Virus record (IMG/VR): IMGVR_UViG_3300046028_005303
Coordinates: 1-52,644 of that record
Length of the DNA stretch: 52,644 nt
Origin: a virus
Direction: 5' to 3' (one strand)
Notes under the pieces: generated by a model
Database searches by the model: none
The model's input: only the letters and a program-made list of their open reading frames with translations
Told to the model about the DNA's origin: nothing
Position numbers and translations under genes: made by a program
Part shown: piece after piece, positions 1 through 52,644 of the stretch
Layout: each line of letters opens with the position of its first letter
How positions within the stretch are numbered: the stretch's first letter is position 1

Positions 1-1
1 T

Positions 2-997
2 AACAAAGGTTTCGATATTGACATAATATGTGACAAATGTAACCATAATTATACAATTAATAGAAGTTTATTATTTTATAGGTTTGGATCTGATTTAAAT
101 CCATGTACCAACTGTAACCAAGTAAATAATTTATCATCAATAAAAGAAAGTGAATTATGTTTATTCTTATCAGAAAATAATATTGAATATATTAAAAATG
201 ATAGAAATATTTTAAATAAAAAAGAAATTGATATTTATATTCCATATCATAATATTGCCATTGAATTTAATGGTATTTATTGGCATTCCAATTTATTTAA
301 ATCCAAAGAATATCATCAGGAAAAAACAAATATGTGTGAATTGAAGAATATTCAATTAATTCAAATATTTGAAGATGAATGGGATAATAAAAAAGAAATT
401 GTTAAAAGTATTATATTGAATAAGTTGAAAAAAAATAACAATAAAATATACGCCAGAAAATGTATTATAAAAGAAGTTGAAACAAAAGATAAATCATTAT
501 TCTTGGATGAAAACCATATACAGGGTAAAGTTGGAAGTTCAATAAATGTTGGATTATATTATAATGATATGTTAGTTTCAATTATGACATTTGGTAAAAA
601 GAGAAAATCATTAGGAAATAAAACCATTATAAATGATGAATATGAACTTATTAGATTTTGTAATAAATTAAATACAAGTATAATTGGTGGTGCATCAAAA
701 TTATTGAATTATTTTATAAAAACATATAACCCAAATGAAATAGTTAGTTATGCTGATAGAAGATGGAGTAAAGGTGATTTATACCAAAAATTAGGATTTA
801 AAAGGATTAAAAATACAAATCCAAATTATTTTTATATTATAAATAAGAAAAGAAAAAATAGATTTGAATTTAGAAAAGATATATTAATTAAAGAAGGATT
901 TGATGCAAATAAAACAGAATCACAGATAATGGATGAAAGAGGTATTCTCCATATCTACGATTCTGGTAGTATTCTTTTTATTTTTAAAAATATATAA
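2..997 (+). CDS. Vsr-like (EDxHD-type) homing endonuclease, 5' truncated by window edge
   Basis: The reading frame is open from base 2, so the gene starts upstream of the window; the first ATG at 332 lies inside the catalytic domain and is not the true start. Seen: an N-terminal zinc-ribbon-like pair (CDKC near the left edge and CTNC about 30 residues on), then EIDIYIP, IAIEFNGIYWH, a conserved Cys and LIQIFEDEW, followed by a C-terminal region ending ILHIYDSGSILFIF. This order is typical of phage-encoded Vsr-like (very-short-patch-repair fold) homing endonucleases related to I-Bth0305I. Such enzymes cut a target in a sister phage and spread their own gene. It sits directly before a tandem repeat array and converges on the tail sheath gene. 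It could alternatively be the tail of a larger protein carrying such a domain. Confidence 0.75.
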   Translation, partial: NKGFDIDIICDKCNHNYTINRSLLFYRFGSDLNPCTNCNQVNNLSSIKESELCLFLSENNIEYIKNDRNILNKKEIDIYIPYHNIAIEFNGIYWHSNLFKSKEYHQEKTNMCELKNIQLIQIFEDEWDNKKEIVKSIILNKLKKNNNKIYARKCIIKEVETKDKSLFLDENHIQGKVGSSINVGLYYNDMLVSIMTFGKKRKSLGNKTIINDEYELIRFCNKLNTSIIGGASKLLNYFIKTYNPNEIVSYADRRWSKGDLYQKLGFKRIKNTNPNYFYIINKKRKNRFEFRKDILIKEGFDANKTESQIMDERGILHIYDSGSILFIFKNI

Positions 998-1036
998 AAA
1001 AAACTTGAATATTAAATTAATAATTTATATTTTTAC

Positions 1037-1274
1037 ACTAGAGATCCTAGATACTAGAGATCCTAGATACTAGAGATCCTAGATACTAGAGATCCTAGAT
1101 ACTAGAGATCCTAGATACTAGAGATCCTAGATACTAGAGATCCTAGATACTAGAGATCCTAGATACTAGATATCCTAGATACTAGAGATCCTAGATACTA
1201 GAGATCCTAGATACTAGAGATCCTAGATACTAGAGATACTAGATACTAGAGATCCTAGATACTAGAGATCCTAG
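1037..1274. repeat. 16-bp tandem repeat array, about 15 units
   Basis: The unit is actagagatcctagat, repeated head to tail with almost no divergence. Units begin at 1037, 1053, 1069 and so on every 16 bases to 1261, the last being 14 bases. The unit at 1165 has a G-to-T change and that at 1229 a C-to-A change, each destroying the central GATC. Every unit carries two CTAG tetramers and thirteen carry GATC. The array is clearly richer in G+C than its surroundings and lies between two convergent genes. It has no open frame worth calling and no spacers. Confidence 0.97.
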
Positions 1275-1320
1275 TATAAAAAAAATAGTTTTAATATTAA
1301 TTTATTTTTATATTTTTTGC

Positions 1321-1340
1321 ACTAGATACTAGATACTAGT
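1321..1340. repeat. Short 7-bp repeat remnant related to the 16-bp array
   Basis: actagat is repeated and closes with actagt, about 50 bases after the main array. It matches the half-unit seen in the variant repeat at 1229-1244, suggesting the 16-mer and 7-mer share an origin. The sequence between the array and this remnant (1275-1320) is plain AT-rich DNA with no visible feature. Confidence 0.8.
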
Positions 1341-1358
1341 ATATAAAAAAATATAAAA

Positions 1359-1392
1359 AAATCCCCAAATATTATTAAATAAATGGGGATTT
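1359..1392 (-). terminator. Rho-independent terminator of the tail sheath gene
   Basis: A perfect 9-bp stem (aaatcccca / tggggattt) with a 16-base loop lies about 45 bases beyond the sheath stop codon. Read on the minus strand it runs into a T-rich tract. The other side is also A/T rich, so it may work in both directions at this convergent junction. Confidence 0.75.
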
Positions 1393-1438
1393 ATAATAAA
1401 AAAAACAGTAAAATGTAAAATATGTTTTTTATTTAATT

Positions 1439-4285
1439 TTATATATTGTCAAATGACGCACCTGTAGGTGTTATAATAAATTCTACATCAATAAATTCTA
1501 ATGATCTTGCAGGTTTTATGTAAATTTTACCTCTAAGAGTATTTGCATCAATATCTTCTGGTTCATTTGATACCGTTACACGGAATTCATATAAACCTCT
1601 TTCTCTTTTTATTGATTCTAATATTGGATTTACCAATCTTAAAAATTCATTCCTTACTTGTTCATCATTTTGTTCGAAAAGTAATCTAACTGCAACTGCA
1701 GAAATAAGTTTTCTTGCTCTTAATAATAATCTTCTAACATTTATTCTATCTAAAGCCGATTCTCTTACTTGAAGAGTTTTATTTCCCCAAATTATTGTTC
1801 CAGTATCAGAAAAAGTTGCTATTGGATTTATTCTATTTTTATATAATTCATCTCTTTCATCAAGAGTTAATTTTTTTATTGCTTTTATAGATTTCACTAA
1901 TCCTCTTGAATAACCAGCAACTGCAAACCATGGGAAAGATACATTATCTGTTAATGCTATATTTCTTACAACCTCACCAGTTGGAGGTATAAATAATTGA
2001 GTGGCATTATCAACATCTCTAACTTGTATCCATGGCCAATATGTTGCCGAATAATTAGTATCTAAAGAAACACTATCTAAAGCATCTACAACTTCTTCAA
2101 CTGTTGAATAATTTGGTGGTGCAATAATATAAAGTGAATCTGCTCTTTCATTTTCAATAATATCAATCGCTTGTGATGTTAATGAACTATGGTCATAAAA
2201 ATTAATACCAGGAGTTGCAAAAATATTAATATTAACTGATTCAGGATTTGAAAATGTGTTTATACCTTGTAAATAAGAATAGTAATCAGAGTTACCAACA
2301 GATGTACTGAATAAACCACCATTTGATGTGTTACCACTAACATATGTTTGTTTTCCAAAGATATATTGATCACCATATGTTCTAACTTGTCTGTATATAT
2401 CCCAGCCATCATAACCACCACATACTGCAAAAGTAAATTTACGGTAATTAATATTTGTTAAAACATTATCAACACCTGTTTGACTTTCTAAATTATATGG
2501 TGTTGTAATAAAGGTTGTTCCCGTAATAGGTGCTGCGTTTACTGATAAGTGGAAACCATTTGTTGTTGTAATTGCTGACGTACCTTTGAACTTAAATAAA
2601 TCTTTATCAAATCCTATTTGTGAAGAAAGACCAAAACTTATTTTTTTAATTTTATCACCTGATGATTGAACATCAGATCCATCTGCATTATATCCAACAA
2701 TATCTCCAGCATCATAAAATTCAGTCTTATACATGATAGAACCTAATGTAGATCCTGAAAATGAAGAATTATTTACAAAACCTTTAAATCCTGCTGGAAA
2801 TGCGTCTACTGGATGATTTGATGCCATGTTTAACATGATATACCTTGAACGTAATTCATATTCACTATCAGACGTACCAACTTTTCTTGCAACATATCCA
2901 GGTAAATCAGGATTCATTGAACAACGTGAGAATTTTTCAATTACAACTTGATTTTCATCAGTATCATTAAAATCCCTAACTAAAAGATCAAATTCACCTG
3001 TTTCAATATTAATATTTATAATTGAAATTTTAACTTCAGCATTTGCACTATTTCCATCAGAAATAGTTATTACTTGAAATAAATCAGAAACTTTACCACC
3101 TCTAACTTCTGATACTACCATTGGTGATAATGGGGTGTCCCATTGAGTTGCGTAATTATTTCCTTCTGAAACATATACTTCATCTAAACTTAGACCTCTA
3201 ATAAAACCTTGTTTATATGCTGATGATAAATAATTAGGATACGCTTCATGTACATAAATCGGAATCTCATCTTTTGGTTTATCAAAAACATCAGTACCTA
3301 AAACTTTTGTTACATATTTTGGTGATGTTGTATCCATAGAACATGTAAATACTTTAGATCCACTTGTTGAACCTGTTACATTAACAGTAAATTCAGATAA
3401 AGGATTCTTCAATATATCATTTCCACTAATATTAAATTGAGTATTACCTGTTGTTTCAAGTAATAATGTTTGTCCTGAATAAGAACCTCTTGATCTAAAA
3501 GAAAGTACTACTTGATTATGATAATCAGTTAATACTGTTGAATTATATACAAATTGAGTTACATTAAATGTTCCTGTACCTCCTGATGTATAAACAAATA
3601 AATAAGAATAAACTTGAGTACCATTACTATTACACAATTGATTATACCATTCTTTATTATTTGGATTTGTTGAATTTATAAGACCAGTTAATGGTGATAT
3701 TTCTTCATCACTACTAACCAAACCTGTTGTTGCACTTTCAGGTACTAAACCAATAACAAACCATTGACCATTATTACTATTAGTATTAGTACTGAACGTA
3801 CTATCCATATAATTTAAAAAAGTTTCACCATCATATGTTGTTATTCCAGATAAGTTTTGATAAAATGTACTTCCGGTTATTTGAGCGCTTGTTGATGGAT
3901 CACATGTACCACTGGTTGAACCACTATATGACCCCAAATCTATACCACCAATTGTTTTAATTGAGAAAGTTTTAACAGGTTTATATCCTGTTAATCCTAA
4001 TATTTTTGTCACAAAAAGTTGATTTGATTCCTCAAGATACGATTTTGCTACATATGGTAATTCATATTTTGGATTACCATTACCATCTTTCACAGGTGTT
4101 GAACCACCGAAGTATTGTTTAAATTCGTTATAATCACTAATAAGTATGGGTTCAAAAGCTGGACCTTTTAATGTTTCACCAACTAATCCGAGAGTTGTGA
4201 CACCAACACTTTGAGCAACAAATGTTAAATCTTTTTCTGATGTATAAACACCTGGAGATACGAAAACTCTATTTGAATTTGACAT
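1439..4285 (-). CDS. Tail sheath protein, gp18-like
   Basis: Contractile sheath subunit that polymerises around the tail tube and shortens to drive injection. The 948-residue protein begins with the sheath-type start VFVSPGVYTSEKDL and ends with the conserved sheath domain (about residues 780-948): LYKNRINPIATFSDTGTIIWG, then RRLLLRARKLISAVAVRLLF and the closing IYIKPARSLEFIDVEFIITP. It is longer than T4 gp18 (659 residues); the extra length is in the middle (about 110-650), a Gly/Ser/Thr-rich part likely exposed on the sheath surface. A GATATTTATA element lies 37 bases upstream of the ATG and a terminator follows. It heads the group with the gp15-like and gp14-like genes, as in T4 neck/tail synteny. 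Confidence 0.93.
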   Translation of the reverse strand: MSNSNRVFVSPGVYTSEKDLTFVAQSVGVTTLGLVGETLKGPAFEPILISDYNEFKQYFGGSTPVKDGNGNPKYELPYVAKSYLEESNQLFVTKILGLTGYKPVKTFSIKTIGGIDLGSYSGSTSGTCDPSTSAQITGSTFYQNLSGITTYDGETFLNYMDSTFSTNTNSNNGQWFVIGLVPESATTGLVSSDEEISPLTGLINSTNPNNKEWYNQLCNSNGTQVYSYLFVYTSGGTGTFNVTQFVYNSTVLTDYHNQVVLSFRSRGSYSGQTLLLETTGNTQFNISGNDILKNPLSEFTVNVTGSTSGSKVFTCSMDTTSPKYVTKVLGTDVFDKPKDEIPIYVHEAYPNYLSSAYKQGFIRGLSLDEVYVSEGNNYATQWDTPLSPMVVSEVRGGKVSDLFQVITISDGNSANAEVKISIININIETGEFDLLVRDFNDTDENQVVIEKFSRCSMNPDLPGYVARKVGTSDSEYELRSRYIMLNMASNHPVDAFPAGFKGFVNNSSFSGSTLGSIMYKTEFYDAGDIVGYNADGSDVQSSGDKIKKISFGLSSQIGFDKDLFKFKGTSAITTTNGFHLSVNAAPITGTTFITTPYNLESQTGVDNVLTNINYRKFTFAVCGGYDGWDIYRQVRTYGDQYIFGKQTYVSGNTSNGGLFSTSVGNSDYYSYLQGINTFSNPESVNINIFATPGINFYDHSSLTSQAIDIIENERADSLYIIAPPNYSTVEEVVDALDSVSLDTNYSATYWPWIQVRDVDNATQLFIPPTGEVVRNIALTDNVSFPWFAVAGYSRGLVKSIKAIKKLTLDERDELYKNRINPIATFSDTGTIIWGNKTLQVRESALDRINVRRLLLRARKLISAVAVRLLFEQNDEQVRNEFLRLVNPILESIKRERGLYEFRVTVSNEPEDIDANTLRGKIYIKPARSLEFIDVEFIITPTGASFDNI

Positions 4286-4322
4286 ATTTAAAATTTTGGT
4301 TTATTTATTTTATTTCTTATAA

Positions 4323-4332
4323 TATAAATATC
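4323..4332 (-). promoter_or_regulatory. Putative late promoter box (GATATTTATA) before tail sheath
   Basis: On the minus strand the ten bases read GATATTTATA, 37 bases before the sheath ATG. The identical ten-mer precedes the scaffold, tail fibre, gp13-like and 20499 genes. Its TATTTATA core is the reverse complement of the T4 late box TATAAATA. Promoter function is inferred from recurrence and position. Confidence 0.5.
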
Positions 4333-4381
4333 TTTATTTTTATCAAAGATTTTTATATGATTTTAAATTGTTATTTAAAAT

Positions 4382-5635
4382 TTAACTTAAATAAACAACA
4401 CCTATTTTTGAACCTACAATTGGTGTACCTAAAAGTTTGACTTTATAATCACCATAAACCTCATATACAACACTTTCTTCTTTAATAAGTCCATTTATAT
4501 CTAAACTAATAACACTATTAATAGATGAATTTGTGGTAAATTCTAAAGAACTTCCGTCATATATGAAATGTTGATAAAATACATTTAAAGGTTTACCGAA
4601 ATTATCAATAAATGTTTCATTTCTTCCCTTATAATATGTTATTGTTATAACGGAACCTTCTACAGGTGGTTCAATAAAACTTATTTTTGATGTTTTAGAA
4701 ACATGAAAATAATCATCATCTCTAATTTGAACAAGACCATTTATTGTTACAGTAAATAAAACATTTATAGTTTCACCAACACTAAAAATTTTTTGTACAC
4801 CATCAGCTGGAAAAGACACAATAGTTACTTCAATAGTTTTTGTGATATATTTTTTTATAAAATTATTACTTTGAATAAATTCATTTAATAAGAACAATCT
4901 ATTAATTGCTGGTTTAACTTCAAATTCTTCATCATCAATTAAGAAACCCAACATTAAAAAAGAATAATTTTGAATATAGAATCTTCTGTTTTCTAAAGAA
5001 TCCATTGGACTAGTATCCTCTATTCTTTCTAATACTATGGGTATATAGTGACCTTTTACTGTTGTATATGATTGTCTAGATGAAAATTTTTGTAATATTT
5101 TTTTATTGAAAAGATTTATATCTCTTAGTTTATTACAAATAACACTTACTTCAAATGATATGTCAACAGCAATTGGTTGTGGTATTTTATACACATCAGC
5201 ACCCATTTGTGTTCCATTCCATGTTGGAACTGATGCATAAAAAAATTGTCTTCTATCTGGTATAGTCCTATGAATAGATGGGTTAGTACCAAATTGAACA
5301 TCAGGTTTTCTAATTACCGCAATAAATGGTAATTTTATATTACCACTTTCATCAGAGAATGACCAATTATTTGAAATTTCTCCCCATCTTTGAACTGTTA
5401 AAATTTTAGGTATTATTGGTATTTCCTCACCATCAGAAACAATTTTAAAATTTTCAGTAATAAAATTTAACATACCTAAATCAAGATCTTCATGTAAAAT
5501 TGAATCGGGTAAGAAAGTATCTGATTTTGTTATTCTTTCTAATAATTCTTTTCTTCTTCCTTTTACATTAGTTTCGTTTATACCACTATTACTATTATAA
5601 ACTTGTATATCATTTTTTCTTTTAGGTATTCCCAT
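4382..5635 (-). CDS. Putative tail sheath terminator/stabiliser, gp15-like
   Basis: Residues about 90-250 contain a P-x-P-I-x-V-x-x-S-F-E-V-S-V-I-C-N stretch, an ILQKF segment, and ENRRFYIQNYSFLMLGFLID. This resembles the order seen in T4 gp15 (PSPIKMIYELSIFTRYED, then LSRRRIEWSLTFEVNGW). gp15 caps the sheath and tube and joins the tail to the neck. At 417 residues the protein is longer than gp15 (272); residues about 260-417 look like two beta-rich repeats (VTIVSFPADGVQKIFSVGET and a later VVYEVYGDYKVKLLGTPI). Position between the sheath and a gp14-like gene supports the call. The match is by eye and remote; an unassigned tail or baseplate protein is the alternative. It starts at ATG 5635. 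Confidence 0.5.
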   Translation of the reverse strand: MGIPKRKNDIQVYNSNSGINETNVKGRRKELLERITKSDTFLPDSILHEDLDLGMLNFITENFKIVSDGEEIPIIPKILTVQRWGEISNNWSFSDESGNIKLPFIAVIRKPDVQFGTNPSIHRTIPDRRQFFYASVPTWNGTQMGADVYKIPQPIAVDISFEVSVICNKLRDINLFNKKILQKFSSRQSYTTVKGHYIPIVLERIEDTSPMDSLENRRFYIQNYSFLMLGFLIDDEEFEVKPAINRLFLLNEFIQSNNFIKKYITKTIEVTIVSFPADGVQKIFSVGETINVLFTVTINGLVQIRDDDYFHVSKTSKISFIEPPVEGSVITITYYKGRNETFIDNFGKPLNVFYQHFIYDGSSLEFTTNSSINSVISLDINGLIKEESVVYEVYGDYKVKLLGTPIVGSKIGVVYLS

Positions 5636-5647
5636 TTTTTAATTTAT

Positions 5648-5655
5648 TATAAATA
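5648..5655 (-). promoter_or_regulatory. Putative late promoter core (TATTTATA) before the gp15-like gene
   Basis: On the minus strand TATTTATA lies 12 bases before the ATG at 5635. It shares only the core of the longer (G/A)ATATTTATA element seen before other structural genes. Confidence 0.3.
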
Positions 5656-5679
5656 ATCTAACTTATGTGGTTAATTTTA

Positions 5680-6192
5680 TTATATACCTCTAAATTCTGA
5701 TTCTTGTACAGGAGCACAAACTATTGTTCTATAATATGGTTTAAACCCAAACATATTATGTTTATTATCCGATGTGACTTTTCCATCATTTACAACAGTA
5801 TAATATCTTACCCTATCTTCTGATTCAGGATAACCAATAAAATCACCATACTTTATGTCTACTTTCAATTCTTCCAAATGTGAAATATATACCGATACAG
5901 TCATGTTTCCTGGTTCCAAATATCTATTTAATCCTGTTTTATATGAAGTATTTTTTGGTTCTTCAATTTTTACTAAACCATTAAATTCAACAGGCAGAAA
6001 AAACTTTATTTGGTCTTTTCCAACTTCACCATAAACATTATCAATATCAGTCTTTTGTGTGTTAATTCTAAAAAGAACTAACTTCATATTAATATCTCCA
6101 TGAAGATACTCTTGACCTATCTGTTGATTCAATTTAAAATCATCTTCAGAAAAGAATTTACTTATTCTTGTTATGGGTATTTTTTGTTTCAT
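5680..6192 (-). CDS. Putative neck protein, gp14-like candidate
   Basis: A 170-residue protein with no strong motif. The C-terminal half has KYGDFIGYPES followed by VRYYTVVNDG and HNMFGFKPYYRTIVCAPV. This layout (a segment describing an allowed plane, a strand, then a Tyr-rich strand) recalls the end of T4 gp14, one of two proteins forming the neck disk. The main support is synteny: the gene is next to the gp15-like and sheath genes, and a gp13-like gene lies 4 kb away. It starts at ATG 6192. The 18 bases around the start are identical to those of the prohead protease gene. If not gp14, it is an unassigned head-tail joining protein. Confidence 0.4.
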   Translation of the reverse strand: MKQKIPITRISKFFSEDDFKLNQQIGQEYLHGDINMKLVLFRINTQKTDIDNVYGEVGKDQIKFFLPVEFNGLVKIEEPKNTSYKTGLNRYLEPGNMTVSVYISHLEELKVDIKYGDFIGYPESEDRVRYYTVVNDGKVTSDNKHNMFGFKPYYRTIVCAPVQESEFRGI

Positions 6193-6229
6193 ATTTAATA
6201 AATAGTTTTGTTATTAAAAAATTTTTAAG

Positions 6230-6237
6230 TATATTTG
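6230..6237 (+). promoter_or_regulatory. Bacteroidota-type -7 box (TATATTTG) before the SNF2 helicase
   Basis: TATATTTG fits the Bacteroidota -7 consensus TAnnTTTG. TTTTG at 6206-6210 lies 19 bases upstream, the right distance for the -33 element. The box ends six bases before the ATG at 6244, so the transcript would have little or no leader. Confidence 0.55.
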
Positions 6238-6243
6238 TATTGT

Positions 6244-9096
6244 ATGGAGAATTTAATACCTGAAAAAGAAGCAAGAGAATTATTGTTAAAATATGAAGGA
6301 TTTAACAATCAAATATTAGATTGGAAACTAAAAATGGTTACTAATGTAAAATATAATTTAACAAGAACACAATCTGAATATGTTATAAAATATTATAATG
6401 TTATACCAAAAATAGCTAAAAAATATATAACTATCACCAATAATTTTGCTGAGACTTTAATGAAAGATAAAAATTTATCTTCATTACCTGAAAAAATTTG
6501 GTGTGAAAAATTATTATGCGAAAGTGATAACGCTTACCATATATGGGGTAAATTAAATGAAAAACAAAATAATTACGCAATCTGGTTACCAAAATTTGCA
6601 ATAATTCAAGAAGAGAAAAAATTAAATAGAGTTATTGATTATTCACCTTATTCTCATAGGGCACCCATGAATCATCAAAAAGAAGCAATAGAAAAATTAT
6701 TATCAAATAATAAATTCATCTTAGCTGACGATATGGGCGTGGGTAAATTCTTATCAAATAATACATTGATTTACACAGAGTTAGGTGTTAAAAAAATGGG
6801 TGAAATTTTGGTAGGAGATAGGGTGATTGGTTCAAACGGTAATCCTTGTAATGTAATAGGTGTTTTCCCACAAGGAATAAAAGACACCTATAAAATAACA
6901 TTTAACGATGGGTATTCAATTATTTCTGGTGATGAACATTTATGGTCGGTCTCATCACCTAACTATGGTAAAAATACAAAAAATGAAAGATTAAAAAAAT
7001 CGTTAATTTTATCTACAAAACAAATGTTTGAAGGGGGGGTAATAACAATAAAAGGTGATGGATATAATTCAGAAAAAAATTATAACATTGAAACTTATTA
7101 TAAATCTCCAAACGGTAATAATAAATGGCAAATTCCAATTGTAAAACCAATAGAATTTAACAATAATAACGAATTACCGATAGATCCTTATTTATTTGGA
7201 CTTGGTTTAGGTGATGGGTCTTTTAATAAAAAAAATATAAGATTTAGTGTTCATAAAGACGATTATGATGAGTTATTTGAAAACTTTAATTTAAAAGAAA
7301 ATAAATCACAGGATAATAAGAGAAATGGTTATATTAATGTTGGGGACGTTCTATTTGATTTAAACATTGAAGATACTCGTTCTCATAATAAATTTATACC
7401 TGAGATATATAAATATTCGTCTATTGAGAACCGACTTGCAATATTACAAGGTTTAATGGATACAGACGGTCATTGTATGTTATCTAAAAATGGTGTTTTT
7501 AAAGGAACTGAATATTCAACAATTTCCGAAAAATTATGTGATGATGTGTGTGAAATCGTTCAAACACTAGGTGGAATTGCAAGAAAAAAATCAAGAAAAA
7601 GTTATTATAAAAAAGATGGTAAACGTGTAGAATGTTCAATATCTTATCGTGTAAATATAAAATTACCATCAGGGATGAATCCGTTTCGTTTAAAACGAAA
7701 GTCAGAAAGATATAATGAACCTCAAAAATATCCAACTGGTAGATATATCAAGAATATTGAAAAAATTGGTCAAGATGAATGTACGTGTATATCTGTTGAT
7801 GCACCTGATAAGTTATATGTTGCAGAACATTGTATTGTTACACATAATACCACATCTGCTATTATAGCTTCATTAGAGAGTGAATCAAAGAAAGTTTTAG
7901 TTATTTGTCCATCATCATTAAAAATAAATTGGTATAGAGAAATAAAAAATTATTCTGATAAAAATATATTAATCGTAGAAGGTAAAAATTGGGAACCAAC
8001 TTTTGATTTTTATATTATTAATTATGATATTTTAAAAAATTATCATAGTATGGAAAAGACGGAAAATATTGAATCATATAAGTTAATTGAAAATGAAAAA
8101 TTTGATTTAGTTATTATTGACGAGGCACATTATATTTCAAATCCTACTGCACAAAGAACTAAATTGATTAATGATTTGGTTAAGAATATCCCCAAAGTTT
8201 GGTTATTAACAGGAACACCAATGACATCAAGACCTATCAACTATTATAATTTATTAAAAATAGTTGATTCACCAATTGCGTTAAATTGGCAAGGTTATGT
8301 GAAAAGATATTGTGCGGGATATCAATTTAAAGTTGGGGGTAAAAAAATATGGAATACGAATGGTTCATCTAATTTAGATGAACTTAGAGAAAGAACTAAA
8401 AATATTGTTTTAAGAAGAATGAAAACAGATATTCTTGATTTACCTGAAAAGATGGTTAGTCCAATATTTTTAGATTTAACTAGTACGTTTTATAGTGATG
8501 AATTGGAAGATTTTATACGAATTTCAAAAGATAATAGGAATAAAGAATCTTTAACAGTTACAATAAATCGTTTAATGAAATTAAGACAAGTCATTGCATT
8601 TGAAAAAGTACCATATACTTGTGAGTTAATTGATAAAGTTATTGAACAAGGAAAAAAAGTTATTGTATTTACGAATTTCACATCAAGTTTAGATATGTTA
8701 CATGAAAAATATAAAAAAAATTCGGTAATTCTTGATGGTAGAATGTCAAAAGAAAAAAGACAACAAAGTGTGGATAAATTTCAAAATGATGACAAAACAA
8801 AAATATTCATATCAAATATTAAAGCTGGTGGTGTTGGAATTACATTAACAGCTGCAGAGGTGGTTATAATGAACGACTTATCATTCGTACCTTCTGACCA
8901 TTCACAAGCAGAAGATAGAGCTTACAGGTACGGTCAAAAAAATAGTGTATTAGTTTATTATCCTGTTTTTGAAAATACTATTGAAATGATTGTTTATAAT
9001 ATTTTACAAAAAAAGAAAAACATTATTGATCAAGTTATGGGTGATGGTGAATATGGTGAAAGTTTTGCCAATTCATTACTTAAGAGCCTCTTTTAA
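6244..9096 (+). CDS. SNF2-family DNA helicase/ATPase interrupted by an in-frame intein
   Basis: Superfamily 2 ATPase remodelling or unwinding DNA, probably filling a role like T4 UvsW in replication and repair. The ATG at 6244 is preferred over an in-frame TTG at 6235 that lies inside the promoter box. Host motifs: HQKEAI (Q-like), P-loop DDMGVGK^TT split by the intein after residue 168, IIDEAH (motif II), LTGTP (III), VIVFTNFTSSLDMLHEKYK, and GGVGITLTAAEVV with QAEDRAYRYGQ (V-VI, diagnostic for SNF2). Without the intein (residues 169-535) the host is 583 residues. The intein keeps the frame, so the gene is not broken. The gene's last 21 bases overlap the end of the convergent gene 9076-10068. 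Confidence 0.92.
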   Translation: MENLIPEKEARELLLKYEGFNNQILDWKLKMVTNVKYNLTRTQSEYVIKYYNVIPKIAKKYITITNNFAETLMKDKNLSSLPEKIWCEKLLCESDNAYHIWGKLNEKQNNYAIWLPKFAIIQEEKKLNRVIDYSPYSHRAPMNHQKEAIEKLLSNNKFILADDMGVGKFLSNNTLIYTELGVKKMGEILVGDRVIGSNGNPCNVIGVFPQGIKDTYKITFNDGYSIISGDEHLWSVSSPNYGKNTKNERLKKSLILSTKQMFEGGVITIKGDGYNSEKNYNIETYYKSPNGNNKWQIPIVKPIEFNNNNELPIDPYLFGLGLGDGSFNKKNIRFSVHKDDYDELFENFNLKENKSQDNKRNGYINVGDVLFDLNIEDTRSHNKFIPEIYKYSSIENRLAILQGLMDTDGHCMLSKNGVFKGTEYSTISEKLCDDVCEIVQTLGGIARKKSRKSYYKKDGKRVECSISYRVNIKLPSGMNPFRLKRKSERYNEPQKYPTGRYIKNIEKIGQDECTCISVDAPDKLYVAEHCIVTHNTTSAIIASLESESKKVLVICPSSLKINWYREIKNYSDKNILIVEGKNWEPTFDFYIINYDILKNYHSMEKTENIESYKLIENEKFDLVIIDEAHYISNPTAQRTKLINDLVKNIPKVWLLTGTPMTSRPINYYNLLKIVDSPIALNWQGYVKRYCAGYQFKVGGKKIWNTNGSSNLDELRERTKNIVLRRMKTDILDLPEKMVSPIFLDLTSTFYSDELEDFIRISKDNRNKESLTVTINRLMKLRQVIAFEKVPYTCELIDKVIEQGKKVIVFTNFTSSLDMLHEKYKKNSVILDGRMSKEKRQQSVDKFQNDDKTKIFISNIKAGGVGITLTAAEVVIMNDLSFVPSDHSQAEDRAYRYGQKNSVLVYYPVFENTIEMIVYNILQKKKNIIDQVMGDGEYGESFANSLLKSLF
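6748..7848 (+). other. Class 3-type LAGLIDADG intein in the helicase P-loop
   Basis: A 367-residue insertion between GVGK and TTSAI. It starts with Phe (FLSNNTLIYT), not Cys, Ser or Ala, and ends IVTHN before Thr+1. Seen: Trp after block B His (DEHLW), Cys at the block F position (CTCISVD) and Thr in block G (VTHN). This Trp/Cys/Thr set defines class 3 inteins, in which block F Cys replaces residue 1 as first nucleophile. Two LAGLIDADG motifs (PYLFGLGLGDGS; LAILQGLMDTDGH) indicate a homing endonuclease. It is clearly homologous over its whole length to the PhoH intein. Confidence 0.9.
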
Positions 9097-10068
9097 TTCG
9101 TCAAATTTTGTTGATATGTAATTTCCCAAATTTTCTTCTTTAAAGTCTCCAATTGTTACCGTTACTATTTTTTCAGGACTTAGTGACCAAGAAATATTAT
9201 TTTCTTCTCCTTCTTTATTTTTTAAATCAAATACTATTTTATTTTCCGCACAAAATATTAACATTTCGTGTAGTTTTTGTGGTATGACCATATTTTTTGT
9301 TATTGGTTTATTTATTAATAATTCTTTTTCAAAAGTATAGGAATTATGGTATTCAAATATTTGTTTTTTTTCATTTTTAAATACTATAATTTTTGTTTCA
9401 TTTTCTTGTATGTCAATGAAACAATAATGAGTTGCAATAGATTTAAAATCATTAACTGAACTAGTTATTTCGTAATTAGAATTTCTTTCAGTAAATTTAC
9501 CATTTTTAACTTGAATGGTTATTTCTTCATTTTCCTTTGTTATTATTTTAATATCAATACCAATAAAATCTAATAAATCTCCCCTATCTAATGAAAAATG
9601 AATTTTTTTAAATTCCTTATCTTCAAATATTTCTCTAAAAGTGTATAAAAATGCAATAGTGGTAATTTGACCTATCGACCAAGATTTATTAGTTAAAAAC
9701 ATTAATCTGTAGAAATATTTAGATTCGATATTATCTGTAAAAATTAACTCCCAATTACTTTCTAACCAACTCCATAACTTTTTAATATTCTCAAGTTGGT
9801 TAGATTCATCAAAAAAATCAATTTCATCATATCCTAATTCTTGTGAAATTTTATATAATTCAAGAAAACAATACGGATGGGTGTTTATTGTATTTCTCCA
9901 ACACCAACGACCGTCTTTATCTTTAAGACCAAATTTTTCATTTATAGAATGTTTTATCCATTGGTCATATTCTAATCCCTTTCTTTTCATTACATCATTA
10001 CAGGCGTTTTTATTATTCACCTTAAAAGTGTAATTATTCATAAATCTTTTAGCGTCGTGATAATTCAT
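9076..10068 (-). CDS. Unknown protein with possible PD-(D/E)XK-type nuclease core
   Basis: Protein of 330 residues that I do not recognise. The ATG at 10068 (MNYHDAKRF) is chosen because a longer frame starting at 10233 would lie inside the divergent gp13-like gene and cross the intergenic region. Around residues 165-195 it reads GDLLDFIGIDIKI, then EEITIQVKNGKF. An Asp in a strand followed by Q-x-K in the next strand is the pattern of PD-(D/E)XK nucleases with a Gln variant. The N-terminal part (WCWRN, HPYCFLELYK, WSWLESNWEL) is Trp/Tyr rich and helical. A TATATTTG box precedes it, so it is probably expressed early. A DNA-processing or anti-host role is possible but not shown. Confidence 0.6.
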   Translation of the reverse strand: MNYHDAKRFMNNYTFKVNNKNACNDVMKRKGLEYDQWIKHSINEKFGLKDKDGRWCWRNTINTHPYCFLELYKISQELGYDEIDFFDESNQLENIKKLWSWLESNWELIFTDNIESKYFYRLMFLTNKSWSIGQITTIAFLYTFREIFEDKEFKKIHFSLDRGDLLDFIGIDIKIITKENEEITIQVKNGKFTERNSNYEITSSVNDFKSIATHYCFIDIQENETKIIVFKNEKKQIFEYHNSYTFEKELLINKPITKNMVIPQKLHEMLIFCAENKIVFDLKNKEGEENNISWSLSPEKIVTVTIGDFKEENLGNYISTKFDELKEALK

Positions 10069-10071
10069 ACT

Positions 10072-10079
10072 CAAATATA
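10072..10079 (-). promoter_or_regulatory. Bacteroidota-type -7 box (TATATTTG) before gene 9076-10068
   Basis: The minus strand reads TATATTTG three bases before the ATG, in the 37-base divergent gap. No clear -33 TTTG stands at the usual distance. The same gap holds the late-type box of the gp13-like gene on the other strand. Confidence 0.4.
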
Positions 10080-10080
10080 C

Positions 10081-10090
10081 GATATTTATA
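10081..10090 (+). promoter_or_regulatory. Putative late promoter box (GATATTTATA) before gp13-like gene
   Basis: GATATTTATA ends 15 bases before the ATG at 10106. It is identical to the element before sheath, scaffold, fibre and gene 20499. Confidence 0.5.
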
Positions 10091-10105
10091 AGAATATATA
10101 AAATT

Positions 10106-11221
10106 ATGACAACAATTATTTCAGAACAAGAAAGGGAAAAATTATTTACACAAGTATTACATGTTTTAGGTATGCCTGTTAGAGGGGTAGAACTTACCGA
10201 AGAACAAATGGATACTTTTATTGAACTATCCATATCTGAATATGAACAATATGTTAGTGATTGGTTAATTGAATCACAATGGTCAGCATTAGCTGGTTTA
10301 AATGTTGATAACCAATCATTAAGTAGAGCCTTTACAACCAGAAGTTTAGATTATGAGACACAATATACACACTCATATTCAAAAATAGTTGGATTACAAT
10401 CAGGTGGTGACGCAGAATTAAAAAAAGATTATATTTCGTTAAGTGCTAACACACAAACCTACATAATTCCCGCAGGAAGAGAGATAAATGAATTATTGTG
10501 GTTTAGTCGGGCTGAATTAACTGACTCGATTGTAGACCCGTTTTTAGGTGGTTTCGGTGGATTAGGTGGCGTTGCGTTTGGTGGAGTTGGAGGATTTGCA
10601 CAACAAGGTTCATCTGGATCATACTTCATGTTACCCGCATATGATTTATTATTAAGAATGCAAGATAGAAATATTAAAAATCGTTTAATTGGTGGAGAAC
10701 TAACATATAGAGTCACTGCAGGACCTAACGGTACTAAAGTTGTACATTTATATAATGTTCCTGGAGGTAGATTTGATTTTGGTTCTATTCGTAATAATAG
10801 ACAAAAGGTTTGGTATTGGTATTATGATACAACAGTGACAGATACTTGTATTGATAAAAATAAAGGTATTATTAAATTACCGTCCGATGTTGAAACAGAA
10901 GAGTTAACATGGGATTTATTAAATAAACCATCAAAAAATTGGGTAAGAAAATATTTTATTGCATATTCAAAAGAAGGTTTATCTAGAATATGGAGTAAAT
11001 TTTCAGGGGATTTACAAGTACCTGATAGTACAATAAAACTTGATTACCAATCTTTACAAACTGAAGCTAAAGATGAAAAATTAAAATTAGTTGAGGAATT
11101 AACGCAAAGATTAGAAAGACTAAGACCAGAAAAAATTCTTGAGAGAAAAGGTGCTGAAGCTGAAAATCTTAATAAAGCATTAAAGTTTAGACCAATGCAA
11201 TCACCATATAATGTAATATAA
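10106..11221 (+). CDS. Neck protein, gp13-like
   Basis: Head-tail joining protein; in T4, gp13 and gp14 form the collar to which the tail attaches. Seen in 371 residues: an N-terminal helical part (EQEREKLFTQVLHVLGMPVRGVELTEEQ, then SISEYEQYVSDW), a central strand region with YIIPAGREINELLWF, a Gly-rich loop at about residues 147-173, and a C-terminal block NWVRKYFIAYSKEGLSRIW, SKFSGDLQVPDSTIKLDYQSL and QTEAKDEKLKLVEEL. The last block matches the order in T4-like gp13 proteins (a KRYATALIKRQWG-type helix, a Gly-Leu-Pro turn, then an EA...E..KLEEEL helix). A late-type promoter box precedes it, and it is six bases from the next gene. Confidence 0.72.
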   Translation: MTTIISEQEREKLFTQVLHVLGMPVRGVELTEEQMDTFIELSISEYEQYVSDWLIESQWSALAGLNVDNQSLSRAFTTRSLDYETQYTHSYSKIVGLQSGGDAELKKDYISLSANTQTYIIPAGREINELLWFSRAELTDSIVDPFLGGFGGLGGVAFGGVGGFAQQGSSGSYFMLPAYDLLLRMQDRNIKNRLIGGELTYRVTAGPNGTKVVHLYNVPGGRFDFGSIRNNRQKVWYWYYDTTVTDTCIDKNKGIIKLPSDVETEELTWDLLNKPSKNWVRKYFIAYSKEGLSRIWSKFSGDLQVPDSTIKLDYQSLQTEAKDEKLKLVEELTQRLERLRPEKILERKGAEAENLNKALKFRPMQSPYNVI

Positions 11222-11227
11222 AATATT

Positions 11228-11857
11228 ATGAACTTACAAGAACAAACATATAAGATGAAAAAACTCATGGGGTTAAAAGAATTAACCCTTGAAAATGATT
11301 CTAATGGGTTATCAAATGTTGAGATTCTTTACCATGGTAATAGAAAAGGAGATTTTCCACCAAAATTAAGAAGATTTGCTGGTGCTATATTCTTAACGTC
11401 AAACATTAATTTTGCAAAACAGTTTGCTGATGTGGACGATTTTCCTGAAGGTAAAGTATTTGAGGTTATTTTAAAAGATGGTATTAAATTATGTGACCCA
11501 TCAAAACCTGAAATAATGAAGGAATTTAATCTTAAAGATGTTTTACAAAATATGATAGATACCAATTATGTCGATTCAGTTAATGGAACAAAAATTAAAG
11601 AGGTTGTTGGTACAGGGTTTAAGGGATATGATTACGATTCAGATACGGAATTTGACATTAAAGATAAATCACAAAGTGTTTATTTTTATTTATGGAGAAT
11701 TAAAAATGGTGCTTGGAGAATTATTGAGTGTGAACCAATAATTAATGAAATAAAAAAACGTAATTACGATGGTTTTTTTATAATTGAAAGTGGTAGTAAA
11801 AACGTTGCGATATTTGATGAAAACAATATCCATAGTTTTAAATCACTTGATGTTTAA
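11228..11857 (+). CDS. ADP-ribosyltransferase-like protein
   Basis: A 209-residue protein with the layout of small ART-fold enzymes: EILYHGNRK (first strand with His), GAIFLTSNINFAKQFAD (the F-L-T-x-N strand and helix typical of ART folds), GKVFEVILKDGIKLCDPS, and the closing KRNYDGFFIIESGSKNVAIF with a late Glu (FDENN). Such enzymes move ADP-ribose from NAD to proteins; T4 carries Alt in the capsid and makes ModA/ModB. The N-terminus LQEQTYKMKKLMGLKE looks like a short targeting helix ending in an L-x-E site, so injection with the DNA is possible. It follows gp13-like by six bases and shares its stop region with the convergent polymerase gene. Activity is inferred. Confidence 0.55.
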   Translation: MNLQEQTYKMKKLMGLKELTLENDSNGLSNVEILYHGNRKGDFPPKLRRFAGAIFLTSNINFAKQFADVDDFPEGKVFEVILKDGIKLCDPSKPEIMKEFNLKDVLQNMIDTNYVDSVNGTKIKEVVGTGFKGYDYDSDTEFDIKDKSQSVYFYLWRIKNGAWRIIECEPIINEIKKRNYDGFFIIESGSKNVAIFDENNIHSFKSLDV

Positions 11858-14800
11858 AAATCAATAACATGAAAAGATAAATCACTTTCATTAGTCCCTA
11901 TAATTTCATCAGAATTACTTTTAATACTTTTTGCTTGTAAGTTTACAACTTTTCTATTATGGTCTATCCAATGTTTATCAACTAAATCGATACTATTTTC
12001 TACGTACATAAAGAAAGGATCACGTTTAACTCTATTCCAAAATGAAACTTCACTATCAGATAAAGTCATTACTTCGTCTAATTTATCTTGCCCATCTTCT
12101 TTTAGTGGAAAACCATTAACTAAATCACATTGAGTTTTTGTAAAGTACTGTCTATCTTTCGGGTCTTCTATAAGAATCTCATCACGAATCTCAGGTTTAA
12201 ATACCACAAGTAATGGTTCAATACGTTTATTGAAATTTGATAAATAACGAGGTACGTTATAATCTCCTTTTAAGTCTGGATTATTTAAAATATCTTTTTC
12301 TGAAATCATATAACAATTAACTCTAATCATTGATTTCATATTATCATCAGGTAAATTATCATTATTATTTTCCATATAATAACTTAAATCATCTTTTCTC
12401 CAACCACTTTTTAATTTATTTACTTTTTGTACATCACCATCTGATTTTTTGAAACTATTATTTACATAATAAATTGTTTCACCTAAACCAGCGTGGTAAT
12501 CATTTAACAAAATAAGTTCCATATGTGCTTGTCTAGACATTAACGAACCTGATTTGGTTGTTTTTTTAACATATTCTTTATAATCATCAATTGATTGTTT
12601 AACACGTGCTTTATTTGCTATTTTAGATAATGGTATTTCTTTATTATAAATTTTATTCACATAATCGTAATATAATTCAATAAATGAAACTCCGTCACCA
12701 TTTAACAAATGTTTTAAACCTTCATCCAAAAATTCTACAACATATTGTTGTAATTTTTTAGATTTAATTGTATTTCCTGTTAATTTAATTTTTTCTTTTC
12801 CTTTCTTTAAAACTTTTATTATATAATTTTTTCTCGAGACATTAATACAAGATGGTGCAACATAATCAATGTCAAGACCCATTTCATCCCTCATAAAAAT
12901 ATCATTAAATTCAGCCGTATCTGCCTCGATACCAATATACTCTTTTCCTTTTATAACTAATTCATTTAAACCTTTACCGATATATCTATGTTCATCCACA
13001 TCTTCCGGTGTTTCAAAATTAACTCCATCGGTGTTTTTTAATAAAATACCACCTATACCACCAACAAATGTACCATCCTCAGTAGATATGTCATAAACAT
13101 ACCTCTCTTTATTTGATTGTATTTCATTAAACCATATTTCATCAGAATTCCTTTCTGATTTTTTATCATTTATTGTATAATATTTCCCATTTCTGTGTGT
13201 ACCTAAAATTAATGAAGTAATTTCAGGTTTATCTTTTCTAATTGAAATTTTATATTCAATTTTTAATCTTTTTAGTATATAAGAAATACCTGATAAACAT
13301 ACTTTAGATTTTTGTGTAATATCTGTTGCCTCATTAAAATTTTCTCCCCATCCATCAGCTAAATAAAATCCATCCATAAATGATTTTATAATTTCATCAT
13401 CACCATTTAATATATCTGTAGGTATTTTTTTCTGTCTATATGAAGTATAACAATTTTCTGAAAACCACTTACATAGTAAAACTTTTGATGTTTTCAATCT
13501 ATATATACCACTATGTGTTCTATAATCTTTAATTGTACATTCAATTCCATATTCTTCAGATATAATTTTTTTCATTTCATTTAATATTTCTAAAGAAGAA
13601 TTATTTAAATGAAACTCACCCTTTTTATTAAAATAACAAACTAAACCATTTTTCTTACTACTGTATGTTCTTTTAACGTTCTTATAATATGAAGAACCAT
13701 CACCAACAAAAAATCCAATTAATTTAGACATATTTAATGAAATAGTTTTTTCAGATTTAAGTACTGGTATATCAATAATATCTATTTTACTACCTCTTTC
13801 TAAAGAGGTAGGTTTTATCTGTACACCATTTTGAAATACTGAATGGTCGGAAGTACAATTAACTAAACGATCCTTAGTTACTAATTTATGTATTGGTTTA
13901 TTTGTACCATGTTTATATACGTAATTAATATTTTTCCAACCAGAACCAGTTAAAACTTCATATTCCTTCATTGAAAAATCTCTTAATCCATCATCAGTTT
14001 TATAGTTACTATTTTCATCAAATAAATCACATATTGGTAATATATCTAAATTTCCTTCAATGTCCTTTAAAAAAACAGGTGTATCATATTCAACACTGTC
14101 CATAACGAGTGGTTTATATTGTTTTTTCATGTAAAACATAATCACCATTCTTAAAAATTGACGACCAACACAAGTAATCGTTTCACCCATATTCATATCA
14201 CCCCAAGGAAATACTTGAGGTGCAGATAATGAACCAAAATATGCGTTAATAAAAATTTTGATAGGTAATTGTTTTCTATCATACATTTCAGATTTTACTG
14301 GATCTATTTTAGCTAACTCACTTGTTAATCTTTTATATTTAATACGAATATTTCTAAAATATTTTAACATTGATTTTTGAACACCCATAATATCACAATC
14401 GGGGAAAACATCATATACAAGTTGTATAGAAGGATAAAGTGAAGCGTAGTCAAATTTTACAATATTTTTTGAATATCCAACTGTTAATAATCTAGATAAA
14501 CCACCTGTTATTGGTCTTTTTTCATCTTTACTTGGTATTGCTAATTTATTTTCATAACTCCACGCTAACATTATTATTTTCCATAACGTAGCGGTACCCA
14601 TTGTTGATACCCTTTCATAGGTTGTTGGTATTAATTTAGAAAGTAAAAATGTTGACTGTGAAAATGAATCGTCAACAACCATTGTTTCATATAAATCGTC
14701 ATCAAGATATTGTTCTATAATTTTTTTACCTGTCCATATTTCATATTTTCCAGGATACCTCTCTAATAAATTTTCTGTACCTACATCACCTATTTGTTTA

Positions 14801-15840
14801 TAATTTCCTGTTTTTGGATTTAAATAATAACTTTCATTCTCCAAATATATTTTGGATATTTTTGAACCGTCTACGTAAACACGATTTGTTTTTTCTTTCT
14901 CTAAATATTTTGTGATATATTTTAATCCCCATGATTTTATTTCTGAATTGATAGCCTGAGCTCTACGAACTGAATGACATATATCTATAATATTAAATCC
15001 CCAAATTATGTGTTGTGTATAGGGTTCAATTTCATTTGCTAGTTTTAAAAAACCTTCCTTTTCTTTCATCCCTTTCGATGTGAAAATTTGGGTTAAACCT
15101 TTCACATCTACATTTAATATAGAGGCTCTTTTTAATATAAATGGCCAGTCAAATGACGCTGAATTATATCCTGATATAATTGTTGGTTTTATTTCTTTAA
15201 TTAAAGAAAAGAATTTTTCAATACATTTTTTTTCACCATCTTCACCAAACGCATTAATAGTTTCTTTTAAATTTCTATTATCTTTAACACCAATTAATAT
15301 AATTTTATCAACATTTGGATCTAAACCTGTTGTCTCAATATCAAATACAAACCGATGCACATCAGAATAATCTTCAATATCTTTAAAAAGTCTTTTATTT
15401 TTTTGGATTAAATATTGTTCAACAGGTGTTAAAATAGTGAACAGATGTTTCACTTTTTCATTCCAAGGATCAATTCCACCTTGTTTGAAAAAATTAATTA
15501 AATTAGTATATCCTTTTATTGATTTTACTATATAAGTTAAACCTTTTTCTAAACGGTCATTACCACCTGTTTCTAATTTTTCAATTAGAATACCGTGTTC
15601 ACCCATTTTATTCTTTTGTTGGGATTTGTTATTTTGATAGAAATTTAATCCACTTAAATTACCAACCCAAAGAAAAGGTGTAAACGTGTCTTGTTTAATA
15701 TGTTTCCCTTTTTCAGGGTCTTGAATTATTTTATATATTTTATTTGTCTTATAGTCATATTCAACACTAACAATGTATTTTTCAGGATCACCACCATTTA
15801 AGAAGTTTTCAATAACTTCTTGAGATATTATTTTTGACAT
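11854..15840 (-). CDS. Family B DNA polymerase (gp43-like) interrupted by an in-frame intein
   Basis: Replicative polymerase with 3'-5' proofreading. Exonuclease motifs: DIET (about 167-170) and NSASFD (226-231). Polymerase motifs: A, DYASLYPS (464-471); B, KIFINAYFGSL (528-538); C, MD^TDG, split by the intein after residue 581; then KKGKEKIKLTGNTIKSKKL after motif C (the basic region of family B enzymes). Without the intein (582-936) the host is 973 residues, close to T4 gp43 (898). The leader before the ATG carries a 6-bp hairpin and a TATATTTG box. The stop codon overlaps that of the convergent ART-like gene. Five small tail genes and the fibre lie upstream on the same strand. Confidence 0.95.
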   Translation of the reverse strand: MSKIISQEVIENFLNGGDPEKYIVSVEYDYKTNKIYKIIQDPEKGKHIKQDTFTPFLWVGNLSGLNFYQNNKSQQKNKMGEHGILIEKLETGGNDRLEKGLTYIVKSIKGYTNLINFFKQGGIDPWNEKVKHLFTILTPVEQYLIQKNKRLFKDIEDYSDVHRFVFDIETTGLDPNVDKIILIGVKDNRNLKETINAFGEDGEKKCIEKFFSLIKEIKPTIISGYNSASFDWPFILKRASILNVDVKGLTQIFTSKGMKEKEGFLKLANEIEPYTQHIIWGFNIIDICHSVRRAQAINSEIKSWGLKYITKYLEKEKTNRVYVDGSKISKIYLENESYYLNPKTGNYKQIGDVGTENLLERYPGKYEIWTGKKIIEQYLDDDLYETMVVDDSFSQSTFLLSKLIPTTYERVSTMGTATLWKIIMLAWSYENKLAIPSKDEKRPITGGLSRLLTVGYSKNIVKFDYASLYPSIQLVYDVFPDCDIMGVQKSMLKYFRNIRIKYKRLTSELAKIDPVKSEMYDRKQLPIKIFINAYFGSLSAPQVFPWGDMNMGETITCVGRQFLRMVIMFYMKKQYKPLVMDSVEYDTPVFLKDIEGNLDILPICDLFDENSNYKTDDGLRDFSMKEYEVLTGSGWKNINYVYKHGTNKPIHKLVTKDRLVNCTSDHSVFQNGVQIKPTSLERGSKIDIIDIPVLKSEKTISLNMSKLIGFFVGDGSSYYKNVKRTYSSKKNGLVCYFNKKGEFHLNNSSLEILNEMKKIISEEYGIECTIKDYRTHSGIYRLKTSKVLLCKWFSENCYTSYRQKKIPTDILNGDDEIIKSFMDGFYLADGWGENFNEATDITQKSKVCLSGISYILKRLKIEYKISIRKDKPEITSLILGTHRNGKYYTINDKKSERNSDEIWFNEIQSNKERYVYDISTEDGTFVGGIGGILLKNTDGVNFETPEDVDEHRYIGKGLNELVIKGKEYIGIEADTAEFNDIFMRDEMGLDIDYVAPSCINVSRKNYIIKVLKKGKEKIKLTGNTIKSKKLQQYVVEFLDEGLKHLLNGDGVSFIELYYDYVNKIYNKEIPLSKIANKARVKQSIDDYKEYVKKTTKSGSLMSRQAHMELILLNDYHAGLGETIYYVNNSFKKSDGDVQKVNKLKSGWRKDDLSYYMENNNDNLPDDNMKSMIRVNCYMISEKDILNNPDLKGDYNVPRYLSNFNKRIEPLLVVFKPEIRDEILIEDPKDRQYFTKTQCDLVNGFPLKEDGQDKLDEVMTLSDSEVSFWNRVKRDPFFMYVENSIDLVDKHWIDHNRKVVNLQAKSIKSNSDEIIGTNESDLSFHVIDF
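13033..14097 (-). other. LAGLIDADG intein in polymerase motif C (pol-c site)
   Basis: A 355-residue insertion between VMD and TDGVNF, inside the catalytic YxDTD motif. It starts SVEYDTPVFL (Ser1) and ends GGILLKN before Thr+1. The block F/G region reads RYVYDISTEDGTFVGGIGG. Two endonuclease motifs: LIGFFVGDGSS and FMDGFYLADGW. The residue before the final Asn is Lys where most inteins have His. Block B has the usual TSDHSVF. This site is a known hot spot for inteins in archaeal and viral family B polymerases. Confidence 0.92.
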
Positions 15841-15868
15841 AGTATAAATTTATATTCGACTCATTATC

Positions 15869-15885
15869 TTACACAAACCGTGTAA
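15869..15885 (-). promoter_or_regulatory. Hairpin in the 5' leader of the DNA polymerase mRNA
   Basis: A perfect 6-bp inverted repeat (ttacac / gtgtaa) with a 5-base loop sits about 28 bases before the polymerase ATG and downstream of the TATATTTG box. In T4 and RB69 the polymerase binds a hairpin operator in its own mRNA to stop translation; this could be an analogous site. The hairpin is seen; its role is a guess. Confidence 0.35.
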
Positions 15886-15898
15886 TTTGTCTTCGATA

Positions 15899-15906
15899 CA
15901 AATATA
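15899..15906 (-). promoter_or_regulatory. Bacteroidota-type -7 box (TATATTTG) before DNA polymerase
   Basis: The minus strand reads TATATTTG 58 bases before the polymerase ATG, leaving a leader that contains the hairpin. A clear -33 element is not visible. Confidence 0.4.
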
Positions 15907-15916
15907 CTAAATTTTA

Positions 15917-16285
15917 TTAAAATACTGTAATAAATAATTTTTCTTTTATTGGTAAAATTAACTTATTGGTTGGGTTAGAATTTGTGTCTAAAAATTGAAT
16001 AGTAATTTTACCTTCATATTTTCCAATCTTCGATGTATGTGATTCTGTAAATCTATGAACAATATAATACTCGTCCGTTGTTTGATTATATTTTTTATTC
16101 CTTGTTGTTATATTACATTGAGAATTTAATATAAATGGTTCCCCATCTTCTATTCTAAACATATTAAAAGTAATGTTAGAATTTTCCAACAAATCATTAA
16201 ATGATGATTTATCATTTTTACCATCATCAATCATCCTCATCTTTAATATCGGGTCTGATGCCCCTTGTCTTATAAAAAATTCCAT
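15917..16285 (-). CDS. Hypothetical small tail/baseplate-associated protein
   Basis: A 122-residue beta-rich protein: EFFIRQGASDPILKMRMIDD, ITFNMFRIEDGEPFIL, YYIVHRFTESHTSKIGKYEG and a closing strand EKLFITVF. The layout (an early I-R-x-G, a short modifier loop, then an extracellular-type strand GKYEGKITIQFLD) recalls the small N-terminal domain of BppU-type baseplate proteins, but this is a weak visual match. It is one of a run of small minus-strand genes between the fibre and polymerase. A late-type box (AATATTTATA) stands four bases before the ATG. Confidence 0.6.
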   Translation of the reverse strand: MEFFIRQGASDPILKMRMIDDGKNDKSSFNDLLENSNITFNMFRIEDGEPFILNSQCNITTRNKKYNQTTDEYYIVHRFTESHTSKIGKYEGKITIQFLDTNSNPTNKLILPIKEKLFITVF

Positions 16286-16289
16286 ACGT

Positions 16290-16299
16290 TATAAATATT
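16290..16299 (-). promoter_or_regulatory. Putative late promoter box (AATATTTATA) before gene 15917-16285
   Basis: On the minus strand AATATTTATA ends four bases before the ATG. The spacing equals that at the tail fibre gene. The remaining intergenic sequence up to 16404 holds nothing recognisable. Confidence 0.4.
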
Positions 16300-16404
16300 T
16301 TATTTTAAGATTGTATTATAAAACTCTGACCACATTATTTTTAATAACATTTAAAATAAATAGTTTAAAAAATATTATTATAAGTAAAAAAAGGTGTTTT
16401 GTTG

Positions 16405-16641
16405 TTATAAATTCATTTCAGGATATATAACTTCAAAGTCAATGGGTGTTCCAAGTATTTGACTTTCGTTACAAAAGACAATGTACCAAAATGGTGGTTC
16501 ATTTAACGCAGCATATTGTACGTCAACCGCCTGCAAGGTTGTTCCACCTGGCTTTGGTAATCCTTCGTTTATTCGACAAATGTCCTGTGCGTGTAAGGCG
16601 TCATCCTCATTATTGTATTTGTATCCGTTAATAGATTCCAT
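16405..16641 (-). CDS. Hypothetical small protein of the fibre region
   Basis: A 78-residue protein: ESINGYKYNNEDDALHAQD at the start, a Pro/Gly loop (GLPKPGGTT), then PPFWYIVFCNESQILGTPID. I do not recognise it. The start resembles small proteins often found beside phage tail fibres, where a short N-terminal YxYxxxxDA motif precedes a compact domain. It shares with the 73-residue neighbour at 16862-17083 a Trp-aromatic strand near the C-terminal third (PFWYIVF and TWFLFL), which may point to a common fold. It has more varied codon use and higher G+C than its neighbours. Confidence 0.6.
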   Translation of the reverse strand: MESINGYKYNNEDDALHAQDICRINEGLPKPGGTTLQAVDVQYAALNEPPFWYIVFCNESQILGTPIDFEVIYPEMNL

Positions 16642-16711
16642 AATTTGTATTTATATTTGTGTTAATTTTTATAATATTAGATTATTGATTATTAGTGTAC
16701 ATTACTATTTC

Positions 16712-16855
16712 TTACAATGTACCATTTAGAAAATATACAACACTTCTATTAAAATAAGTAGTCATTAATGTAAATTTTCCGTTATTTGTTCCACCCAAAG
16801 GATTTAAATTTAAACTATTTGTGTCTGTATCTATTGAAAAATTATTTATTTCCAT
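16712..16855 (-). CDS. Hypothetical very small protein (47 residues)
   Basis: A short frame from ATG 16855, beginning EINNFSIDTDTNSLNLNPLG and ending SVVYFLNGTL. It lies tightly (6 bases) after the 73-residue gene 16862-17083 and on the same strand as all its neighbours, filling what would otherwise be a gap. The Asn/Thr/Ser composition and single Gly-Gly turn look like a tail-associated peptide. No family is recognised, and chance cannot be excluded for a frame this short. Confidence 0.4.
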   Translation of the reverse strand: MEINNFSIDTDTNSLNLNPLGGTNNGKFTLMTTYFNRSVVYFLNGTL

Positions 16856-16861
16856 GTTATT

Positions 16862-17083
16862 TTAGTTAAGGTTAAAATCTGGTGGCAACGGTGGAACATA
16901 TTCTCCCGTTGGTAATGTTAAAAGGTATTGAAATTCTTGTGGTAAAATTTCAATGTCTTGATGAGATAAGAATAAAAACCATGTTCCATTAATATCTTGA
17001 ACGCAATTAAAAAATATGTTATCAGTAAAAAATACACCTTTTATTTCTTGTTTTTGTTCAACTGTTAAAATATATCCTATCAT
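16862..17083 (-). CDS. Hypothetical small protein of the fibre region
   Basis: A 73-residue protein: IGYILTVEQKQEIKGVFFTD, NCVQDINGTWFLFLSHQDIE and a Pro-rich tail VPPLPPDFNLN. It starts five bases after the fibre stop codon, so it is almost certainly translated with it. The position immediately after a long fibre is where fibre chaperones or assembly helpers are often found, but no sequence match supports that here. It may be distantly related to the 78-residue protein two genes on. Confidence 0.6.
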   Translation of the reverse strand: MIGYILTVEQKQEIKGVFFTDNIFFNCVQDINGTWFLFLSHQDIEILPQEFQYLLTLPTGEYVPPLPPDFNLN

Positions 17084-17088
17084 AATTA

Positions 17089-20000
17089 CTAATTTACTTG
17101 GCGATTTAAACTTATTTGGAATGATTGAACTGATGTATAAAAATTGGATGCCTCGGTATTGGTTAATCCTTCATTTAAAGAAGCAAAAGCGCATTCTCTA
17201 TCTGAAAATAGGCTTCCAAAACCACTAAGTTTTAATTCTTGATTATTTAATATACCATCATAACTTGAATTCTGTCCAACAACTACTCCATTATAATTAA
17301 AATTAAACCCATTTGTTGATAATCCAATTCTATTGGTTTGCCAAAATCCTACATTTGTTACACCATAATTATAATCAATGTTAGCATTGGTATTATTTCT
17401 AACTCTAGCACTTGTAGAACCAAGACCTAAAAGAATATGAGTACCTCCCCCTAAACTTGGTTCTCCTATATCGTAACCTAATTTATTTGAATTAGTTCTA
17501 TTATAGAAACTCATACCAAATAAAAAAATTGTTTTAACATATCCTGTATTCATAACGGCACCTGTTCCATTAGGTTTAGCACCATTACTTGTATAAGTCC
17601 ATCCATTACTAAATGTTCCAGTGAAACTTGCGCTCTTTAAATTCTGTGCACACGCTGCCGCACTTGCTCCCACCATCGGATAAATGGCTATCATCTTATC
17701 CCAGATACCATCTGCCTTCATGGCAAGTACCAAAGTATTAACCGCGTTTTGTTCCGTTGCTGTCAAAGTTCCTCCTGCCGTTGTAACACGGTTAAAGAAT
17801 GTCTGAGCATCTGCGTCATAAACTGGTGTTACTGTTGGTGTACTAGTTAATGTCGGTGTTAATGTCGGTGTTAATGTCGGTGTTAATGTCGGTGTACTAG
17901 TTAATGTTGGTGTCGGTGTATTAGTTAATGTGGGTGAAGGTGTTGGTGTTGGTGTTGGTGGTATATATATCTCATAGTGCGTGTTTATGTTTGTCTGTAT
18001 TCCAAGTAGATTTGATTCTTGATTGGAATTATAAATTATTATTTCTTGCATTCTTCCAACAAATTTGTCCTGACTTGTACCTACAGAAGAACCTAAATAA
18101 TTAATACCAGATGAAAATAATGGATTACCAACAAACGATCTATCTAAATTATTATTTATATATGTTTTTATTCCTGTATTTGTTGTTAACGCAGTATTTA
18201 AATAAATTTGATTACTATTTCTAATAGTCGATGAACTTATAAATTCAATTTGTCCAGTTCTTAATAATTGATAACTTCCACCGTTATATCTACTTAAAAA
18301 TGAACCAGCATCACCACCTACAACATTAGATCTATTAATTGTTTCTACTGATGTTAAATCAAAAATTGAATAAAGACTATTAGTTGTTGTTATTATTGAT
18401 GTTAAGATTAATGTACGAGAATTAAATTTTATTGCTTTTTTATTATTTAAAAGCTCAACAACTCCATTAGTTACTATTTGCGGTTGATTCGCCTGCGTTG
18501 ACATTGTTGCATTATTTGCATTACTACTTTGGTCATACCATGTGGTTACAAATCCATTTACAGAGCCAACAAATGTTGTTAATGTCGTTGTATCTAAATT
18601 ACCACCCACAAATCCAATATCTTGCTCTGTGTTATCACTTGACCTTCTCACTCTTATTGCGCTTCCCGAATATTCTGTTCTAAGTTTACGCAAAGAATAT
18701 GCTGCAGCTGCATTTGTGTAAAGGTCTAAAAGTAAAGCACCTGATGTTGGGGTAACTGTTGGTGTTGGTGTTAATGTCAACGTACTAGTTAATGTCGGTG
18801 TATTAGTTAATGTCGGTGTTAATGTCGGTGTACTAGTTAATGTCGGTGTATTAGTTAATGTGGGTGAAGGTGTTGGTGTACTAGTTTTTGTTGGTGTTTG
18901 TGTACTAGTTAATGTTGGTGTATTAGTTAATGTTGGTGTTGGTGTACTAGTTAATGTGGGTGTTAATGTTGATGTTAATGTCGGTGTATTAGTTAATGTT
19001 GGTGTTTGTGTACTAGTTAATGTAGGTGTTAATGTTGGTGTTTGTGTACTAGTTAATGTAGGTGTTAATGTTGGTGTTTGTGTACTAGTTAATGTAGGTG
19101 AAGGTGTTGGTGTACTAGTTCTTGTTGGTGTTTGTGTACTAGTTAATGTTGGTGTATTAGTTAATGTCGGTGTTTGTGTACTAGTTAATGTAGGTGAAGG
19201 TGTTGGTGTTTGTGTACTGGTTAATGTCGGTGTATTAGTTAATGTCGGTGTATTAGTTAATGTCGGTGTTGGTGTACTAGTTAATGTCGGTGAAGGTGTT
19301 GGTGTTTGTGTTGGTGTTGGCGTTGGAGTACTAGTTAATGTTGGTGTTGGTGTTCTAGTTAATAATCTAACAATATTATCTATACAATCACTTGTACATT
19401 CATTTATGGAATAATTTGGTTTCACAGATGTTAAATAGTGATGTTTAATATGAACAAAATCCAATGGTTCCTCAAAATATTTAATTTTTTTAATTTGAAA
19501 TAGAGTGTTTCCTGTGTGTATGTCATTATACGATATCGTACCTCCACCCCATTTTTGAATTATTTCATTTTCAGATTCTCTTAATGATGGAATAATTTCT
19601 TCCCAATTTTCTAATTTATATATGGTTTTTCCATTATGAAATATTTTTAATGTTCCTAATCTTCGTTTTTTATTATCGGACCATTTTTTATTTAACATTT
19701 CAATATATTCGTTAGTTATTGTACCACCTGATATCCAATCTTTTAAAGTGTTTATGATTGTATATCCTGTTGTGATTTGTGTTGTTGTTGAACCAGTATT
19801 ACCATTATAGTCAATAGTGTATAGATTTCGAATTAAATCATTTGTTCCACCTTTATTTTCAATATCACAATCTTCATAATGATTATATCTATCAAAAGTT
19901 ATTGTGATGTTGAAATCGGAAGAAGTTCCATTTGAACATAAAATAGGTGTTTGCCCTGATGAAATATAGTAAGATTCAGTATACCCTGTTGTTGAATCAC

Positions 20001-20442
20001 AATAACCAGAATATCTATACGAATTCCATTTTATTCTACCATCTGTTGTAAATTTAAACGAAAGATTATTATCAACATAATTTGATTCTATTGTTTCACC
20101 ACTAATTCCCCAATAATAAAAAGTTGACCCACCTGACCATCCAATATTATTTCGGTTAAAAACAAAATCTAAAGTCCAACCTTTTTCTGTTCTTTTTCTT
20201 ATTTTAAAATCACACGTATGTCCAGTATATTGTTCGTTTATGGGTAGTACCCATAAATTTGTAAAACCAGAATAACAAGAAGAATCAACAGTCAATCCAG
20301 TGTATAATATTTCAGTTGTTAAATCTAATACGTCAGTATTATAATTTGTATCTTCCGATAATTCAAAATCATAAAATTCTGATGAATCTAGTTTTAAATC
20401 TAGTTTTGATCCGTAAAATTTTAAAATATTTTGACTATTCAT
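17089..20442 (-). CDS. Large tail fibre/adhesin with Thr-Pro repeats and two C-terminal sugar-binding-type domains
   Basis: A 1117-residue protein; ATG 20442 (MNSQNIL) is chosen because the longer frame runs back into the divergent gene. Regions in order: a unique beta-rich N-terminal part (1-360, with several Gly-Gly-Ser-Thr loops); a 200-residue linker of [13 protein letters not shown]-type repeats; a domain starting AAYSLRKL and [19 protein letters not shown], with [16 protein letters not shown], which matches the lectin-like catalytic-domain relative of arabinofuranosidase B used in many phage fibres; a second Thr-Pro linker; and a C-terminal domain ([40 protein letters not shown]) common at phage fibre ends. 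It probably binds host surface glycans. A late-type box lies four bases before the ATG. Confidence 0.85.
17820..17965 (-). repeat. Second Thr-Pro coding repeat block of the fibre
   Basis: Imperfect tandem copies of 12-18 base units such as gttaatgtcggtgt (plus-strand spelling), coding TPTLT-type linkers between the two C-terminal domains. The block shares long near-identical stretches with the larger block at 18747-19363, giving ample chance for recombination between them. Confidence 0.85.
18747..19363 (-). repeat. Main Thr-Pro coding repeat block of the fibre
   Basis: About 600 bases of imperfect repeats built from gttaatgt(c/t/a)ggtgt and gtactagttaatgt units on the plus strand. They code alternating TPTLTNT, TPTLTST, TQTPT and TPTPSPT segments. 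Units differ mostly by silent third-position changes, so the protein repeat is kept although the DNA has drifted. Confidence 0.9.
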
Positions 20443-20446
20443 TATA

Positions 20447-20456
20447 TATAAATATC
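20447..20456 (-). promoter_or_regulatory. Putative late promoter box (GATATTTATA) before the tail fibre
   Basis: The minus strand reads GATATTTATA four bases before the fibre ATG. It stands back to back with the same element on the plus strand at 20470-20479 in a 56-base divergent gap. Confidence 0.45.
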
Positions 20457-20469
20457 TTTCATTTCTTTT

Positions 20470-20479
20470 GATATTTATA
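20470..20479 (+). promoter_or_regulatory. Putative late promoter box (GATATTTATA) before gene 20499
   Basis: GATATTTATA ends 19 bases before the ATG at 20499, in the divergent gap shared with the tail fibre. Confidence 0.45.
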
Positions 20480-20498
20480 AATATTAAAAAATAATAAA

Positions 20499-21248
20499 AT
20501 GGACCAATATTTAAAGAAAATAATTGAGGAAACTTTTGCATCTAAAGCACAACAAAGATTCTTTTATGCTAAAGCGGGAGATAAATCCATACCTAAAAAA
20601 GAAAGGAAAAAATGGGATAAATGGTCTAAAGAATTTTCAAGTAAAACTGATTATAAAAAAATACCAGATAAAGTTGAAAATGAATTAGATGAAATAGTGG
20701 ATGAATTTGGAAATATTTCTAAAAAGAAAGTACCATTAACTAAAGATAGTAAAGGTACAACACATAAAACTACCGATGAAATTGTAAAAACAGGTGGTGG
20801 TTCTATGGGTATTCATGGTGTACACGGTACGCATACATCACTTAGATATTGGGCAGAATCTGATTTAAGTAAAGGATTGGGATATGAAAAAACATTAGGG
20901 AGAGATGCTGATATTGAATCCGCTAAAAAATATTTTAAACATGAACTTGAAATTGATGATGATGAAACTGAAGAAAGATTATCTTCATATGGATATGATG
21001 AGGATTTAGAAGGTGATAAAGTTAGACTTATTGAAAATCCTAAGAAATATATTGAAGATTACGTTGAAAGTATTATCAATAAAAAAACAGATAGTAATGA
21101 TTTAATAAAGAAAGACCAATATGAAGATGTTGATCAAGAATTAGAACCTATTATAAAAAAACAGATATCTGCTTTGAAAAAAACTTTAAAAAAGAATAAT
21201 GTACCATTAAGTCATGTTTTTAAACTATTAAAAAGAGAAGATGAATAA
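20499..21248 (+). CDS. Putative virion-associated protein with SKAQQRFF-type N-terminus
   Basis: A 249-residue highly charged protein. It opens [27 protein letters not shown]; the SKAQQRFF motif followed by a KWSKEF-type helix is common in uncharacterised phage proteins. The centre has a His-rich segment ([15 protein letters not shown]) and the C-terminal half is acidic and helical. The first residues form a helix ending in I-E-E, a candidate gp21-type processing site, so it may be packaged in the head. It is the first gene of a tight plus-strand operon and overlaps the next gene by eight bases. Function unknown. Confidence 0.65.
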
Positions 21249-21729
21249 AGATTTAAAAAACAGGGTTTTTAAAATACCTCAAGATATTTTAGTCAAAATA
21301 AAACAAACAATAACTTGGTTGAATGGTGAAAATATTAAAGGTATTCAAAGAGCTAAAAAACTTTTAGAAGACAAAACTGTAAAATATAATCAATTAAAAA
21401 GAATTATTCATGATATTCAGAACATGGATAAAATTAAGGATAAATTAAAATATGATCTTTGTGGTGGGGAGTTAATGGAAAAATGGGCATTAACGTTTTT
21501 AAATAACGAAAGAGATTTGATTAAAAGTAATAAAAAATCGAAAAAAAAATCTGATGAGGCTTCAGGTTTAACTGGTCAAAGAAAAAATGGTTATTTAAAT
21601 TCACACACCAAAAGATTTAGTTTTAAAATCCCATTAAATTTAATGAAAAGTAATTCAAATAAAACAAGTGTTTCATCATTAAAACTATTTGAAGAACTTG
21701 AAAAAATAAAAAAACTAATCACACATTAA
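21241..21729 (+). CDS. Hypothetical helical protein
   Basis: A 162-residue, basic, mostly helical protein, translationally coupled to the gene before it (start overlaps its stop by eight bases). Seen: FKIPQDILVKIKQTI at the start, YNQLKRIIHDIQNMDKI, a central GGELMEKWALTFLNNER, a Lys-rich stretch (SNKKSKKKSDEASG), and a closing FSFKIPLNLM segment. The GGELMEKW part looks like a conserved core. No family recognised; the operon context (putative virion accessory genes) suggests a structural or packaged protein. Confidence 0.6.
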   Translation: MNKDLKNRVFKIPQDILVKIKQTITWLNGENIKGIQRAKKLLEDKTVKYNQLKRIIHDIQNMDKIKDKLKYDLCGGELMEKWALTFLNNERDLIKSNKKSKKKSDEASGLTGQRKNGYLNSHTKRFSFKIPLNLMKSNSNKTSVSSLKLFEELEKIKKLITH

Positions 21730-21730
21730 T

Positions 21731-22687
21731 ATGGCAACTCAATTAGAAATAATAGCTGAACAACAAAGACAACAACATTTATCAACAAATCAGTACAATT
21801 ATAATCAATTGTATGATTCAAATAATTTAAATGCGTTATCTAGTAATGACGAAAAAGGTAAAGGAGAGTTGAATGGTAATATAGGTTCTAAAAAAGATAT
21901 ACTTGAAAGGAACTCATTATTATCTAAGAATTTATATAATAATAAATTTTTATATGATTCTAACAATCCAAACGCAATATCTGATGGTGATGAAAAGGGA
22001 AAGGGGGAAACAACAAAATCAATAGGTGGATTAACTGATATTAATGTTAGAAACATTCTATTAGGTAAAAACATATACACATCTAATAATGGTTATGGTA
22101 CTAATAACCCAAACGCAATATCTGATGGTGATGATAAAGGAAAAGGTGAAAATAATAATGGTAGTATTGGTTCTAATAAAGATATACTTGAAAGAACAAC
22201 TTTATTATCAAAAAATATTTATAAACCATTAAATGATTATAATTCAAAACACCCAAACGCAATATCTAACGGTGATGATAAAGGGAAAGGTGAAAATTCA
22301 AATGGTGTTATTGGTTCTAAAACAGATATAAATAAAAGGAATGAACTTTTATCAAAAAACATTTATAAAACAGGTTTTTTATATGGTTCAAATAATCCAA
22401 ATGCAAAATCTAATGGTGATGAAAAAGGTAGAGGAGAAATTGATGGTTTTGTTGGTACTAAAACAGATATGAATGAAAGAGTAAATTTACATTCTAAAAA
22501 TATATATAGACCAAATTATCCTTATAATTCAAATAATCCAAACGCTATATCTAATGGTGATGAAAAAGGTAGAGGTGAACGTAATGGTATTGTTGGAACA
22601 AAGACAGATATTAGTGAAAGAACATTATTAATTGCACGAAATAAATATAACTCTACTGAAGATTATAAGAAAAAAACTATTTTTTAA
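21731..22687 (+). CDS. Repeat protein with six ~47-residue NPNAISxGDEKGKGE repeats
   Basis: A 318-residue protein made almost wholly of six tandem copies of a unit with the core SNNPNAISNGDEKGRGE, then NGxIGxKTDIxERxxLLSKNIY. The N-terminal 25 residues are Gln/Asn rich (AEQQRQQHLSTNQYNYNQLY). Regular spacing of Gly, Asp and Tyr suggests an elongated, possibly metal-binding structural protein. Similar repeats occur in structural regions of other T4-like Bacteroidota phages as far as I recall; the exact role is not known. Neighbours are spaced by one base on the left and overlap by one base on the right, so it belongs to one operon with the presumed virion proteins. Confidence 0.7.
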   Translation: MATQLEIIAEQQRQQHLSTNQYNYNQLYDSNNLNALSSNDEKGKGELNGNIGSKKDILERNSLLSKNLYNNKFLYDSNNPNAISDGDEKGKGETTKSIGGLTDINVRNILLGKNIYTSNNGYGTNNPNAISDGDDKGKGENNNGSIGSNKDILERTTLLSKNIYKPLNDYNSKHPNAISNGDDKGKGENSNGVIGSKTDINKRNELLSKNIYKTGFLYGSNNPNAKSNGDEKGRGEIDGFVGTKTDMNERVNLHSKNIYRPNYPYNSNNPNAISNGDEKGRGERNGIVGTKTDISERTLLIARNKYNSTEDYKKKTIF

Positions 22688-23568
22688 TGAATAATTTTAA
22701 AAAGATTTTATTAGAAATGTCGATTGGTTCAAAAAGAGAAAGAATTACTAAAGCTATAAAAAATAGATTTTTAGTTTCTTTTTATTATAATGGACCAAAA
22801 GGTGAAGTATTACCGGGTAGAAGAATTAAAGCAGAGTTAGTTGTATTAGGGTTAACAAAAAAAGGTAATTTAGTTGCTAGAGGTTGGGTTCAACCGCCGT
22901 CAATATCTAAAAAAGGTTTTGAAAAACATGGATGGAGATTATTCATGTTAAATCGAATGTCTGGTATTCAAATATATGAAGATGAAACTTTCGATGTAAA
23001 AAGACCTGATTTAAATGATAGTGGTGATAAGTCTTTAAGTGTTGTTTATGTTACAAGTGATTGGGGTACGTTACCTACAGTACCCAAAAAAGATGATGAA
23101 AAACCAGAACCAGCAACTGAACCGGAATTACCTGAACCAAAACCATCAGTAGAACCTGAAATAGAACCAGAACCTGATACAGAACCCGAACCTACAATAG
23201 AACCGGAATTACCTGAACCAAAACCAGAATCAAAACCTCCAATAACACCCGACCCAAAAATTGATTTCACATCTGAAATTTACGATGAATTAAAGAAAAA
23301 AGTTCAGGATATTGATGGTAAAAAAACAATATCACCAGACGACTTTAATATTCTTATGGATAATTTACGTAAAAAAGAATTTAATGATTGGTCTAATAGA
23401 AAAAAAGAAATCGGAGATAATTCTAGACCGGGTGAAGGGACTCGTAGAAGGATTGAAAAAGAAACCGAAGTAAAATTATTTAATTTAATGAAAAAAGATA
23501 ATATTGTCATAGGGACAATACCATTACAAGAATCAATAAAAAGAATTAAAGCTTTAATCTTTTTTTAA
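22687..23568 (+). CDS. WYL-like domain protein with Pro-Glu linker
   Basis: A 293-residue protein. Residues about 15-110 resemble a WYL (SH3-like beta barrel) domain: RERITKAIKNRFLVSFYYNG, the strand EVLPGRRIKAELVVLG, LVARGWVQ, and GWRLFMLNRMSGIQIYEDE. A Pro/Glu-rich linker (about 140-190; repeated EPELPEPKP) leads to a helical, charged C-terminal part. WYL domains bind nucleic acid or ligands in bacterial regulators. The N-terminus NNFKKILLE is a short amphipathic helix ending in an L-x-E site, like a capsid-targeting sequence. The ATG overlaps the previous stop by one base. Confidence 0.6.
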   Translation: MNNFKKILLEMSIGSKRERITKAIKNRFLVSFYYNGPKGEVLPGRRIKAELVVLGLTKKGNLVARGWVQPPSISKKGFEKHGWRLFMLNRMSGIQIYEDETFDVKRPDLNDSGDKSLSVVYVTSDWGTLPTVPKKDDEKPEPATEPELPEPKPSVEPEIEPEPDTEPEPTIEPELPEPKPESKPPITPDPKIDFTSEIYDELKKKVQDIDGKKTISPDDFNILMDNLRKKEFNDWSNRKKEIGDNSRPGEGTRRRIEKETEVKLFNLMKKDNIVIGTIPLQESIKRIKALIFF

Positions 23569-23596
23569 AAATAATTATATTATAAAAAAATACATT

Positions 23597-24157
23597 ATGG
23601 TAAAAGGTACAATAAGTGAAAATGAATTAATGATGAAATTAGTTCAAGCAAAAAAAGTATTAAATAAAGTTGATGGAGGTAATTATGAGAGAGGACATAT
23701 AAATGAAACAATTTTAAGGTCTAACCCTGAAGATATTGACCCTTCGTATTTAAAAAACAACGCAACAAGTGTTTCATCTAAAAAAGTTATGGAATCTAAA
23801 CTCCCTGACGTTATAAAAAAGGCGATGATTGATACACCTATACCACAAATAAGTTTAAATGATTCATTAAATTTAGATTTTGTTAAAAATACAAAAAAAT
23901 TAATGGAAGCTGAGGGTGTTAGAATTAATAGTAACTCAAGTAAATCAATACAAAGTAATAATGATGGTCATTTAATGAAAGAATTAACGCCATTAATTGA
24001 GAATATCGTAAGAAAAACAGTTACAGAAATATTAGATTCAAAACTGAATCAAATTTTAACCGCACAACAAACTCTTTCAATCAATGAAAATTTAGTGTTA
24101 AAAGTTGGTGATTCTATTTTTAAGGGTAAAATTACTGGTGTTAATAAATCTAAATAA
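23597..24157 (+). CDS. Hypothetical protein
   Basis: A 186-residue protein, mostly helical and Asn/Ser/Lys rich. The N-terminal region (SENELMMKLVQAKKVLNKVD) and the later LTPLIENIVRKTVTEILDSK look like helices that could pair as a coiled coil. The end, LVLKVGDSIFKGKITGVNKS, looks like a small beta hairpin and is the most conserved-looking part. I do not recognise a family. It closes the operon that began at 20499; a 57-base AT-rich gap with a run of T follows and may hold a weak terminator. Confidence 0.6.
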   Translation: MVKGTISENELMMKLVQAKKVLNKVDGGNYERGHINETILRSNPEDIDPSYLKNNATSVSSKKVMESKLPDVIKKAMIDTPIPQISLNDSLNLDFVKNTKKLMEAEGVRINSNSSKSIQSNNDGHLMKELTPLIENIVRKTVTEILDSKLNQILTAQQTLSINENLVLKVGDSIFKGKITGVNKSK

Positions 24158-24214
24158 TTTTTCTATTTTTTTTTTAATTTCTTTTTTGTATTATTATTTT
24201 ATAATGATTATTTA

Positions 24215-25435
24215 ATGTCAAAAATTAATATTTTAACAATTCCTCCTGATATACACGGTGTAGGTAAATATAGAATTTTAGATCCCTTTAAATTTATTGG
24301 TGATAACTATTCAGACGAATTTCATGTTGATATATCCATGAACGTAGAAAATGACGATGAACTTTTTAAAAAATATGATGTTGTAGTATTTCATAGTTTT
24401 ATTCATCAAATGAGTCATGAACAAAATTTAGAAAGAATTAAAAAGTTAAAATCACAAGGTATAAAAGTGGTTATGGATATCGATGATTATTGGTTAGTTG
24501 ATTTTACTCATCCAATGTATCACCAAATTAAACAACATGAAATACCTCGTAAAAAAGTTGAGTTAATGAAAGCTTCAGATTGGGTAACTTGTACAACTCA
24601 AACTTTTGCTGATTCGATTAGAACAAAATTAGGTATTAAAAATGTTTTAGTTTTTCCAAATGCTGTTGACCCAAATGAACCACAATTTAAATCAAATCCA
24701 GAAAAATCTGATAAAATAAGATTTGGGTGGTTAGGTGGTTCAAGTCATTATCATGATGTTAAATTAATGTCTTCAGGTATTAGTTCAATTCTTGGACAAT
24801 ATTCAAACACACAATTCGTTTTATGTGGGTTCGATTTAAGAGGTACTGTAACTGAAAATAATCCACAGACTGGTGAACAAAAAATTAGACCAATTCAACC
24901 AATGGAAACTGTTTGGTATAATTATGAAAAAATATTTACAGAAAATTATAAGTACATAGATGAAGATTATAAAAAATATTTACTATCTTTCACCCAGAAA
25001 GAATATGATACATCTGAAAAGAGATATCGTAGAGTTTGGACACAACCAGTAAATAAATATGCTATGAATTATAATTTATTTGACGTATCTTTCGCCCCTC
25101 TTATCGAAAGTGACTTTAATGCTAATAAATCACAACTAAAAGTTATTGAAGCAGGTTTCCATAAGAAGGCATTAATTGCAAGTGAAACACTACCATATAC
25201 TCATGATTTAATTAATGTTTTTGATTATGGTGGTAAAATTAATGATAAAGGTAACGCTCTTTTAGTGTCACCTAAAAAAAACCATAAACAATGGGCACAA
25301 CAAATGAAAAGACTTATAGATAACCCAAACATGATAGAAGATTTAGGTAATAAACTTTATGAAACTGTAAAGGATACTTATTCTCTTCAAAATGTTTCTA
25401 AAAATAGGACACAATTTTTTAAATCAATAATCTAG
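24215..25435 (+). CDS. Glycosyltransferase, GT-B fold (GT4-like)
   Basis: A 406-residue enzyme that should transfer a sugar from a nucleotide donor. Seen: NILTIPPDIHGVGKYRILDP (N-terminal acceptor-side loop with Gly), KVVMDIDDYWLVD (the D-x-D-D stretch found in many phage GT4-like enzymes), TTQTFADSIR, VLVFPNAVDP (hinge before the second Rossmann domain), IRFGWLGGSSHYHDV and NKSQLKVIEAGFHKKALIAS (the donor-site E-x-G part near the C-terminus). It is the first of three glycosyltransferases in this plus-strand cluster. The acceptor (modified DNA base, capsid or fibre protein) cannot be told from the sequence. Confidence 0.8.
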   Translation: MSKINILTIPPDIHGVGKYRILDPFKFIGDNYSDEFHVDISMNVENDDELFKKYDVVVFHSFIHQMSHEQNLERIKKLKSQGIKVVMDIDDYWLVDFTHPMYHQIKQHEIPRKKVELMKASDWVTCTTQTFADSIRTKLGIKNVLVFPNAVDPNEPQFKSNPEKSDKIRFGWLGGSSHYHDVKLMSSGISSILGQYSNTQFVLCGFDLRGTVTENNPQTGEQKIRPIQPMETVWYNYEKIFTENYKYIDEDYKKYLLSFTQKEYDTSEKRYRRVWTQPVNKYAMNYNLFDVSFAPLIESDFNANKSQLKVIEAGFHKKALIASETLPYTHDLINVFDYGGKINDKGNALLVSPKKNHKQWAQQMKRLIDNPNMIEDLGNKLYETVKDTYSLQNVSKNRTQFFKSII

Positions 25436-25440
25436 TAAAC

Positions 25441-25671
25441 ATGTATTATTTAGTAACTGTAGGTTATGAGTTAGAACAACTCGACCGAAATGGTAATCCA
25501 AGGCTTCAAAAAATCAAGTATGTTGTTGAAGCTCAATCTGTTGAAGAAGCAACTATTGTAGTTGCAAAATATCGATCTGAAGATGTTAGATCGAGTGAAA
25601 GTTTATCAATTGTAAAATTACAAATTGAATGTGTAATTGATAAACAAAACACCCCACAATATTTTAAATAA
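25441..25671 (+). CDS. Small DUF4494-like protein
   Basis: A 76-residue protein: YYLVTVGYELEQLDRNGNP, KIKYVVEAQSVEEATIVVAK, SLSIVKLQIECVID. The order of a strand, a short turn, a strand with V-E-A-x-S-x-x-E-A and a closing I-x-K-x-x-I strand resembles DUF4494, a small family found in Bacteroidota and their phages. Its function is not known to me. It lies five bases after the glycosyltransferase and 16 bases before the next small gene. Confidence 0.6.
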   Translation: MYYLVTVGYELEQLDRNGNPRLQKIKYVVEAQSVEEATIVVAKYRSEDVRSSESLSIVKLQIECVIDKQNTPQYFK

Positions 25672-25687
25672 TTAAAAAACCAAAAAA

Positions 25688-25921
25688 ATGGAATTTTTTA
25701 GTCGTGAACTTCAGATTTTAAGACAATCACAAAGTAAAATGGTGGTAGAGTATTTAAATTCTTTACAAGTAAAAGTGACTGTAGAGGAACTACAAAAAAT
25801 TACAGATGTTTTTGTTGAATGTTGTATAAGACCACAAGATGATGAGTTGAAAGATAGAATTAAAAAATTAGATAAATGGATAGAAACTAAAAAAAATAAA
25901 ATAGAAAAAATAGATGGATAA
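25688..25921 (+). CDS. Hypothetical small helical protein
   Basis: A 77-residue charged helical protein (SRELQILRQSQSKMVVEYLN, VTVEELQKITDVFVEC, and a Lys-rich end). Its stop overlaps the start of the dUTPase gene by eight bases, so the two are coupled. No family recognised. Confidence 0.55.
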   Translation: MEFFSRELQILRQSQSKMVVEYLNSLQVKVTVEELQKITDVFVECCIRPQDDELKDRIKKLDKWIETKKNKIEKIDG

Positions 25922-26498
25922 AAATAATATCGATGATTACGTTAATAGACTACGTGAAATTGAAAATTCTTTAGAATCTGATGATGTTGATTTTTCACTT
26001 ATAAGTGATTTAAACAAAGTATTGTTAGCTATTGATAATGACATTCAAAATAATGCGATGAATATTAACACCTCATTGAAAATTAGGTTAAAAAAATTAA
26101 ATCCAACTGCAGTAACCCCGTCTTATTCTAAAGACGGGGATGCTGGAATGGACTTAACGGCAACAACAATAATATCTAACACTATAGACCAAGTCACATA
26201 TGGTACGGGTATCTCGTTAGAGATACCTAAAGACTATGTTGGTTTAGTTTTTCCTAGATCATCTATTCGGAAATATGATTTAGAATTAACTAATTCTGTT
26301 GGTGTTATTGATAGTGGATACAGAGGAGAGATTCAATTAACTTTCAATAAAGTTAATAATAAAACAACAATTTATAATGTTGGTGATAGGGTAGGACAAA
26401 TTATGATTATACCATATCCAAAAATAAATTTTGTTGAATCTGATGAATTAACAATAACTGAAAGAGGCGAAGGTGGATTTGGTTCATCCGGTTCATAA
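25914..26498 (+). CDS. dut: Trimeric dUTPase with N-terminal extension
   Basis: Hydrolyses dUTP to dUMP and pyrophosphate, keeping uracil out of the phage DNA and feeding thymidylate synthesis. Motifs seen: 1, DAGMDLTA (about 76-83); 2, PRSS (114-117); 3, GVIDSGYRGEIQ (130-141) with the catalytic Asp and Tyr; 4, GDRVGQIMI; 5, RGEGGFGSSGS at the C-terminus. All five are complete. The frame has about 48 extra acidic helical residues before the usual start; ATG 26058 (MNINTSLKI) would give a standard-length enzyme and is a possible alternative start. Pairs functionally with the dCMP deaminase at 41608-42048. Confidence 0.93.
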   Translation: MDKNNIDDYVNRLREIENSLESDDVDFSLISDLNKVLLAIDNDIQNNAMNINTSLKIRLKKLNPTAVTPSYSKDGDAGMDLTATTIISNTIDQVTYGTGISLEIPKDYVGLVFPRSSIRKYDLELTNSVGVIDSGYRGEIQLTFNKVNNKTTIYNVGDRVGQIMIIPYPKINFVESDELTITERGEGGFGSSGS

Positions 26499-26525
26499 TT
26501 AAATAAATAAATAAAATAAAATAAA

Positions 26526-28322
26526 TTGAGAAAATCAAATTTGAATTCAGAAAATAATACTGAAAATAAAACACCTAAGAAAGAAAGAATTAGGCAAATA
26601 ATAAAAGAACCAAAAGAAAAATTTTTAACAACAAATCAAGAAGAATATTGGAAAATTTTAGGTGAAAATGAAATTACCTTATGTTTTGGACCTGCTGGTG
26701 TGGGAAAAGCACAGCCTTTAGATTCCATTATTTATACTCCTGATGGTGAAAAAACTATGGGGGATATTGAAGTTGGTGATTATGTGATTGGTGAAGATGG
26801 TAAAAAAACTAAAGTGATTGCCACACATCCTCAAGGAATTAAACCTATTTATAGAGTTTTATTTAATGATGGTTCTTTTACTGAAACATGTAATGAACAT
26901 TTATGGTTTACACAAACAGAAAAAGATAGAAATAATCGTACAAAAATTAAAGGTGAAAGATTTAAAAATCCATTAAAAGGGAGTGTTAAAGAATTATCAG
27001 AAATAAGAGAAAGTATTATTTCTAGTCGTGGATATAAAAACCATACGATTCCAATAACTAAACCTGTAAATTTTAATGAAGTTCCTCTTTTTGTAAAACC
27101 ATATTTAATGGGTATTTTATTGGGTGATGGTGGACTTTCACAGGAAAGAATAACATTTACTACTGCTGATACTGAAATAGTTGATAATATCAATTATTTA
27201 ATTCCTGAAACTTGTGTTCTTAAAGAAGTACCATCTGCTAAATATGGTTATTCAATTGTTTCTAAACGAATAGAGACTTCTAATAATTTAATTCTCGATG
27301 AAATTAGAGAGTGTAGGTTAAATAGTATAAAAAGTATAAATAAATTTATACCTAAAAAATATCTTTTTAATTCAGTAGAAAATAGAATAGAACTTTTACA
27401 AGGATTATTAGATAGTGATGGATATGTAAATAGAAATGGAACATCAGTTTTTTACACAACAACATCAGTAGAACTAATGAATGATGTTAAATTTTTAGTA
27501 AATAGTTTAGGTGGTGTAGTCAATATCACTAATAAAAAACCTTTTTACAGAGATAAAAATGGTAATAAAATTATTTGTAATATCGCATATACATTAACAA
27601 TAAATCTTCCAAACGATATAAAACCATTTAAACTCAAAAGAAAATTAGATTTAGTAAAACCAAAAACTAAATACCCCCCAAAAAGATTTATAACTAGTAT
27701 TGATTATGTTGGAGATAAAGAAGCTAAATGTATAACTATTGATTCTGAAAACCAATTATATTTAACTGATAATTTCATAGTGACACATAACTCGTACATT
27801 GCCATGAAAAAAGCAGTGACATTATTATGGGACGATAAAAATAAGTATGAAAAAATTATAATAGTAAGACCAGCAGTAGAAGCTGAAGAAAAGTTAGGAT
27901 CATTACCAGGTAATTTAGAAGAAAAACTTGACCCATATATTTATCCGTCTTATTATTTATTGAATAAAATTATTGGTAAAGAATGTAGAGAAAAATTAAA
28001 ACAAGAAGGTTTTATTGAAGTAGCTGCTTTAGCTTTCATGAGAGGATGGAATGTTGATAATACGATTCTTATATTTGAAGAAGCACAAAATACAACACCT
28101 TCACAAATGAAACTTTTACTAACAAGAATAGGATATAATTCAAAGTTTTTTATTTCAGGTGATTTAGAACAATCAGATAAATTTAAAGATAAAACAAAAA
28201 CAGGATTATATGATGCTAAGGTGAGATTAGAGAATATAAAAAATGTTGGTTTTTTTGAATTTGATACAAAAGATATTGTTCGTAATCCTATAATTGGCGA
28301 AATATTAAAAAGGTATGATTAA
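26526..28322 (+). CDS. PhoH-like ATPase interrupted by an in-frame intein
   Basis: P-loop ATPase of the PhoH family, common in T4-like phages; its role there is unsettled (RNA or nucleotide metabolism is proposed). The start is TTG at 26526, as no ATG occurs early in the frame. Host motifs: FGPAGVGK^SYIAM (P-loop, split after residue 61), IIIVRPAVEAEEKLGSLPGN, FMRGWNVDNTILIFEEAQN (Walker B), SGDLEQSD and the C-terminal DIVRNPIIGEIL. Without the intein the host is 237 residues, a normal length. The N-terminal 55 residues are a basic, Asn/Lys-rich extension. Confidence 0.93.
   Translation: MRKSNLNSENNTENKTPKKERIRQIIKEPKEKFLTTNQEEYWKILGENEITLCFGPAGVGKAQPLDSIIYTPDGEKTMGDIEVGDYVIGEDGKKTKVIATHPQGIKPIYRVLFNDGSFTETCNEHLWFTQTEKDRNNRTKIKGERFKNPLKGSVKELSEIRESIISSRGYKNHTIPITKPVNFNEVPLFVKPYLMGILLGDGGLSQERITFTTADTEIVDNINYLIPETCVLKEVPSAKYGYSIVSKRIETSNNLILDEIRECRLNSIKSINKFIPKKYLFNSVENRIELLQGLLDSDGYVNRNGTSVFYTTTSVELMNDVKFLVNSLGGVVNITNKKPFYRDKNGNKIICNIAYTLTINLPNDIKPFKLKRKLDLVKPKTKYPPKRFITSIDYVGDKEAKCITIDSENQLYLTDNFIVTHNSYIAMKKAVTLLWDDKNKYEKIIIVRPAVEAEEKLGSLPGNLEEKLDPYIYPSYYLLNKIIGKECREKLKQEGFIEVAALAFMRGWNVDNTILIFEEAQNTTPSQMKLLLTRIGYNSKFFISGDLEQSDKFKDKTKTGLYDAKVRLENIKNVGFFEFDTKDIVRNPIIGEILKRYD
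26709..27791 (+). other. Class 3-type LAGLIDADG intein in the PhoH P-loop
   Basis: A 361-residue insertion between AGVGK and SYIAM. It begins AQPLDSIIYT (Ala1) and ends IVTHN before Ser+1. It shows Trp after block B (NEHLW), Cys at the block F position (AKCITID) and Thr in block G (VTHN), the class 3 set. Endonuclease motifs: PYLMGILLGDGG and IELLQGLLDSDGY. It aligns along its length with the helicase intein, including MGDIEVGDYVIG, HPQGIKPIYRVLFNDG, NKFIP and PFKLKRK stretches. Confidence 0.92.
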
Positions 28323-28359
28323 AACTTTATTTATTTAAATTTTTTTATTATATTTTATT

Positions 28360-29010
28360 ATGGAATTATTTATAAGTATCGATGGCGTTTTAAGGAACAC
28401 TATCCAAAAATTTGATTATCACTACAAAGATTATTTTTTTAATACCGAGTCACCTTCAGAAGAAACTTTTGAATATGGTATAAATGAACCAATATATAAT
28501 GATAATCTTTTTAATTCGTACAAATTTCAGTCATATGATGAATTTATAAAATTTACATATTTTGATTTCCCTATAGAAATTTATGGTCATGCGGGTTTAA
28601 GTTACCATCAATCTTGTACAGAATTAAATTCTTTGATTTTTGAGAATCCACATATTAATGTTACATTAATAGGTCATACTGAAAAAGGTAAGGGGAAACC
28701 GGCAACTCTTTTCTTCTTATCTAAGAATGGTGTTATGTGTGATTCTATTAGATTTGTTTCTTTAGATAAAATGAACAAATTATGGAATGAATGTGATTTA
28801 TGGATAACAGATAATAAAGAAATAATTAATTCTTGTCCTAAGAATAAAAAAGTAATTAAATTTAATACACCGTATAATAATCACTTTACAAATTCAATAG
28901 AAATAAATAAATTATCTCAAATAAATAAAGAATGCTTGAAATATTCGGAAAAAACTATTACATCGACATTGATGGGATTACTTCAAAATGTCAAATCCAA
29001 GATCCAATAA
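28360..29010 (+). CDS. Degenerate HAD-like protein
   Basis: A 216-residue protein starting LFISIDGVLRN, like motif I of HAD phosphatases and nucleotidases (DxDG), but the nucleophilic first Asp is Ser here. A second part, LWNECDLWITDNKEIINSCP followed by KVIKFNTPYN, resembles the C-terminal end of phage 5'-nucleotidase-like HAD proteins. INVTLIGHTEKGKGKPATLFFL could be motif II with the Thr/Ser and Lys. The missing Asp suggests no phosphatase activity, perhaps a binding or structural role. The last 79 bases overlap the next gene in another frame. Confidence 0.5.
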   Translation: MELFISIDGVLRNTIQKFDYHYKDYFFNTESPSEETFEYGINEPIYNDNLFNSYKFQSYDEFIKFTYFDFPIEIYGHAGLSYHQSCTELNSLIFENPHINVTLIGHTEKGKGKPATLFFLSKNGVMCDSIRFVSLDKMNKLWNECDLWITDNKEIINSCPKNKKVIKFNTPYNNHFTNSIEINKLSQINKECLKYSEKTITSTLMGLLQNVKSKIQ

Positions 29011-29219
29011 AAAAAGAAGGAGAAAGTGAAACTTTAGAAATAAACATTTTTAAATACGAAACAATTAAAATGTGTTTAGATCGTATTTTAAATGAATATG
29101 TTGAAATGGATGAACAAATTGTTCCATTCTCACAAAACGAAGTTTCAGTTTCTTTTAAAATTGCGTTTAACACACTAATAAAAAATAAAATATTATTAGA
29201 AGAAGATGAATATGAATAA
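28932..29219 (+). CDS. Conserved-looking small protein, unknown function
   Basis: A 95-residue protein: LEIFGKNYYIDIDGITSKCQ, then ETLEINIFKYETIKMCLDRI and a final NEVSVSFKIAFNTLIKNKIL. The regular helix and the Y-Y-I-D-I-D start look like a real, conserved protein of T4-like phages of this type. The start overlaps the end of the HAD-like gene by 79 bases and its end overlaps the next gene by 14 bases, so the three are coupled. No function can be assigned. Confidence 0.6.
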   Translation: MLEIFGKNYYIDIDGITSKCQIQDPIKKEGESETLEINIFKYETIKMCLDRILNEYVEMDEQIVPFSQNEVSVSFKIAFNTLIKNKILLEEDEYE

Positions 29220-30276
29220 AGAAAATATTGAAAAATTAGAAAATTCGTTACATAATTTAATCTCTAACGAACATGTTATTTATTTTTTAACTTATGATAC
29301 TAAGAATAATCCTAGAGCATCAGTTAAATATATTTATGACCTTGCATTAACATTAAAAAACAATGGGTATAATGTTAAAATATTAGTTGAAGATAAAACA
29401 TATCAAGGAGTACAATCATGGTTAGGAAATGATTATGATTCATTAGATGTTTTAACAATTAAAGACGATAAAGTTGAAATAAAAATAGAAGATATTGTTG
29501 TTGTTCCAGAATATTATTCTAACATATTAGAAAACCTTTCTAATATTAAATGTACTAAAGTTATGTTAGTACAACAAAAAGAATATATTTACGAAACATT
29601 ACCAATTGGTAGTAGATGGATTAATTTTGGTTTTGATAAAATAATCACTACAACAGAATATACTAAAAAATATATAATTGAGTATTTTAAAGATGTTAAT
29701 GTATTTATTATTCCACCAATAATCGGAGAAAACTTTAAACCAAATGAAAAAACACCTAATCCGACTATTTCTATTTCTTGTAGAGATAGATCAATCAATA
29801 AAAAAATTATATCAGAATTTTATTTAAAATATCCACAATTAAGATGGATAAATTTTAAAGATATGAATCAATTAACATATGAAGAATTTTCAGACGCGTT
29901 AAAAGATTCTTTTGTTTCCGTTTGGGTAGATGATGATTCAACTTTCGGTACGTTTCCATTGGAATCCATGAAATGTGGCGTACCTGTAATTGGTAAAATA
30001 CCTAAAAACGAACCAGATTGGTTAGATGAAAATGGAATGTGGACATATGATGAAAATAAAATTACTGAAATTTTAGGTAAGTATGTTATGGCTTGGATTG
30101 AAGGTGTTGAACTAACAGACGAAGTTAAACAAAAAATGAAGGATACATTGTTACCTTATGAAAAAGAAATAACTGAAAAGAATATTACAGTTATTTTTGA
30201 ATCTTTTAAAACAAATAGAATAACAGTCATAGAAAAGGCATTAGAAAAATTAAATAACGAAGAAATTAAAGTATGA
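29206..30276 (+). CDS. Glycosyltransferase, GT-B-like
   Basis: A 356-residue protein with a two-domain Rossmann layout. Seen: EHVIYFLTYDTKNNPRASVKY and a following Rossmann-type helix, DIVVVPEYYSNIL, KVMLVQQKEY, KIITTTEYTKKYI, VFIIPPIIGENF (hinge), ISISCRDRS, and the C-terminal donor-site part SVWVDDDSTFGTFPLESMKC followed by GVPVIGKIPKNEPDWL. The F-P-L-E-S-M-x-C-G-V-P-V-I stretch is the E-x(7)-E-type end of GT-B enzymes. The start may be ATG 29206 or 29212. It overlaps the next glycosyltransferase by four bases, so the two likely act in one pathway. Confidence 0.7.
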   Translation: MNMNKENIEKLENSLHNLISNEHVIYFLTYDTKNNPRASVKYIYDLALTLKNNGYNVKILVEDKTYQGVQSWLGNDYDSLDVLTIKDDKVEIKIEDIVVVPEYYSNILENLSNIKCTKVMLVQQKEYIYETLPIGSRWINFGFDKIITTTEYTKKYIIEYFKDVNVFIIPPIIGENFKPNEKTPNPTISISCRDRSINKKIISEFYLKYPQLRWINFKDMNQLTYEEFSDALKDSFVSVWVDDDSTFGTFPLESMKCGVPVIGKIPKNEPDWLDENGMWTYDENKITEILGKYVMAWIEGVELTDEVKQKMKDTLLPYEKEITEKNITVIFESFKTNRITVIEKALEKLNNEEIKV

Positions 30277-31055
30277 AAAATATAACAATTATTTTACCAA
30301 TACATGAATGGAATGATGATTATCGGATAATGTTTGAAAATGCGGTTAAATCGGTCGAAGAATTTTATAATGATGTTAAATTAATTATTGTTGGTCCTAA
30401 AAATATAACATCAAATATTAATATTATATCAGATAAAATCGAATCTAAAATATTAATAAACAAAGGTGAAACTGATTTTTGTAGTCAAATAAATTTAGGG
30501 ATTGATAACTGTGATACCGAATGGTTTTCAATACTTGAAATAGATGACGAATATAGACCATCATGGTTGAAATTTATGAACACATATAGCAAGGAAAATC
30601 CAACGGTAGATGTTTTTCTACCTATTGTTAGAGATATTAATGTTGAAGGTACTTTTTTAAGTTTCACAAACGAAGCAACTTGGGCATATGGATTCTCAGA
30701 AAAACAAGGGTTTTTGGATAATGAAGCACTTTTAGATTATCAAAATTTCCAAATTAGTGGTGGATTATATAGAACATCAGTTATTAAAGAACATGGTAAA
30801 TTAAAAGATAATATAAAATTAACTTTTGGGTATGAGTTTTTATTAAGACTAACACATAATGGTATATCTATTATGACTATACCAAAAATAGGATATCAAC
30901 ATGTAAATTTTAGAGAAAACTCATTATTTTGGTCATATAAAAATGATGATAAATTAAAAATATCTGAAGAAGAAGTTAAATTCTGGTTAGATACAGCAAA
31001 AAAAGAATTCTTTTTTAAAAATAAACGAGATATATTGAATTATGTAAAAAATTAA
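30273..31055 (+). CDS. Glycosyltransferase family 2 (GT-A fold)
   Basis: A 260-residue enzyme with the GT2 pattern: ITIILPIHEWNDDYRIMFEN (first strand and nucleotide loop), VKLIIVGPKN, FCSQINLGIDNCDTEWFSIL then EIDDEY (metal-binding D-x-D region), VDVFLPIV, and FQISGGLYRTSVIKEHG followed by YEFLLRLTHNG (the ED-type catalytic region, here with Glu in YEF). It has no membrane segments, so it is a soluble transferase. It is coupled to the GT-B gene upstream and lies two bases from the sigma factor gene. Confidence 0.8.
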   Translation: MKNITIILPIHEWNDDYRIMFENAVKSVEEFYNDVKLIIVGPKNITSNINIISDKIESKILINKGETDFCSQINLGIDNCDTEWFSILEIDDEYRPSWLKFMNTYSKENPTVDVFLPIVRDINVEGTFLSFTNEATWAYGFSEKQGFLDNEALLDYQNFQISGGLYRTSVIKEHGKLKDNIKLTFGYEFLLRLTHNGISIMTIPKIGYQHVNFRENSLFWSYKNDDKLKISEEEVKFWLDTAKKEFFFKNKRDILNYVKN

Positions 31056-31057
31056 TA

Positions 31058-31756
31058 ATGCCCCGTAAGAGAACCCAAAAAGTGTATTTTGGGGAGGACC
31101 AAGAAAAAGCGGTGGTGAGATATTTAGAATCCGAATCCGAAATAGAAAAGAATAAGATATTCAATGAATATTTAAAAGAACCTCTCATTATAATGGTCGA
31201 ATCTATTATTCGACGTTATAAATTATATCGAAAAGATTTAGATTTTTCGGATATACATAGCGATACAATGTCTTTTTTAATTACAAAAATTAATAAATTC
31301 GACCACACAAAAAATCATAAAGCATATTCTTATTTTGGAACAATATGTAAAAATTATTTAATGGGTGCTATACAAAAAGATACAAAAGAAACAAATAGAA
31401 ATGTTTCTTATGAAGATATTTCTTCTGATATAGAAGAAAATTTTAAATATTCTTACGTTATAGATGAAAATTTTATTGATTATGAAGACGTTGTAGTTAA
31501 AATCACCATAAAAATGGAAGAGTTTATGGAAAAAGAAGATTTAACAGAGAATGAAGAAAAATTAGGTTATGCTCTTTTAGAGATTTTTTCAAATTTTGAT
31601 AAAATATTTCAAGTAGGTGATGGAAATAAATTTAATAAAAATTTAATTTTACTTTCATTACGTGAAATGACATCATTATCTACAAAAGAAATAAGGATAT
31701 GTATGAAAAAATTTAAAAAACTTTATAAAGGTATTATTCTAAATTTCATAAATTAA
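31058..31756 (+). CDS. Late transcription sigma factor, gp55-like
   Basis: A small sigma-70 relative that redirects host RNA polymerase to phage late promoters. Seen in 232 residues: VYFGEDQEKAVVRYLESES, IFNEYLKEPLIIMVESIIRR, YKLYRKDLDFSDIHSDTMSF, HKAYSYFGTICKNYL (region 2 helix contacting the -10 element and polymerase), ending with a helical segment (ILLSLREMTSLSTKEIRICM) that may be an HTH. Length and layout fit gp55-type factors of T4-like phages. Its target is probably the TATTTATA element found before many structural genes in this window. The gene lies among late genes and precedes a cluster of structural ones. Confidence 0.75.
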   Translation: MPRKRTQKVYFGEDQEKAVVRYLESESEIEKNKIFNEYLKEPLIIMVESIIRRYKLYRKDLDFSDIHSDTMSFLITKINKFDHTKNHKAYSYFGTICKNYLMGAIQKDTKETNRNVSYEDISSDIEENFKYSYVIDENFIDYEDVVVKITIKMEEFMEKEDLTENEEKLGYALLEIFSNFDKIFQVGDGNKFNKNLILLSLREMTSLSTKEIRICMKKFKKLYKGIILNFIN

Positions 31757-31763
31757 AATAATA

Positions 31764-31773
31764 TATATTTATC
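31764..31773 (+). promoter_or_regulatory. Putative late promoter-like element (TATATTTATC) before gene 31779
   Basis: Matches the (G/A)ATATTTATA element except for the first and last bases and ends five bases before the ATG at 31779. Weaker than the other examples. Confidence 0.25.
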
Positions 31774-31778
31774 ATATT

Positions 31779-32156
31779 ATGAGAGAAAGAAAAAATTTAA
31801 TATCACTAAATACAGATTCAGCATTAGCTTTAATGCAAGAAATTTATAATGATATTGTGGAACAAAAAAATACTGCGTCAATGATAACAAAAAAAATGTT
31901 ATCATTTATGAAAGATTCTGAAGATATGAGTGTTATTGGACCCGTGATAAAAGAACAACAAAAAATTTTAAATGATTGTACTGAAAAGAAAATATCATTA
32001 GTTAAACTTCAAAGTGCATTATTAAAACAAACTCAAGGATCTTCTTCAAATTCTAATATGGGTAAATTACAATTGACTGAAGATGATAAACTTTTGTTAG
32101 AAAAGTTAATGTCTGAACCTGACAATGAATCAAATGATGGTGTTTATAAATTATAA
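31779..32156 (+). CDS. Hypothetical small coiled-coil protein
   Basis: A 125-residue protein that is almost fully helical: TDSALALMQEIYNDIVEQKN, MSVIGPVIKEQQKILNDCTE, ISLVKLQSALLKQTQG. Its length and the central helix pair recall T4 gp16, the small terminase subunit (164 residues), but I see no diagnostic motif. The stop codon overlaps the start of the next gene by one base. Treat as an unassigned virion-assembly protein. Confidence 0.55.
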   Translation: MRERKNLISLNTDSALALMQEIYNDIVEQKNTASMITKKMLSFMKDSEDMSVIGPVIKEQQKILNDCTEKKISLVKLQSALLKQTQGSSSNSNMGKLQLTEDDKLLLEKLMSEPDNESNDGVYKL

Positions 32157-34099
32157 TGAGTAAATTAAGAAATACTAAAAATTCTCTTTTATCATTAATT
32201 GAAGGTATAAAAAAAATTAATGATGACCCAAAAGGATTTTCAAATTCATTTGAAAATAAATATCCTAAAAATATACCGTCAACAAATGATTTTGTTGGTA
32301 AGAAACTTGATAGTTTAAAACAAAGAAAAAACCAAAAAAAAGAAAACAAAAAAGATATTTTCAATGAAATTTTAGAAGTTGTTGAACAATTTTTAAGTGT
32401 TGACAAAAAAACTAAACAATCTGAAATATCACAAAGTGGTTCTACAGTAAATTCAGAAAAAAACAACGTCAAAAAAAAAATAAATAGACATGCAATAAGT
32501 GCAAGTGAAAAGGCTTTAGCGTCAGCTAAGGAAATAGTGATAAAAAGGTTATCTGAATGTTTATTTGTTGGCGATGGTATTTGTGGTACAAACAGACCTA
32601 TTACTGGTGACACAATAAACTTAAGACCTGAAGAATTCGATTTATTAGATATTTTAACTGTTGATCCGGCGTCATCATTAGGTCAAATTGTTTATGAACC
32701 TAAATCAACAGAAAGAAATAAACAAAAAGTTAATAGAGAATTATACACCATATTTAGTGGAGGTACATATGATTTTATTTCTAATAACGATAATACATTA
32801 TTTACAACTACTTGGGATGTAAATAACCAACATTATACATTTTCAGGATTAACACAAGGAAATGTTTCAGGTATAAAAGTACAAGATTTTATATCTGATT
32901 ATTATTCATCGATAGAGTTTCCTGAAATAAATGATATAATTAAAACCGGAATGTTGTTAACAATTCAGGGAGGTCAAAATAGTGGTAAAACTATTCAATT
33001 TGATAAATCATTAAATCTTGTCGACAGGTTATTAAAAAAGTTACTTTCTGTTTGTGGTTCAGATACAAAAAAAGATGAACTTAAAAATCAAAATGCCGTT
33101 GATATGTTTGACGAAAATGAAGAAGATATTGAATCCTATTTTGATTTTGATGATGTTGAAGGAATTGATTTAGATGATGAAAATTTAAGATATAGAGGGG
33201 TTTTAAAATTTAAAGATTGTTATAATTTTGAAATAGATGTTGATGATACACATATGGAAGATTTTGTTTATTTAGTAAAAAATAAACAAGCAAAAAAAGT
33301 TATTGATGATGTATTAACAAAAGTCGCTACCGATGCTAATGAACAATCTAATAATTCATTAAAAATACCTGATTTATTTTCTAATTTAATAAATAACTTT
33401 ATACTTAACTTACCTAAGGCATTAATAATGTCTGTATTGTCTGCAAAAATGTTTTTACCTTTAATTATTCTTTACAAATATTTTAAAATGATGTCACTAA
33501 ATGTTATTTTAAATGTTAAAGATTTAATTAAAAAATTTAATAAGGCTATTTTTAATATTGTAAAAGATTTATTTTGGTTATTCATAAATGAATTTTGGAG
33601 ACTTATTAAAATAGATTTAATTGCGTTTGTAACTAAATTAGTAAAAAAAATAATTAAAGAAAAATATAAAAGATATGTCCTTATCGTTTCATCTTTAATA
33701 AATCTATTAAAGAGTGTTCAACAAACAAATGTTGATAATTGTTTCAGTATTTTTGAATTAATACTTAAAACTATTAATGGTGCGATTAATATGAAAGGTC
33801 CAATATCGATACCTTCTGTTTTATTATTCACAGCTGATTTAAGTTCAGGATATAGTAAAGAACGTGCTTTTTTAAGTATTGTTGAAAAAATGTCTTCTCT
33901 TGGTGTTAATACAGGTCCAATATATGGTGAAGATAATCAGTTATTAACCATAGTAAAATCTATAATTGATGGACATATTGAAGAGGAGGATACGAATTCT
34001 TTTGTAAAAATAGTACTAAAAGGTGGGTATTTACCAGGACCTTTAGGTGGTGCGGTGATACCTCCAGGTGTGATTACTGGTGTTGGTAAAAAAATATAA
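32156..34099 (+). CDS. Putative tail/baseplate structural protein with hydrophobic helices
   Basis: A 647-residue protein. The N-terminal 120 residues are Lys/Asn rich and helical. A middle part has short strands (IFSGGTYDFISNN, LLTIQGGQNSGKTIQFD) and an acidic stretch (DENEEDIESYFDFDDVEGID). Residues about 410-540 hold hydrophobic helices (ALIMSVLSAKMFLPLIILYK; LFWLFINEFWRLIK). The C-terminus is Gly/Pro rich (GGYLPGPLGGAVIPPGVITG), like the ends of several baseplate or injection proteins. The GQNSGKT segment resembles a P-loop but lacks a Walker B partner. It is placed between the sigma factor and an OB-fold spike-type gene, consistent with a baseplate or membrane-interacting part. Confidence 0.55.
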   Translation: MSKLRNTKNSLLSLIEGIKKINDDPKGFSNSFENKYPKNIPSTNDFVGKKLDSLKQRKNQKKENKKDIFNEILEVVEQFLSVDKKTKQSEISQSGSTVNSEKNNVKKKINRHAISASEKALASAKEIVIKRLSECLFVGDGICGTNRPITGDTINLRPEEFDLLDILTVDPASSLGQIVYEPKSTERNKQKVNRELYTIFSGGTYDFISNNDNTLFTTTWDVNNQHYTFSGLTQGNVSGIKVQDFISDYYSSIEFPEINDIIKTGMLLTIQGGQNSGKTIQFDKSLNLVDRLLKKLLSVCGSDTKKDELKNQNAVDMFDENEEDIESYFDFDDVEGIDLDDENLRYRGVLKFKDCYNFEIDVDDTHMEDFVYLVKNKQAKKVIDDVLTKVATDANEQSNNSLKIPDLFSNLINNFILNLPKALIMSVLSAKMFLPLIILYKYFKMMSLNVILNVKDLIKKFNKAIFNIVKDLFWLFINEFWRLIKIDLIAFVTKLVKKIIKEKYKRYVLIVSSLINLLKSVQQTNVDNCFSIFELILKTINGAINMKGPISIPSVLLFTADLSSGYSKERAFLSIVEKMSSLGVNTGPIYGEDNQLLTIVKSIIDGHIEEEDTNSFVKIVLKGGYLPGPLGGAVIPPGVITGVGKKI

Positions 34100-34100
34100 T

Positions 34101-34301
34101 ATGGAAAAGAAAAGAATAATAGAAATTATTGATGATATAAAAGATAAACCTAATAAAGATTTATTAGAATGTGAATTTGTTCTTTTTGAAGAATATGAAA
34201 AAACAAAAGAAATAGTTATAGAATTAACTAAACATATGGATACTATAGAAGAAATGCATTCTAAAATTATTTCTGAAATTGAGAAAAGAAAAAATTTATG
34301 A
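34101..34301 (+). CDS. Hypothetical small helical protein
   Basis: A 66-residue acidic, fully helical protein (KRIIEIIDDIKDKPNKDLLE; EIVIELTKHMDTIEEMHSKI). The ATG at 34101, just after the previous stop, is chosen over an upstream GTG that lies inside that gene. The end overlaps the next start by four bases. No function assigned. Confidence 0.55.
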   Translation: MEKKRIIEIIDDIKDKPNKDLLECEFVLFEEYEKTKEIVIELTKHMDTIEEMHSKIISEIEKRKNL

Positions 34302-35854
34302 AAATAATAGATATTGGTATTTGTATTGATAATGAAGACCCTAAAGCTATGGGTAGGATTCGTTGTATTGATTATGACGATTATGTTTCAGGAAAAGAAA
34401 ATTATAGAAAATATACTCCATGGAGTGAAGAAGATCCATTCATTGCATTACCTTTTTTACCAAACAATATAAATTTTATTCCTGAGAATTTTCAAGCGGT
34501 AAAAATTTTAAGGTATAATACAGAAAAAACAACAGTAAACCAAGAATATATTGCGGGTCCATTTACCACAAGGTTCGATTTTAATGGTCAAACATATTCA
34601 GAACAAGTTAGTCCAACTACTTTTGGTTCAGGTGTAAAAGATAAAATTGATATATTATCTAATGGTAAATTACCAAAAGATAGTGAAAATATGTTAGCTA
34701 AAAATACTGATTATTCTATTTCAGGTAAATTTGGTTCTGATATTTTATTAACAGAAGATGGTTTAGTTTTAAGGGGTGGAAAGTTAATCTCTAAAAAATC
34801 TTCAACAAAAGAACAAAGAAAAAAACTTTTTAATTATCCATTATCTTCTAAGAAAGTTGCAAAATTACAATTAAAAAAATTTTCAGAAAAAAAAGTTTTA
34901 GTTGAAGAAGAAAAAATCACCACAACATACGAAAATGTAAATCTAAAGTATGTTATTGAATATGATATTAATAGTATTACCAATCCAAATACTATTAATT
35001 ATTTTATATATAAAATAAATACAAATGTTTATGGTGAATTATTTAAAACAAATTATTTTACAGAATTTACTGAATTACCTATAAATTCTTATATTTTATT
35101 AAATGACGACAATACTAATACTACACCAACATTAACTGTTGATATGTTAAGTAAAGTGGATTTTAGTGGGAGTACATTAGAAAGTAAAATAACACAAATA
35201 TGTTCTGAAATAAGAACAACATTAACCAATATAAAAGATAATGGATTTATTGGTTTGTTTAATTCAGAAATAAATAAAAAATTTGACGGTCCTGAAGATT
35301 TAAATAATATATATCCTTTTTTCTTTAGACCGACATATTCATTAAGGACATTACCAACATCTAATCCAACAGAATTAAACACTAAAAATAATTTATTATT
35401 AGGTGTTAAATTATCTAAAAATATACAACAAAGTAGTTTAGTTTGGTCTAACACATCTTTTTCATCTAGACCTATTTTTAAAACAGAAAAAATAAAAAAT
35501 TTAAAAAAAGATAATACATCAAAAGAACAAACATTTGGTAGTATAACATCTGATAAAATATATTTACTATCTACTGACACTAATTTCACTAACAAAACAA
35601 TTGAGTTTGATAAATTAAATAGTTATGAATATGAACAAGATGATTATTTAAGTAAAATTGACCCTAATACATACGCAACAGTTAGGGGTGAAAATTTATA
35701 TAATGTTTTAGTTGCTTTTAAAAATTTAATGGATAGTCATATTCATAACATAAATCAACCTTTATCTAAAGGAGATGAAAATTGGATTATATTAGATAAT
35801 TTAATGTCCACATTAGAAAATGAGTTATTAAACAAGTCAATTAGAATCAACTAA
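34298..35854 (+). CDS. Baseplate hub/spike-type protein with gp5-like OB-fold start
   Basis: Residues 1-90 read KIIDIGICIDNEDPKAMGRI, a later YTPWSEEDPFIALPFLP and PENFQAVKILRYN. This matches the OB-fold N-terminal domain of T4 gp5-type hub proteins (G-x-V-x-x-x-x-D-P-x-x-x-G-R-V...PW...P.P...V.V). The rest (about 150-480) has Asn/Thr-rich strands and no lysozyme domain. The C-terminus holds the stretch LYNVLVAFKNLMDSHIHNIN, with a His pair also seen near the ends of phage spike proteins. A spike or hub role is inferred from this domain and the neighbouring structural genes. Confidence 0.55.
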   Translation: MKIIDIGICIDNEDPKAMGRIRCIDYDDYVSGKENYRKYTPWSEEDPFIALPFLPNNINFIPENFQAVKILRYNTEKTTVNQEYIAGPFTTRFDFNGQTYSEQVSPTTFGSGVKDKIDILSNGKLPKDSENMLAKNTDYSISGKFGSDILLTEDGLVLRGGKLISKKSSTKEQRKKLFNYPLSSKKVAKLQLKKFSEKKVLVEEEKITTTYENVNLKYVIEYDINSITNPNTINYFIYKINTNVYGELFKTNYFTEFTELPINSYILLNDDNTNTTPTLTVDMLSKVDFSGSTLESKITQICSEIRTTLTNIKDNGFIGLFNSEINKKFDGPEDLNNIYPFFFRPTYSLRTLPTSNPTELNTKNNLLLGVKLSKNIQQSSLVWSNTSFSSRPIFKTEKIKNLKKDNTSKEQTFGSITSDKIYLLSTDTNFTNKTIEFDKLNSYEYEQDDYLSKIDPNTYATVRGENLYNVLVAFKNLMDSHIHNINQPLSKGDENWIILDNLMSTLENELLNKSIRIN

Positions 35855-35857
35855 TGA

Positions 35858-35867
35858 CATATTTATA
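35858..35867 (+). promoter_or_regulatory. Putative late promoter box (CATATTTATA) before gene 35879
   Basis: Matches the late-type element except for the first base and ends 11 bases before the ATG at 35879, in a 24-base gap. Confidence 0.4.
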
Positions 35868-35878
35868 TAATAAAAAAT

Positions 35879-37255
35879 ATGTCTTATTTCCGTTCGTATT
35901 TTGAAAAAAATAATACCATAATAAAAAATTATGGTGTAAATACTGCAAAAAATCCAACTACCGAAATTTTTTATGGGTCAGGTTTTTCTAAATATTTATT
36001 TAAAGTCGATTTTTCTGATTTAATAACAAAAATTCAAAATGGTGATTTAGTTAATAACACTAATACTAGACATTATTTAAAAATGACCAATACTATATTC
36101 GGTGATCCTAAATTAATAGGTGAAAAAAGAAACACTGGAAAACAAAGAACCACATCATTTGATTTAATACTTTTTAAAATTTCAGAAAATTGGGATGAGG
36201 GCATTGGATTTGATTATGAAGATGGTGGATATGATTTCACGTATGGTAATAATACTTTTGATGAACGTCCATCAAATTGGTTTAATAGGACAACTTTAAA
36301 TGGGTGGACAATCCCTGGTGTCTATTCAACATCACCAACAATATTAACGACAATTCATTTTGATAACGGTAACGAAAATATCGACGTAGATATCACTGAC
36401 TACGTTAATGGTATTATTGTGTCAGGTAACACTAATCATGGATTAGGGTTAGCCTTTGCTGTCTTATATCAAGATATTAATGATGAATATGACCAATCTG
36501 TTTCATTTTTTACCAAATACACACAAACATTTTATGAACCTTTTGTTGAATCTGTTTTTGATGATTTAATACAAGATAATCGACAAAATTTTATTAGTGA
36601 AAGAGATAATAATCTTTTTTTATATGTAACAAAAGGTGGTAATTTTTATGATTTAGATGGAATGCCTATTGTTGATATTTTAAATAGTTCAGAGACACCA
36701 ATTACGGGACTTACGGGGTTAACAACAACCAAAATTAAAAAAGGTATTTATAAAGTTGCTTTCGGTATATCTGGTGAACTATGTGATGGTAAAAGATTTT
36801 TTTATGATAAATGGAGAAATTTAAATATTGATAATAATTCAATATCGGATGTCACACAAAAATTCGTACCTAAACCATTTTCCAATTATTATTCATTTGG
36901 GTCAAATCCAACAGAATCACAAAATTTTATTATACAATTTTCAGGAATAAAACAAAATGATAAAATAATAAGAGGTGAATTAAAAAAGATTGTTATTGAT
37001 TTGAAATCAATTGAAATTTCTAAATCACAATTATTTGAAAACGTTTTTTATAGAATATTTATAAAAGAAGGTAAAACTAACGTTATTGTTTATGATTGGA
37101 CTAAATTAGATATGACAACTAATGAAAATTCGTTCTATTTAGATACATCATTTATGATACCTAGAGAGTATTTTATGGAATTTAAAGCATTAACATATAC
37201 TGAGGAAAATTTTTATCCTAACTATATTAAATTTGAAATAATATCAGAAAAATAA
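35879..37255 (+). CDS. Structural protein with DNRLRE/CBM-like domain
   Basis: A 458-residue beta-rich protein. Residues about 30-220 resemble DNRLRE-type jelly-roll domains: SKYLFKVDFSDL, FDLILFKISENWDEGIGFD, SNWFNRTTLNGWTIPG, then IDVDITDYVNGIIVSGNTNH and GLGLAFAVLYQD (the D-V-T-x-x-V-x-x-W-I-like strand and the Gly-rich closing strand). Such domains are used by surface proteins to hold or bind glycans. The C-terminal half has strands ending FYPNYIKFEIISEK. A late-type box precedes it. It likely belongs to the tail or baseplate periphery. Confidence 0.6.
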   Translation: MSYFRSYFEKNNTIIKNYGVNTAKNPTTEIFYGSGFSKYLFKVDFSDLITKIQNGDLVNNTNTRHYLKMTNTIFGDPKLIGEKRNTGKQRTTSFDLILFKISENWDEGIGFDYEDGGYDFTYGNNTFDERPSNWFNRTTLNGWTIPGVYSTSPTILTTIHFDNGNENIDVDITDYVNGIIVSGNTNHGLGLAFAVLYQDINDEYDQSVSFFTKYTQTFYEPFVESVFDDLIQDNRQNFISERDNNLFLYVTKGGNFYDLDGMPIVDILNSSETPITGLTGLTTTKIKKGIYKVAFGISGELCDGKRFFYDKWRNLNIDNNSISDVTQKFVPKPFSNYYSFGSNPTESQNFIIQFSGIKQNDKIIRGELKKIVIDLKSIEISKSQLFENVFYRIFIKEGKTNVIVYDWTKLDMTTNENSFYLDTSFMIPREYFMEFKALTYTEENFYPNYIKFEIISEK

Positions 37256-37265
37256 AATTAAAATT

Positions 37266-38033
37266 ATGAAAAATATTAAAACAATTATTAAAAAACAATT
37301 AAAAAATTTATCCGAATCTGCTTATAGTGAAGAGAATTATATGTTTTTTCAAAATATCTCTCAAATACATAGACAATGTGAGATTTTATTAAAAATGGAT
37401 GAGAATGAAGTTGATTCAATTTTACAAAATGGTCATGATTGGGCGGATGACCATATTTCAGAAGCCAAAACAAATATTGACCAAGTTTTTGATTTTTTAA
37501 TGAATGAAACTGAAAGTACAGATAAAAAACCTAAAATGAATTCAAGATTAGAACCAAACATGGATACATTTAGTTTAAATGAAAATGAAGTGATTGATGA
37601 GTCTAAAAATAAACCAACTAACCCTAAACTATGGGCAGCGTCTTTAGCTTGGGCTAAAACTAAATATGATGTTTGTCCAAGTGCATATTGTAATGGTGCA
37701 GCTGCTAAAAGATATAAATCAAAAGGTGGTGGATGGAGAAAAAAAACAAATGAAAGTGTAAACGAGTCAAAAAAAGATAATGATGATATCTATCACAAAA
37801 CATATACTTCAGCAATTAATGCTGGTCTTGAATACGCAGAGAAAAAAGGTTACACATATGACCAAGATGAAGTTGCATCTGAAATAGGTATGGGACCAAA
37901 AAAACCAAAAGAAGGCGATACAAATCGATTTACAATATCTTTGAAAAAAGATGATAAGGAACAAAAGAAATCTTTACACATACAAGTTTATGGTATGAAA
38001 GAAAAATATGAATTAAATTGTTATATAAATTAA
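37266..38033 (+). CDS. Multi-domain putative capsid-packaged protein
   Basis: A 255-residue protein with three parts. (1) KNIKTIIKKQLKNLSESAYS: a basic amphipathic helix ending in an L-S-E site, like a capsid-targeting sequence. (2) PKLWAASLAWAKTKYDVCPS with AYCNGAAAKRYKSKGGGWRK: a small basic domain with Cys pairs, common in head-associated proteins of large phages and probably DNA binding. (3) A C-terminal beta domain (NRFTISLKKDDKEQKKSLHI). The middle has a second helical segment (RQCEILLKMDENEVDSILQN). It starts 10 bases after the previous gene and four bases before the next. Confidence 0.6.
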   Translation: MKNIKTIIKKQLKNLSESAYSEENYMFFQNISQIHRQCEILLKMDENEVDSILQNGHDWADDHISEAKTNIDQVFDFLMNETESTDKKPKMNSRLEPNMDTFSLNENEVIDESKNKPTNPKLWAASLAWAKTKYDVCPSAYCNGAAAKRYKSKGGGWRKKTNESVNESKKDNDDIYHKTYTSAINAGLEYAEKKGYTYDQDEVASEIGMGPKKPKEGDTNRFTISLKKDDKEQKKSLHIQVYGMKEKYELNCYIN

Positions 38034-38037
38034 TATT

Positions 38038-39507
38038 ATGAATTCAAATATAATAAACGAAATATTAAAAGGTTATATAATCGCTGCTCTTTGGACTGAA
38101 GAAGAAAGAATAAATGATGAATATGGGGTTGATGATGAACTTATATATGGTGATAATGATGATGACGAACTTGAAAAAATAATAAATTTATCATCAAATA
38201 TTAATAAAAAAGGGTTTGATACATTTACAAAAGAAGACATTGAAGATAATTCATTAATTAAAGCATATACAGATATTAAAGAATTTATTAAAAAAGTTGG
38301 TGAAGATACAATAGAATCTGCAATAACTGAAGATAATGTAGAACCTGATACAATTGGTCATGATTTATGGTTAACAAGAAATGGTCATGGTGCTGGTTTT
38401 TTTGATGGTCATTATGATGAGGAAAGAGAAGAAAAATTCCTTAACGCGTCAAGAGAAATGGGTTCTGTTGATTTGTATATTAATGAAAACGGTAAATTAT
38501 CGTTTTCAAACGAACATGTTTTTGAAAATAAAAACAATAATATGAAAATATTAGTAAACGAAGAAGATTTAAAATATATAGAGGAATCTATTATGAATGG
38601 TCTAATTATTAAAGAAGACTTAAGAAGGTGGTTCAAGGAAAAATGGGTGGATGTATCTAAAAAGGTAGATGGTAAACATCCTCCTTGTGGTAGAAAAGAG
38701 GCAAAAGATAAAGGTTATCCAAAATGTAGACCATCTAAGAAAGTATCAAAAGACACACCAAAAACTGCTGGTTCATATTCAAAGAAAGAAAAAAAATCAA
38801 TGACTTCTCAAAAAAGAAGTGCCGAAAAAAAAGACCCAAAAGTAGGTAAAGGAAATCTACCTACAATGACTAGATTTGATGAGAATAGAGTAATAAATTT
38901 GAAATTACCTGAAATAAGTGAAAAAAATTTACCACCTACGTTAAATGTATTAAATGAATCAAAAATAAATCTGAGTGAAGGACTACAATATCATTTAAAA
39001 AATGAAAAACAAATCATTGAAAATGTGTACAGAGTTTATTCAGAAAAATTTTTTGAATTATTTAATGAATCAAGAGAATTGGTAAATAAAAACATATTAA
39101 ACGTTTTTGGTGATGATAAAGTACTTTTAAAAACTGACATAGGTAAAACAGGTATATATGAAGGTAATGAAGTTTATTTAGATATACCATTTGTTTTAGA
39201 TGAAGAAGAATATTTAGTTGAAGCAAAACATAGAGGTAAAGAAGTAAAATTAAACAAACCATTTAGAACACCAGGTGGTCCGAAAAAATTTGCTGTTTAT
39301 GTTAAAAGTCCAGGTGGTAATATTAAAAAAGTTACTTTTGGTGACCCTAATTTGAGGGTTAGAAATAATAATAAAGCTGCCGCTAAATCATTTAGAGCAA
39401 GACACAAATGTGACCAAAAGAAAGATAGAACAACTGCTGGGTGGTGGAGTTGCAATGTATCTAGATATAGGAAGGTGCTTAGCATCAAAAGCTCAAATTC
39501 TTGGTAG
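38038..39507 (+). CDS. Three-module virion-associated protein (DUF5872-like and DUF6321-like)
   Basis: A 489-residue protein joining modules usually found separately. (1) Residues about 115-160: IGHDLWLTRNGHGAGFFDGH, a small conserved phage domain. (2) About 200-265: LRRWFKEKWVDVSKKVDGKH, PPCGRKEAKDKGYPKCRPSK, KTAGSYSKKEKKSMTSQKRS, the pattern of DUF5872, found in large viruses and phages. (3) C-terminal: KKFAVYVKSPGGNIKKVTFG, SFRARHKCDQKKDRTTAGWW, a basic Cys/His/Trp domain like DUF6321. All three modules are basic and likely bind nucleic acid. The start NSNIINEILKG has an I-N-E site. Assignments are by eye from remembered family patterns. Confidence 0.65.
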   Translation: MNSNIINEILKGYIIAALWTEEERINDEYGVDDELIYGDNDDDELEKIINLSSNINKKGFDTFTKEDIEDNSLIKAYTDIKEFIKKVGEDTIESAITEDNVEPDTIGHDLWLTRNGHGAGFFDGHYDEEREEKFLNASREMGSVDLYINENGKLSFSNEHVFENKNNNMKILVNEEDLKYIEESIMNGLIIKEDLRRWFKEKWVDVSKKVDGKHPPCGRKEAKDKGYPKCRPSKKVSKDTPKTAGSYSKKEKKSMTSQKRSAEKKDPKVGKGNLPTMTRFDENRVINLKLPEISEKNLPPTLNVLNESKINLSEGLQYHLKNEKQIIENVYRVYSEKFFELFNESRELVNKNILNVFGDDKVLLKTDIGKTGIYEGNEVYLDIPFVLDEEEYLVEAKHRGKEVKLNKPFRTPGGPKKFAVYVKSPGGNIKKVTFGDPNLRVRNNNKAAAKSFRARHKCDQKKDRTTAGWWSCNVSRYRKVLSIKSSNSW

Positions 39508-39521
39508 TAAATAAAAAAATT

Positions 39522-39788
39522 ATGGAATTACCTTTTTCTGAAAAAATAAATAATGGGTTTTATATTAGAACATTTTCATCGGATTTAAATGAGAATGAAT
39601 TGAAATGGCATTTTGATGAAGAAGATAGAATTGTTATATGTGAAAACGATACTGATTGGTTATTTCAATTTGATAATGAATTACCAATTACAATAAATAA
39701 AAATGAACCAATTGTTATCCAAAAAAATATTTATCATAGGATAATAAAAGGTACTAATAATTTAAAACTTAAAATTAAAAAACTATGA
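39522..39788 (+). CDS. Small cupin-like protein
   Basis: An 88-residue protein from ATG 39522; an in-frame TTG at 39501 lies inside the previous gene and is rejected. Seen: ELKWHFDEEDRIVICENDTD, WLFQFDNELPITINKNEPIV and IYHRIIKGTNNLKLKI. The W-H-x-D-E-x-D-R strand, F-D-x-x-x-P and I-x-x-x-x-Y-H-R-I-I-K-G layout is that of a small single-domain cupin-like fold seen in phages and Bacteroidota. Metal binding is possible through the two His. The stop overlaps the next start. Confidence 0.6.
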   Translation: MELPFSEKINNGFYIRTFSSDLNENELKWHFDEEDRIVICENDTDWLFQFDNELPITINKNEPIVIQKNIYHRIIKGTNNLKLKIKKL

Positions 39789-40837
39789 AACTAATCACTT
39801 TATTAGAAAGTAAACAAACTGAAGAACTTGGAAAAAATATCCTTAAAGGTAAAGGAATACCTGAAAATGATATTGAAAATATTGTAAATGATTTTAAAAA
39901 TGGAGATAGGTCTCAAAATCAAAAAAATATTCCAATAATGTGTTTTTTTTATGATTCCAATATATCCACTAATCAAATCATTAGTGAGATAAACGATTTT
40001 AATCTATTAATGGATAATAGAAAAATTACTACTGAAAATTTTGGTAAAAAGGGGTTAACAATTAAGTACAAAGGTACTAATGGAGAAGATATTGAAAAAA
40101 CATATACACCAAATGATTGGTTATCTTTTACCGAACTTATTCATGGTCAATTACAAATTTTTAATAGATCTAGAGAGAAATCTTCAGAATATGAAACTAC
40201 TAAATATGATGAAGAAAAATCCGCTAACTTACCGATATACATGAAAGGAGATAATATTAATGTATATGAGGCTAAAGGTAAAAAAGATTGTATTAATTAT
40301 ACACACAGTTTAACAAATAAAACTTATACTTTTTGTATTGGTAGAACTGAACCATCACAAAATATGTATAATAGTTATAGAAATACTAGATCAGCTAAAT
40401 TTTATTATATTGTAGATTTAAATAAAATGGATAAACCAAACGATCCATTACATATGGTTGTCTTACAAACAAATTTATTACCACAAAAAAGTATTACTTT
40501 AACGGATGCAAATAATACTTCTGGTAACATTGCGGAATATGGATCAGAGGTTGATGGATATTTAGAATATTTAAAGTCAAAAGGTATTGATACGGATAAA
40601 TTTGAATATTCTGAATTAACTGAAACTGAAAAGTATACAAATAGATTAGTTAATAATTCAATTGGTGAGTTAGAAACTCTTTTAAATTTAGATAACCCAT
40701 CAAATCCAAACTATAAAAAACCTGATATTGAAATTGAATCTGATTTAGAAAATTATTATTTAGGTCAATATATTGACCGTGGTCACACTTTAACTGATAA
40801 ACAATTTGATTATTTCTTGAGTGTAAGTAAAGATTAA
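39785..40837 (+). CDS. Hypothetical protein with Alt-like N-terminal targeting motif
   Basis: A 350-residue protein. It starts KLITLLESK, close to the T4 Alt leader ELITELFDE, which directs Alt into the head and is cut by gp21; here L-L-E gives the equivalent site. The central part, YEAKGKKDCINYTHSLTNKT with YTFCIGRTEPSQNMYNSYRN and AKFYYIVDLNKMDKPNDPLH, matches a domain I have seen in large phages and giant viruses (a C-I-x-R/S strand followed by Y-N-x-Y-R and F-Y-F-I-x-D); no enzyme activity is known to me. The C-terminal end (GQYIDRGHTLTDKQFDYFLS) resembles the start of the next protein. Confidence 0.6.
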   Translation: MKLITLLESKQTEELGKNILKGKGIPENDIENIVNDFKNGDRSQNQKNIPIMCFFYDSNISTNQIISEINDFNLLMDNRKITTENFGKKGLTIKYKGTNGEDIEKTYTPNDWLSFTELIHGQLQIFNRSREKSSEYETTKYDEEKSANLPIYMKGDNINVYEAKGKKDCINYTHSLTNKTYTFCIGRTEPSQNMYNSYRNTRSAKFYYIVDLNKMDKPNDPLHMVVLQTNLLPQKSITLTDANNTSGNIAEYGSEVDGYLEYLKSKGIDTDKFEYSELTETEKYTNRLVNNSIGELETLLNLDNPSNPNYKKPDIEIESDLENYYLGQYIDRGHTLTDKQFDYFLSVSKD

Positions 40838-40851
40838 ATTTAGATAATGAT

Positions 40852-41601
40852 ATGAAACATTCAGAAGTATTAAGTAGATATGTGAATACCGGTACACAAA
40901 TACCAGAAAAACAATATGACCGTTTAACACCAGTGTTAAAGAAGTCTTATCTTAGAATGAGAAGGGTTGCAGGTTATGACGGTTGGGAATTTAAATTTTT
41001 AACTGATGATGAAAGAATAAAATCTATTGAAAAAAAAGGTAAAGAATTACTTCAAAATGAAATAAATTATTTACTTTATAGTTCAAATGATAATGACCTT
41101 ATTGCAACAAAAATTATTGATGTGAAAGGTGAAAAATTGAGTCATTATGATATATTTCATTTACTTAAACGATCAAAAAGTATAGATAATATCGCAATAA
41201 AAATTATTGAAGTAAAAGGTGAAGATTTGGATTATAATGATATACATGAATTAATTCATTATTCACGTAATAAAGACCTTATTGCAACAAAAATTATTGA
41301 TGTAAAAGGTGAAAAATTGTGGTCACAAGAAATAAAAATTTTACTTCAACATACTTCTGAAAACATTGAAGTAAAAATAATTCAAACAAAAGAAATTAAA
41401 TTAAGTAAAATCGATATAAATAATTTACTTACATATTCAAAAGATAAAGAATTAATAAAGAAATTATTATTACAAAATGGTGTTGATTATAAATTAATAA
41501 ATGATGCAATAACAAATTATAAAATAGATATTCCATTAATACCAGATAATTACCAGTCAATGTTACAAGAAATAAAAAGGATTAAAGAGATAATGAAATA
41601 A
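40852..41601 (+). CDS. Helical repeat protein
   Basis: A 249-residue protein. After KHSEVLSRYVNTGTQIPEKQ it has repeats of about 30-36 residues with the core DLIATKIIDVKGEKL followed by a short helix (YDIFHLLKRSKSID; YNDIHELIHYSRNKD; INNLLTYSKDKE). Two copies are almost identical in DNA (41095-41139 and 41275-41319, one mismatch in 45 bases). The repeats look like an ankyrin/HEAT-like or leucine-rich-type solenoid. The N-terminus is similar to the end of the preceding protein (TLTDKQFDYFLSVSKD vs QIPEKQYDRLTPVLKK). Function unknown; a protein-binding role is likely. Confidence 0.6.
   Translation: MKHSEVLSRYVNTGTQIPEKQYDRLTPVLKKSYLRMRRVAGYDGWEFKFLTDDERIKSIEKKGKELLQNEINYLLYSSNDNDLIATKIIDVKGEKLSHYDIFHLLKRSKSIDNIAIKIIEVKGEDLDYNDIHELIHYSRNKDLIATKIIDVKGEKLWSQEIKILLQHTSENIEVKIIQTKEIKLSKIDINNLLTYSKDKELIKKLLLQNGVDYKLINDAITNYKIDIPLIPDNYQSMLQEIKRIKEIMK
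41095..41319 (+). repeat. 45-bp direct repeat, 180 bases apart
   Basis: Two copies (41095-41139 and 41275-41319) differ at one base (tgtg/tgta). The spacing is exactly 180 bases, equal to two protein repeat units, so it reflects recent duplication inside the repeat protein gene. Confidence 0.9.
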
Positions 41602-41620
41602 ATATTTTTAATAAAAATAT
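41602..41620. terminator. AT-only hairpin at a convergent junction
   Basis: An 8-bp perfect stem (atattttt / aaaaatat) with a 3-base loop spans the six-base gap between convergent stop codons. It could end transcription from both sides. With no G-C pairs it is a weak case. Confidence 0.35.
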
Positions 41621-42048
41621 ACCATCACATTACATTCATTAAATAACTTCATACTTTTTTCTTGAGATTCTTCCCATTTCTCTTTATTCTTTGTTGTACA
41701 TTCTTTTTTACACCAAACAACTTGTATCCCCACATTTACAATGGCTCGAGCACAGTCCATACAGGGTACTCCAGACGTTAAATAAATTGTTGAGTTTTTT
41801 AATGAGACACCAATTCTAGCTGCATTATAAATAGAATTACGCTCCGCGTGTTCGATCCAAAAGTATTTTTCGGGTCTTTCCTGTCTTTCTTTTATGGTGT
41901 CATCTAAACCCCTCGGAAACGAGTTATATCCTGTCGATAAGACTTCATTATCCATACCAACAATAATAGCACCTATTTGTGTTGATTCGTCTTTAGACTT
42001 CAATTTTATCTGTTCTGCAATGTTTAAAAAATATTCGGTCCAGTTCAT
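41608..42048 (-). CDS. dCMP deaminase
   Basis: Zinc enzyme converting dCMP to dUMP, feeding thymidylate synthesis. In 146 residues: HAE at 67-69 (zinc ligand and catalytic Glu) within IEHAERNSIYNAARIG, and PCMDC at 95-99 (two Cys ligands). The N-terminal KSKDESTQIGAIIVGMDNEV and NSFPRGLDD are typical for dCMP deaminases. A pair CKKEC near residues 112-116 may be an extra metal or regulatory site. It is translated with the 65-residue gene upstream (four-base overlap), under a TATATTTG box. It works in the same pathway as the dUTPase at 25914-26498. Confidence 0.93.
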   Translation of the reverse strand: MNWTEYFLNIAEQIKLKSKDESTQIGAIIVGMDNEVLSTGYNSFPRGLDDTIKERQERPEKYFWIEHAERNSIYNAARIGVSLKNSTIYLTSGVPCMDCARAIVNVGIQVVWCKKECTTKNKEKWEESQEKSMKLFNECNVMVYFY

Positions 42049-42242
42049 GATAATTTTTGTTTGGATATATAATGTAGTTTGTTGTTTTGGTATAAACCAA
42101 TATTTTGGGCGATACCTTTTTCCACTAATTTACCTATTTCAGTAAAACTTTTAGTGTCGTTTAATGAAATTCCAATAATGAATTTTTCATTATCAACTTT
42201 TTCGTAAGTAACCGGTTTTATGATTTTACTTTGGTCTTCCAT
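42045..42242 (-). CDS. Hypothetical small protein before dCMP deaminase
   Basis: A 65-residue protein: VTYEKVDNEKFIIGISLND, EIGKLVEKGIAQNIGLYQNN. It is the first gene after a TATATTTG box and overlaps dCMP deaminase by four bases, so it is co-expressed with it. No family recognised; the strand-helix-strand layout suggests a small folded domain. Confidence 0.55.
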   Translation of the reverse strand: MEDQSKIIKPVTYEKVDNEKFIIGISLNDTKSFTEIGKLVEKGIAQNIGLYQNNKLHYISKQKLS

Positions 42243-42254
42243 TTTTTTTTAATG

Positions 42255-42262
42255 CAAATATA
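42255..42262 (-). promoter_or_regulatory. Bacteroidota-type -7 box (TATATTTG) before the deaminase operon
   Basis: The minus strand reads TATATTTG 12 bases before the ATG at 42242. A T-rich stretch about 20 bases further upstream may stand in for the -33 element, but no clear TTTG is seen there. Confidence 0.45.
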
Positions 42263-42281
42263 ATAATTAAAATTAATAAAA

Positions 42282-42309
42282 AAAGGGAATCCCTTTCGAG
42301 ATTCCCTTT
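42282..42309 (-). terminator. Rho-independent terminator after the major capsid gene
   Basis: A perfect 10-bp stem (aaagggaatc / gattcccttt) with an 8-base loop, about 20 bases beyond the capsid stop codon. On the minus strand it is followed by a T run. It separates strong capsid transcription from the deaminase operon. Confidence 0.85.
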
Positions 42310-42330
42310 ATATTTTAAGAGTAATTTATA

Positions 42331-44049
42331 TTATCTTAATGTCGATGTTCCAAATGTAGTTAATCCAAATACGTCAATTACACCATAGTAACGGTTGTTA
42401 ACCATTTTCTTTGCGTAACGAGTCATAATACCCTTAATTGGGGTAAAGTTAAATGGATTGTACATAGTTGGGGTCAACTGTAACGGTACATAAGGTGCAT
42501 AAATATAACCTGCGTCCAATAATGATTTTCCTTTATGACCAATCATAATTTTACCTGCTGGTAAATATGGGTCACGGAATACTTGGTAACGACCAGCTAA
42601 TGAACCAATTTTCTCAATACCCATGTTGTATTGGTCTTGCTCAGGATTTGCGTTTGATACGTGGAAATATTCCAAATCATCAAATACTGCAGATACTTCA
42701 GAAGATACTACAACCCAGTTAGCACCACCACGAAGAGTTGTCTTGTGGATTTGTGCTGAAATTTGGTTAATTTTTGTAACCAAAGTTTGATTCCAATCTT
42801 TTTGAGTATAACCCAAAAATGGAGTGTTTCCAGTTGCACCATATCTCCATTCGTTATAATCCCATTTACTTCTCCAAGCAGCACCCTTACGGATATCACG
42901 AAGAATTTCACGGTCAATTTCCGCTGCAATTTGTTCAGACAATAACGCTGTTAATTCGGCTTCTGCGTCAATATTATGGAATGCAGATACGTCTTGAGCA
43001 AGTTCAGGAGACCAGCTAGCTCTTAACTTTCTTTCAGTAACTGATACAGTTACAGATTGAAGGTCAAATGATACTTCACCAATTTCTTCTTCGAATTCAA
43101 GAGAACCATATGTATGGTAAGTGATTTTAAAATTAGCAATTGCTAAATCGTTAGAACTAAAATCTGAACCATTAAATCCTGTTGAATCGTTATAAGTTTC
43201 AAGATCAACACTTAAATAGATTTTTCCTTCTTCATCACAAATATCGTTATATTTTTCAAGATTTGTACCTGATTTTTGACCATATTCAATAAGACCTTTA
43301 CCGTATTTTTGTGTTACAACATTAAAGTTTTTAACACCATTATTTCCAGTTGTGTTTCCTGTGATTTCAACAGATAATGATGCTAAAAATTCTTCAGTGT
43401 CCATTACGTTTCCATCTGCACCAACTAATTTACCTTGTCCTGCTTTTGTAAAACCACTAACAACGACAATTGAACTTGATACTGACGCACCACTTAAAGC
43501 TGCGGTAGTTTCTGATGGTACTCCACCATTAAACGTAACAAACGCATATGGTGTTGTAGTGTTAACTGTTTTAGGTCCTCTTGAATAATCAAAAAGGCCT
43601 TGATCAGCTCCGTCACTTTCTTCATAGAAACGGTCATAAAGACTTTTAGTTGATGTGTAACCAGCCGCTGGATCAGTTTCAGTACTTGGATAACCGAAAG
43701 GTGCTGCTTTAGTATCTTGAATTTTAGGTACAAAGAAGAACAATTTACCAATAGGTAAATTCATCGCCTGTACAGAAACGATATCGTTAGCTAATAATTT
43801 AGAAAACACCCTACGAATGATAGGGAATACAACTGTTTCAAATGAACCACTTGCGTCAGAAACCGCAGCTTCGTTAATTAAATAACTTGCTTGGTTTTCA
43901 TATAATTGTGCTACGTTATCTTTTTGGTGACCGTCAAGTCCTTCTAGGAAACCGAGGTCGTTCCATTTTTTAATGGTATCTTCTTTGATAACACGTAGGT
44001 GTTTTAAACCAATGTTACCAACCATACCAGATTCTAATAATGCTCCCAT
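42331..44049 (-). CDS. Major capsid protein, gp23-like
   Basis: HK97-fold shell protein, 572 residues (T4 gp23: 521). Seen: an N-terminal helical propeptide of about 60 residues ending ASYLINE, then AAVSDASGSFETVVFPIIRRV with FSKLLANDIVSVQAMNLPIG, strongly matching the gp23 start of the mature protein (IRRAIPNLIAFDICGVQPMN type). C-terminal landmarks: WDYNEWRYGATG, GGANWVVVSSEVSAVFDDL, YLPAGKIMIGHKGKSLLDAG, YIYAPYVPLQLTPTMYNPFN and FTPIKGIMTRYAKKMVNNRY, all as in gp23. The I-N-E site at residues 58-60 fits the (L/I)xE cleavage rule of the gp21 protease; its mass would be lowered as in T4. Codon use is more GC-leaning than elsewhere, as expected for the most expressed gene. Confidence 0.96.
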   Translation of the reverse strand: MGALLESGMVGNIGLKHLRVIKEDTIKKWNDLGFLEGLDGHQKDNVAQLYENQASYLINEAAVSDASGSFETVVFPIIRRVFSKLLANDIVSVQAMNLPIGKLFFFVPKIQDTKAAPFGYPSTETDPAAGYTSTKSLYDRFYEESDGADQGLFDYSRGPKTVNTTTPYAFVTFNGGVPSETTAALSGASVSSSIVVVSGFTKAGQGKLVGADGNVMDTEEFLASLSVEITGNTTGNNGVKNFNVVTQKYGKGLIEYGQKSGTNLEKYNDICDEEGKIYLSVDLETYNDSTGFNGSDFSSNDLAIANFKITYHTYGSLEFEEEIGEVSFDLQSVTVSVTERKLRASWSPELAQDVSAFHNIDAEAELTALLSEQIAAEIDREILRDIRKGAAWRSKWDYNEWRYGATGNTPFLGYTQKDWNQTLVTKINQISAQIHKTTLRGGANWVVVSSEVSAVFDDLEYFHVSNANPEQDQYNMGIEKIGSLAGRYQVFRDPYLPAGKIMIGHKGKSLLDAGYIYAPYVPLQLTPTMYNPFNFTPIKGIMTRYAKKMVNNRYYGVIDVFGLTTFGTSTLR

Positions 44050-44073
44050 TTTTAATTTTTTAATTTTAATTTT

Positions 44074-45384
44074 TTATTTTAATTTTGACATTAAGTCTTT
44101 CATTCTTCTAAACTGAGGATTTTCATAAGCTTTCGATTCAGAAAGAACCTGAGTTGAGGAAGAAGTAGTCGGACTTGTCCTTAGTTTTTCAACCACAGAT
44201 TCAGATACAGGTTTTTTTGTATCTAAATCATTTTTAAGATTATTGTAAAGATTCTTTGATTCTTTCAATGTTGAAACCGAATCAAATTTCTTTAAAATGT
44301 TTATTTTTTCTTTTTTTGTGGTAGAATGTTCAGTAAATAAACGTGTAGCGTAAGCTAAATTAGCGTTGAATACAGCAACTTCATTAAGTTTATCTTTAAA
44401 AAGAATTAATGCTTTTCTATATTCTGTATTCTGTTTTTTTAGTTTTGTTACTTCTTCATTAATTGCACCTGATGCAAATAATTTCTTACCTTTTATTCCT
44501 GCTCTGTCAGCACCACCTTTGTCTCCGTGTATATTCCATTTAGTTCTTGCTGCTTCACCCACATCACCTTCTGGTGACATCATTTCTTCTTCTGGTTCAC
44601 CATCAAGGTCTATTTCATATACTACTTCGTCATCGTTATTCATATGACTTTTAATTGTATCATTAAAATTATCTTCTTCGTCCATTGACATATCTTTGTC
44701 ACCAAAGAATGAATCTTCATCTTCTTCGTCACCAAAGAATTCATCATCTTCGTCCATTGACAAATCTTCGTCACCAAAGAATTCATCTTCTTCGTCCATT
44801 GGATATTCGTCCATTTCTGATTCGTCTAATTTAATGATATATTCATTATCACCATCTTTAAATTCGATTTGACCATCGTCTTTTTTAACGATAAACCCAT
44901 CTTCAGGTTTCATTGCTTTAAAAATTCTTAAAACTTCTTCAGGACTTGCGTCTGTTGCGTTAAAAACTTCACTGTCTTGTGAATCAAACCCACCCATATC
45001 AGGTTGGTCGTCACCCATATTTAAACTATCGAAATCTGATTCTTCATCGTCCATGTCTAATTCTTCATCATCCATTTCTGAATCTTCATCGTCCATTTCT
45101 GAATCTTCATCGTCCATGTCTAATTCTTCATCATCCATTTCTGAATCTTCATCATCCATTTCTTCGTTATCAAGGTCTTCATCACCTTCATCAGGTACAT
45201 CTTTTTTTCCTTTCTTAGGAGCCTGTTCGTAAACATCGTCCTCTTCTTCCAAAGATTCTTTCAACAAATCATTTAGTTCTTGTTTCATAGTAGAAGCAAG
45301 TATACCTTTTGCGTTTGTTTTTACGGCCTCTTCAAGTGTTTGAACTTGAAGCAATGCTTGTTCTAAAATTGATTTTTCGTTCAT
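44074..45384 (-). CDS. Prohead core scaffolding protein, gp22-like
   Basis: Forms the internal core on which the prohead shell assembles and is later degraded by the gp21-like protease. The 436-residue protein has an N-terminal helix (EKSILEQALLQVQTLEEAVK), a very acidic central part (about 75-250) with seven-residue repeats such as DDEDSEM and DDEELDM, then a helical part: LKKQNTEYRKALILFKDKLN and EVAVFNANLAYATRLFTEHS, ending NPQFRRMKDLMSKLK. The LxxLNEVAVFNANLAYATRLF pattern is characteristic of gp22-type scaffolds in T4-like phages. Several L-x-E sites (for example VLSE) are candidate cuts. Its position between gp21-like and gp23-like genes matches T4. Confidence 0.82.
   Translation of the reverse strand: MNEKSILEQALLQVQTLEEAVKTNAKGILASTMKQELNDLLKESLEEEDDVYEQAPKKGKKDVPDEGDEDLDNEEMDDEDSEMDDEELDMDDEDSEMDDEDSEMDDEELDMDDEESDFDSLNMGDDQPDMGGFDSQDSEVFNATDASPEEVLRIFKAMKPEDGFIVKKDDGQIEFKDGDNEYIIKLDESEMDEYPMDEEDEFFGDEDLSMDEDDEFFGDEEDEDSFFGDKDMSMDEEDNFNDTIKSHMNNDDEVVYEIDLDGEPEEEMMSPEGDVGEAARTKWNIHGDKGGADRAGIKGKKLFASGAINEEVTKLKKQNTEYRKALILFKDKLNEVAVFNANLAYATRLFTEHSTTKKEKINILKKFDSVSTLKESKNLYNNLKNDLDTKKPVSESVVEKLRTSPTTSSSTQVLSESKAYENPQFRRMKDLMSKLK
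45051..45162 (-). repeat. 21-bp tandem repeats coding acidic heptads in the scaffold
   Basis: Plus-strand units such as ccatttctgaatcttcatcgt and ccatgtctaattcttcatcat alternate with a 21-base period, coding DDEDSEM/DDEELDM heptads. Two unit types are interleaved, suggesting a duplication of a 42-base pair of units. Confidence 0.85.
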
Positions 45385-45402
45385 TTGGAAATTTATTTTT
45401 TA

Positions 45403-45412
45403 TATAAATATC
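45403..45412 (-). promoter_or_regulatory. Putative late promoter box (GATATTTATA) before scaffold
   Basis: The minus strand reads GATATTTATA 18 bases before the scaffold ATG, between the protease terminator and the scaffold gene, exactly where a new promoter for scaffold and capsid genes would be expected. Confidence 0.55.
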
Positions 45413-45425
45413 TTAATATTATAAA

Positions 45426-45458
45426 AAAAACCAGTTTCTATAAAAAAAACTGGTTTTT
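45426..45458 (-). terminator. Rho-independent terminator after the prohead protease
   Basis: A perfect 12-bp stem (aaaaaccagttt / aaactggttttt) with a 9-base loop lies about 27 bases past the protease stop codon and just before the scaffold promoter box. Confidence 0.85.
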
Positions 45459-45484
45459 AATAACAAAAACATGAATAAATTTTT

Positions 45485-47344
45485 TTATTTATACAAGAAA
45501 TTATCTAATTTATTCATTAAATTTTTCATCTTATCTATAGACTGTGGTTTTTCCTCAGTTGATTCCTCATAATTATTTCTATCATCCAAATTTTTAAATA
45601 TATATGCACCAGGTGTTGATGGTGATGACACTAAATCAAAACAAACTAATTCAAAATCATCTTGAACAATATTTTGTCCTTTTATATTTTTTAAAGAACC
45701 AACACCTCTTGATGAAATACCTAATGTTGCTCCATTCATTAAAAGCATAGCCGCTTGGTCTCCCTTAGTACTAACTATACCCATTTTTCTCCACCCTGGT
45801 GATGTAAACAGTTTAATTTTCCCCATTAAAATTTTACCGTCCCACCATGTTTCAGTTATCGAATGAGAAACTCTATCTAAATCTATTAAACTTGAATTAC
45901 CGGTCCAATGACATTTACCATTACTTTTCACATAATATGTGTGATTTGGGACATCAACTGAATAAACATAATCATCAAAATCAATTTCAGTTGTTTTAAT
46001 CATTCGACTATCCATATATATTCCTTTAGTTTTTGATAATGTTAAAAACCACATATCATGACTATTTTCACCTTTAATTAAACGTGGAGTACCATTATCC
46101 TCAGTAATATACCTATCAAATTTTCTATTTTCATAACGTATATTCCCAAAACCACCACTTTTAATTAATAATTCTTGTAAATCTAAAATTAATTGTTTTG
46201 ATGTTGAAAAAACATCCGATTGTTTATATTTTCGACCAACGGTTCTTCCATCACCCAATTTAAACCAATTTAATAAATAGTTAAAATATTTTGGTGATGA
46301 GTTTTTTAAATCACTTGGAATATATTTTTCGTTCGCCTTACCTAATGGTAATAAATATCTCCATAATCGTCTATCATGTATTTTGAATGTTGTTGTACCA
46401 TTTTTAGAAACATATTTATTTATATTAAATGGTAATAAATCACATAACTCTTCTATTAATAATGTTGTTTCCTGTTTCTTTTGTGATACACCAATACCGT
46501 AACCGTGGTCTGAAGATTCATAATATGTCACATCACCGTTAGATAAAACACATTTACGTTTTTTTATTTTACTTGAATTTGTATATCCCTCAGATAAAAA
46601 TATACCCATAAATGACATAAAAATATCCATAGGTATCTTCACATCTTGTTTATATGTTAAACGTATTGTTTCACTATCTCTAATATTAAAATCAGAATCA
46701 GTACATCCTTTTAATGTAAAATATTCAACATTATTATTGGTATCAATATTACCTTTTTTAGGTATATAAAAATTAGATAATGAATTACCTTTTTGTAATG
46801 TTTCATGAATTTCTTGTGACGTGATAAATTTTCGTTTATTATTTCGTTGGTTAGTTAAAGGAAATTTATGGTTCGGAGTAACCATAGTATCAATAAATCT
46901 ACCTTTAAGGTTAATCATCTTACCTTTATATTGGTGTTTAACTGTTGAATATATTTGTTTTAATTCAATGACACCGTTATCGTTTAATGTGTATATTTTT
47001 TCAAACTCATCAATTTCTTTAATATTTTTCCAACCAGTTTCAGTTAAAATATCAACATCACCAGAGTGGCAGGATGGGTGATTCAATTCACTTAACGCGC
47101 CACCTTTCCTTATTATGTTTTGATATTTTTCGTTTTCCCTCTTTAATAATGTTTCAGGATAAATACGACCATTTTTATTTGGTGTATCAAACTTTTGTAA
47201 AACAGCATGTAATACCACATCTTCAAAAAAATTGGTATCTTTCATTTCAGATATAATCTTTTTATTATCATTTGGGGAAACATGACCCGCATCGTATTCA
47301 ATTAAAAGTTTCCTTCCGTCTTTAAATGTATATTCTTTTTCCAT
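45485..47344 (-). CDS. Prohead maturation protease (gp21-like) interrupted by an in-frame intein
   Basis: Serine protease that degrades the scaffold and trims capsid proteins at (L/I)xE sites. ATG 47344 is chosen over a GTG at 47362. Host motifs: VVLHAVLQKFDTPNKNGRIY (conserved N-x-N-x-R-x-Y start), GGALSELNHPS with the catalytic His at residue 89, split by the intein right after Ser91, then SLIDLDRVSHSITETWWDGK, and ATLGISSRGVGSL with the catalytic Ser. The end (PQSIDKMKNLMNKLDNF) is helical. Without the intein (92-483) the host is 227 residues; T4 gp21 has 212. The intein splits the protease between its catalytic His and Ser, so splicing must occur for head maturation. Confidence 0.93.
   Translation of the reverse strand: MEKEYTFKDGRKLLIEYDAGHVSPNDNKKIISEMKDTNFFEDVVLHAVLQKFDTPNKNGRIYPETLLKRENEKYQNIIRKGGALSELNHPSCHSGDVDILTETGWKNIKEIDEFEKIYTLNDNGVIELKQIYSTVKHQYKGKMINLKGRFIDTMVTPNHKFPLTNQRNNKRKFITSQEIHETLQKGNSLSNFYIPKKGNIDTNNNVEYFTLKGCTDSDFNIRDSETIRLTYKQDVKIPMDIFMSFMGIFLSEGYTNSSKIKKRKCVLSNGDVTYYESSDHGYGIGVSQKKQETTLLIEELCDLLPFNINKYVSKNGTTTFKIHDRRLWRYLLPLGKANEKYIPSDLKNSSPKYFNYLLNWFKLGDGRTVGRKYKQSDVFSTSKQLILDLQELLIKSGGFGNIRYENRKFDRYITEDNGTPRLIKGENSHDMWFLTLSKTKGIYMDSRMIKTTEIDFDDYVYSVDVPNHTYYVKSNGKCHWTGNSSLIDLDRVSHSITETWWDGKILMGKIKLFTSPGWRKMGIVSTKGDQAAMLLMNGATLGISSRGVGSLKNIKGQNIVQDDFELVCFDLVSSPSTPGAYIFKNLDDRNNYEESTEEKPQSIDKMKNLMNKLDNFLYK
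45896..47071 (-). other. LAGLIDADG-type intein in the prohead protease
   Basis: A 392-residue insertion between NHPS and SSLIDL. It starts CHSGDVDILTETGW (Cys1, block A) and ends YVKSNGKCHWTGN before Ser+1; block B is MVTPNHKFPL and block F VYSVDVPNHTYYV. The residue before the last Asn is Gly, not His. Endonuclease motifs are FMGIFLSEGYT and LLNWFKLGDGRT; the first has Glu in place of the usual Asp. It differs from the other inteins in the window by eye. Confidence 0.9.
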
Positions 47345-47376
47345 ATTTAATAAATAGTTCACAGAAATTTATTATA

Positions 47377-47386
47377 TATAAATATT
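47377..47386 (-). promoter_or_regulatory. Putative late promoter box (AATATTTATA) before the protease
   Basis: The minus strand reads AATATTTATA 32 bases before the protease ATG. It overlaps the end of the gap after gene 47390-47815. Confidence 0.4.
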
Positions 47387-47389
47387 AAA

Positions 47390-47815
47390 TTATTTCTTTT
47401 TATTATGAAAATTAAAAAGTATTTCATTGGTTAATATATCGTCGATAATATATTGTGATAAATTAATAATTAATTGTTTAATTTCTTTTGACTTTAATTC
47501 AAATTTTTTATCTACATATAAGGTTATTTCTAAATCCATAAACGACCTTTTATTTGTTTTTATACTACTTGTTTTAATGTCTAAATCAACAATAGATTCT
47601 TGTTTAAAATAAACACAATTTAAATTAAAAATGTGGTGTTTAATTACTTTACTTATTTTTGATATAATTTTTTGAAAATTATAGTTCTCTTCAGTAGGTT
47701 GTGTCCAAGAATTTAACTTGATATAAATTGTTTTTAAGTTTTTGTAATCTACTGTTCCATAACCTATCTTAACATTGTTATGTGTGTTTACGTTAATAAA
47801 TTTTCCTTTTTTCAT
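47390..47815 (-). CDS. Hypothetical protein between portal and protease
   Basis: A 141-residue protein: KGKFINVNTHNNVKIGYGTV, YKNLKTIYIKLNSWTQPTEE, IKTNKRSFMDLEITLYVDKK and a final helix (LIINLSQYIIDDILTNEILF). It is beta-rich at the front and helical at the end. In T4 the small core genes 67 and 68 lie between genes 20 and 21, but this protein does not look like a core protein; only its place matches. No function assigned. Confidence 0.6.
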   Translation of the reverse strand: MKKGKFINVNTHNNVKIGYGTVDYKNLKTIYIKLNSWTQPTEENYNFQKIISKISKVIKHHIFNLNCVYFKQESIVDLDIKTSSIKTNKRSFMDLEITLYVDKKFELKSKEIKQLIINLSQYIIDDILTNEILFNFHNKKK

Positions 47816-47899
47816 TAAATAATATTCATGTCTATTTTTTATGGTGTGTATTTAAAATATACATAATAAATTTAAAAAATCAAAATTTATAACAATAAA

Positions 47900-47931
47900 A
47901 AAAACCTTAGACTATTTTGTCTAAGGTTTTT
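47900..47931 (-). terminator. Strong rho-independent terminator after gene 47954-48706
   Basis: A perfect 13-bp stem (aaaaaccttagac / gtctaaggttttt) with a 6-base loop lies 22 bases beyond the stop codon. It closes the portal operon. It is the most stable hairpin I see in the window. Confidence 0.9.
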
Positions 47932-47953
47932 ACATATAAAGTATTAAGATATT

Positions 47954-48706
47954 TTAAAGTAAACCTTCTTTAAGTTCTAATAATTTAAAGTAATTATATT
48001 TCGATAATTCTTTTTCATTTATTTGTTTTTTAACGTTACTAAGTTTTTCTATTAACGAATTATCATTTGACTCATTTAAGATATTTTCTATTTTACTATT
48101 TAATTCAAATTTCAAATGACTTGTCTCATTAATTAATGTTTCTTCATTCATTGACATAATATCTTTAAATTTTTTCTTTTGATCTTCATTTAAAAAATCA
48201 CCGTATTTTATATTAAAGTTACTTACTAATACATTGTTCAGTAATGAAAAATTTTCAATCTGAACATTTGAAAGTCCATCTTTTTTAATTTCTTTTTCTT
48301 TCATTAAGAAATTAATAAATTTTTCTTTCGATTCAAATTTAGTATTAATGTTATTAATATTATGTTCTTCAGATAATGTATCTAACCATTCGTACAATTC
48401 GTTCTTTTCAATAACTACATCTTTTAAAATTTTATCTAATTTTTTACAATCCGTATTTATTGTTTTCATTTTTTGAATGAAATGAGGTTCCAAAGTTTCA
48501 ACAAATAATCTTGCATTATCTTTTTGTGCAATATGTGTTGTTTCCATATCTTCATAAAATTTATATACTTCAACCAAATTTTTATTAGACTTTAATTTTT
48601 TTATTAAGTCTTTTAATTCTTTCTTATTACCTGAATTGTAAGCTTCGGTTAATTTAACCAGTACTTTTGTTTTTAATTCACCAAATTTTGTCATATTATT
48701 CTTCAT
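47954..48706 (-). CDS. Putative prohead core/assembly protein downstream of portal
   Basis: A 250-residue, almost wholly helical charged protein (TKFGELKTKVLVKLTEAYNS; KELKDLIKKLKSNKNLVEVY; NETSHLKFELNSKIENILNE). Coiled-coil composition and position directly after the portal gene suggest a head-core component in the place of T4 gp67/gp68; the evidence is positional. Two starts are possible: ATG 48706, which overlaps the portal end, or ATG 48694, one base after the portal stop. The latter gives the start TKFGELK. Possible L-x-E cut sites are present near the end. Confidence 0.6.
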   Translation of the reverse strand: MKNNMTKFGELKTKVLVKLTEAYNSGNKKELKDLIKKLKSNKNLVEVYKFYEDMETTHIAQKDNARLFVETLEPHFIQKMKTINTDCKKLDKILKDVVIEKNELYEWLDTLSEEHNINNINTKFESKEKFINFLMKEKEIKKDGLSNVQIENFSLLNNVLVSNFNIKYGDFLNEDQKKKFKDIMSMNEETLINETSHLKFELNSKIENILNESNDNSLIEKLSNVKKQINEKELSKYNYFKLLELKEGLL

Positions 48707-51700
48707 TTAAAATATTTTTTAGTTTATTTTCTATTTCATAAATATTCTTTTGTGCTTTATTTACGTCAAATAATTCACTTAATTCATCACCTTCACCTAA
48801 CATATTTAATAAATTTCTTTTCTTTGTTGATTCGGCTAATGGTGCTGAAGTTTCAGTAGATGGTGGTGTTGAAGAACCTCCCATATCCATACCACCCATT
48901 TCACCACCAGCATCTGTATTTTGTGATTTTTCTAACTTATCTCTTTCCTCTTTAGAAATACCATATTTTGAATCAACATCATCAAAAACACCTGAACGTT
49001 TAATTACATTTTGTGTGTTTTGTAATTCAATACCCATTGCTCTTTCTAACCTTTGTTGTTGTAAATCAAGTAAAACTTCATTGTCACTCATACCTAAAAT
49101 ATTTTTCTTAGCCCAAGTATGTGAAACAGGTAAAATACCTAATTGTGAATTATCTGATGTTGCATCTTTATATAGTAATATTTTTTCTTTCCATTGTTCT
49201 ATTCTTAATAAATCAGATTGTGCTGATGGATTTGTCAAAGAAAGAGTAAAATTATCTAATTCATCTTCCATTCCAAGAAGATAAAGATGCATTAATGCTA
49301 TTTTATTTAACTCCTGAACTAATGATTTTTGTATTCTATTAATTGTTCTAGCGAAACGGATATCCATTAACGCTAATTGTTTACCATCACCAACAACTTC
49401 TTCAAATCCTAAAAATGCTTTAGGAATACGAAGAGCCGCCAACATTTTCTTTTGAATGTATTCGATATCGGCAATCTCACCTAAATTTTGTGCTCCTGGT
49501 AATGTTTCTATTGGGTTAGTTTGAGTAGCGTCACGAACAGGAATAAAATAATCTTGGTCTACTGCCATTTGATTATATCTCATATCTATTTGTCCATTCC
49601 TTGAATCAACTATTTGGTCTCTTTTAAATTTATTAGCAACACGTTGAACATAAGATTCAATGTCTTTATCATCCATATTACCAACAAATACTTTAAAAAC
49701 CCTTCTTTCGGGCGCTCTGGTATTGTGTACTGGAATATTATTTGCAATAAAATTATGTTCCTCATGTTCTACACTAATATCATAAACTTTTTCTTCACCC
49801 CATTCTGATATGTTAATAATATTTTCAGTTAAGGGGGTAATTAGTTCACTAATCGTAACCTCATATGAATAAGTTTCTTTCATTCTACGACCAGATTCGA
49901 TTTCATGACCACCTTCTCGAAAACGTGTTTTGATATGACCTGAATTTAATCCCATTCCTGACCAAAGCTCTTTAATATCTTCAATAAGTTTTTTATTACA
50001 CAGGGAGATTGTGGTGAACATTGTTCCTTTTGGTGTGTGTCGAATACATCCGTCAGCATCCATTAAACCCTCCATAAATGATTTTTTAATATCGTATTCT
50101 TGTTGAAATACCCATTTTGGAATTCTTTTATTGTGTGCTCCTTTTATGTAACCTAAATCAATTAAAATATCTTTTAATCTTTTAGAACTAACTGAGTATG
50201 ATGTGTATTTTCTATTATTACTGATATTAAGTGATATTCTAGATTCGTATTTTTTAAACAATTGATAATATTTTTCATTAACTTCTTCATCACTTCCTTC
50301 GGCAAAACCTACAACATCACTTGAAATAAAACCATCTCCTATCATGAAACCAAAAAGTTTAGCAAAATCAGTATCAACATAATCAGGTAAGTTCAGTGTG
50401 TTTGGTTTAATTTCACCTTTAGTATATGTTACTAAATGTGTTGGTTGAATATTAAACTCTTCACAAACCATCAATGCAGTTAAATGAGGTAACCCTTTAA
50501 TCCCTTTACCACCATACAAAAATTGTCTAATCCTTTTTATGTCCCCACATTTTCTCATTTTTTCGGAAATGGAATCGTTAAATTCTTTAGACCTAAATTT
50601 ATCCACCCCTTCTTTTGTTAAATAAGAATAAAGAACCTCACCATTACGATTGATTTTTTTTGGTATTACGGGTAGATTATTTACATTAGTGTTAATTAAT
50701 TTATGTTTTTTAATCATTAAATCTTTCGCATCAACATACTTTAACACATTCTCATCCTGAACTAAAATTGGGTGGGTTTCTGTACAAATAATTTCATTAT
50801 GTAAAGATTTTAATTTTAAAACTTTTTTAATTCCATTATCTTTAACGTAGGTGACTTTATTAGGGATAAGGTTTTGACTTTTATCAAAGGTTAAAATAGT
50901 GTCACCTTCTTGAATATCTTTTATGTATTTGTAACCATCGATGGTCCTTACTCTTGTGTCACCCACTAAACATGTTCTATAAATTAACATCGCGTCTTCA
51001 GCTAGAAGTAATTGTTTCCAAATTCTTCTAATCTTATCTAACATACTGGTTCCATATGGAAGTTTCCTATCATCACCCAACAATCTAAAATGTGCCATTT
51101 CCCATGCTTGGAATTCTAACTCTTTATTAGTCCATTGAAATCTTAGTTCCCTTGTTGGTATATTATTAGTTCTTTGATTCGGTGATTTAGATTCTCTCCC
51201 TTCAATTCTTTGTATTTCAATATTTGGTAATTGTTGACAACCAATAATACCTTTTTCAGGATCTATTTTTAAGTAAACAAAATTATCACCATACTTACAA
51301 ACACCTCTGGTCCACATTTGTAAATTTGTGTTTAAATCTAATCTATTTAAAAAAAGGTCTTCTAAAATTGTCTTAACTCTAGTTGATTCTGAAAAAATAG
51401 TTAAAATTTCACCTTTTTCAGAAAGTGTTGTAGATTCTTCAGCATATATATCTAAGGCTGCCGATATTTCTGGAGTATTATGAGAAAAAATAGTATCTGT
51501 TGCAAAATTTTTATAACCAGGAACAGTTAAATCATATACAGGTACTACTCCATATGGTTCAATTGAAACGATTTTATGATTTACAATAACTTCGTCACTA
51601 TTTTTTTTCCTACCAGCTTTTGATTTTTTCATACCATAAGCTTCCATAAAAGTACCCCAAGTTTTGTAACCACCACTTCTTAATGTTGATATTAATTTAG

Positions 51701-52644
51701 TAGTTTTCACACCTAAATAATCTGATGTTGATTGTAATGTTTTATTAATTTTAGCTGATTGTATTATCAAATCCCAAGGTATCACTTTAAAGTTCATTGA
51801 ATCCCTATCTTCTGATTGTGGAATGAATCTTTTTATTCCATACACTTCTAAAAAAAATAACCAATTTTTAAATCCATTTAATTTTAATTCATCTTGTAAT
51901 TTTGCTACCGAAAATCCTAAATATTTGGCAGTACTTTCTTGAGTTCTACATAATCTTGCTGCGTCAACAAGTTTTTTAAAATCCAAATCAATATAAGCTG
52001 GGTTATTTTTACCTTTTCTTTTTCCTTCCCATTTCATTTTACCTTTTCTTTTCCCAACTTCAGACATTTTTTTTCTATAATCAGGATTTGCCCAAAGTTT
52101 TTCATTATTCAATCTTACATGATATGCTCTATGTTCTGAGCGTTTCATTATTTTCAAATTATTAGGTAAATTATTTTTTCCGTTAAAATCAATATGATGA
52201 ACTTCTTCATCTTTATTAATCTTTGTTTTATAAAACCATTCTGAAATTAAATTATGTTCAGATATCCAACCATGATGCCCTTCTTTTGAATTACAGGTAT
52301 ATATCCAATTATATTTTTCATTATTATAAAATGATTTTCTATAGAATGGCATCATTGAGTCTCCTGGTTTTAAATTTTCCACTTCACAAAAAACACCATC
52401 TCTTTTTAAGAACCTATGCCCATACGTTGCAATAATATGTGAATTATCATCAAAAATTATTTTATAGGTCATTTCATCTCTTGTGTAATGTGCATTTCTT
52501 GCTATTGCTGGAACAACTTTTTTAGTGTTATGGTCGTAAGCATATGTGATAAATTCATGGTCTCTACCTTTATCTGCAAGTTCTTTAATTGTTACAAACC
52601 CGTCAGGTGTAGCAATTTTTGTTTCTCCAAAAATTGAAAATTCC
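48696..52644 (-). CDS. Portal protein (gp20-like), 5' end beyond window, interrupted by two inteins
   Basis: Forms the twelve-fold ring at the head vertex through which DNA is packaged. The frame continues past the window edge (the ATG at 52472 is inside an intein), so the gene is partial. Host parts: TPEISAALDIYAEESTTLSE after the first intein; LPYGTSMLDKIRRIWKQLLL and AEDAMLIYRT before the second; TRAPERRVFKVFVGNMDDKD, AQNLGEIADIEYIQKKMLAA and LRIPKAFLGFEEVVGDGKQL after it. These are the best conserved parts of gp20-type portals. The C-terminus has a Gly/Met-rich linker (GGEMGGMDMGGSS) and an acidic helix. Confidence 0.95.
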   Translation of the reverse strand, partial: EFSIFGETKIATPDGFVTIKELADKGRDHEFITYAYDHNTKKVVPAIARNAHYTRDEMTYKIIFDDNSHIIATYGHRFLKRDGVFCEVENLKPGDSMMPFYRKSFYNNEKYNWIYTCNSKEGHHGWISEHNLISEWFYKTKINKDEEVHHIDFNGKNNLPNNLKIMKRSEHRAYHVRLNNEKLWANPDYRKKMSEVGKRKGKMKWEGKRKGKNNPAYIDLDFKKLVDAARLCRTQESTAKYLGFSVAKLQDELKLNGFKNWLFFLEVYGIKRFIPQSEDRDSMNFKVIPWDLIIQSAKINKTLQSTSDYLGVKTTKLISTLRSGGYKTWGTFMEAYGMKKSKAGRKKNSDEVIVNHKIVSIEPYGVVPVYDLTVPGYKNFATDTIFSHNTPEISAALDIYAEESTTLSEKGEILTIFSESTRVKTILEDLFLNRLDLNTNLQMWTRGVCKYGDNFVYLKIDPEKGIIGCQQLPNIEIQRIEGRESKSPNQRTNNIPTRELRFQWTNKELEFQAWEMAHFRLLGDDRKLPYGTSMLDKIRRIWKQLLLAEDAMLIYRTCLVGDTRVRTIDGYKYIKDIQEGDTILTFDKSQNLIPNKVTYVKDNGIKKVLKLKSLHNEIICTETHPILVQDENVLKYVDAKDLMIKKHKLINTNVNNLPVIPKKINRNGEVLYSYLTKEGVDKFRSKEFNDSISEKMRKCGDIKRIRQFLYGGKGIKGLPHLTALMVCEEFNIQPTHLVTYTKGEIKPNTLNLPDYVDTDFAKLFGFMIGDGFISSDVVGFAEGSDEEVNEKYYQLFKKYESRISLNISNNRKYTSYSVSSKRLKDILIDLGYIKGAHNKRIPKWVFQQEYDIKKSFMEGLMDADGCIRHTPKGTMFTTISLCNKKLIEDIKELWSGMGLNSGHIKTRFREGGHEIESGRRMKETYSYEVTISELITPLTENIINISEWGEEKVYDISVEHEEHNFIANNIPVHNTRAPERRVFKVFVGNMDDKDIESYVQRVANKFKRDQIVDSRNGQIDMRYNQMAVDQDYFIPVRDATQTNPIETLPGAQNLGEIADIEYIQKKMLAALRIPKAFLGFEEVVGDGKQLALMDIRFARTINRIQKSLVQELNKIALMHLYLLGMEDELDNFTLSLTNPSAQSDLLRIEQWKEKILLYKDATSDNSQLGILPVSHTWAKKNILGMSDNEVLLDLQQQRLERAMGIELQNTQNVIKRSGVFDDVDSKYGISKEERDKLEKSQNTDAGGEMGGMDMGGSSTPPSTETSAPLAESTKKRNLLNMLGEGDELSELFDVNKAQKNIYEIENKLKNILNEE
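49722..50972 (-). other. LAGLIDADG intein 2 of the portal gene
   Basis: A 417-residue insertion between LIYRT and TRAPERR. It starts CLVGDTRVRT (Cys1) and ends NFIANNIPVHN before Thr+1, with block B CTETHPILV and block F KVYDISVEHEEHNF, all canonical. Endonuclease motifs: AKLFGFMIGDGF and FMEGLMDADGC. It looks like a complete, active standard (class 1) intein. Confidence 0.95.
51477..52637 (-). other. HNH intein 1 of the portal gene with tandem helix-turn-helix repeats
   Basis: A 387-residue insertion beginning SIFGETKIATPDGF (Ser1) after Glu-Phe and ending ATDTIFSHN before TPEIS. Instead of LAGLIDADG it has an HNH nuclease (EVHHIDFNGKNNLPNNLKIM), a NUMOD3-like basic stretch (MSEVGKRKGKMKWEGKRKGK) and two similar helix-turn-helix repeats: TQESTAKYLGFSVAKLQDEL with a following GFKNWLFFLEVYG, and TLQSTSDYLGVKTTKLISTL with GYKTWGTFMEAYG. 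The exact first residue is inferred because only two N-extein codons are in the window. Confidence 0.88.

Follow-up and report, generated by a model that had tools for sequence, protein, structure and literature searches.

A 16-bp tandem array as one lineage's candidate form of a CTAG-site element beside the tail tube gene of uncultured large T4-like phages

What is a nearly perfect tandem array of 16-bp units, dense in CTAG, doing beside the tail genes of a phage? The window analysed here is the whole 52,644 nt stretch of IMG/VR record IMGVR_UViG_3300046028_005303 (positions 1 to 52,644), and the array lies close to its left end. A first-pass annotation had suggested a replication origin, a packaging signal, an array bound by a phage DNA-organising or partition protein, or a target linked to the adjacent homing endonuclease. 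The features of the locus are these.

1..997, plus strand: homing endonuclease gene, 5′ end lost at the window edge (phrog_3339, E 9.6e-85)
1003..1036, minus strand: promoter-side flank, TGTAAAAATATAAATTATTAATTTAATATTCAAG on the minus strand, read from the sequence
1037..1274, no strand assigned: main array, ACTAGAGATCCTAGAT repeated 14.9 times in tandem, with 30 CTAG and 13 GATC
1322..1339, no strand assigned: mini-array CTAGATACTAGATACTAG, with three CTAG and a CTAG-TAT-CTAG run; the sole part retained in relative L041
1354..1391, minus strand: probable sheath-gene intrinsic terminator, with an ATCCCCA/TGGGGAT stem, a long loop and a T tract, found by eye
1439..4285, minus strand: tail sheath protein, gp18-like, 948 aa (PHROG phrog_23, E 1.5e-60)

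The array and its setting

The array is real and non-random. TRF reports 1037-1274 as period 16 with 14.9 copies and 98% matches, and a pattern search for the unit matched 12 units exactly and two with one mismatch, the last unit being truncated, against a mean of 0.36 and a maximum of 4 matches in shuffled controls. The 30 CTAG sites fall within 1038-1274. The two point variants described earlier were verified at 1166 (GATATC) and 1230 (GATACT), and each removes a GATC while leaving CTAG intact. A near copy of the promoter-side flank lies at about 1275-1321, between main array and mini-array, so that the module of array plus flank is duplicated in the window gap. An assembly artefact is unlikely because several separate IMG/VR contigs of the window group have the array; they share variant units, and comparison of array length among them gave 15, 13 or 12 units, lengths that short-read assembly of such fragmentary records may have collapsed.

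At 441 nt the array gap exceeds every other clean intergenic gap in the window, although the claim that every other gap is short needs amending: a longer 803-nt stretch exists at 16286-17088 and contains unassigned small ORFs. An automatic terminator scan did not flag 1354..1391 because the loop exceeds the scan's permitted length; the probable terminator there would leave the array outside the sheath transcript.

Relatives found through exact copies of the unit in IMG/VR carry the array between the sheath gene and a 162-aa tail tube (gp19-like) gene on the same strand. Four of them (L020, L030, L031 and L044) have the array and no endonuclease gene; in L002, L006 (where the full-length endonuclease is 537 aa) and L013 the endonuclease is inserted between array and tube gene, as by extension it is in the window. 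The convergent setting noted at first is thus correct for the window, where the endonuclease (plus strand, ending at 997) faces the sheath gene (minus strand, ending at 1439), but it is secondary: it results from the inserted homing endonuclease gene, and in relatives without that gene sheath and tube are co-directional. The array as an endonuclease target was rejected since the array occurs without the gene; moreover, genes of various kinds have entered the gap, to one side of the element or the other. Repeated insertion of ORFs that vary in size, homing endonuclease genes among them, is seen in the sheath-tube gaps of L080, L154, L157, L201, L208, L214, L217, L314 and L325, again on either side.

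Other repeats and site biases were seen in the same genomes. GATC is absent (0 each) from the long relatives G015 (L121-L136, 310,691 bp) and G017 (L137-L148, 232,626 bp), and in the window lineage stands at about a third of expectation, with 13 sites concentrated in the array; these counts suggest that GATC was once under strong restriction, which has since eased in the window lineage. TRF also reported in-gene tandem repeats at 17825-19363 (periods 6-96 bp), 22103-22649 (141-144 bp), 41100-41319 (90 bp) and 45035-45163 (21/63 bp), a sign of active repeat turnover elsewhere in the window genome. The helicase and PhoH-like proteins of the window (6235-9096 and 26526-28322) contain extended internal segments that match profiles from families unrelated to them (terminase, primase, helicase loader), the pattern expected of shared inteins, and in the L020 helicase the internal segment splits a P-loop GK/T; the phage appears rich in inteins. 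Several neighbouring G015 proteins (L122:10859-16303) have in common an N-terminal motif resembling KIIKLTESDLKNMV / KIKITESQLKMIM, which may serve in targeting or processing.

A CTAG-site element across the clade

Loci were gathered by sheath searches, a DNA pattern search and tblastn, which gave 183 with both gap ends (106 distinct gaps) at 42-100% sheath identity. Comparison of these gaps indicates that the 16-mer array is one lineage's enlarged form of a short, clade-wide CTAG-site element in uncultured large T4-like phages. Outside the window's close relatives the gap holds no 16-mer and mostly has instead a cluster of CTAG, CCAG and CTGG (half-site CYAGTA) in AT-rich DNA. Such a cluster is found in most sheath-tube gaps, normally once per genome; it usually opens with CCAGTAT and often ends with an inverted TACTGG, and some elements begin with CCCAGTAT and finish with ATACTGGG. 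From lineage to lineage the spacers are entirely different and the CTAG-type sites are retained. Tandem units of 6, 15, 16 and 20 bp had separate origins: CTAGTTTATATTTAATTAAT is present in 2, 3 or 4 copies in L057-L059, whose sheaths are identical, while other forms are CTAGTTCTAGTATAT in L154 and CTAGAA repeats in L275.

Site enrichment was evaluated by shuffling in 43 dissimilar gaps, with representatives treated as independent despite their shared ancestry. CTAG was observed 184 times against 29 expected (6-fold), CTGG 63 times against 9.0 (7-fold) and CCAG 51 times against 12.7 (4-fold); the top 6-mers were CTAGTA and TACTGG, and the commonest distances between consecutive CTAGs were 6, 7, 9 or 14-16 bp. 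Sites are present as direct and as inverted copies and are biased in position, CCAG favouring the left half (42:4 left to right) and CTGG the right (48:15 right to left). A CCAGTAT-type motif occurs in 34 of 36 element-bearing representatives, together with W-TACTGG in 25 of the 36.

In 11 of 12 long records dense CTAG clusters are confined to the sheath-tube gap. G015 (310,691 bases) has a second cluster with perfect inverted ends at 32,261-32,339, and L239 has a similar second copy beside a related gene. Elsewhere in the long relatives G015 and G017 CTAG is depleted to 0.4 of expectation. A mobile (MITE-like) repeat was rejected because of synteny and copy number, there being one copy per record (two in G015) in the same gap clade-wide. 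A pattern search for TACCCAGTAT...CTAG...CTAG gave many matches elsewhere, in coding DNA and attributable to chance, and a 26-mer search of bacterial genome contigs gave no match.

On the sheath tree the element marks a clade of 59 rows (SH-aLRT 99). The CTAG-free lineages (L304 and a 10-row clade) branch first and retain the same gap and promoter; some of these basal gaps (L291, L305, L319) have TTAGTA/TTAGAA repeats instead. Within the 59-row clade only L337, L311 and L285 are CTAG-free, and they retain CCAG/CTGG sites. With more distant sheaths (42-46% identity) another gene occupies the gap, which shows no cluster of this kind. Judged by capsid and tube, the closest cultured phages are Microcystis Mel-JY01, Flavobacterium immuto and Rhodothermus RM378, all of them distant (capsid or tube identity about 32-42%). 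In Mel-JY01 and immuto the gap is short and contains TATTTATA without a cluster, and the element was absent from every cultured phage searched.

The window's own clade has ten members; all except L041 have 16-mer units, with CTAG counts from 10 to 33. The first-pass judgement that the array is too regular to be old therefore holds for the repeats, which are homogenised and changing, but not for the locus, which is common to the entire clade. Absence from close relatives, which the same annotation had given as a refuting observation, was found in part: L041, with 97% sheath identity, has lost the main array and has three CTAGs left. The long array thus looks dispensable, though the short element persists.

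The tube promoter and a proposed multi-site binding element

In 42 of 43 gaps the motif TATTTATA precedes the tube ATG by 37-56 nt. It lies 10-80 nt upstream of a sense ORF in 38 of 64 copies in G015 (2.1 expected) and 25 of 44 in G017 (1.5 expected), and is a statistically supported late-promoter-like motif. Both it and the T4 late promoter TATAAATA, which it resembles, are short AT-rich octamers that precede late structural genes of T4-like phages (PMC1524935); the motif here differs in reading TATTTATA. The element's promoter-side edge falls 67-91 nt upstream of TATTTATA (SD 5.8) in all 36 uninterrupted element-bearing representatives, a spacing that depends partly on our having set element boundaries by motif positions. 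The sheath-side edge in the same 36 is not fixed, lying 8-132 nt from the sheath stop (SD 31). To our knowledge, no CTAG array lies upstream of T4 gene 19.

Downstream of the element in most relatives (e.g. the L285 and L332 gaps), before the promoter, comes a conserved block, TACGAAAA...TTGACAAAGTCAAG, which contains a palindrome and is present in basal lineages without CTAG as well. The fixed spacing might be due to this conserved TACGAAA/TTGAC...GTCAA block instead. The second-site copies in G015 and L239 are 30-58 nt from TATTTATW, between divergent genes; a search with the neighbouring gene found seven relatives lacking the element, in which the upstream gene is a different one, and so gave no clean empty-site comparison.

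We consider the array probably a docking array for a DNA-binding protein. The explanation we would put first, tentatively and at rather less than an even chance, is that the array belongs to a conserved element acting in cis at the DNA level, an operator with many sites or an upstream enhancer that would control late transcription at the tube promoter. The CYAGTA half-sites (CTAG, CCAG, CTGG), clustered and often inverted in the non-coding gap between the sheath gene and the tube late promoter, would be occupied cooperatively by a phage or host protein probably acting as a dimer or larger oligomer, and the bound protein would control transcription from that promoter. Copy number would drift by slippage or unequal recombination since the number of sites is only loosely constrained. 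The two strands fold equally well and sites also occur as direct repeats, which favours dyads in the DNA over a single RNA.

What tells most against a short-range role is that the element persists in the window lineage, L080, L208 and L214, although a gene of about 1.5-1.7 kb has inserted there and parts it from the tube promoter. Also against the proposed control of transcription are the loss of the main array in L041, the basal lineages that have this gap and promoter without CTAG sites, and the lack of a comparable element at most late promoters of G015 and G017. The reading as a DNA-organising or regulatory binding array agrees with the comparison of gaps, CTAG sites persisting while spacers change and related half-sites occurring in other lineages; no binding protein was found, the TrpR family (PF01371) being absent from all six records searched and the ParB families PF02195 and PF17762 (ParB_N, HTH_ParB) from all seven searched for each.

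The operator of the Trp repressor has a CTAG-N4-CTAG core. Like it and like multi-site phage operators, the element has clustered, often inverted CTAG-core half-sites upstream of a promoter, and CTAG-N4-CTAG itself is found in some elements, e.g. L061. The elements here differ in having far more sites, with a unit length varying by lineage, and the six records, as noted, yielded no TrpR-family protein.

Alternative readings and significance

A pac-like packaging or synapsis site, at which a small terminase or its partner would bind the array on concatemers and start or align packaging, is an unlikely alternative, the first we would turn to after an operator or enhancer. Most long relatives have a single element, its sites are clustered and inverted, and it adjoins gene 19. 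Pac sites are usually, though not universally, close to terminase genes; the large terminase gene (TerL) is 41-48 kb off in G015, G016 and G019. G015 moreover has two elements, and a pac site would not require tight spacing from a promoter. Putative T4 pac sites have been proposed in g16 and g19 (PMC9958956), and the element has in common with them a position next to the tail tube gene; the T4 passage mentions no repeat array.

Another early suggestion, an origin of replication in which iteron-like sites would adjoin AT-rich DNA for unwinding, is more doubtful; for neither it nor packaging did the analysis yield positive evidence (no DnaA boxes, no clear skew signal, a distant terminase). Iteron-type origins have direct repeats of about 15-22 bp. 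Direct repeats are present here as 16-bp units in the window and as 6, 15 and 20 bp units in other lineages; periods of 15-16 bp speak for an origin, as do the inverted repeats close by and the presence of one AT-rich, repeat-dense non-coding region per genome. The element differs in lacking DnaA boxes (TTATCCACA in 0 of 43 gaps, TTATNCACA in 1 of 43). In the GC-skew profile of G015 no switch coincides with the element, and the G017 profile shows no clear break there. It is placed among late structural genes (sheath, tube) plus the endonuclease, with no initiator gene alongside.

That the element has no function, consisting of mutation-prone simple repeats spread by slippage in a tolerated spacer, we find more doubtful again. 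Copy number does change freely (2, 3 and 4 units in L057-L059; 15, 13 and 12 in the window group), and loss in L041 is near-complete. Slippage does not, however, account for the held promoter distance, or for CTAG/CCAG/CTGG and inverted ends persisting amid unrelated spacers.

Many relatives also carry a parS-like palindrome in this gap. TGTTCCACGTGGAACA lies at L137:13793-13808, once in the 232 kb of G017, and variants including TGTTTCACGTGAAACG lie beside the element in phages without detectable ParB. Two improbable readings involve a centromere. In one, a genome-unique locus like a viral satellite centromere would turn over its units quickly while retaining the short CTAG-type contact, an undescribed phage protein would gather genomes for segregation, synapsis or packaging, and in many relatives the palindrome would contact host ParB. 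The other, a centromere or tethering site interacting with host segregation machinery, is still harder to credit: the palindrome does sit between terminator and element in many relatives, and the TGTTCCACGTGGAACA 16-mer occurs in genomes of many bacterial phyla, but the window gap and lineage have no parS-like palindrome, its centre varies where present, and ParB_N and HTH_ParB are missing from the seven records, a host ParB being possible.

As improbable as a tethering site is that the gap is transcribed into a structured RNA, whether leader, stabiliser or terminator. The folding of the elements does exceed that of shuffles (mean z about -3; window array z -4.0), but this reading is disfavoured because both strands fold alike (mean z -3.1 on one, -2.8 on the other) and no Rfam match reached the threshold. 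Besides, many sites stand 2 nt from one another, which leaves too little room for local hairpins, and in most lineages the element is placed between terminator and tube promoter.

Literature searches found no description of the CTAG element, which as far as they show is previously unreported, in a large uncultured clade of T4-like phages. Its fast-changing versions form a natural series in which one short site is kept, so that comparison and simple binding assays could test the site, the protein that partners it and how many copies are tolerated. The locus offers an example, in a virus, of fast repeat turnover around a conserved and probably protein-binding motif.

What the first reader, a model, noticed from the sequence alone, without database searches (positions are those of the whole stretch)
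6748..52637. Six inteins in five genes within one 52-kb phage segment
Helicase, DNA polymerase, PhoH, prohead protease and portal (twice) carry in-frame inteins of 355-417 residues. All six have endonuclease motifs, five LAGLIDADG and one HNH. Each sits in a catalytic or highly conserved motif (two P-loops, polymerase motif C, next to the protease catalytic His, two portal core sites). Replication, DNA packaging and head maturation of this phage thus depend on protein splicing. Such density in one viral genome is unusual as far as I know.
Basis: partly seen in the sequence, partly recalled or inferred. Interest (0 to 1): 0.85.

Follow-up and report, generated by a model that had tools for sequence, protein, structure and literature searches.

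The report
Phage genome loaded with ten inteins
A freshwater T4-like virus of bacteria has at least ten self-removing protein inserts (inteins) in six genes, four of them in the single motor gene that packages its DNA, while a strain of the same virus species has only one of them, so these selfish elements have recently spread through an essential gene set.

Summary
Confirmed, and larger than reported. The six inteins have exact junctions and are open and in frame; five could be tested for selection and all are under purifying selection (dN/dS 0.09-0.34). At every site dozens of related IMG/VR contigs are empty with a gap of exactly 0 bases. A contig identical to the window extends it by 13.8 kb. 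There the large terminase (TerL) gene carries four more inteins, one of them an AceL-TerL-type split intein with a free-standing endonuclease-like gene between its halves. Spliced, TerL is 590 aa and aligns without gaps to an intein-free relative. The total is at least ten inteins in six genes over about 53 kb. Contigs of the same species (95.4% DNA identity) are empty at all nine other sites. SNPs cluster within 60 nt of the junctions (4.8% against 1.6%, permutation P = 0.0001), the footprint of homing. A 162-kb relative has about 14 inteins, five split; most other large relatives show none. Each element is of a known kind; the load and within-species spread exceed anything I found published. 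Splicing was not tested.

The parts
6748..7848 (+). Class 3 intein, 367 aa, in the P-loop of an SNF2-type helicase (GVGK|F...THN|T); LAGLIDADG endonuclease
   Evidence: Junctions; PF14528; WCT triad; model matches PI-SceI and 6bs8; occupied 68 / empty 50 contexts (query-biased)
6235..9096 (+). Host gene: SNF2-family helicase (953 aa precursor, 586 aa spliced)
   Evidence: PF00176, PF00271; phrog_62
13033..14097 (-). Class 1 intein, 355 aa, in PolB motif C (D|S...LLKN|TDG); LAGLIDADG
   Evidence: PF14528 and TIGR01445; 8 occupied / 82 empty contexts
11854..15840 (-). Host gene: family B DNA polymerase (1328 aa precursor, 973 aa spliced)
   Evidence: PF03104, PF00136; phrog_262
26709..27791 (+). 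Class 3 intein, 361 aa, in the P-loop of PhoH (GVGK|A...THN|S); LAGLIDADG
   Evidence: PF14528; best solved match class 3 DnaB intein 6bs8; 57 empty contexts
26526..28322 (+). Host gene: PhoH-like ATPase (598 aa precursor, 237 aa spliced)
   Evidence: PF02562
45896..47071 (-). Class 1 intein, 392 aa, in the prohead protease beside LNHP (S|C...WTGN|S); divergent LAGLIDADG
   Evidence: same-site relatives L012, L032; 3 occupied / 76 empty contexts
45485..47362 (-). Host gene: prohead core serine protease, gp21-like
   Evidence: PF03420; phrog_207
49722..50972 (-). Class 1 intein, 417 aa, portal site 2 (IYRT|C...VHN|TRAPER); LAGLIDADG
   Evidence: PF14890, PF14528; 95% identical intein in L007; 3 occupied / 87 empty contexts
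51477..52637 (-). Class 1 intein, 387 aa, portal site 1 (MEF|S...SHN|TPEIS); HNH endonuclease
   Evidence: PF14890; phrog_7545; 6 occupied / 78 empty contexts
48696..52644 (-). Host gene: portal protein gp20, cut by the window end two residues before portal intein 1 (full N-terminus in L008)
   Evidence: PF07230; full protein. The TerL gene with four further inteins follows beyond the window, in L403

Best explanation
The inserts are genuine inteins, most of them selfish elements that carry their own homing endonuclease, which have accumulated to an extreme load in one strain of a freshwater T4-like phage. Each is translated in frame with its host protein and then excises itself by protein splicing: class 1 chemistry from Cys1/Ser1 for portal, protease, Pol and TerL, and class 3 chemistry from an internal block-F Cys for the helicase and PhoH, leaving an exact native protein. 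At the DNA level the endonuclease of each element cuts an empty allele in a co-infecting phage and repair copies the element in with a short flank. In TerL one intein is split: the N-half (TerL-N plus a 30-aa IntN) and the C-half (a 108-aa IntC plus TerL-C) are separate proteins that must join by trans-splicing, with a free-standing endonuclease-like gene between them. Shown: anatomy, exact empty sites, conserved splicing residues, purifying selection, strain polymorphism and co-conversion footprints. Inferred: that all ten splice, that the endonucleases cut, and that the phage depends on splicing.
For: Exact in-frame junctions and gap-0 empty sites at every site. Spliced TerL is 590 aa and aligns without gaps to the intein-free 590-aa TerL, 553 identical; two +1 residues differ from it as the needed Cys (A->C, V->C). 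Splicing blocks intact in all ten; WCT triad across 78 helicase inteins. HINT, intein and LAGLIDADG/HNH families; fold match to PI-SceI and a class 3 intein. dN/dS 0.09-0.34 for helicase, Pol, protease and both portal inteins. Same-species contigs G005/G006 lack nine of the ten. SNPs within 60 nt of nine junctions 47/987 against 110/6933 elsewhere, P = 0.0001, not enriched against an outgroup. At portal site 2 the first 30 nt downstream resemble an occupied relative more than the empty twin, reversing further out. Helicase intein 78% identical between contigs with 99% identical exteins. The ORF between the TerL halves is reduced to a 65-aa remnant in G010 while the split intein persists.
Against: No splicing, cleavage or homing was measured. 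The Pol (Lys) and protease (Gly) inteins lack the usual penultimate His, and one TerL intein ends in Gln; such penultimate variants occur among mycobacteriophage inteins (PMC5050341) but lower certainty for individual members. The ORF between the TerL halves matches no Pfam or PHROG family. Selection on the PhoH and TerL inteins was not measured. The same-species comparison uses two contigs from one metagenome.
Confidence: 0.93

Rival explanations
1. The inserts are native domains of the host proteins or non-splicing insertions that stay in the mature proteins.
For: All are in frame and uninterrupted; splicing was not measured.
Against: Dozens of relatives lack them with gap 0 at each site; they sit inside P-loops and polymerase motif C, where a retained 360-aa block would be expected to destroy activity; intact nucleophile, Asn/Gln and +1 residues.
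Confidence: 0.02
2. Assembly artefact: metagenome contigs joined wrongly.
For: All sequences are metagenome contigs.
Against: A second contig is identical over about 42 kb and others agree locally (L009, L323); orthologous inteins at the same codons in other phages.
Confidence: 0.01
3. The inteins are real but kept as regulators: conditional splicing gates packaging and head maturation.
For: Clustering in late morphogenesis genes (TerL, portal, protease); conditional splicing is reported for a mycobacterial DnaB intein (PMC6195587, abstract); purifying selection.
Against: Sporadic distribution within one species, endonuclease domains kept, co-conversion tracts: all expected of selfish homing without function.
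Confidence: 0.05
4. The strain is a degenerating, partly dead lineage in which some inteins no longer splice.
For: Heavy load; non-canonical penultimate residues in Pol and protease; Gln end in one TerL intein.
Against: No stops or frameshifts in any precursor; purifying selection; the near-identical strain recovered in several contig sets; the Pol and protease variants recur at the same site in independent phages.
Confidence: 0.03

Closest known systems
Mycobacteriophage inteins (Kelley et al. 2016, PMC5050341)
   Same: Inteins in TerL, portal, helicase and other phage genes, class 1 and class 3, in active centres, with penultimate Gly/Lys variants
   Different: No ten-intein phage or four-intein TerL in the passages read; this is a T4-like phage with sites in PolB motif C and the prohead protease, and with a within-species empty/occupied comparison
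crAss-like Delta/Zeta phages (Yutin et al. 2021, PMC7886860)
   Same: Dense mobile elements in core genes; a TerL with two inteins
   Different: Reported maximum is 3 inteins per genome, with up to 14 introns; here at least ten inteins and no Rfam intron match
AceL-TerL / GOS-TerL / Cat atypical split inteins (reviewed in PMC11766414)
   Same: Split intein in TerL with IntN of 30 aa and IntC of 108 aa, Cys1/Cys+1; sequence match to CatC 6dsl_B E=6e-10
   Different: Here seen in a phage gene context, with an endonuclease-like gene between the halves and three other inteins in the same TerL
Fractured genes with split inteins (Dassa et al. 2009; known to me from memory and as a citation in PMC3653736, not readable here)
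   Same: N-half with IntN, endonuclease ORF, then IntC with C-half
   Different: Combined with nine contiguous inteins in one strain; a relative has about five such split genes
[quoted passage not shown]
   Same: Inteins in PhoH and ribonucleotide reductase; TerL with an intein and an intron
   Different: Fewer inteins; no empty-site or class analysis in the passages read

Membership tests
Intein (class 1) with homing endonuclease | Precise in-frame insertion; intein-free homologues with an exact empty site | tested here: met
   Gap 0 at every site, 50-87 distinct empty contexts each; spliced TerL aligns without gaps to the intein-free TerL
Intein (class 1) with homing endonuclease | Nucleophile C/S/T at position 1, terminal N or Q, C/S/T at +1 | tested here: met
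   Met for Pol, protease, portal 1, portal 2 and the four TerL inteins. Not met at position 1 by helicase (F) and PhoH (A), which are therefore filed as class 3
Intein (class 1) with homing endonuclease | HINT splicing domain and LAGLIDADG or HNH endonuclease | tested here: met
   PF14890, PF14528, TIGR01443/1445 and HNH PHROGs; protease below curated cut-offs but supported by same-site relatives
Intein (class 1) with homing endonuclease | Protein splicing occurs | not testable with these tools
   Needs expression or mass spectrometry
Intein (class 1) with homing endonuclease | Endonuclease cuts the empty allele and homes | not testable with these tools
   Indirect only: co-conversion SNP excess and polymorphism within a species
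Class 3 intein | Trp B:12, Cys F:4, Thr G:5 triad | tested here: met
   Helicase and PhoH inteins: EHLW, CISV/CITI, THN; 75 of 78 helicase relatives show xHLW and all end THN; W66, C347, T365 conserved in 42 sequences
Class 3 intein | No position-1 nucleophile required | tested here: met
   Residue 1 in 78 helicase inteins: F24, G19, A14, C10, M4, S4, L3
Class 3 intein | Internal Cys performs the first step | not testable with these tools
   Needs mutagenesis
AceL-TerL/Cat atypical split intein | Very short IntN, long IntC, in TerL, C1/C+1 | tested here: met
   30 aa and 108 aa; published values 25/104, 30/104 and 37/115 (PMC11766414)
AceL-TerL/Cat atypical split intein | Sequence kinship | tested here: met
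   6dsl_B CatC, phmmer E=6e-10
AceL-TerL/Cat atypical split intein | Trans-splicing | not testable with these tools
   Needs co-expression
Fractured-gene arrangement (Dassa 2009) | Endonuclease gene between the halves | tested here: inconclusive
   ORF 9865-11055 of L403 lies between the halves; no Pfam or PHROG match. A weak match to the endonuclease at window 2-997 and a remnant at the same place in G010 favour it

The most novel reading that the evidence does not exclude
The stacked inteins work together as a timing device: TerL (three cis and one trans event), portal (two) and protease (one) can only become active after slow, possibly condition-dependent splicing, so head maturation and DNA packaging of this phage are gated after translation. 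Nothing here excludes it and nothing here shows it.
Probability: 0.05. Interest if true: 0.9.

Novelty: new variant of a known kind. Interest (0 to 1): 0.64.

Why it matters
I found no published phage with this many inteins (the highest count per genome in the papers read is 3, plus introns), and a close relative here has about 14. The within-species contrast of ten against one, with junction-proximal SNP tracts, is a natural experiment on how fast inteins invade and how long the homing conversion tract is. It shows four inteins in one TerL, one of them of the AceL-TerL split type used in protein engineering, seen here in a phage gene with an endonuclease-like gene between its halves. The IMG/VR contigs supply many new natural inteins, including class 3 and split ones, for use and for testing whether splicing limits phage development.

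Tried and rejected
Group I/II introns as the cause: no Rfam match in the window or L403, and all inserts are open in frame. A seventh intein inside the window: a whole-gene insertion scan against relative G011 found none; the dUTPase and glycosyltransferase sites that are occupied in G010 are empty in the window. Completing the strain's genome through a DnaB search: contigs from neighbouring samples were found but none could be assigned to this strain. AF2 of the protease intein with three sequences was poor (pLDDT 62), so its fold matches count little. A first co-conversion test with simple 30-nt bins was replaced by a rotation permutation on spliced genes without the helicase. Occupancy numbers for the helicase site are biased because the search query contained the intein. 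The intein counts for relatives G010, G012 and G045 come from reading ORFs and were not all checked against empty sites. Several paper searches returned nothing on inteins per phage genome.

Full report
What the window is. The record is a 52,644-base virus fragment of a low-GC (24-34%) T4-like phage: portal gp20, prohead protease gp21, capsid gp23, family B polymerase, PhoH, SNF2 helicase, dUTPase and tail sheath. Nearest named relatives of the portal are Microcystis phage Mel-JY01 and Flavobacterium phage immuto at about 38-40% amino-acid identity, both without an insert where testable. Hundreds of closer relatives are uncultured IMG/VR contigs.

The six inteins. Junctions were set by sequence and checked against relatives. 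Helicase K|FLSNN...VTHN|TTS, PhoH K|AQPLD...VTHN|SYI, Pol D|SVEYD...LLKN|TDG, protease S|CHSGD...WTGN|SSL, portal 1 F|SIFGE...FSHN|TPE, portal 2 T|CLVGD...PVHN|TRA. Distinct junction contexts in relatives, occupied/empty: helicase 68/50, Pol 8/82, PhoH 1/57, protease 3/76, portal 1 6/78, portal 2 3/87; every empty site has a gap of exactly 0 (read). For PhoH the only occupied context is this strain's own. The helicase count is inflated because the query contained the intein. Same-site inteins in other phages are 55-95% identical without stops, and dN/dS is 0.09-0.34 for helicase, Pol, protease, portal 1 and portal 2.

Two splicing classes. Helicase and PhoH inteins have no nucleophile at position 1 (F, A) but have Trp in EHLW, Cys in CISV/CITI and THN at the end. 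That is the class 3 Trp-Cys-Thr triad described for mycobacteriophage inteins (PMC5050341). Across 78 helicase inteins all end THN, 75 show xHLW, and residue 1 varies freely; in a 42-sequence alignment C347 and T365 are invariant and W66 nearly so. The AF2 model of the helicase intein (pLDDT 91) matches PI-SceI over its whole length and the class 3 DnaB intein 6bs8 in the splicing domain (1.1 A over 69 columns for the best chain). The other four are class 1, with S1 or C1. Pol has a penultimate Lys and the protease a penultimate Gly, variants that also occur in mycobacteriophage inteins (PMC5050341). In INPHARED the class 3 type is widespread (about 750 of 50,697 records, the best at 33-38% identity). 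Pol, portal and protease types have only 1 to 16 distant relatives.

Four more inteins in TerL. Contig G001 (IMGVR_UViG_3300046006_002827) is identical to the window over about 42 kb with one mismatch and extends 13.8 kb past its right end. There TerL is encoded in two ORFs with an endonuclease-like ORF between: ter1 (438 aa, L403 6751-8064) and ter2 (449 aa, 8092-9438) separated by nine extein residues; a split intein, IntN 30 aa (9760 to the stop) and IntC 108 aa (11045-11368), around ORF 9865-11055; and ter4 (411 aa, 11522-12754). Removing all four gives 590 aa that align without a gap to the 590-aa intein-free TerL of G011, 553 identical; at two junctions the +1 residue differs from G011 (A->C, V->C), as splicing requires. 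The split intein matches CatC (6dsl, E = 6e-10) and has the proportions of the AceL-TerL/Cat/GOS-TerL family (PMC11766414). All ten inteins lie within about 53 kb.

Recent gain by homing. Contigs G005 and G006, from one other metagenome, align to 43,379 window bases at 95.4% identity, i.e. the same species by the usual 95% rule. They are empty at portal 1, portal 2, protease, PhoH, Pol and all TerL sites and occupied only at the helicase, where the intein is 83% identical although the flanking exteins are about 94-100%. Around nine junctions, mismatches within 60 nt are 47/987 (4.8%) against 110/6933 (1.6%) elsewhere in the same genes; rotation permutation P = 0.0001. Against a more distant relative there is no such excess, so the junction regions are not simply mutable. 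At portal 2 the first 30 nt downstream match an occupied relative (93%) better than the empty twin (87%), reversing further out (88% against 100%). This is what co-conversion during homing predicts. In G010 the ORF between the TerL halves survives only as a 65-aa remnant, 46% identical to the end of the intact one, while the split intein persists, as in a homing cycle after endonuclease loss.

How unusual. In a 162-kb relative (G010) I count about 14 inteins: Clp, TerL x2, portal x2, protease, PhoH, dUTPase, glycosyltransferase, Pol, SNF2 helicase, DnaB and NrdA x2; five are split with an endonuclease-like ORF or its remnant between the halves. G045 has about 8 and G012 about 6; the 484-kb huge-phage record LR756508.1 about 7-9 by HMM matches. 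Nearly all of the 27 other relatives of 100-310 kb (G013-G039) gave no match with either intein family at E <= 0.01, G018 being the exception. Among papers read, the highest count per phage genome is 3 inteins with up to 14 introns (PMC7886860). The library is open-access only, so higher published counts may exist. The counts for relatives come from reading ORFs and HMM matches and are approximate.

Mechanism. Shown by sequence: exact insertions, intact splicing blocks, endonuclease motifs, purifying selection on five of the six window inteins, recent polymorphism, junction-flank conversion. Inferred: splicing in vivo, DNA cutting, and dependence of the phage on splicing. A regulatory role is possible but not needed to explain the data.

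Verdict. The finding is real and understated. The parts are known kinds; the extreme combined load, the four-intein TerL and the within-species spread are what is new.

Noticed in passing
window 2-997 (+): Free-standing homing endonuclease (phrog_3339, E=1.2e-113), cut by the window start; one more mobile element in this genome.
   Followed up: partly
window 25914-26498 (+): dUTPase without an intein, while G010 has a split intein with an endonuclease-like ORF at the matching place (VVD|CVPSG...CLHN|CGYRGE).
   Followed up: partly
window 24215-25435 (+): Glycosyltransferase without an intein; G010 has one after GWLGGS, and the window, G005, G011, G012 and G045 are empty with gap 0.
   Followed up: yes
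window about 41.75 kb; G005:24120-24653: The intein-poor strain G005 has an extra stretch of about 1 kb with a free-standing LAGLIDADG ORF that the window strain lacks.
   Followed up: no
window 1085-1229: Maps twice in contig G002 with a 49-bp shift: a short tandem repeat of different length in the two contigs.
   Followed up: no
L012 portal, after PYGT: A third portal intein site (PYGT|CLKYNT...VVHN|SMLDK) is used in G010; the window is empty there.
   Followed up: partly
window 17089-20541 (-): Virion-like protein (phrog_10356) with a long Pro/Thr-rich repeat; its antisense strand has a long open frame (18860-19414) that is probably only a by-product.
   Followed up: no
window 51477-52637 (-): The portal-1 intein has Ser at position 1 and two copies of a C-terminal repeat of roughly 60 residues, while same-site inteins in L012, L032 and L060 have Cys1 and are about 67 residues shorter.
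   Followed up: partly
L003 (LR756508.1, 484 kb huge phage): Unannotated public record with about 7-9 inteins of its own, with matches to five of the six window inteins.
   Followed up: partly
window 11228-11857 (+): Weak match to an ADP-ribosyltransferase family of polyvalent proteins (PF18760, below cut-off).
   Followed up: no

Follow-up and report, generated by a model that had tools for sequence, protein, structure and literature searches.

A few interchangeable tags, placed at the ends of dozens of unrelated proteins in large T4-type phages, are best read as a label that would load these proteins into the phage head for delivery to the next host. Our starting point is a window that is the entire IMG/VR virus record IMGVR_UViG_3300046028_005303 (52,644 bases), which we compared with its relatives. 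In T4, capsid targeting leaders are carried by IPI-IPIII and Alt and are cut by gp21 (PMC9026906). The tags described here are probably a T4-like system for capsid targeting and cleavage, much expanded and diversified, in which a tag may stand at either end of the protein and packaging and cleavage are predicted. The sequences themselves show that the tags exist, that they lie at protein ends with the site beside them, that they are swapped and are confined to viruses, that a related peptide stands at the tails of the scaffold and the protease, and that the cargo has recognisable domains. The initial annotation had proposed T4-type capsid-targeting leaders on unrelated accessory proteins of the window; this idea is supported, mainly by the related genomes and less by the window alone, and several of its details had to be changed.

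The window contains, on its minus strand, a T4-type head module made of gp23, the scaffold, an S77/gp21 prohead protease and a portal-like gene that apparently contains inteins. Both the gp23-type major capsid protein (PF07068, E 9.7e-74) and the T4 gp21-type S77 protease (45485..47362, minus strand; PF03420, E 5e-16; phrog_207, E 4.5e-33) are present, and this protease, whose gene is interrupted by an intein domain, is the presumed cutter of the tags. For maturation, gp23 is predicted to be cut after E60, at LINE|A (residues 57-61; 43867..43881, minus strand), the bar marking the cut, and LINE|(A/S) is kept in 92/92 distinct homologues. The scaffold ends in the C-terminal tail LSE|SKAYENPQFRRMKDLMSKLK (44077..44145, minus strand), and LxE|(S/T/A/N/Q)(K/R)(A/T)YE precedes the tag in 84/84 distinct scaffold tails. 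The C-terminal tail of the protease, which has a Peptidase_S77 match, is STEE|KPQSIDKMKNLMNKLDNFLYK (45488..45562, minus strand), and in the tails of its homologues S(I/L/V)xE usually stands before DKMK.LM. The leader is absent from the control core genes of the window, namely the sheath, the SNF2 helicase, DNA polymerase B, dUTPase, PhoH, the sigma-like gene at 31058 and dCMP deaminase.

Some further features of the window can be mentioned here. Inteins or intein-like insertions are found in at least five core genes of this 52 kb record (helicase, DNA polymerase B, PhoH, prohead protease and portal-like gene), these genes lying at 6235-9096, 11854-15840, 26526-28322, 45485-47362 and 48696-52472; LAGLIDADG or intein-splicing domains were confirmed in 4 of these at least five genes. 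The gene at 332-997 weakly resembles the Mom DNA-modification family (PF25680, E 9e-5, below the cut-off). Of the two proteins encoded at 17089-20541 and 21731-22687, one has long repeats of Thr-Pro and the other is made of NNPNAISDGDEKGKGE-type repeats.

The relatives that we compared are seven large phages (140-287 kb), read wholly or nearly so, and about 160 further loci, with genes called as simple ATG open frames and leader seeds chosen by eye. The leaders are about 8-25 residues long. The class A leader, which is the commonest tag, reads MKIIITESQLKKLIKNILNE| and is followed by Q, while class B reads MNLQENIxRIKxMMGLxxE| and class D reads MKNLxxIIRKHLRxISE|. These leaders stand on 57 (A), 18 (B) and 4 (D) body families in the related loci, and an independent scan placed class A on 37 body families and class B on 25. 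When 138 proteins are aligned, 132 of them taken as body-family representatives, the majority consensus is MKIIITESQxKxxxxxxxE, with almost no conservation beyond it. HMMs were built from one genome (G001) and searched against the six others: the class A model matched at 10 bits or more 36 times N-terminally, 4 times internally and never C-terminally, the class B model matched 10 times N-terminally, never internally and once C-terminally, and shuffled proteins gave no match to these models at 10 bits or more. The class B-type pattern, followed through 917,589 residues, is N-terminal in 15 families, C-terminal in 5 and internal in 2, both internal cases being best read as start-calling errors, with a Met just before the motif. 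Strictly counted, tagged proteins number 7-25 per related genome, and their genes are significantly clustered in gene order in 5 of the 7 related genomes. Descriptions of these leaders were not found in open-licence PubMed Central papers.

Four proteins of Flavobacterium phage immuto (L239-L242) have a different leader in common, FDLKKFLVENKLTxNS or a close variant of it, which suggests a further leader class. In the pterin-4a-carbinolamine dehydratase-like proteins (L296:8339-8605, L188:9682-10092), a class A-like start passes directly to the domain with no clear cut site between them, and these proteins represent a poor example or else a natural look-alike.

An LxE motif adjoins the N-terminal tags in more than 90% of families, as against 10-33% in matched downstream stretches. 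For this comparison, proteins were picked on residues 1-11 of the class A leader or residues 1-15 of the class B leader, the E being ignored. (L/I/V/M)xE follows the leader in 28/30 class A families, against 4, 3, 4 and 9 of 30 in equal downstream stretches, and in 23/24 class B families, against 3, 8, 6 and 4 of 24; the identical test with Asp in place of Glu (xD) shows no excess. At the first predicted site, P3 is L or I in 80/85 class A cases, a count limited to sites with L/I/V/M at P3, and about 5-10% of the class A families have no clear site. The cutting rule of T4 gp21 is L/I-x-E (PMC9026906), which the predicted tag-side sites fit, and the predicted tag-side LxE also matches the predicted LINE|A site of gp23.

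The leaders can moreover be exchanged on a given body. The window protein at 37266, one of the initially proposed examples, proves to be a strong one: it carries the class D leader MKNIKTIIKKQLKNLSE| (37266..37316, plus strand), and 39 distinct leaders are found on this one conserved body, with the E site in 38/39. Mean identity in the family is 57% over the first 30 residues of the body, which holds the motif NYMFFxNIxQMxRQCE, versus 18% for the right-aligned leaders, which include class D and class A forms. A single-sequence structure prediction of the 37266 protein, of low confidence (mean pLDDT 52) and therefore given no weight, places a helix at residues 2-18, spanning the leader. Between-class exchange on one body is also seen in families 33, 106, 139 and 149, class A and short leaders being swapped in family 139. 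Since families swap class A for class B, class D or short leaders, all leader classes should do one job.

Tags are also found at C-termini, and those of the proteins 21241, 22687 and 40852, of the scaffold (44074) and of the protease (45485) were absent from the initial annotation. The scaffold (QFRRMKDLMSKLK), the protease (IDKMKNLMNKL) and these three other proteins all terminate in a peptide related to class B. Protein 21241-21729 ends in the tag LFEELEKIKKLITH (21685..21726, plus strand), conserved C-terminally in 6/7 family members; protein 22687-23568 ends in the class B-type tag LQESIKRIKALIFF (23524..23565, plus strand), found in 7/8 family members and only C-terminally; and protein 40852-41601 ends in the class B-type tag MLQEIKRIKEIMK (41560..41598, plus strand), a pattern present in 16/17 paralogues and homologues. 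The relatives of this last protein form a paralogue array, starting with MKHSEVLSRYVNTG and ending in LNEIRRIKEIM; five such paralogues stand in a row in G001 (77.9-82.4 kb; L165, L166) and six in L090. An HMM of the scaffold tail matches class B leaders weakly: of its 5 family hits outside the scaffold that score at least 6 bits, 4 are terminal, and it gives 1 N-terminal and 1 internal match on shuffled proteins. In 17 head modules from contigs picked by their leaders, the scaffold ends in a recognisable tag after (L/I)xE. Among cultured phages, the scaffold tail of Flavobacterium phage immuto (VSRWQKLAGIIK) matches the phage's own accessory leader FRRMQKLAGIITE, two accessory proteins beginning with MKKQILSEQFRRMQKLAGIITE and MKKQILSEQFKRMQFLAGIITE, and the scaffold of Microcystis phage Mel-JY01 ends in VVERMKKLAGIVK.

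The class A peptide has no counterpart among scaffold or protease tails, and its head address therefore rests on the site, the swaps, the cargo and the distribution. Short terminal helices often serve as docking peptides, and this common role, together with the fact that class A does not match known head-core proteins, fits another explanation, according to which the tags would dock their cargo to some other phage structure outside the head (the tail, a replication site or a scaffold-like condensate), the Glu being a mere helix cap. We nevertheless consider this unlikely, as class B-type peptides end the scaffold and the protease in this clade, the immuto scaffold tail is paired with a similar accessory leader peptide, the tag-side site equals the gp23 site, and class A is swapped with class B, class D and short leaders on one body.

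The nature of the cargo also has to be considered. Pfam searches on the tagged bodies found cell-wall domains (M23 peptidases, a lysozyme with LysM, a cell wall hydrolase, a Tae4 amidase and peptidoglycan-binding domains) and, among others, ART-PolyVal (4 members), two sigma-70 factors, PPK2, a CCA/polyA polymerase, a C39 peptidase and GNAT. One sigma-70 factor, with regions 2 and 4, lies at L394:4140-4682 with a class A leader and is a candidate virion-carried sigma factor; the sigma-like gene of the window (31058-31756) has no leader. Packaging or cutting could also be partial, with tags that stay uncut or anchor inside the head, in which case the carriers would be structural internal proteins and there would be no injected effectors. 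The families without a clear LxE would suit such an arrangement, as would the 40852-type paralogue arrays, in which no enzyme domain was found. This seems quite improbable to us, given that LxE adjoins the tag in more than 90% of families and that the enzymatic cargo (sigma factors, ARTs, CCA polymerase, PPK2) is sensible only in a cell.

The constraint acts on the peptide and not on the DNA, since the leader codons vary synonymously (all four codons for Thr, all six for Ser) and the 60 bases upstream of the leaders show no conservation. On these grounds we dropped the possibility that leaders are kept for expression, as a start-codon context or a regulatory DNA element whose protein function is irrelevant; the location of leaders at start codons and their A/T-rich codons would agree with it, but it is very improbable, the more so as related tags occur at C-termini too. 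Chance, that is, a K-rich helical start with LxE common to many proteins, holds for the bare (L/I)xE motif and for protein 38038 and may apply to 20499 and 39785. For classes A, B and D, the tests of position and of shuffled sequences refute it, the HMM and swap tests also speak against it, and as a general explanation it has a negligible probability.

This last point leads us back to the six N-termini proposed initially (20499, 22687, 37266, 38038, 39785 and 11228), which are all found in their places, each with (L/I)xE. As a shared leader mark, this motif is indeed present in all six and is not diagnostic by itself: over 833 families, its frequency is 16-26 per 1000 positions within residues 1-25 versus 12-15 per 1000 within residues 31-70, so that about one protein in four would have a chance (L/I)xE in its first 20 residues. 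The bare motif was thus dropped as evidence.

The ADP-ribosyltransferase-like protein 11228-11857 supports the proposal, with a strong class B leader MNLQEQTYKMKKLMGLKE| (11228..11281, plus strand) whose motif is terminal-only across families; it matches the class B HMM (iE 1e-9), this leader being itself among the seeds. Its body matches the ART-PolyVal Pfam model weakly (E 0.0033, 18.6 bits, curated cut-off 31.2), and its homologues in IMG/VR are near-identical copies only. Protein 22687 was also well chosen, as it combines its strong conserved C-terminal tag with a variable N-terminal leader, MNNFKKILLE| (22687..22716, plus strand), for which the differing leaders of the homologues mostly end in E (NLINE, NILTE, NLLNE, DILEE, LLLE). 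The leader-like N-terminus at 20499..20531 (plus strand) is conserved inside its own family, with M(D/N).(Y/F)(L/I/V)K.(I/V)IEE and close variants in 8/9 family proteins, and is not shared with other families; it is a plausible leader. Also plausible is MKLITLLE| (39785..39808, plus strand), a weakly supported short (class C) leader candidate: short leaders are modestly enriched (10 families versus 2.5 in shuffles, with a maximum of 8 in 200 shuffles), and class A and short leaders are exchanged in family 139. Its supposed close resemblance to the T4 Alt leader comes down to some likeness by eye, which is thin. Finally, NSNIINE of protein 38038 was ruled out: residues 1-153 align to positions 4-137 of the 141 of the phrog_1915 profile, so the domain covers this stretch from residue 1 and it is no separate leader.

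The tags appear confined to viruses. In viral contigs, at least 120 stretches match the class A DNA pattern and 55 match that of class B, while a search of 257 Gb of bacterial and archaeal genomes found no class A match, which rules out a general bacterial N-terminus. Among 30 contigs picked by leader alone, an S77 protease is found in 16 and gp23 in the same 16, and all 11 leader-picked contigs of at least 220 kb have both. The 14 contigs with neither gp21 nor gp23 are probably fragments; a T4 portal search found no match in them and none in the controls either, and a sheath search matched 6 of them. A tblastn search with 20-22 residue leaders against cultured phages found nothing, but these queries are probably too short and the result has no evidential weight. 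One contig of 269 kb (G016) contains two differing head gene sets, at 31.3-34.9 kb and 233.5-237.9 kb (L424, L425), with two gp23, two S77 proteases and scaffolds of LAGI and RMKDLM types, which would mean that this phage has two head modules, unless the assembly is chimeric. In G001, a long run of open frames of about 60-100 aa, many with MKSV starts and rich in Q-V repeats, occupies 122.5-138.7 kb (L168).

Several known systems can be compared with these tags. As in the T4 capsid targeting system, a short N-terminal leader stands on unrelated proteins, a gp21-type protease is encoded in the same genome, the site is (L/I)xE, and an ADP-ribosyltransferase is among the cargo; C-terminal processing is also known for T4 gp21 and Alt (PMC9026906). 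Unlike in T4, there are several exchangeable leader classes, whose sequences differ by eye from those of T4, far more carriers (the 7-25 strictly tagged proteins per genome), related C-terminal tags that include that of the scaffold, and a wider cargo. In phiKZ and SPN3US, many head proteins are cut after Glu by a gp21 relative (gp175/gp245) and then ejected, with propeptides mostly longer than 100 residues and S/A-x-E sites (PMC5694885). The Glu cut sites, predicted in our case, and the gp21-related protease are common to both, but the leaders described here belong to gp23/S77 T4-type phages, are only about 8-25 residues long and have (L/I)xE, with L or I at P3 in 80/85 class A cases, and so do not conform to the long propeptide and S/A-x-E pattern. 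In other tailed phages such as P22, the C-terminal tail of the scaffold binds the coat. The short terminal scaffold helix would likewise probably dock to the shell, with the difference that a similar peptide is found on the cargo as well, its binding being predicted. Encapsulin cargo-loading peptides, for their part, are short terminal peptides that send enzymes into a shell of the same coat fold; they stay uncut, and this shell is without phage DNA. The likeness with our tags, short terminal peptides on the cargo of a protein shell, would be one of function, and it stops at the predicted removal of the tag and at the DNA-filled phage head.

The binding, packaging, cleavage and injection of the tagged proteins, which we infer, would proceed as follows. 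Late in infection, the short helical N- or C-terminal tag would attach to the core of the prohead or to the inner shell, in the way presumed for the scaffold and protease tails, and closure of the gp23 shell would enclose the tagged cargo. The gp21-type S77 protease would then cut at the (L/I)xE beside the tag, as at gp23 LINE|A and at LSE|S in the scaffold tail, thereby freeing the cargo inside the head. The freed cargo would exit with the DNA and act on host transcription, cell wall and proteins.

We lean slightly towards the broader view that large environmental T4-type phages possess a general modular head-loading code, in which a small number of terminal tags that can replace one another, one or more of them related to the scaffold tail, can turn almost any gene into a virion-delivered effector. 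If this is true, each infecting phage would deliver tens of proteins, among them packaged sigma factors, ADP-ribosyltransferases and wall hydrolases, and the first 25 residues could be enough to identify injected effectors among the uncharacterised phage proteins, by the hundreds. In T4, a ten-residue leader can route proteins into the phage head, and few such proteins are known. If the tags act in a T4-like manner, a sequence test would find injected proteins across hundreds of uncultured phages and would give many orphan genes their first functional label. The finding points to two cultured phages, Flavobacterium phage immuto and Microcystis phage Mel-JY01, and raises the head-assembly question of whether the docking of cargo relies on a copy of the scaffold tail.
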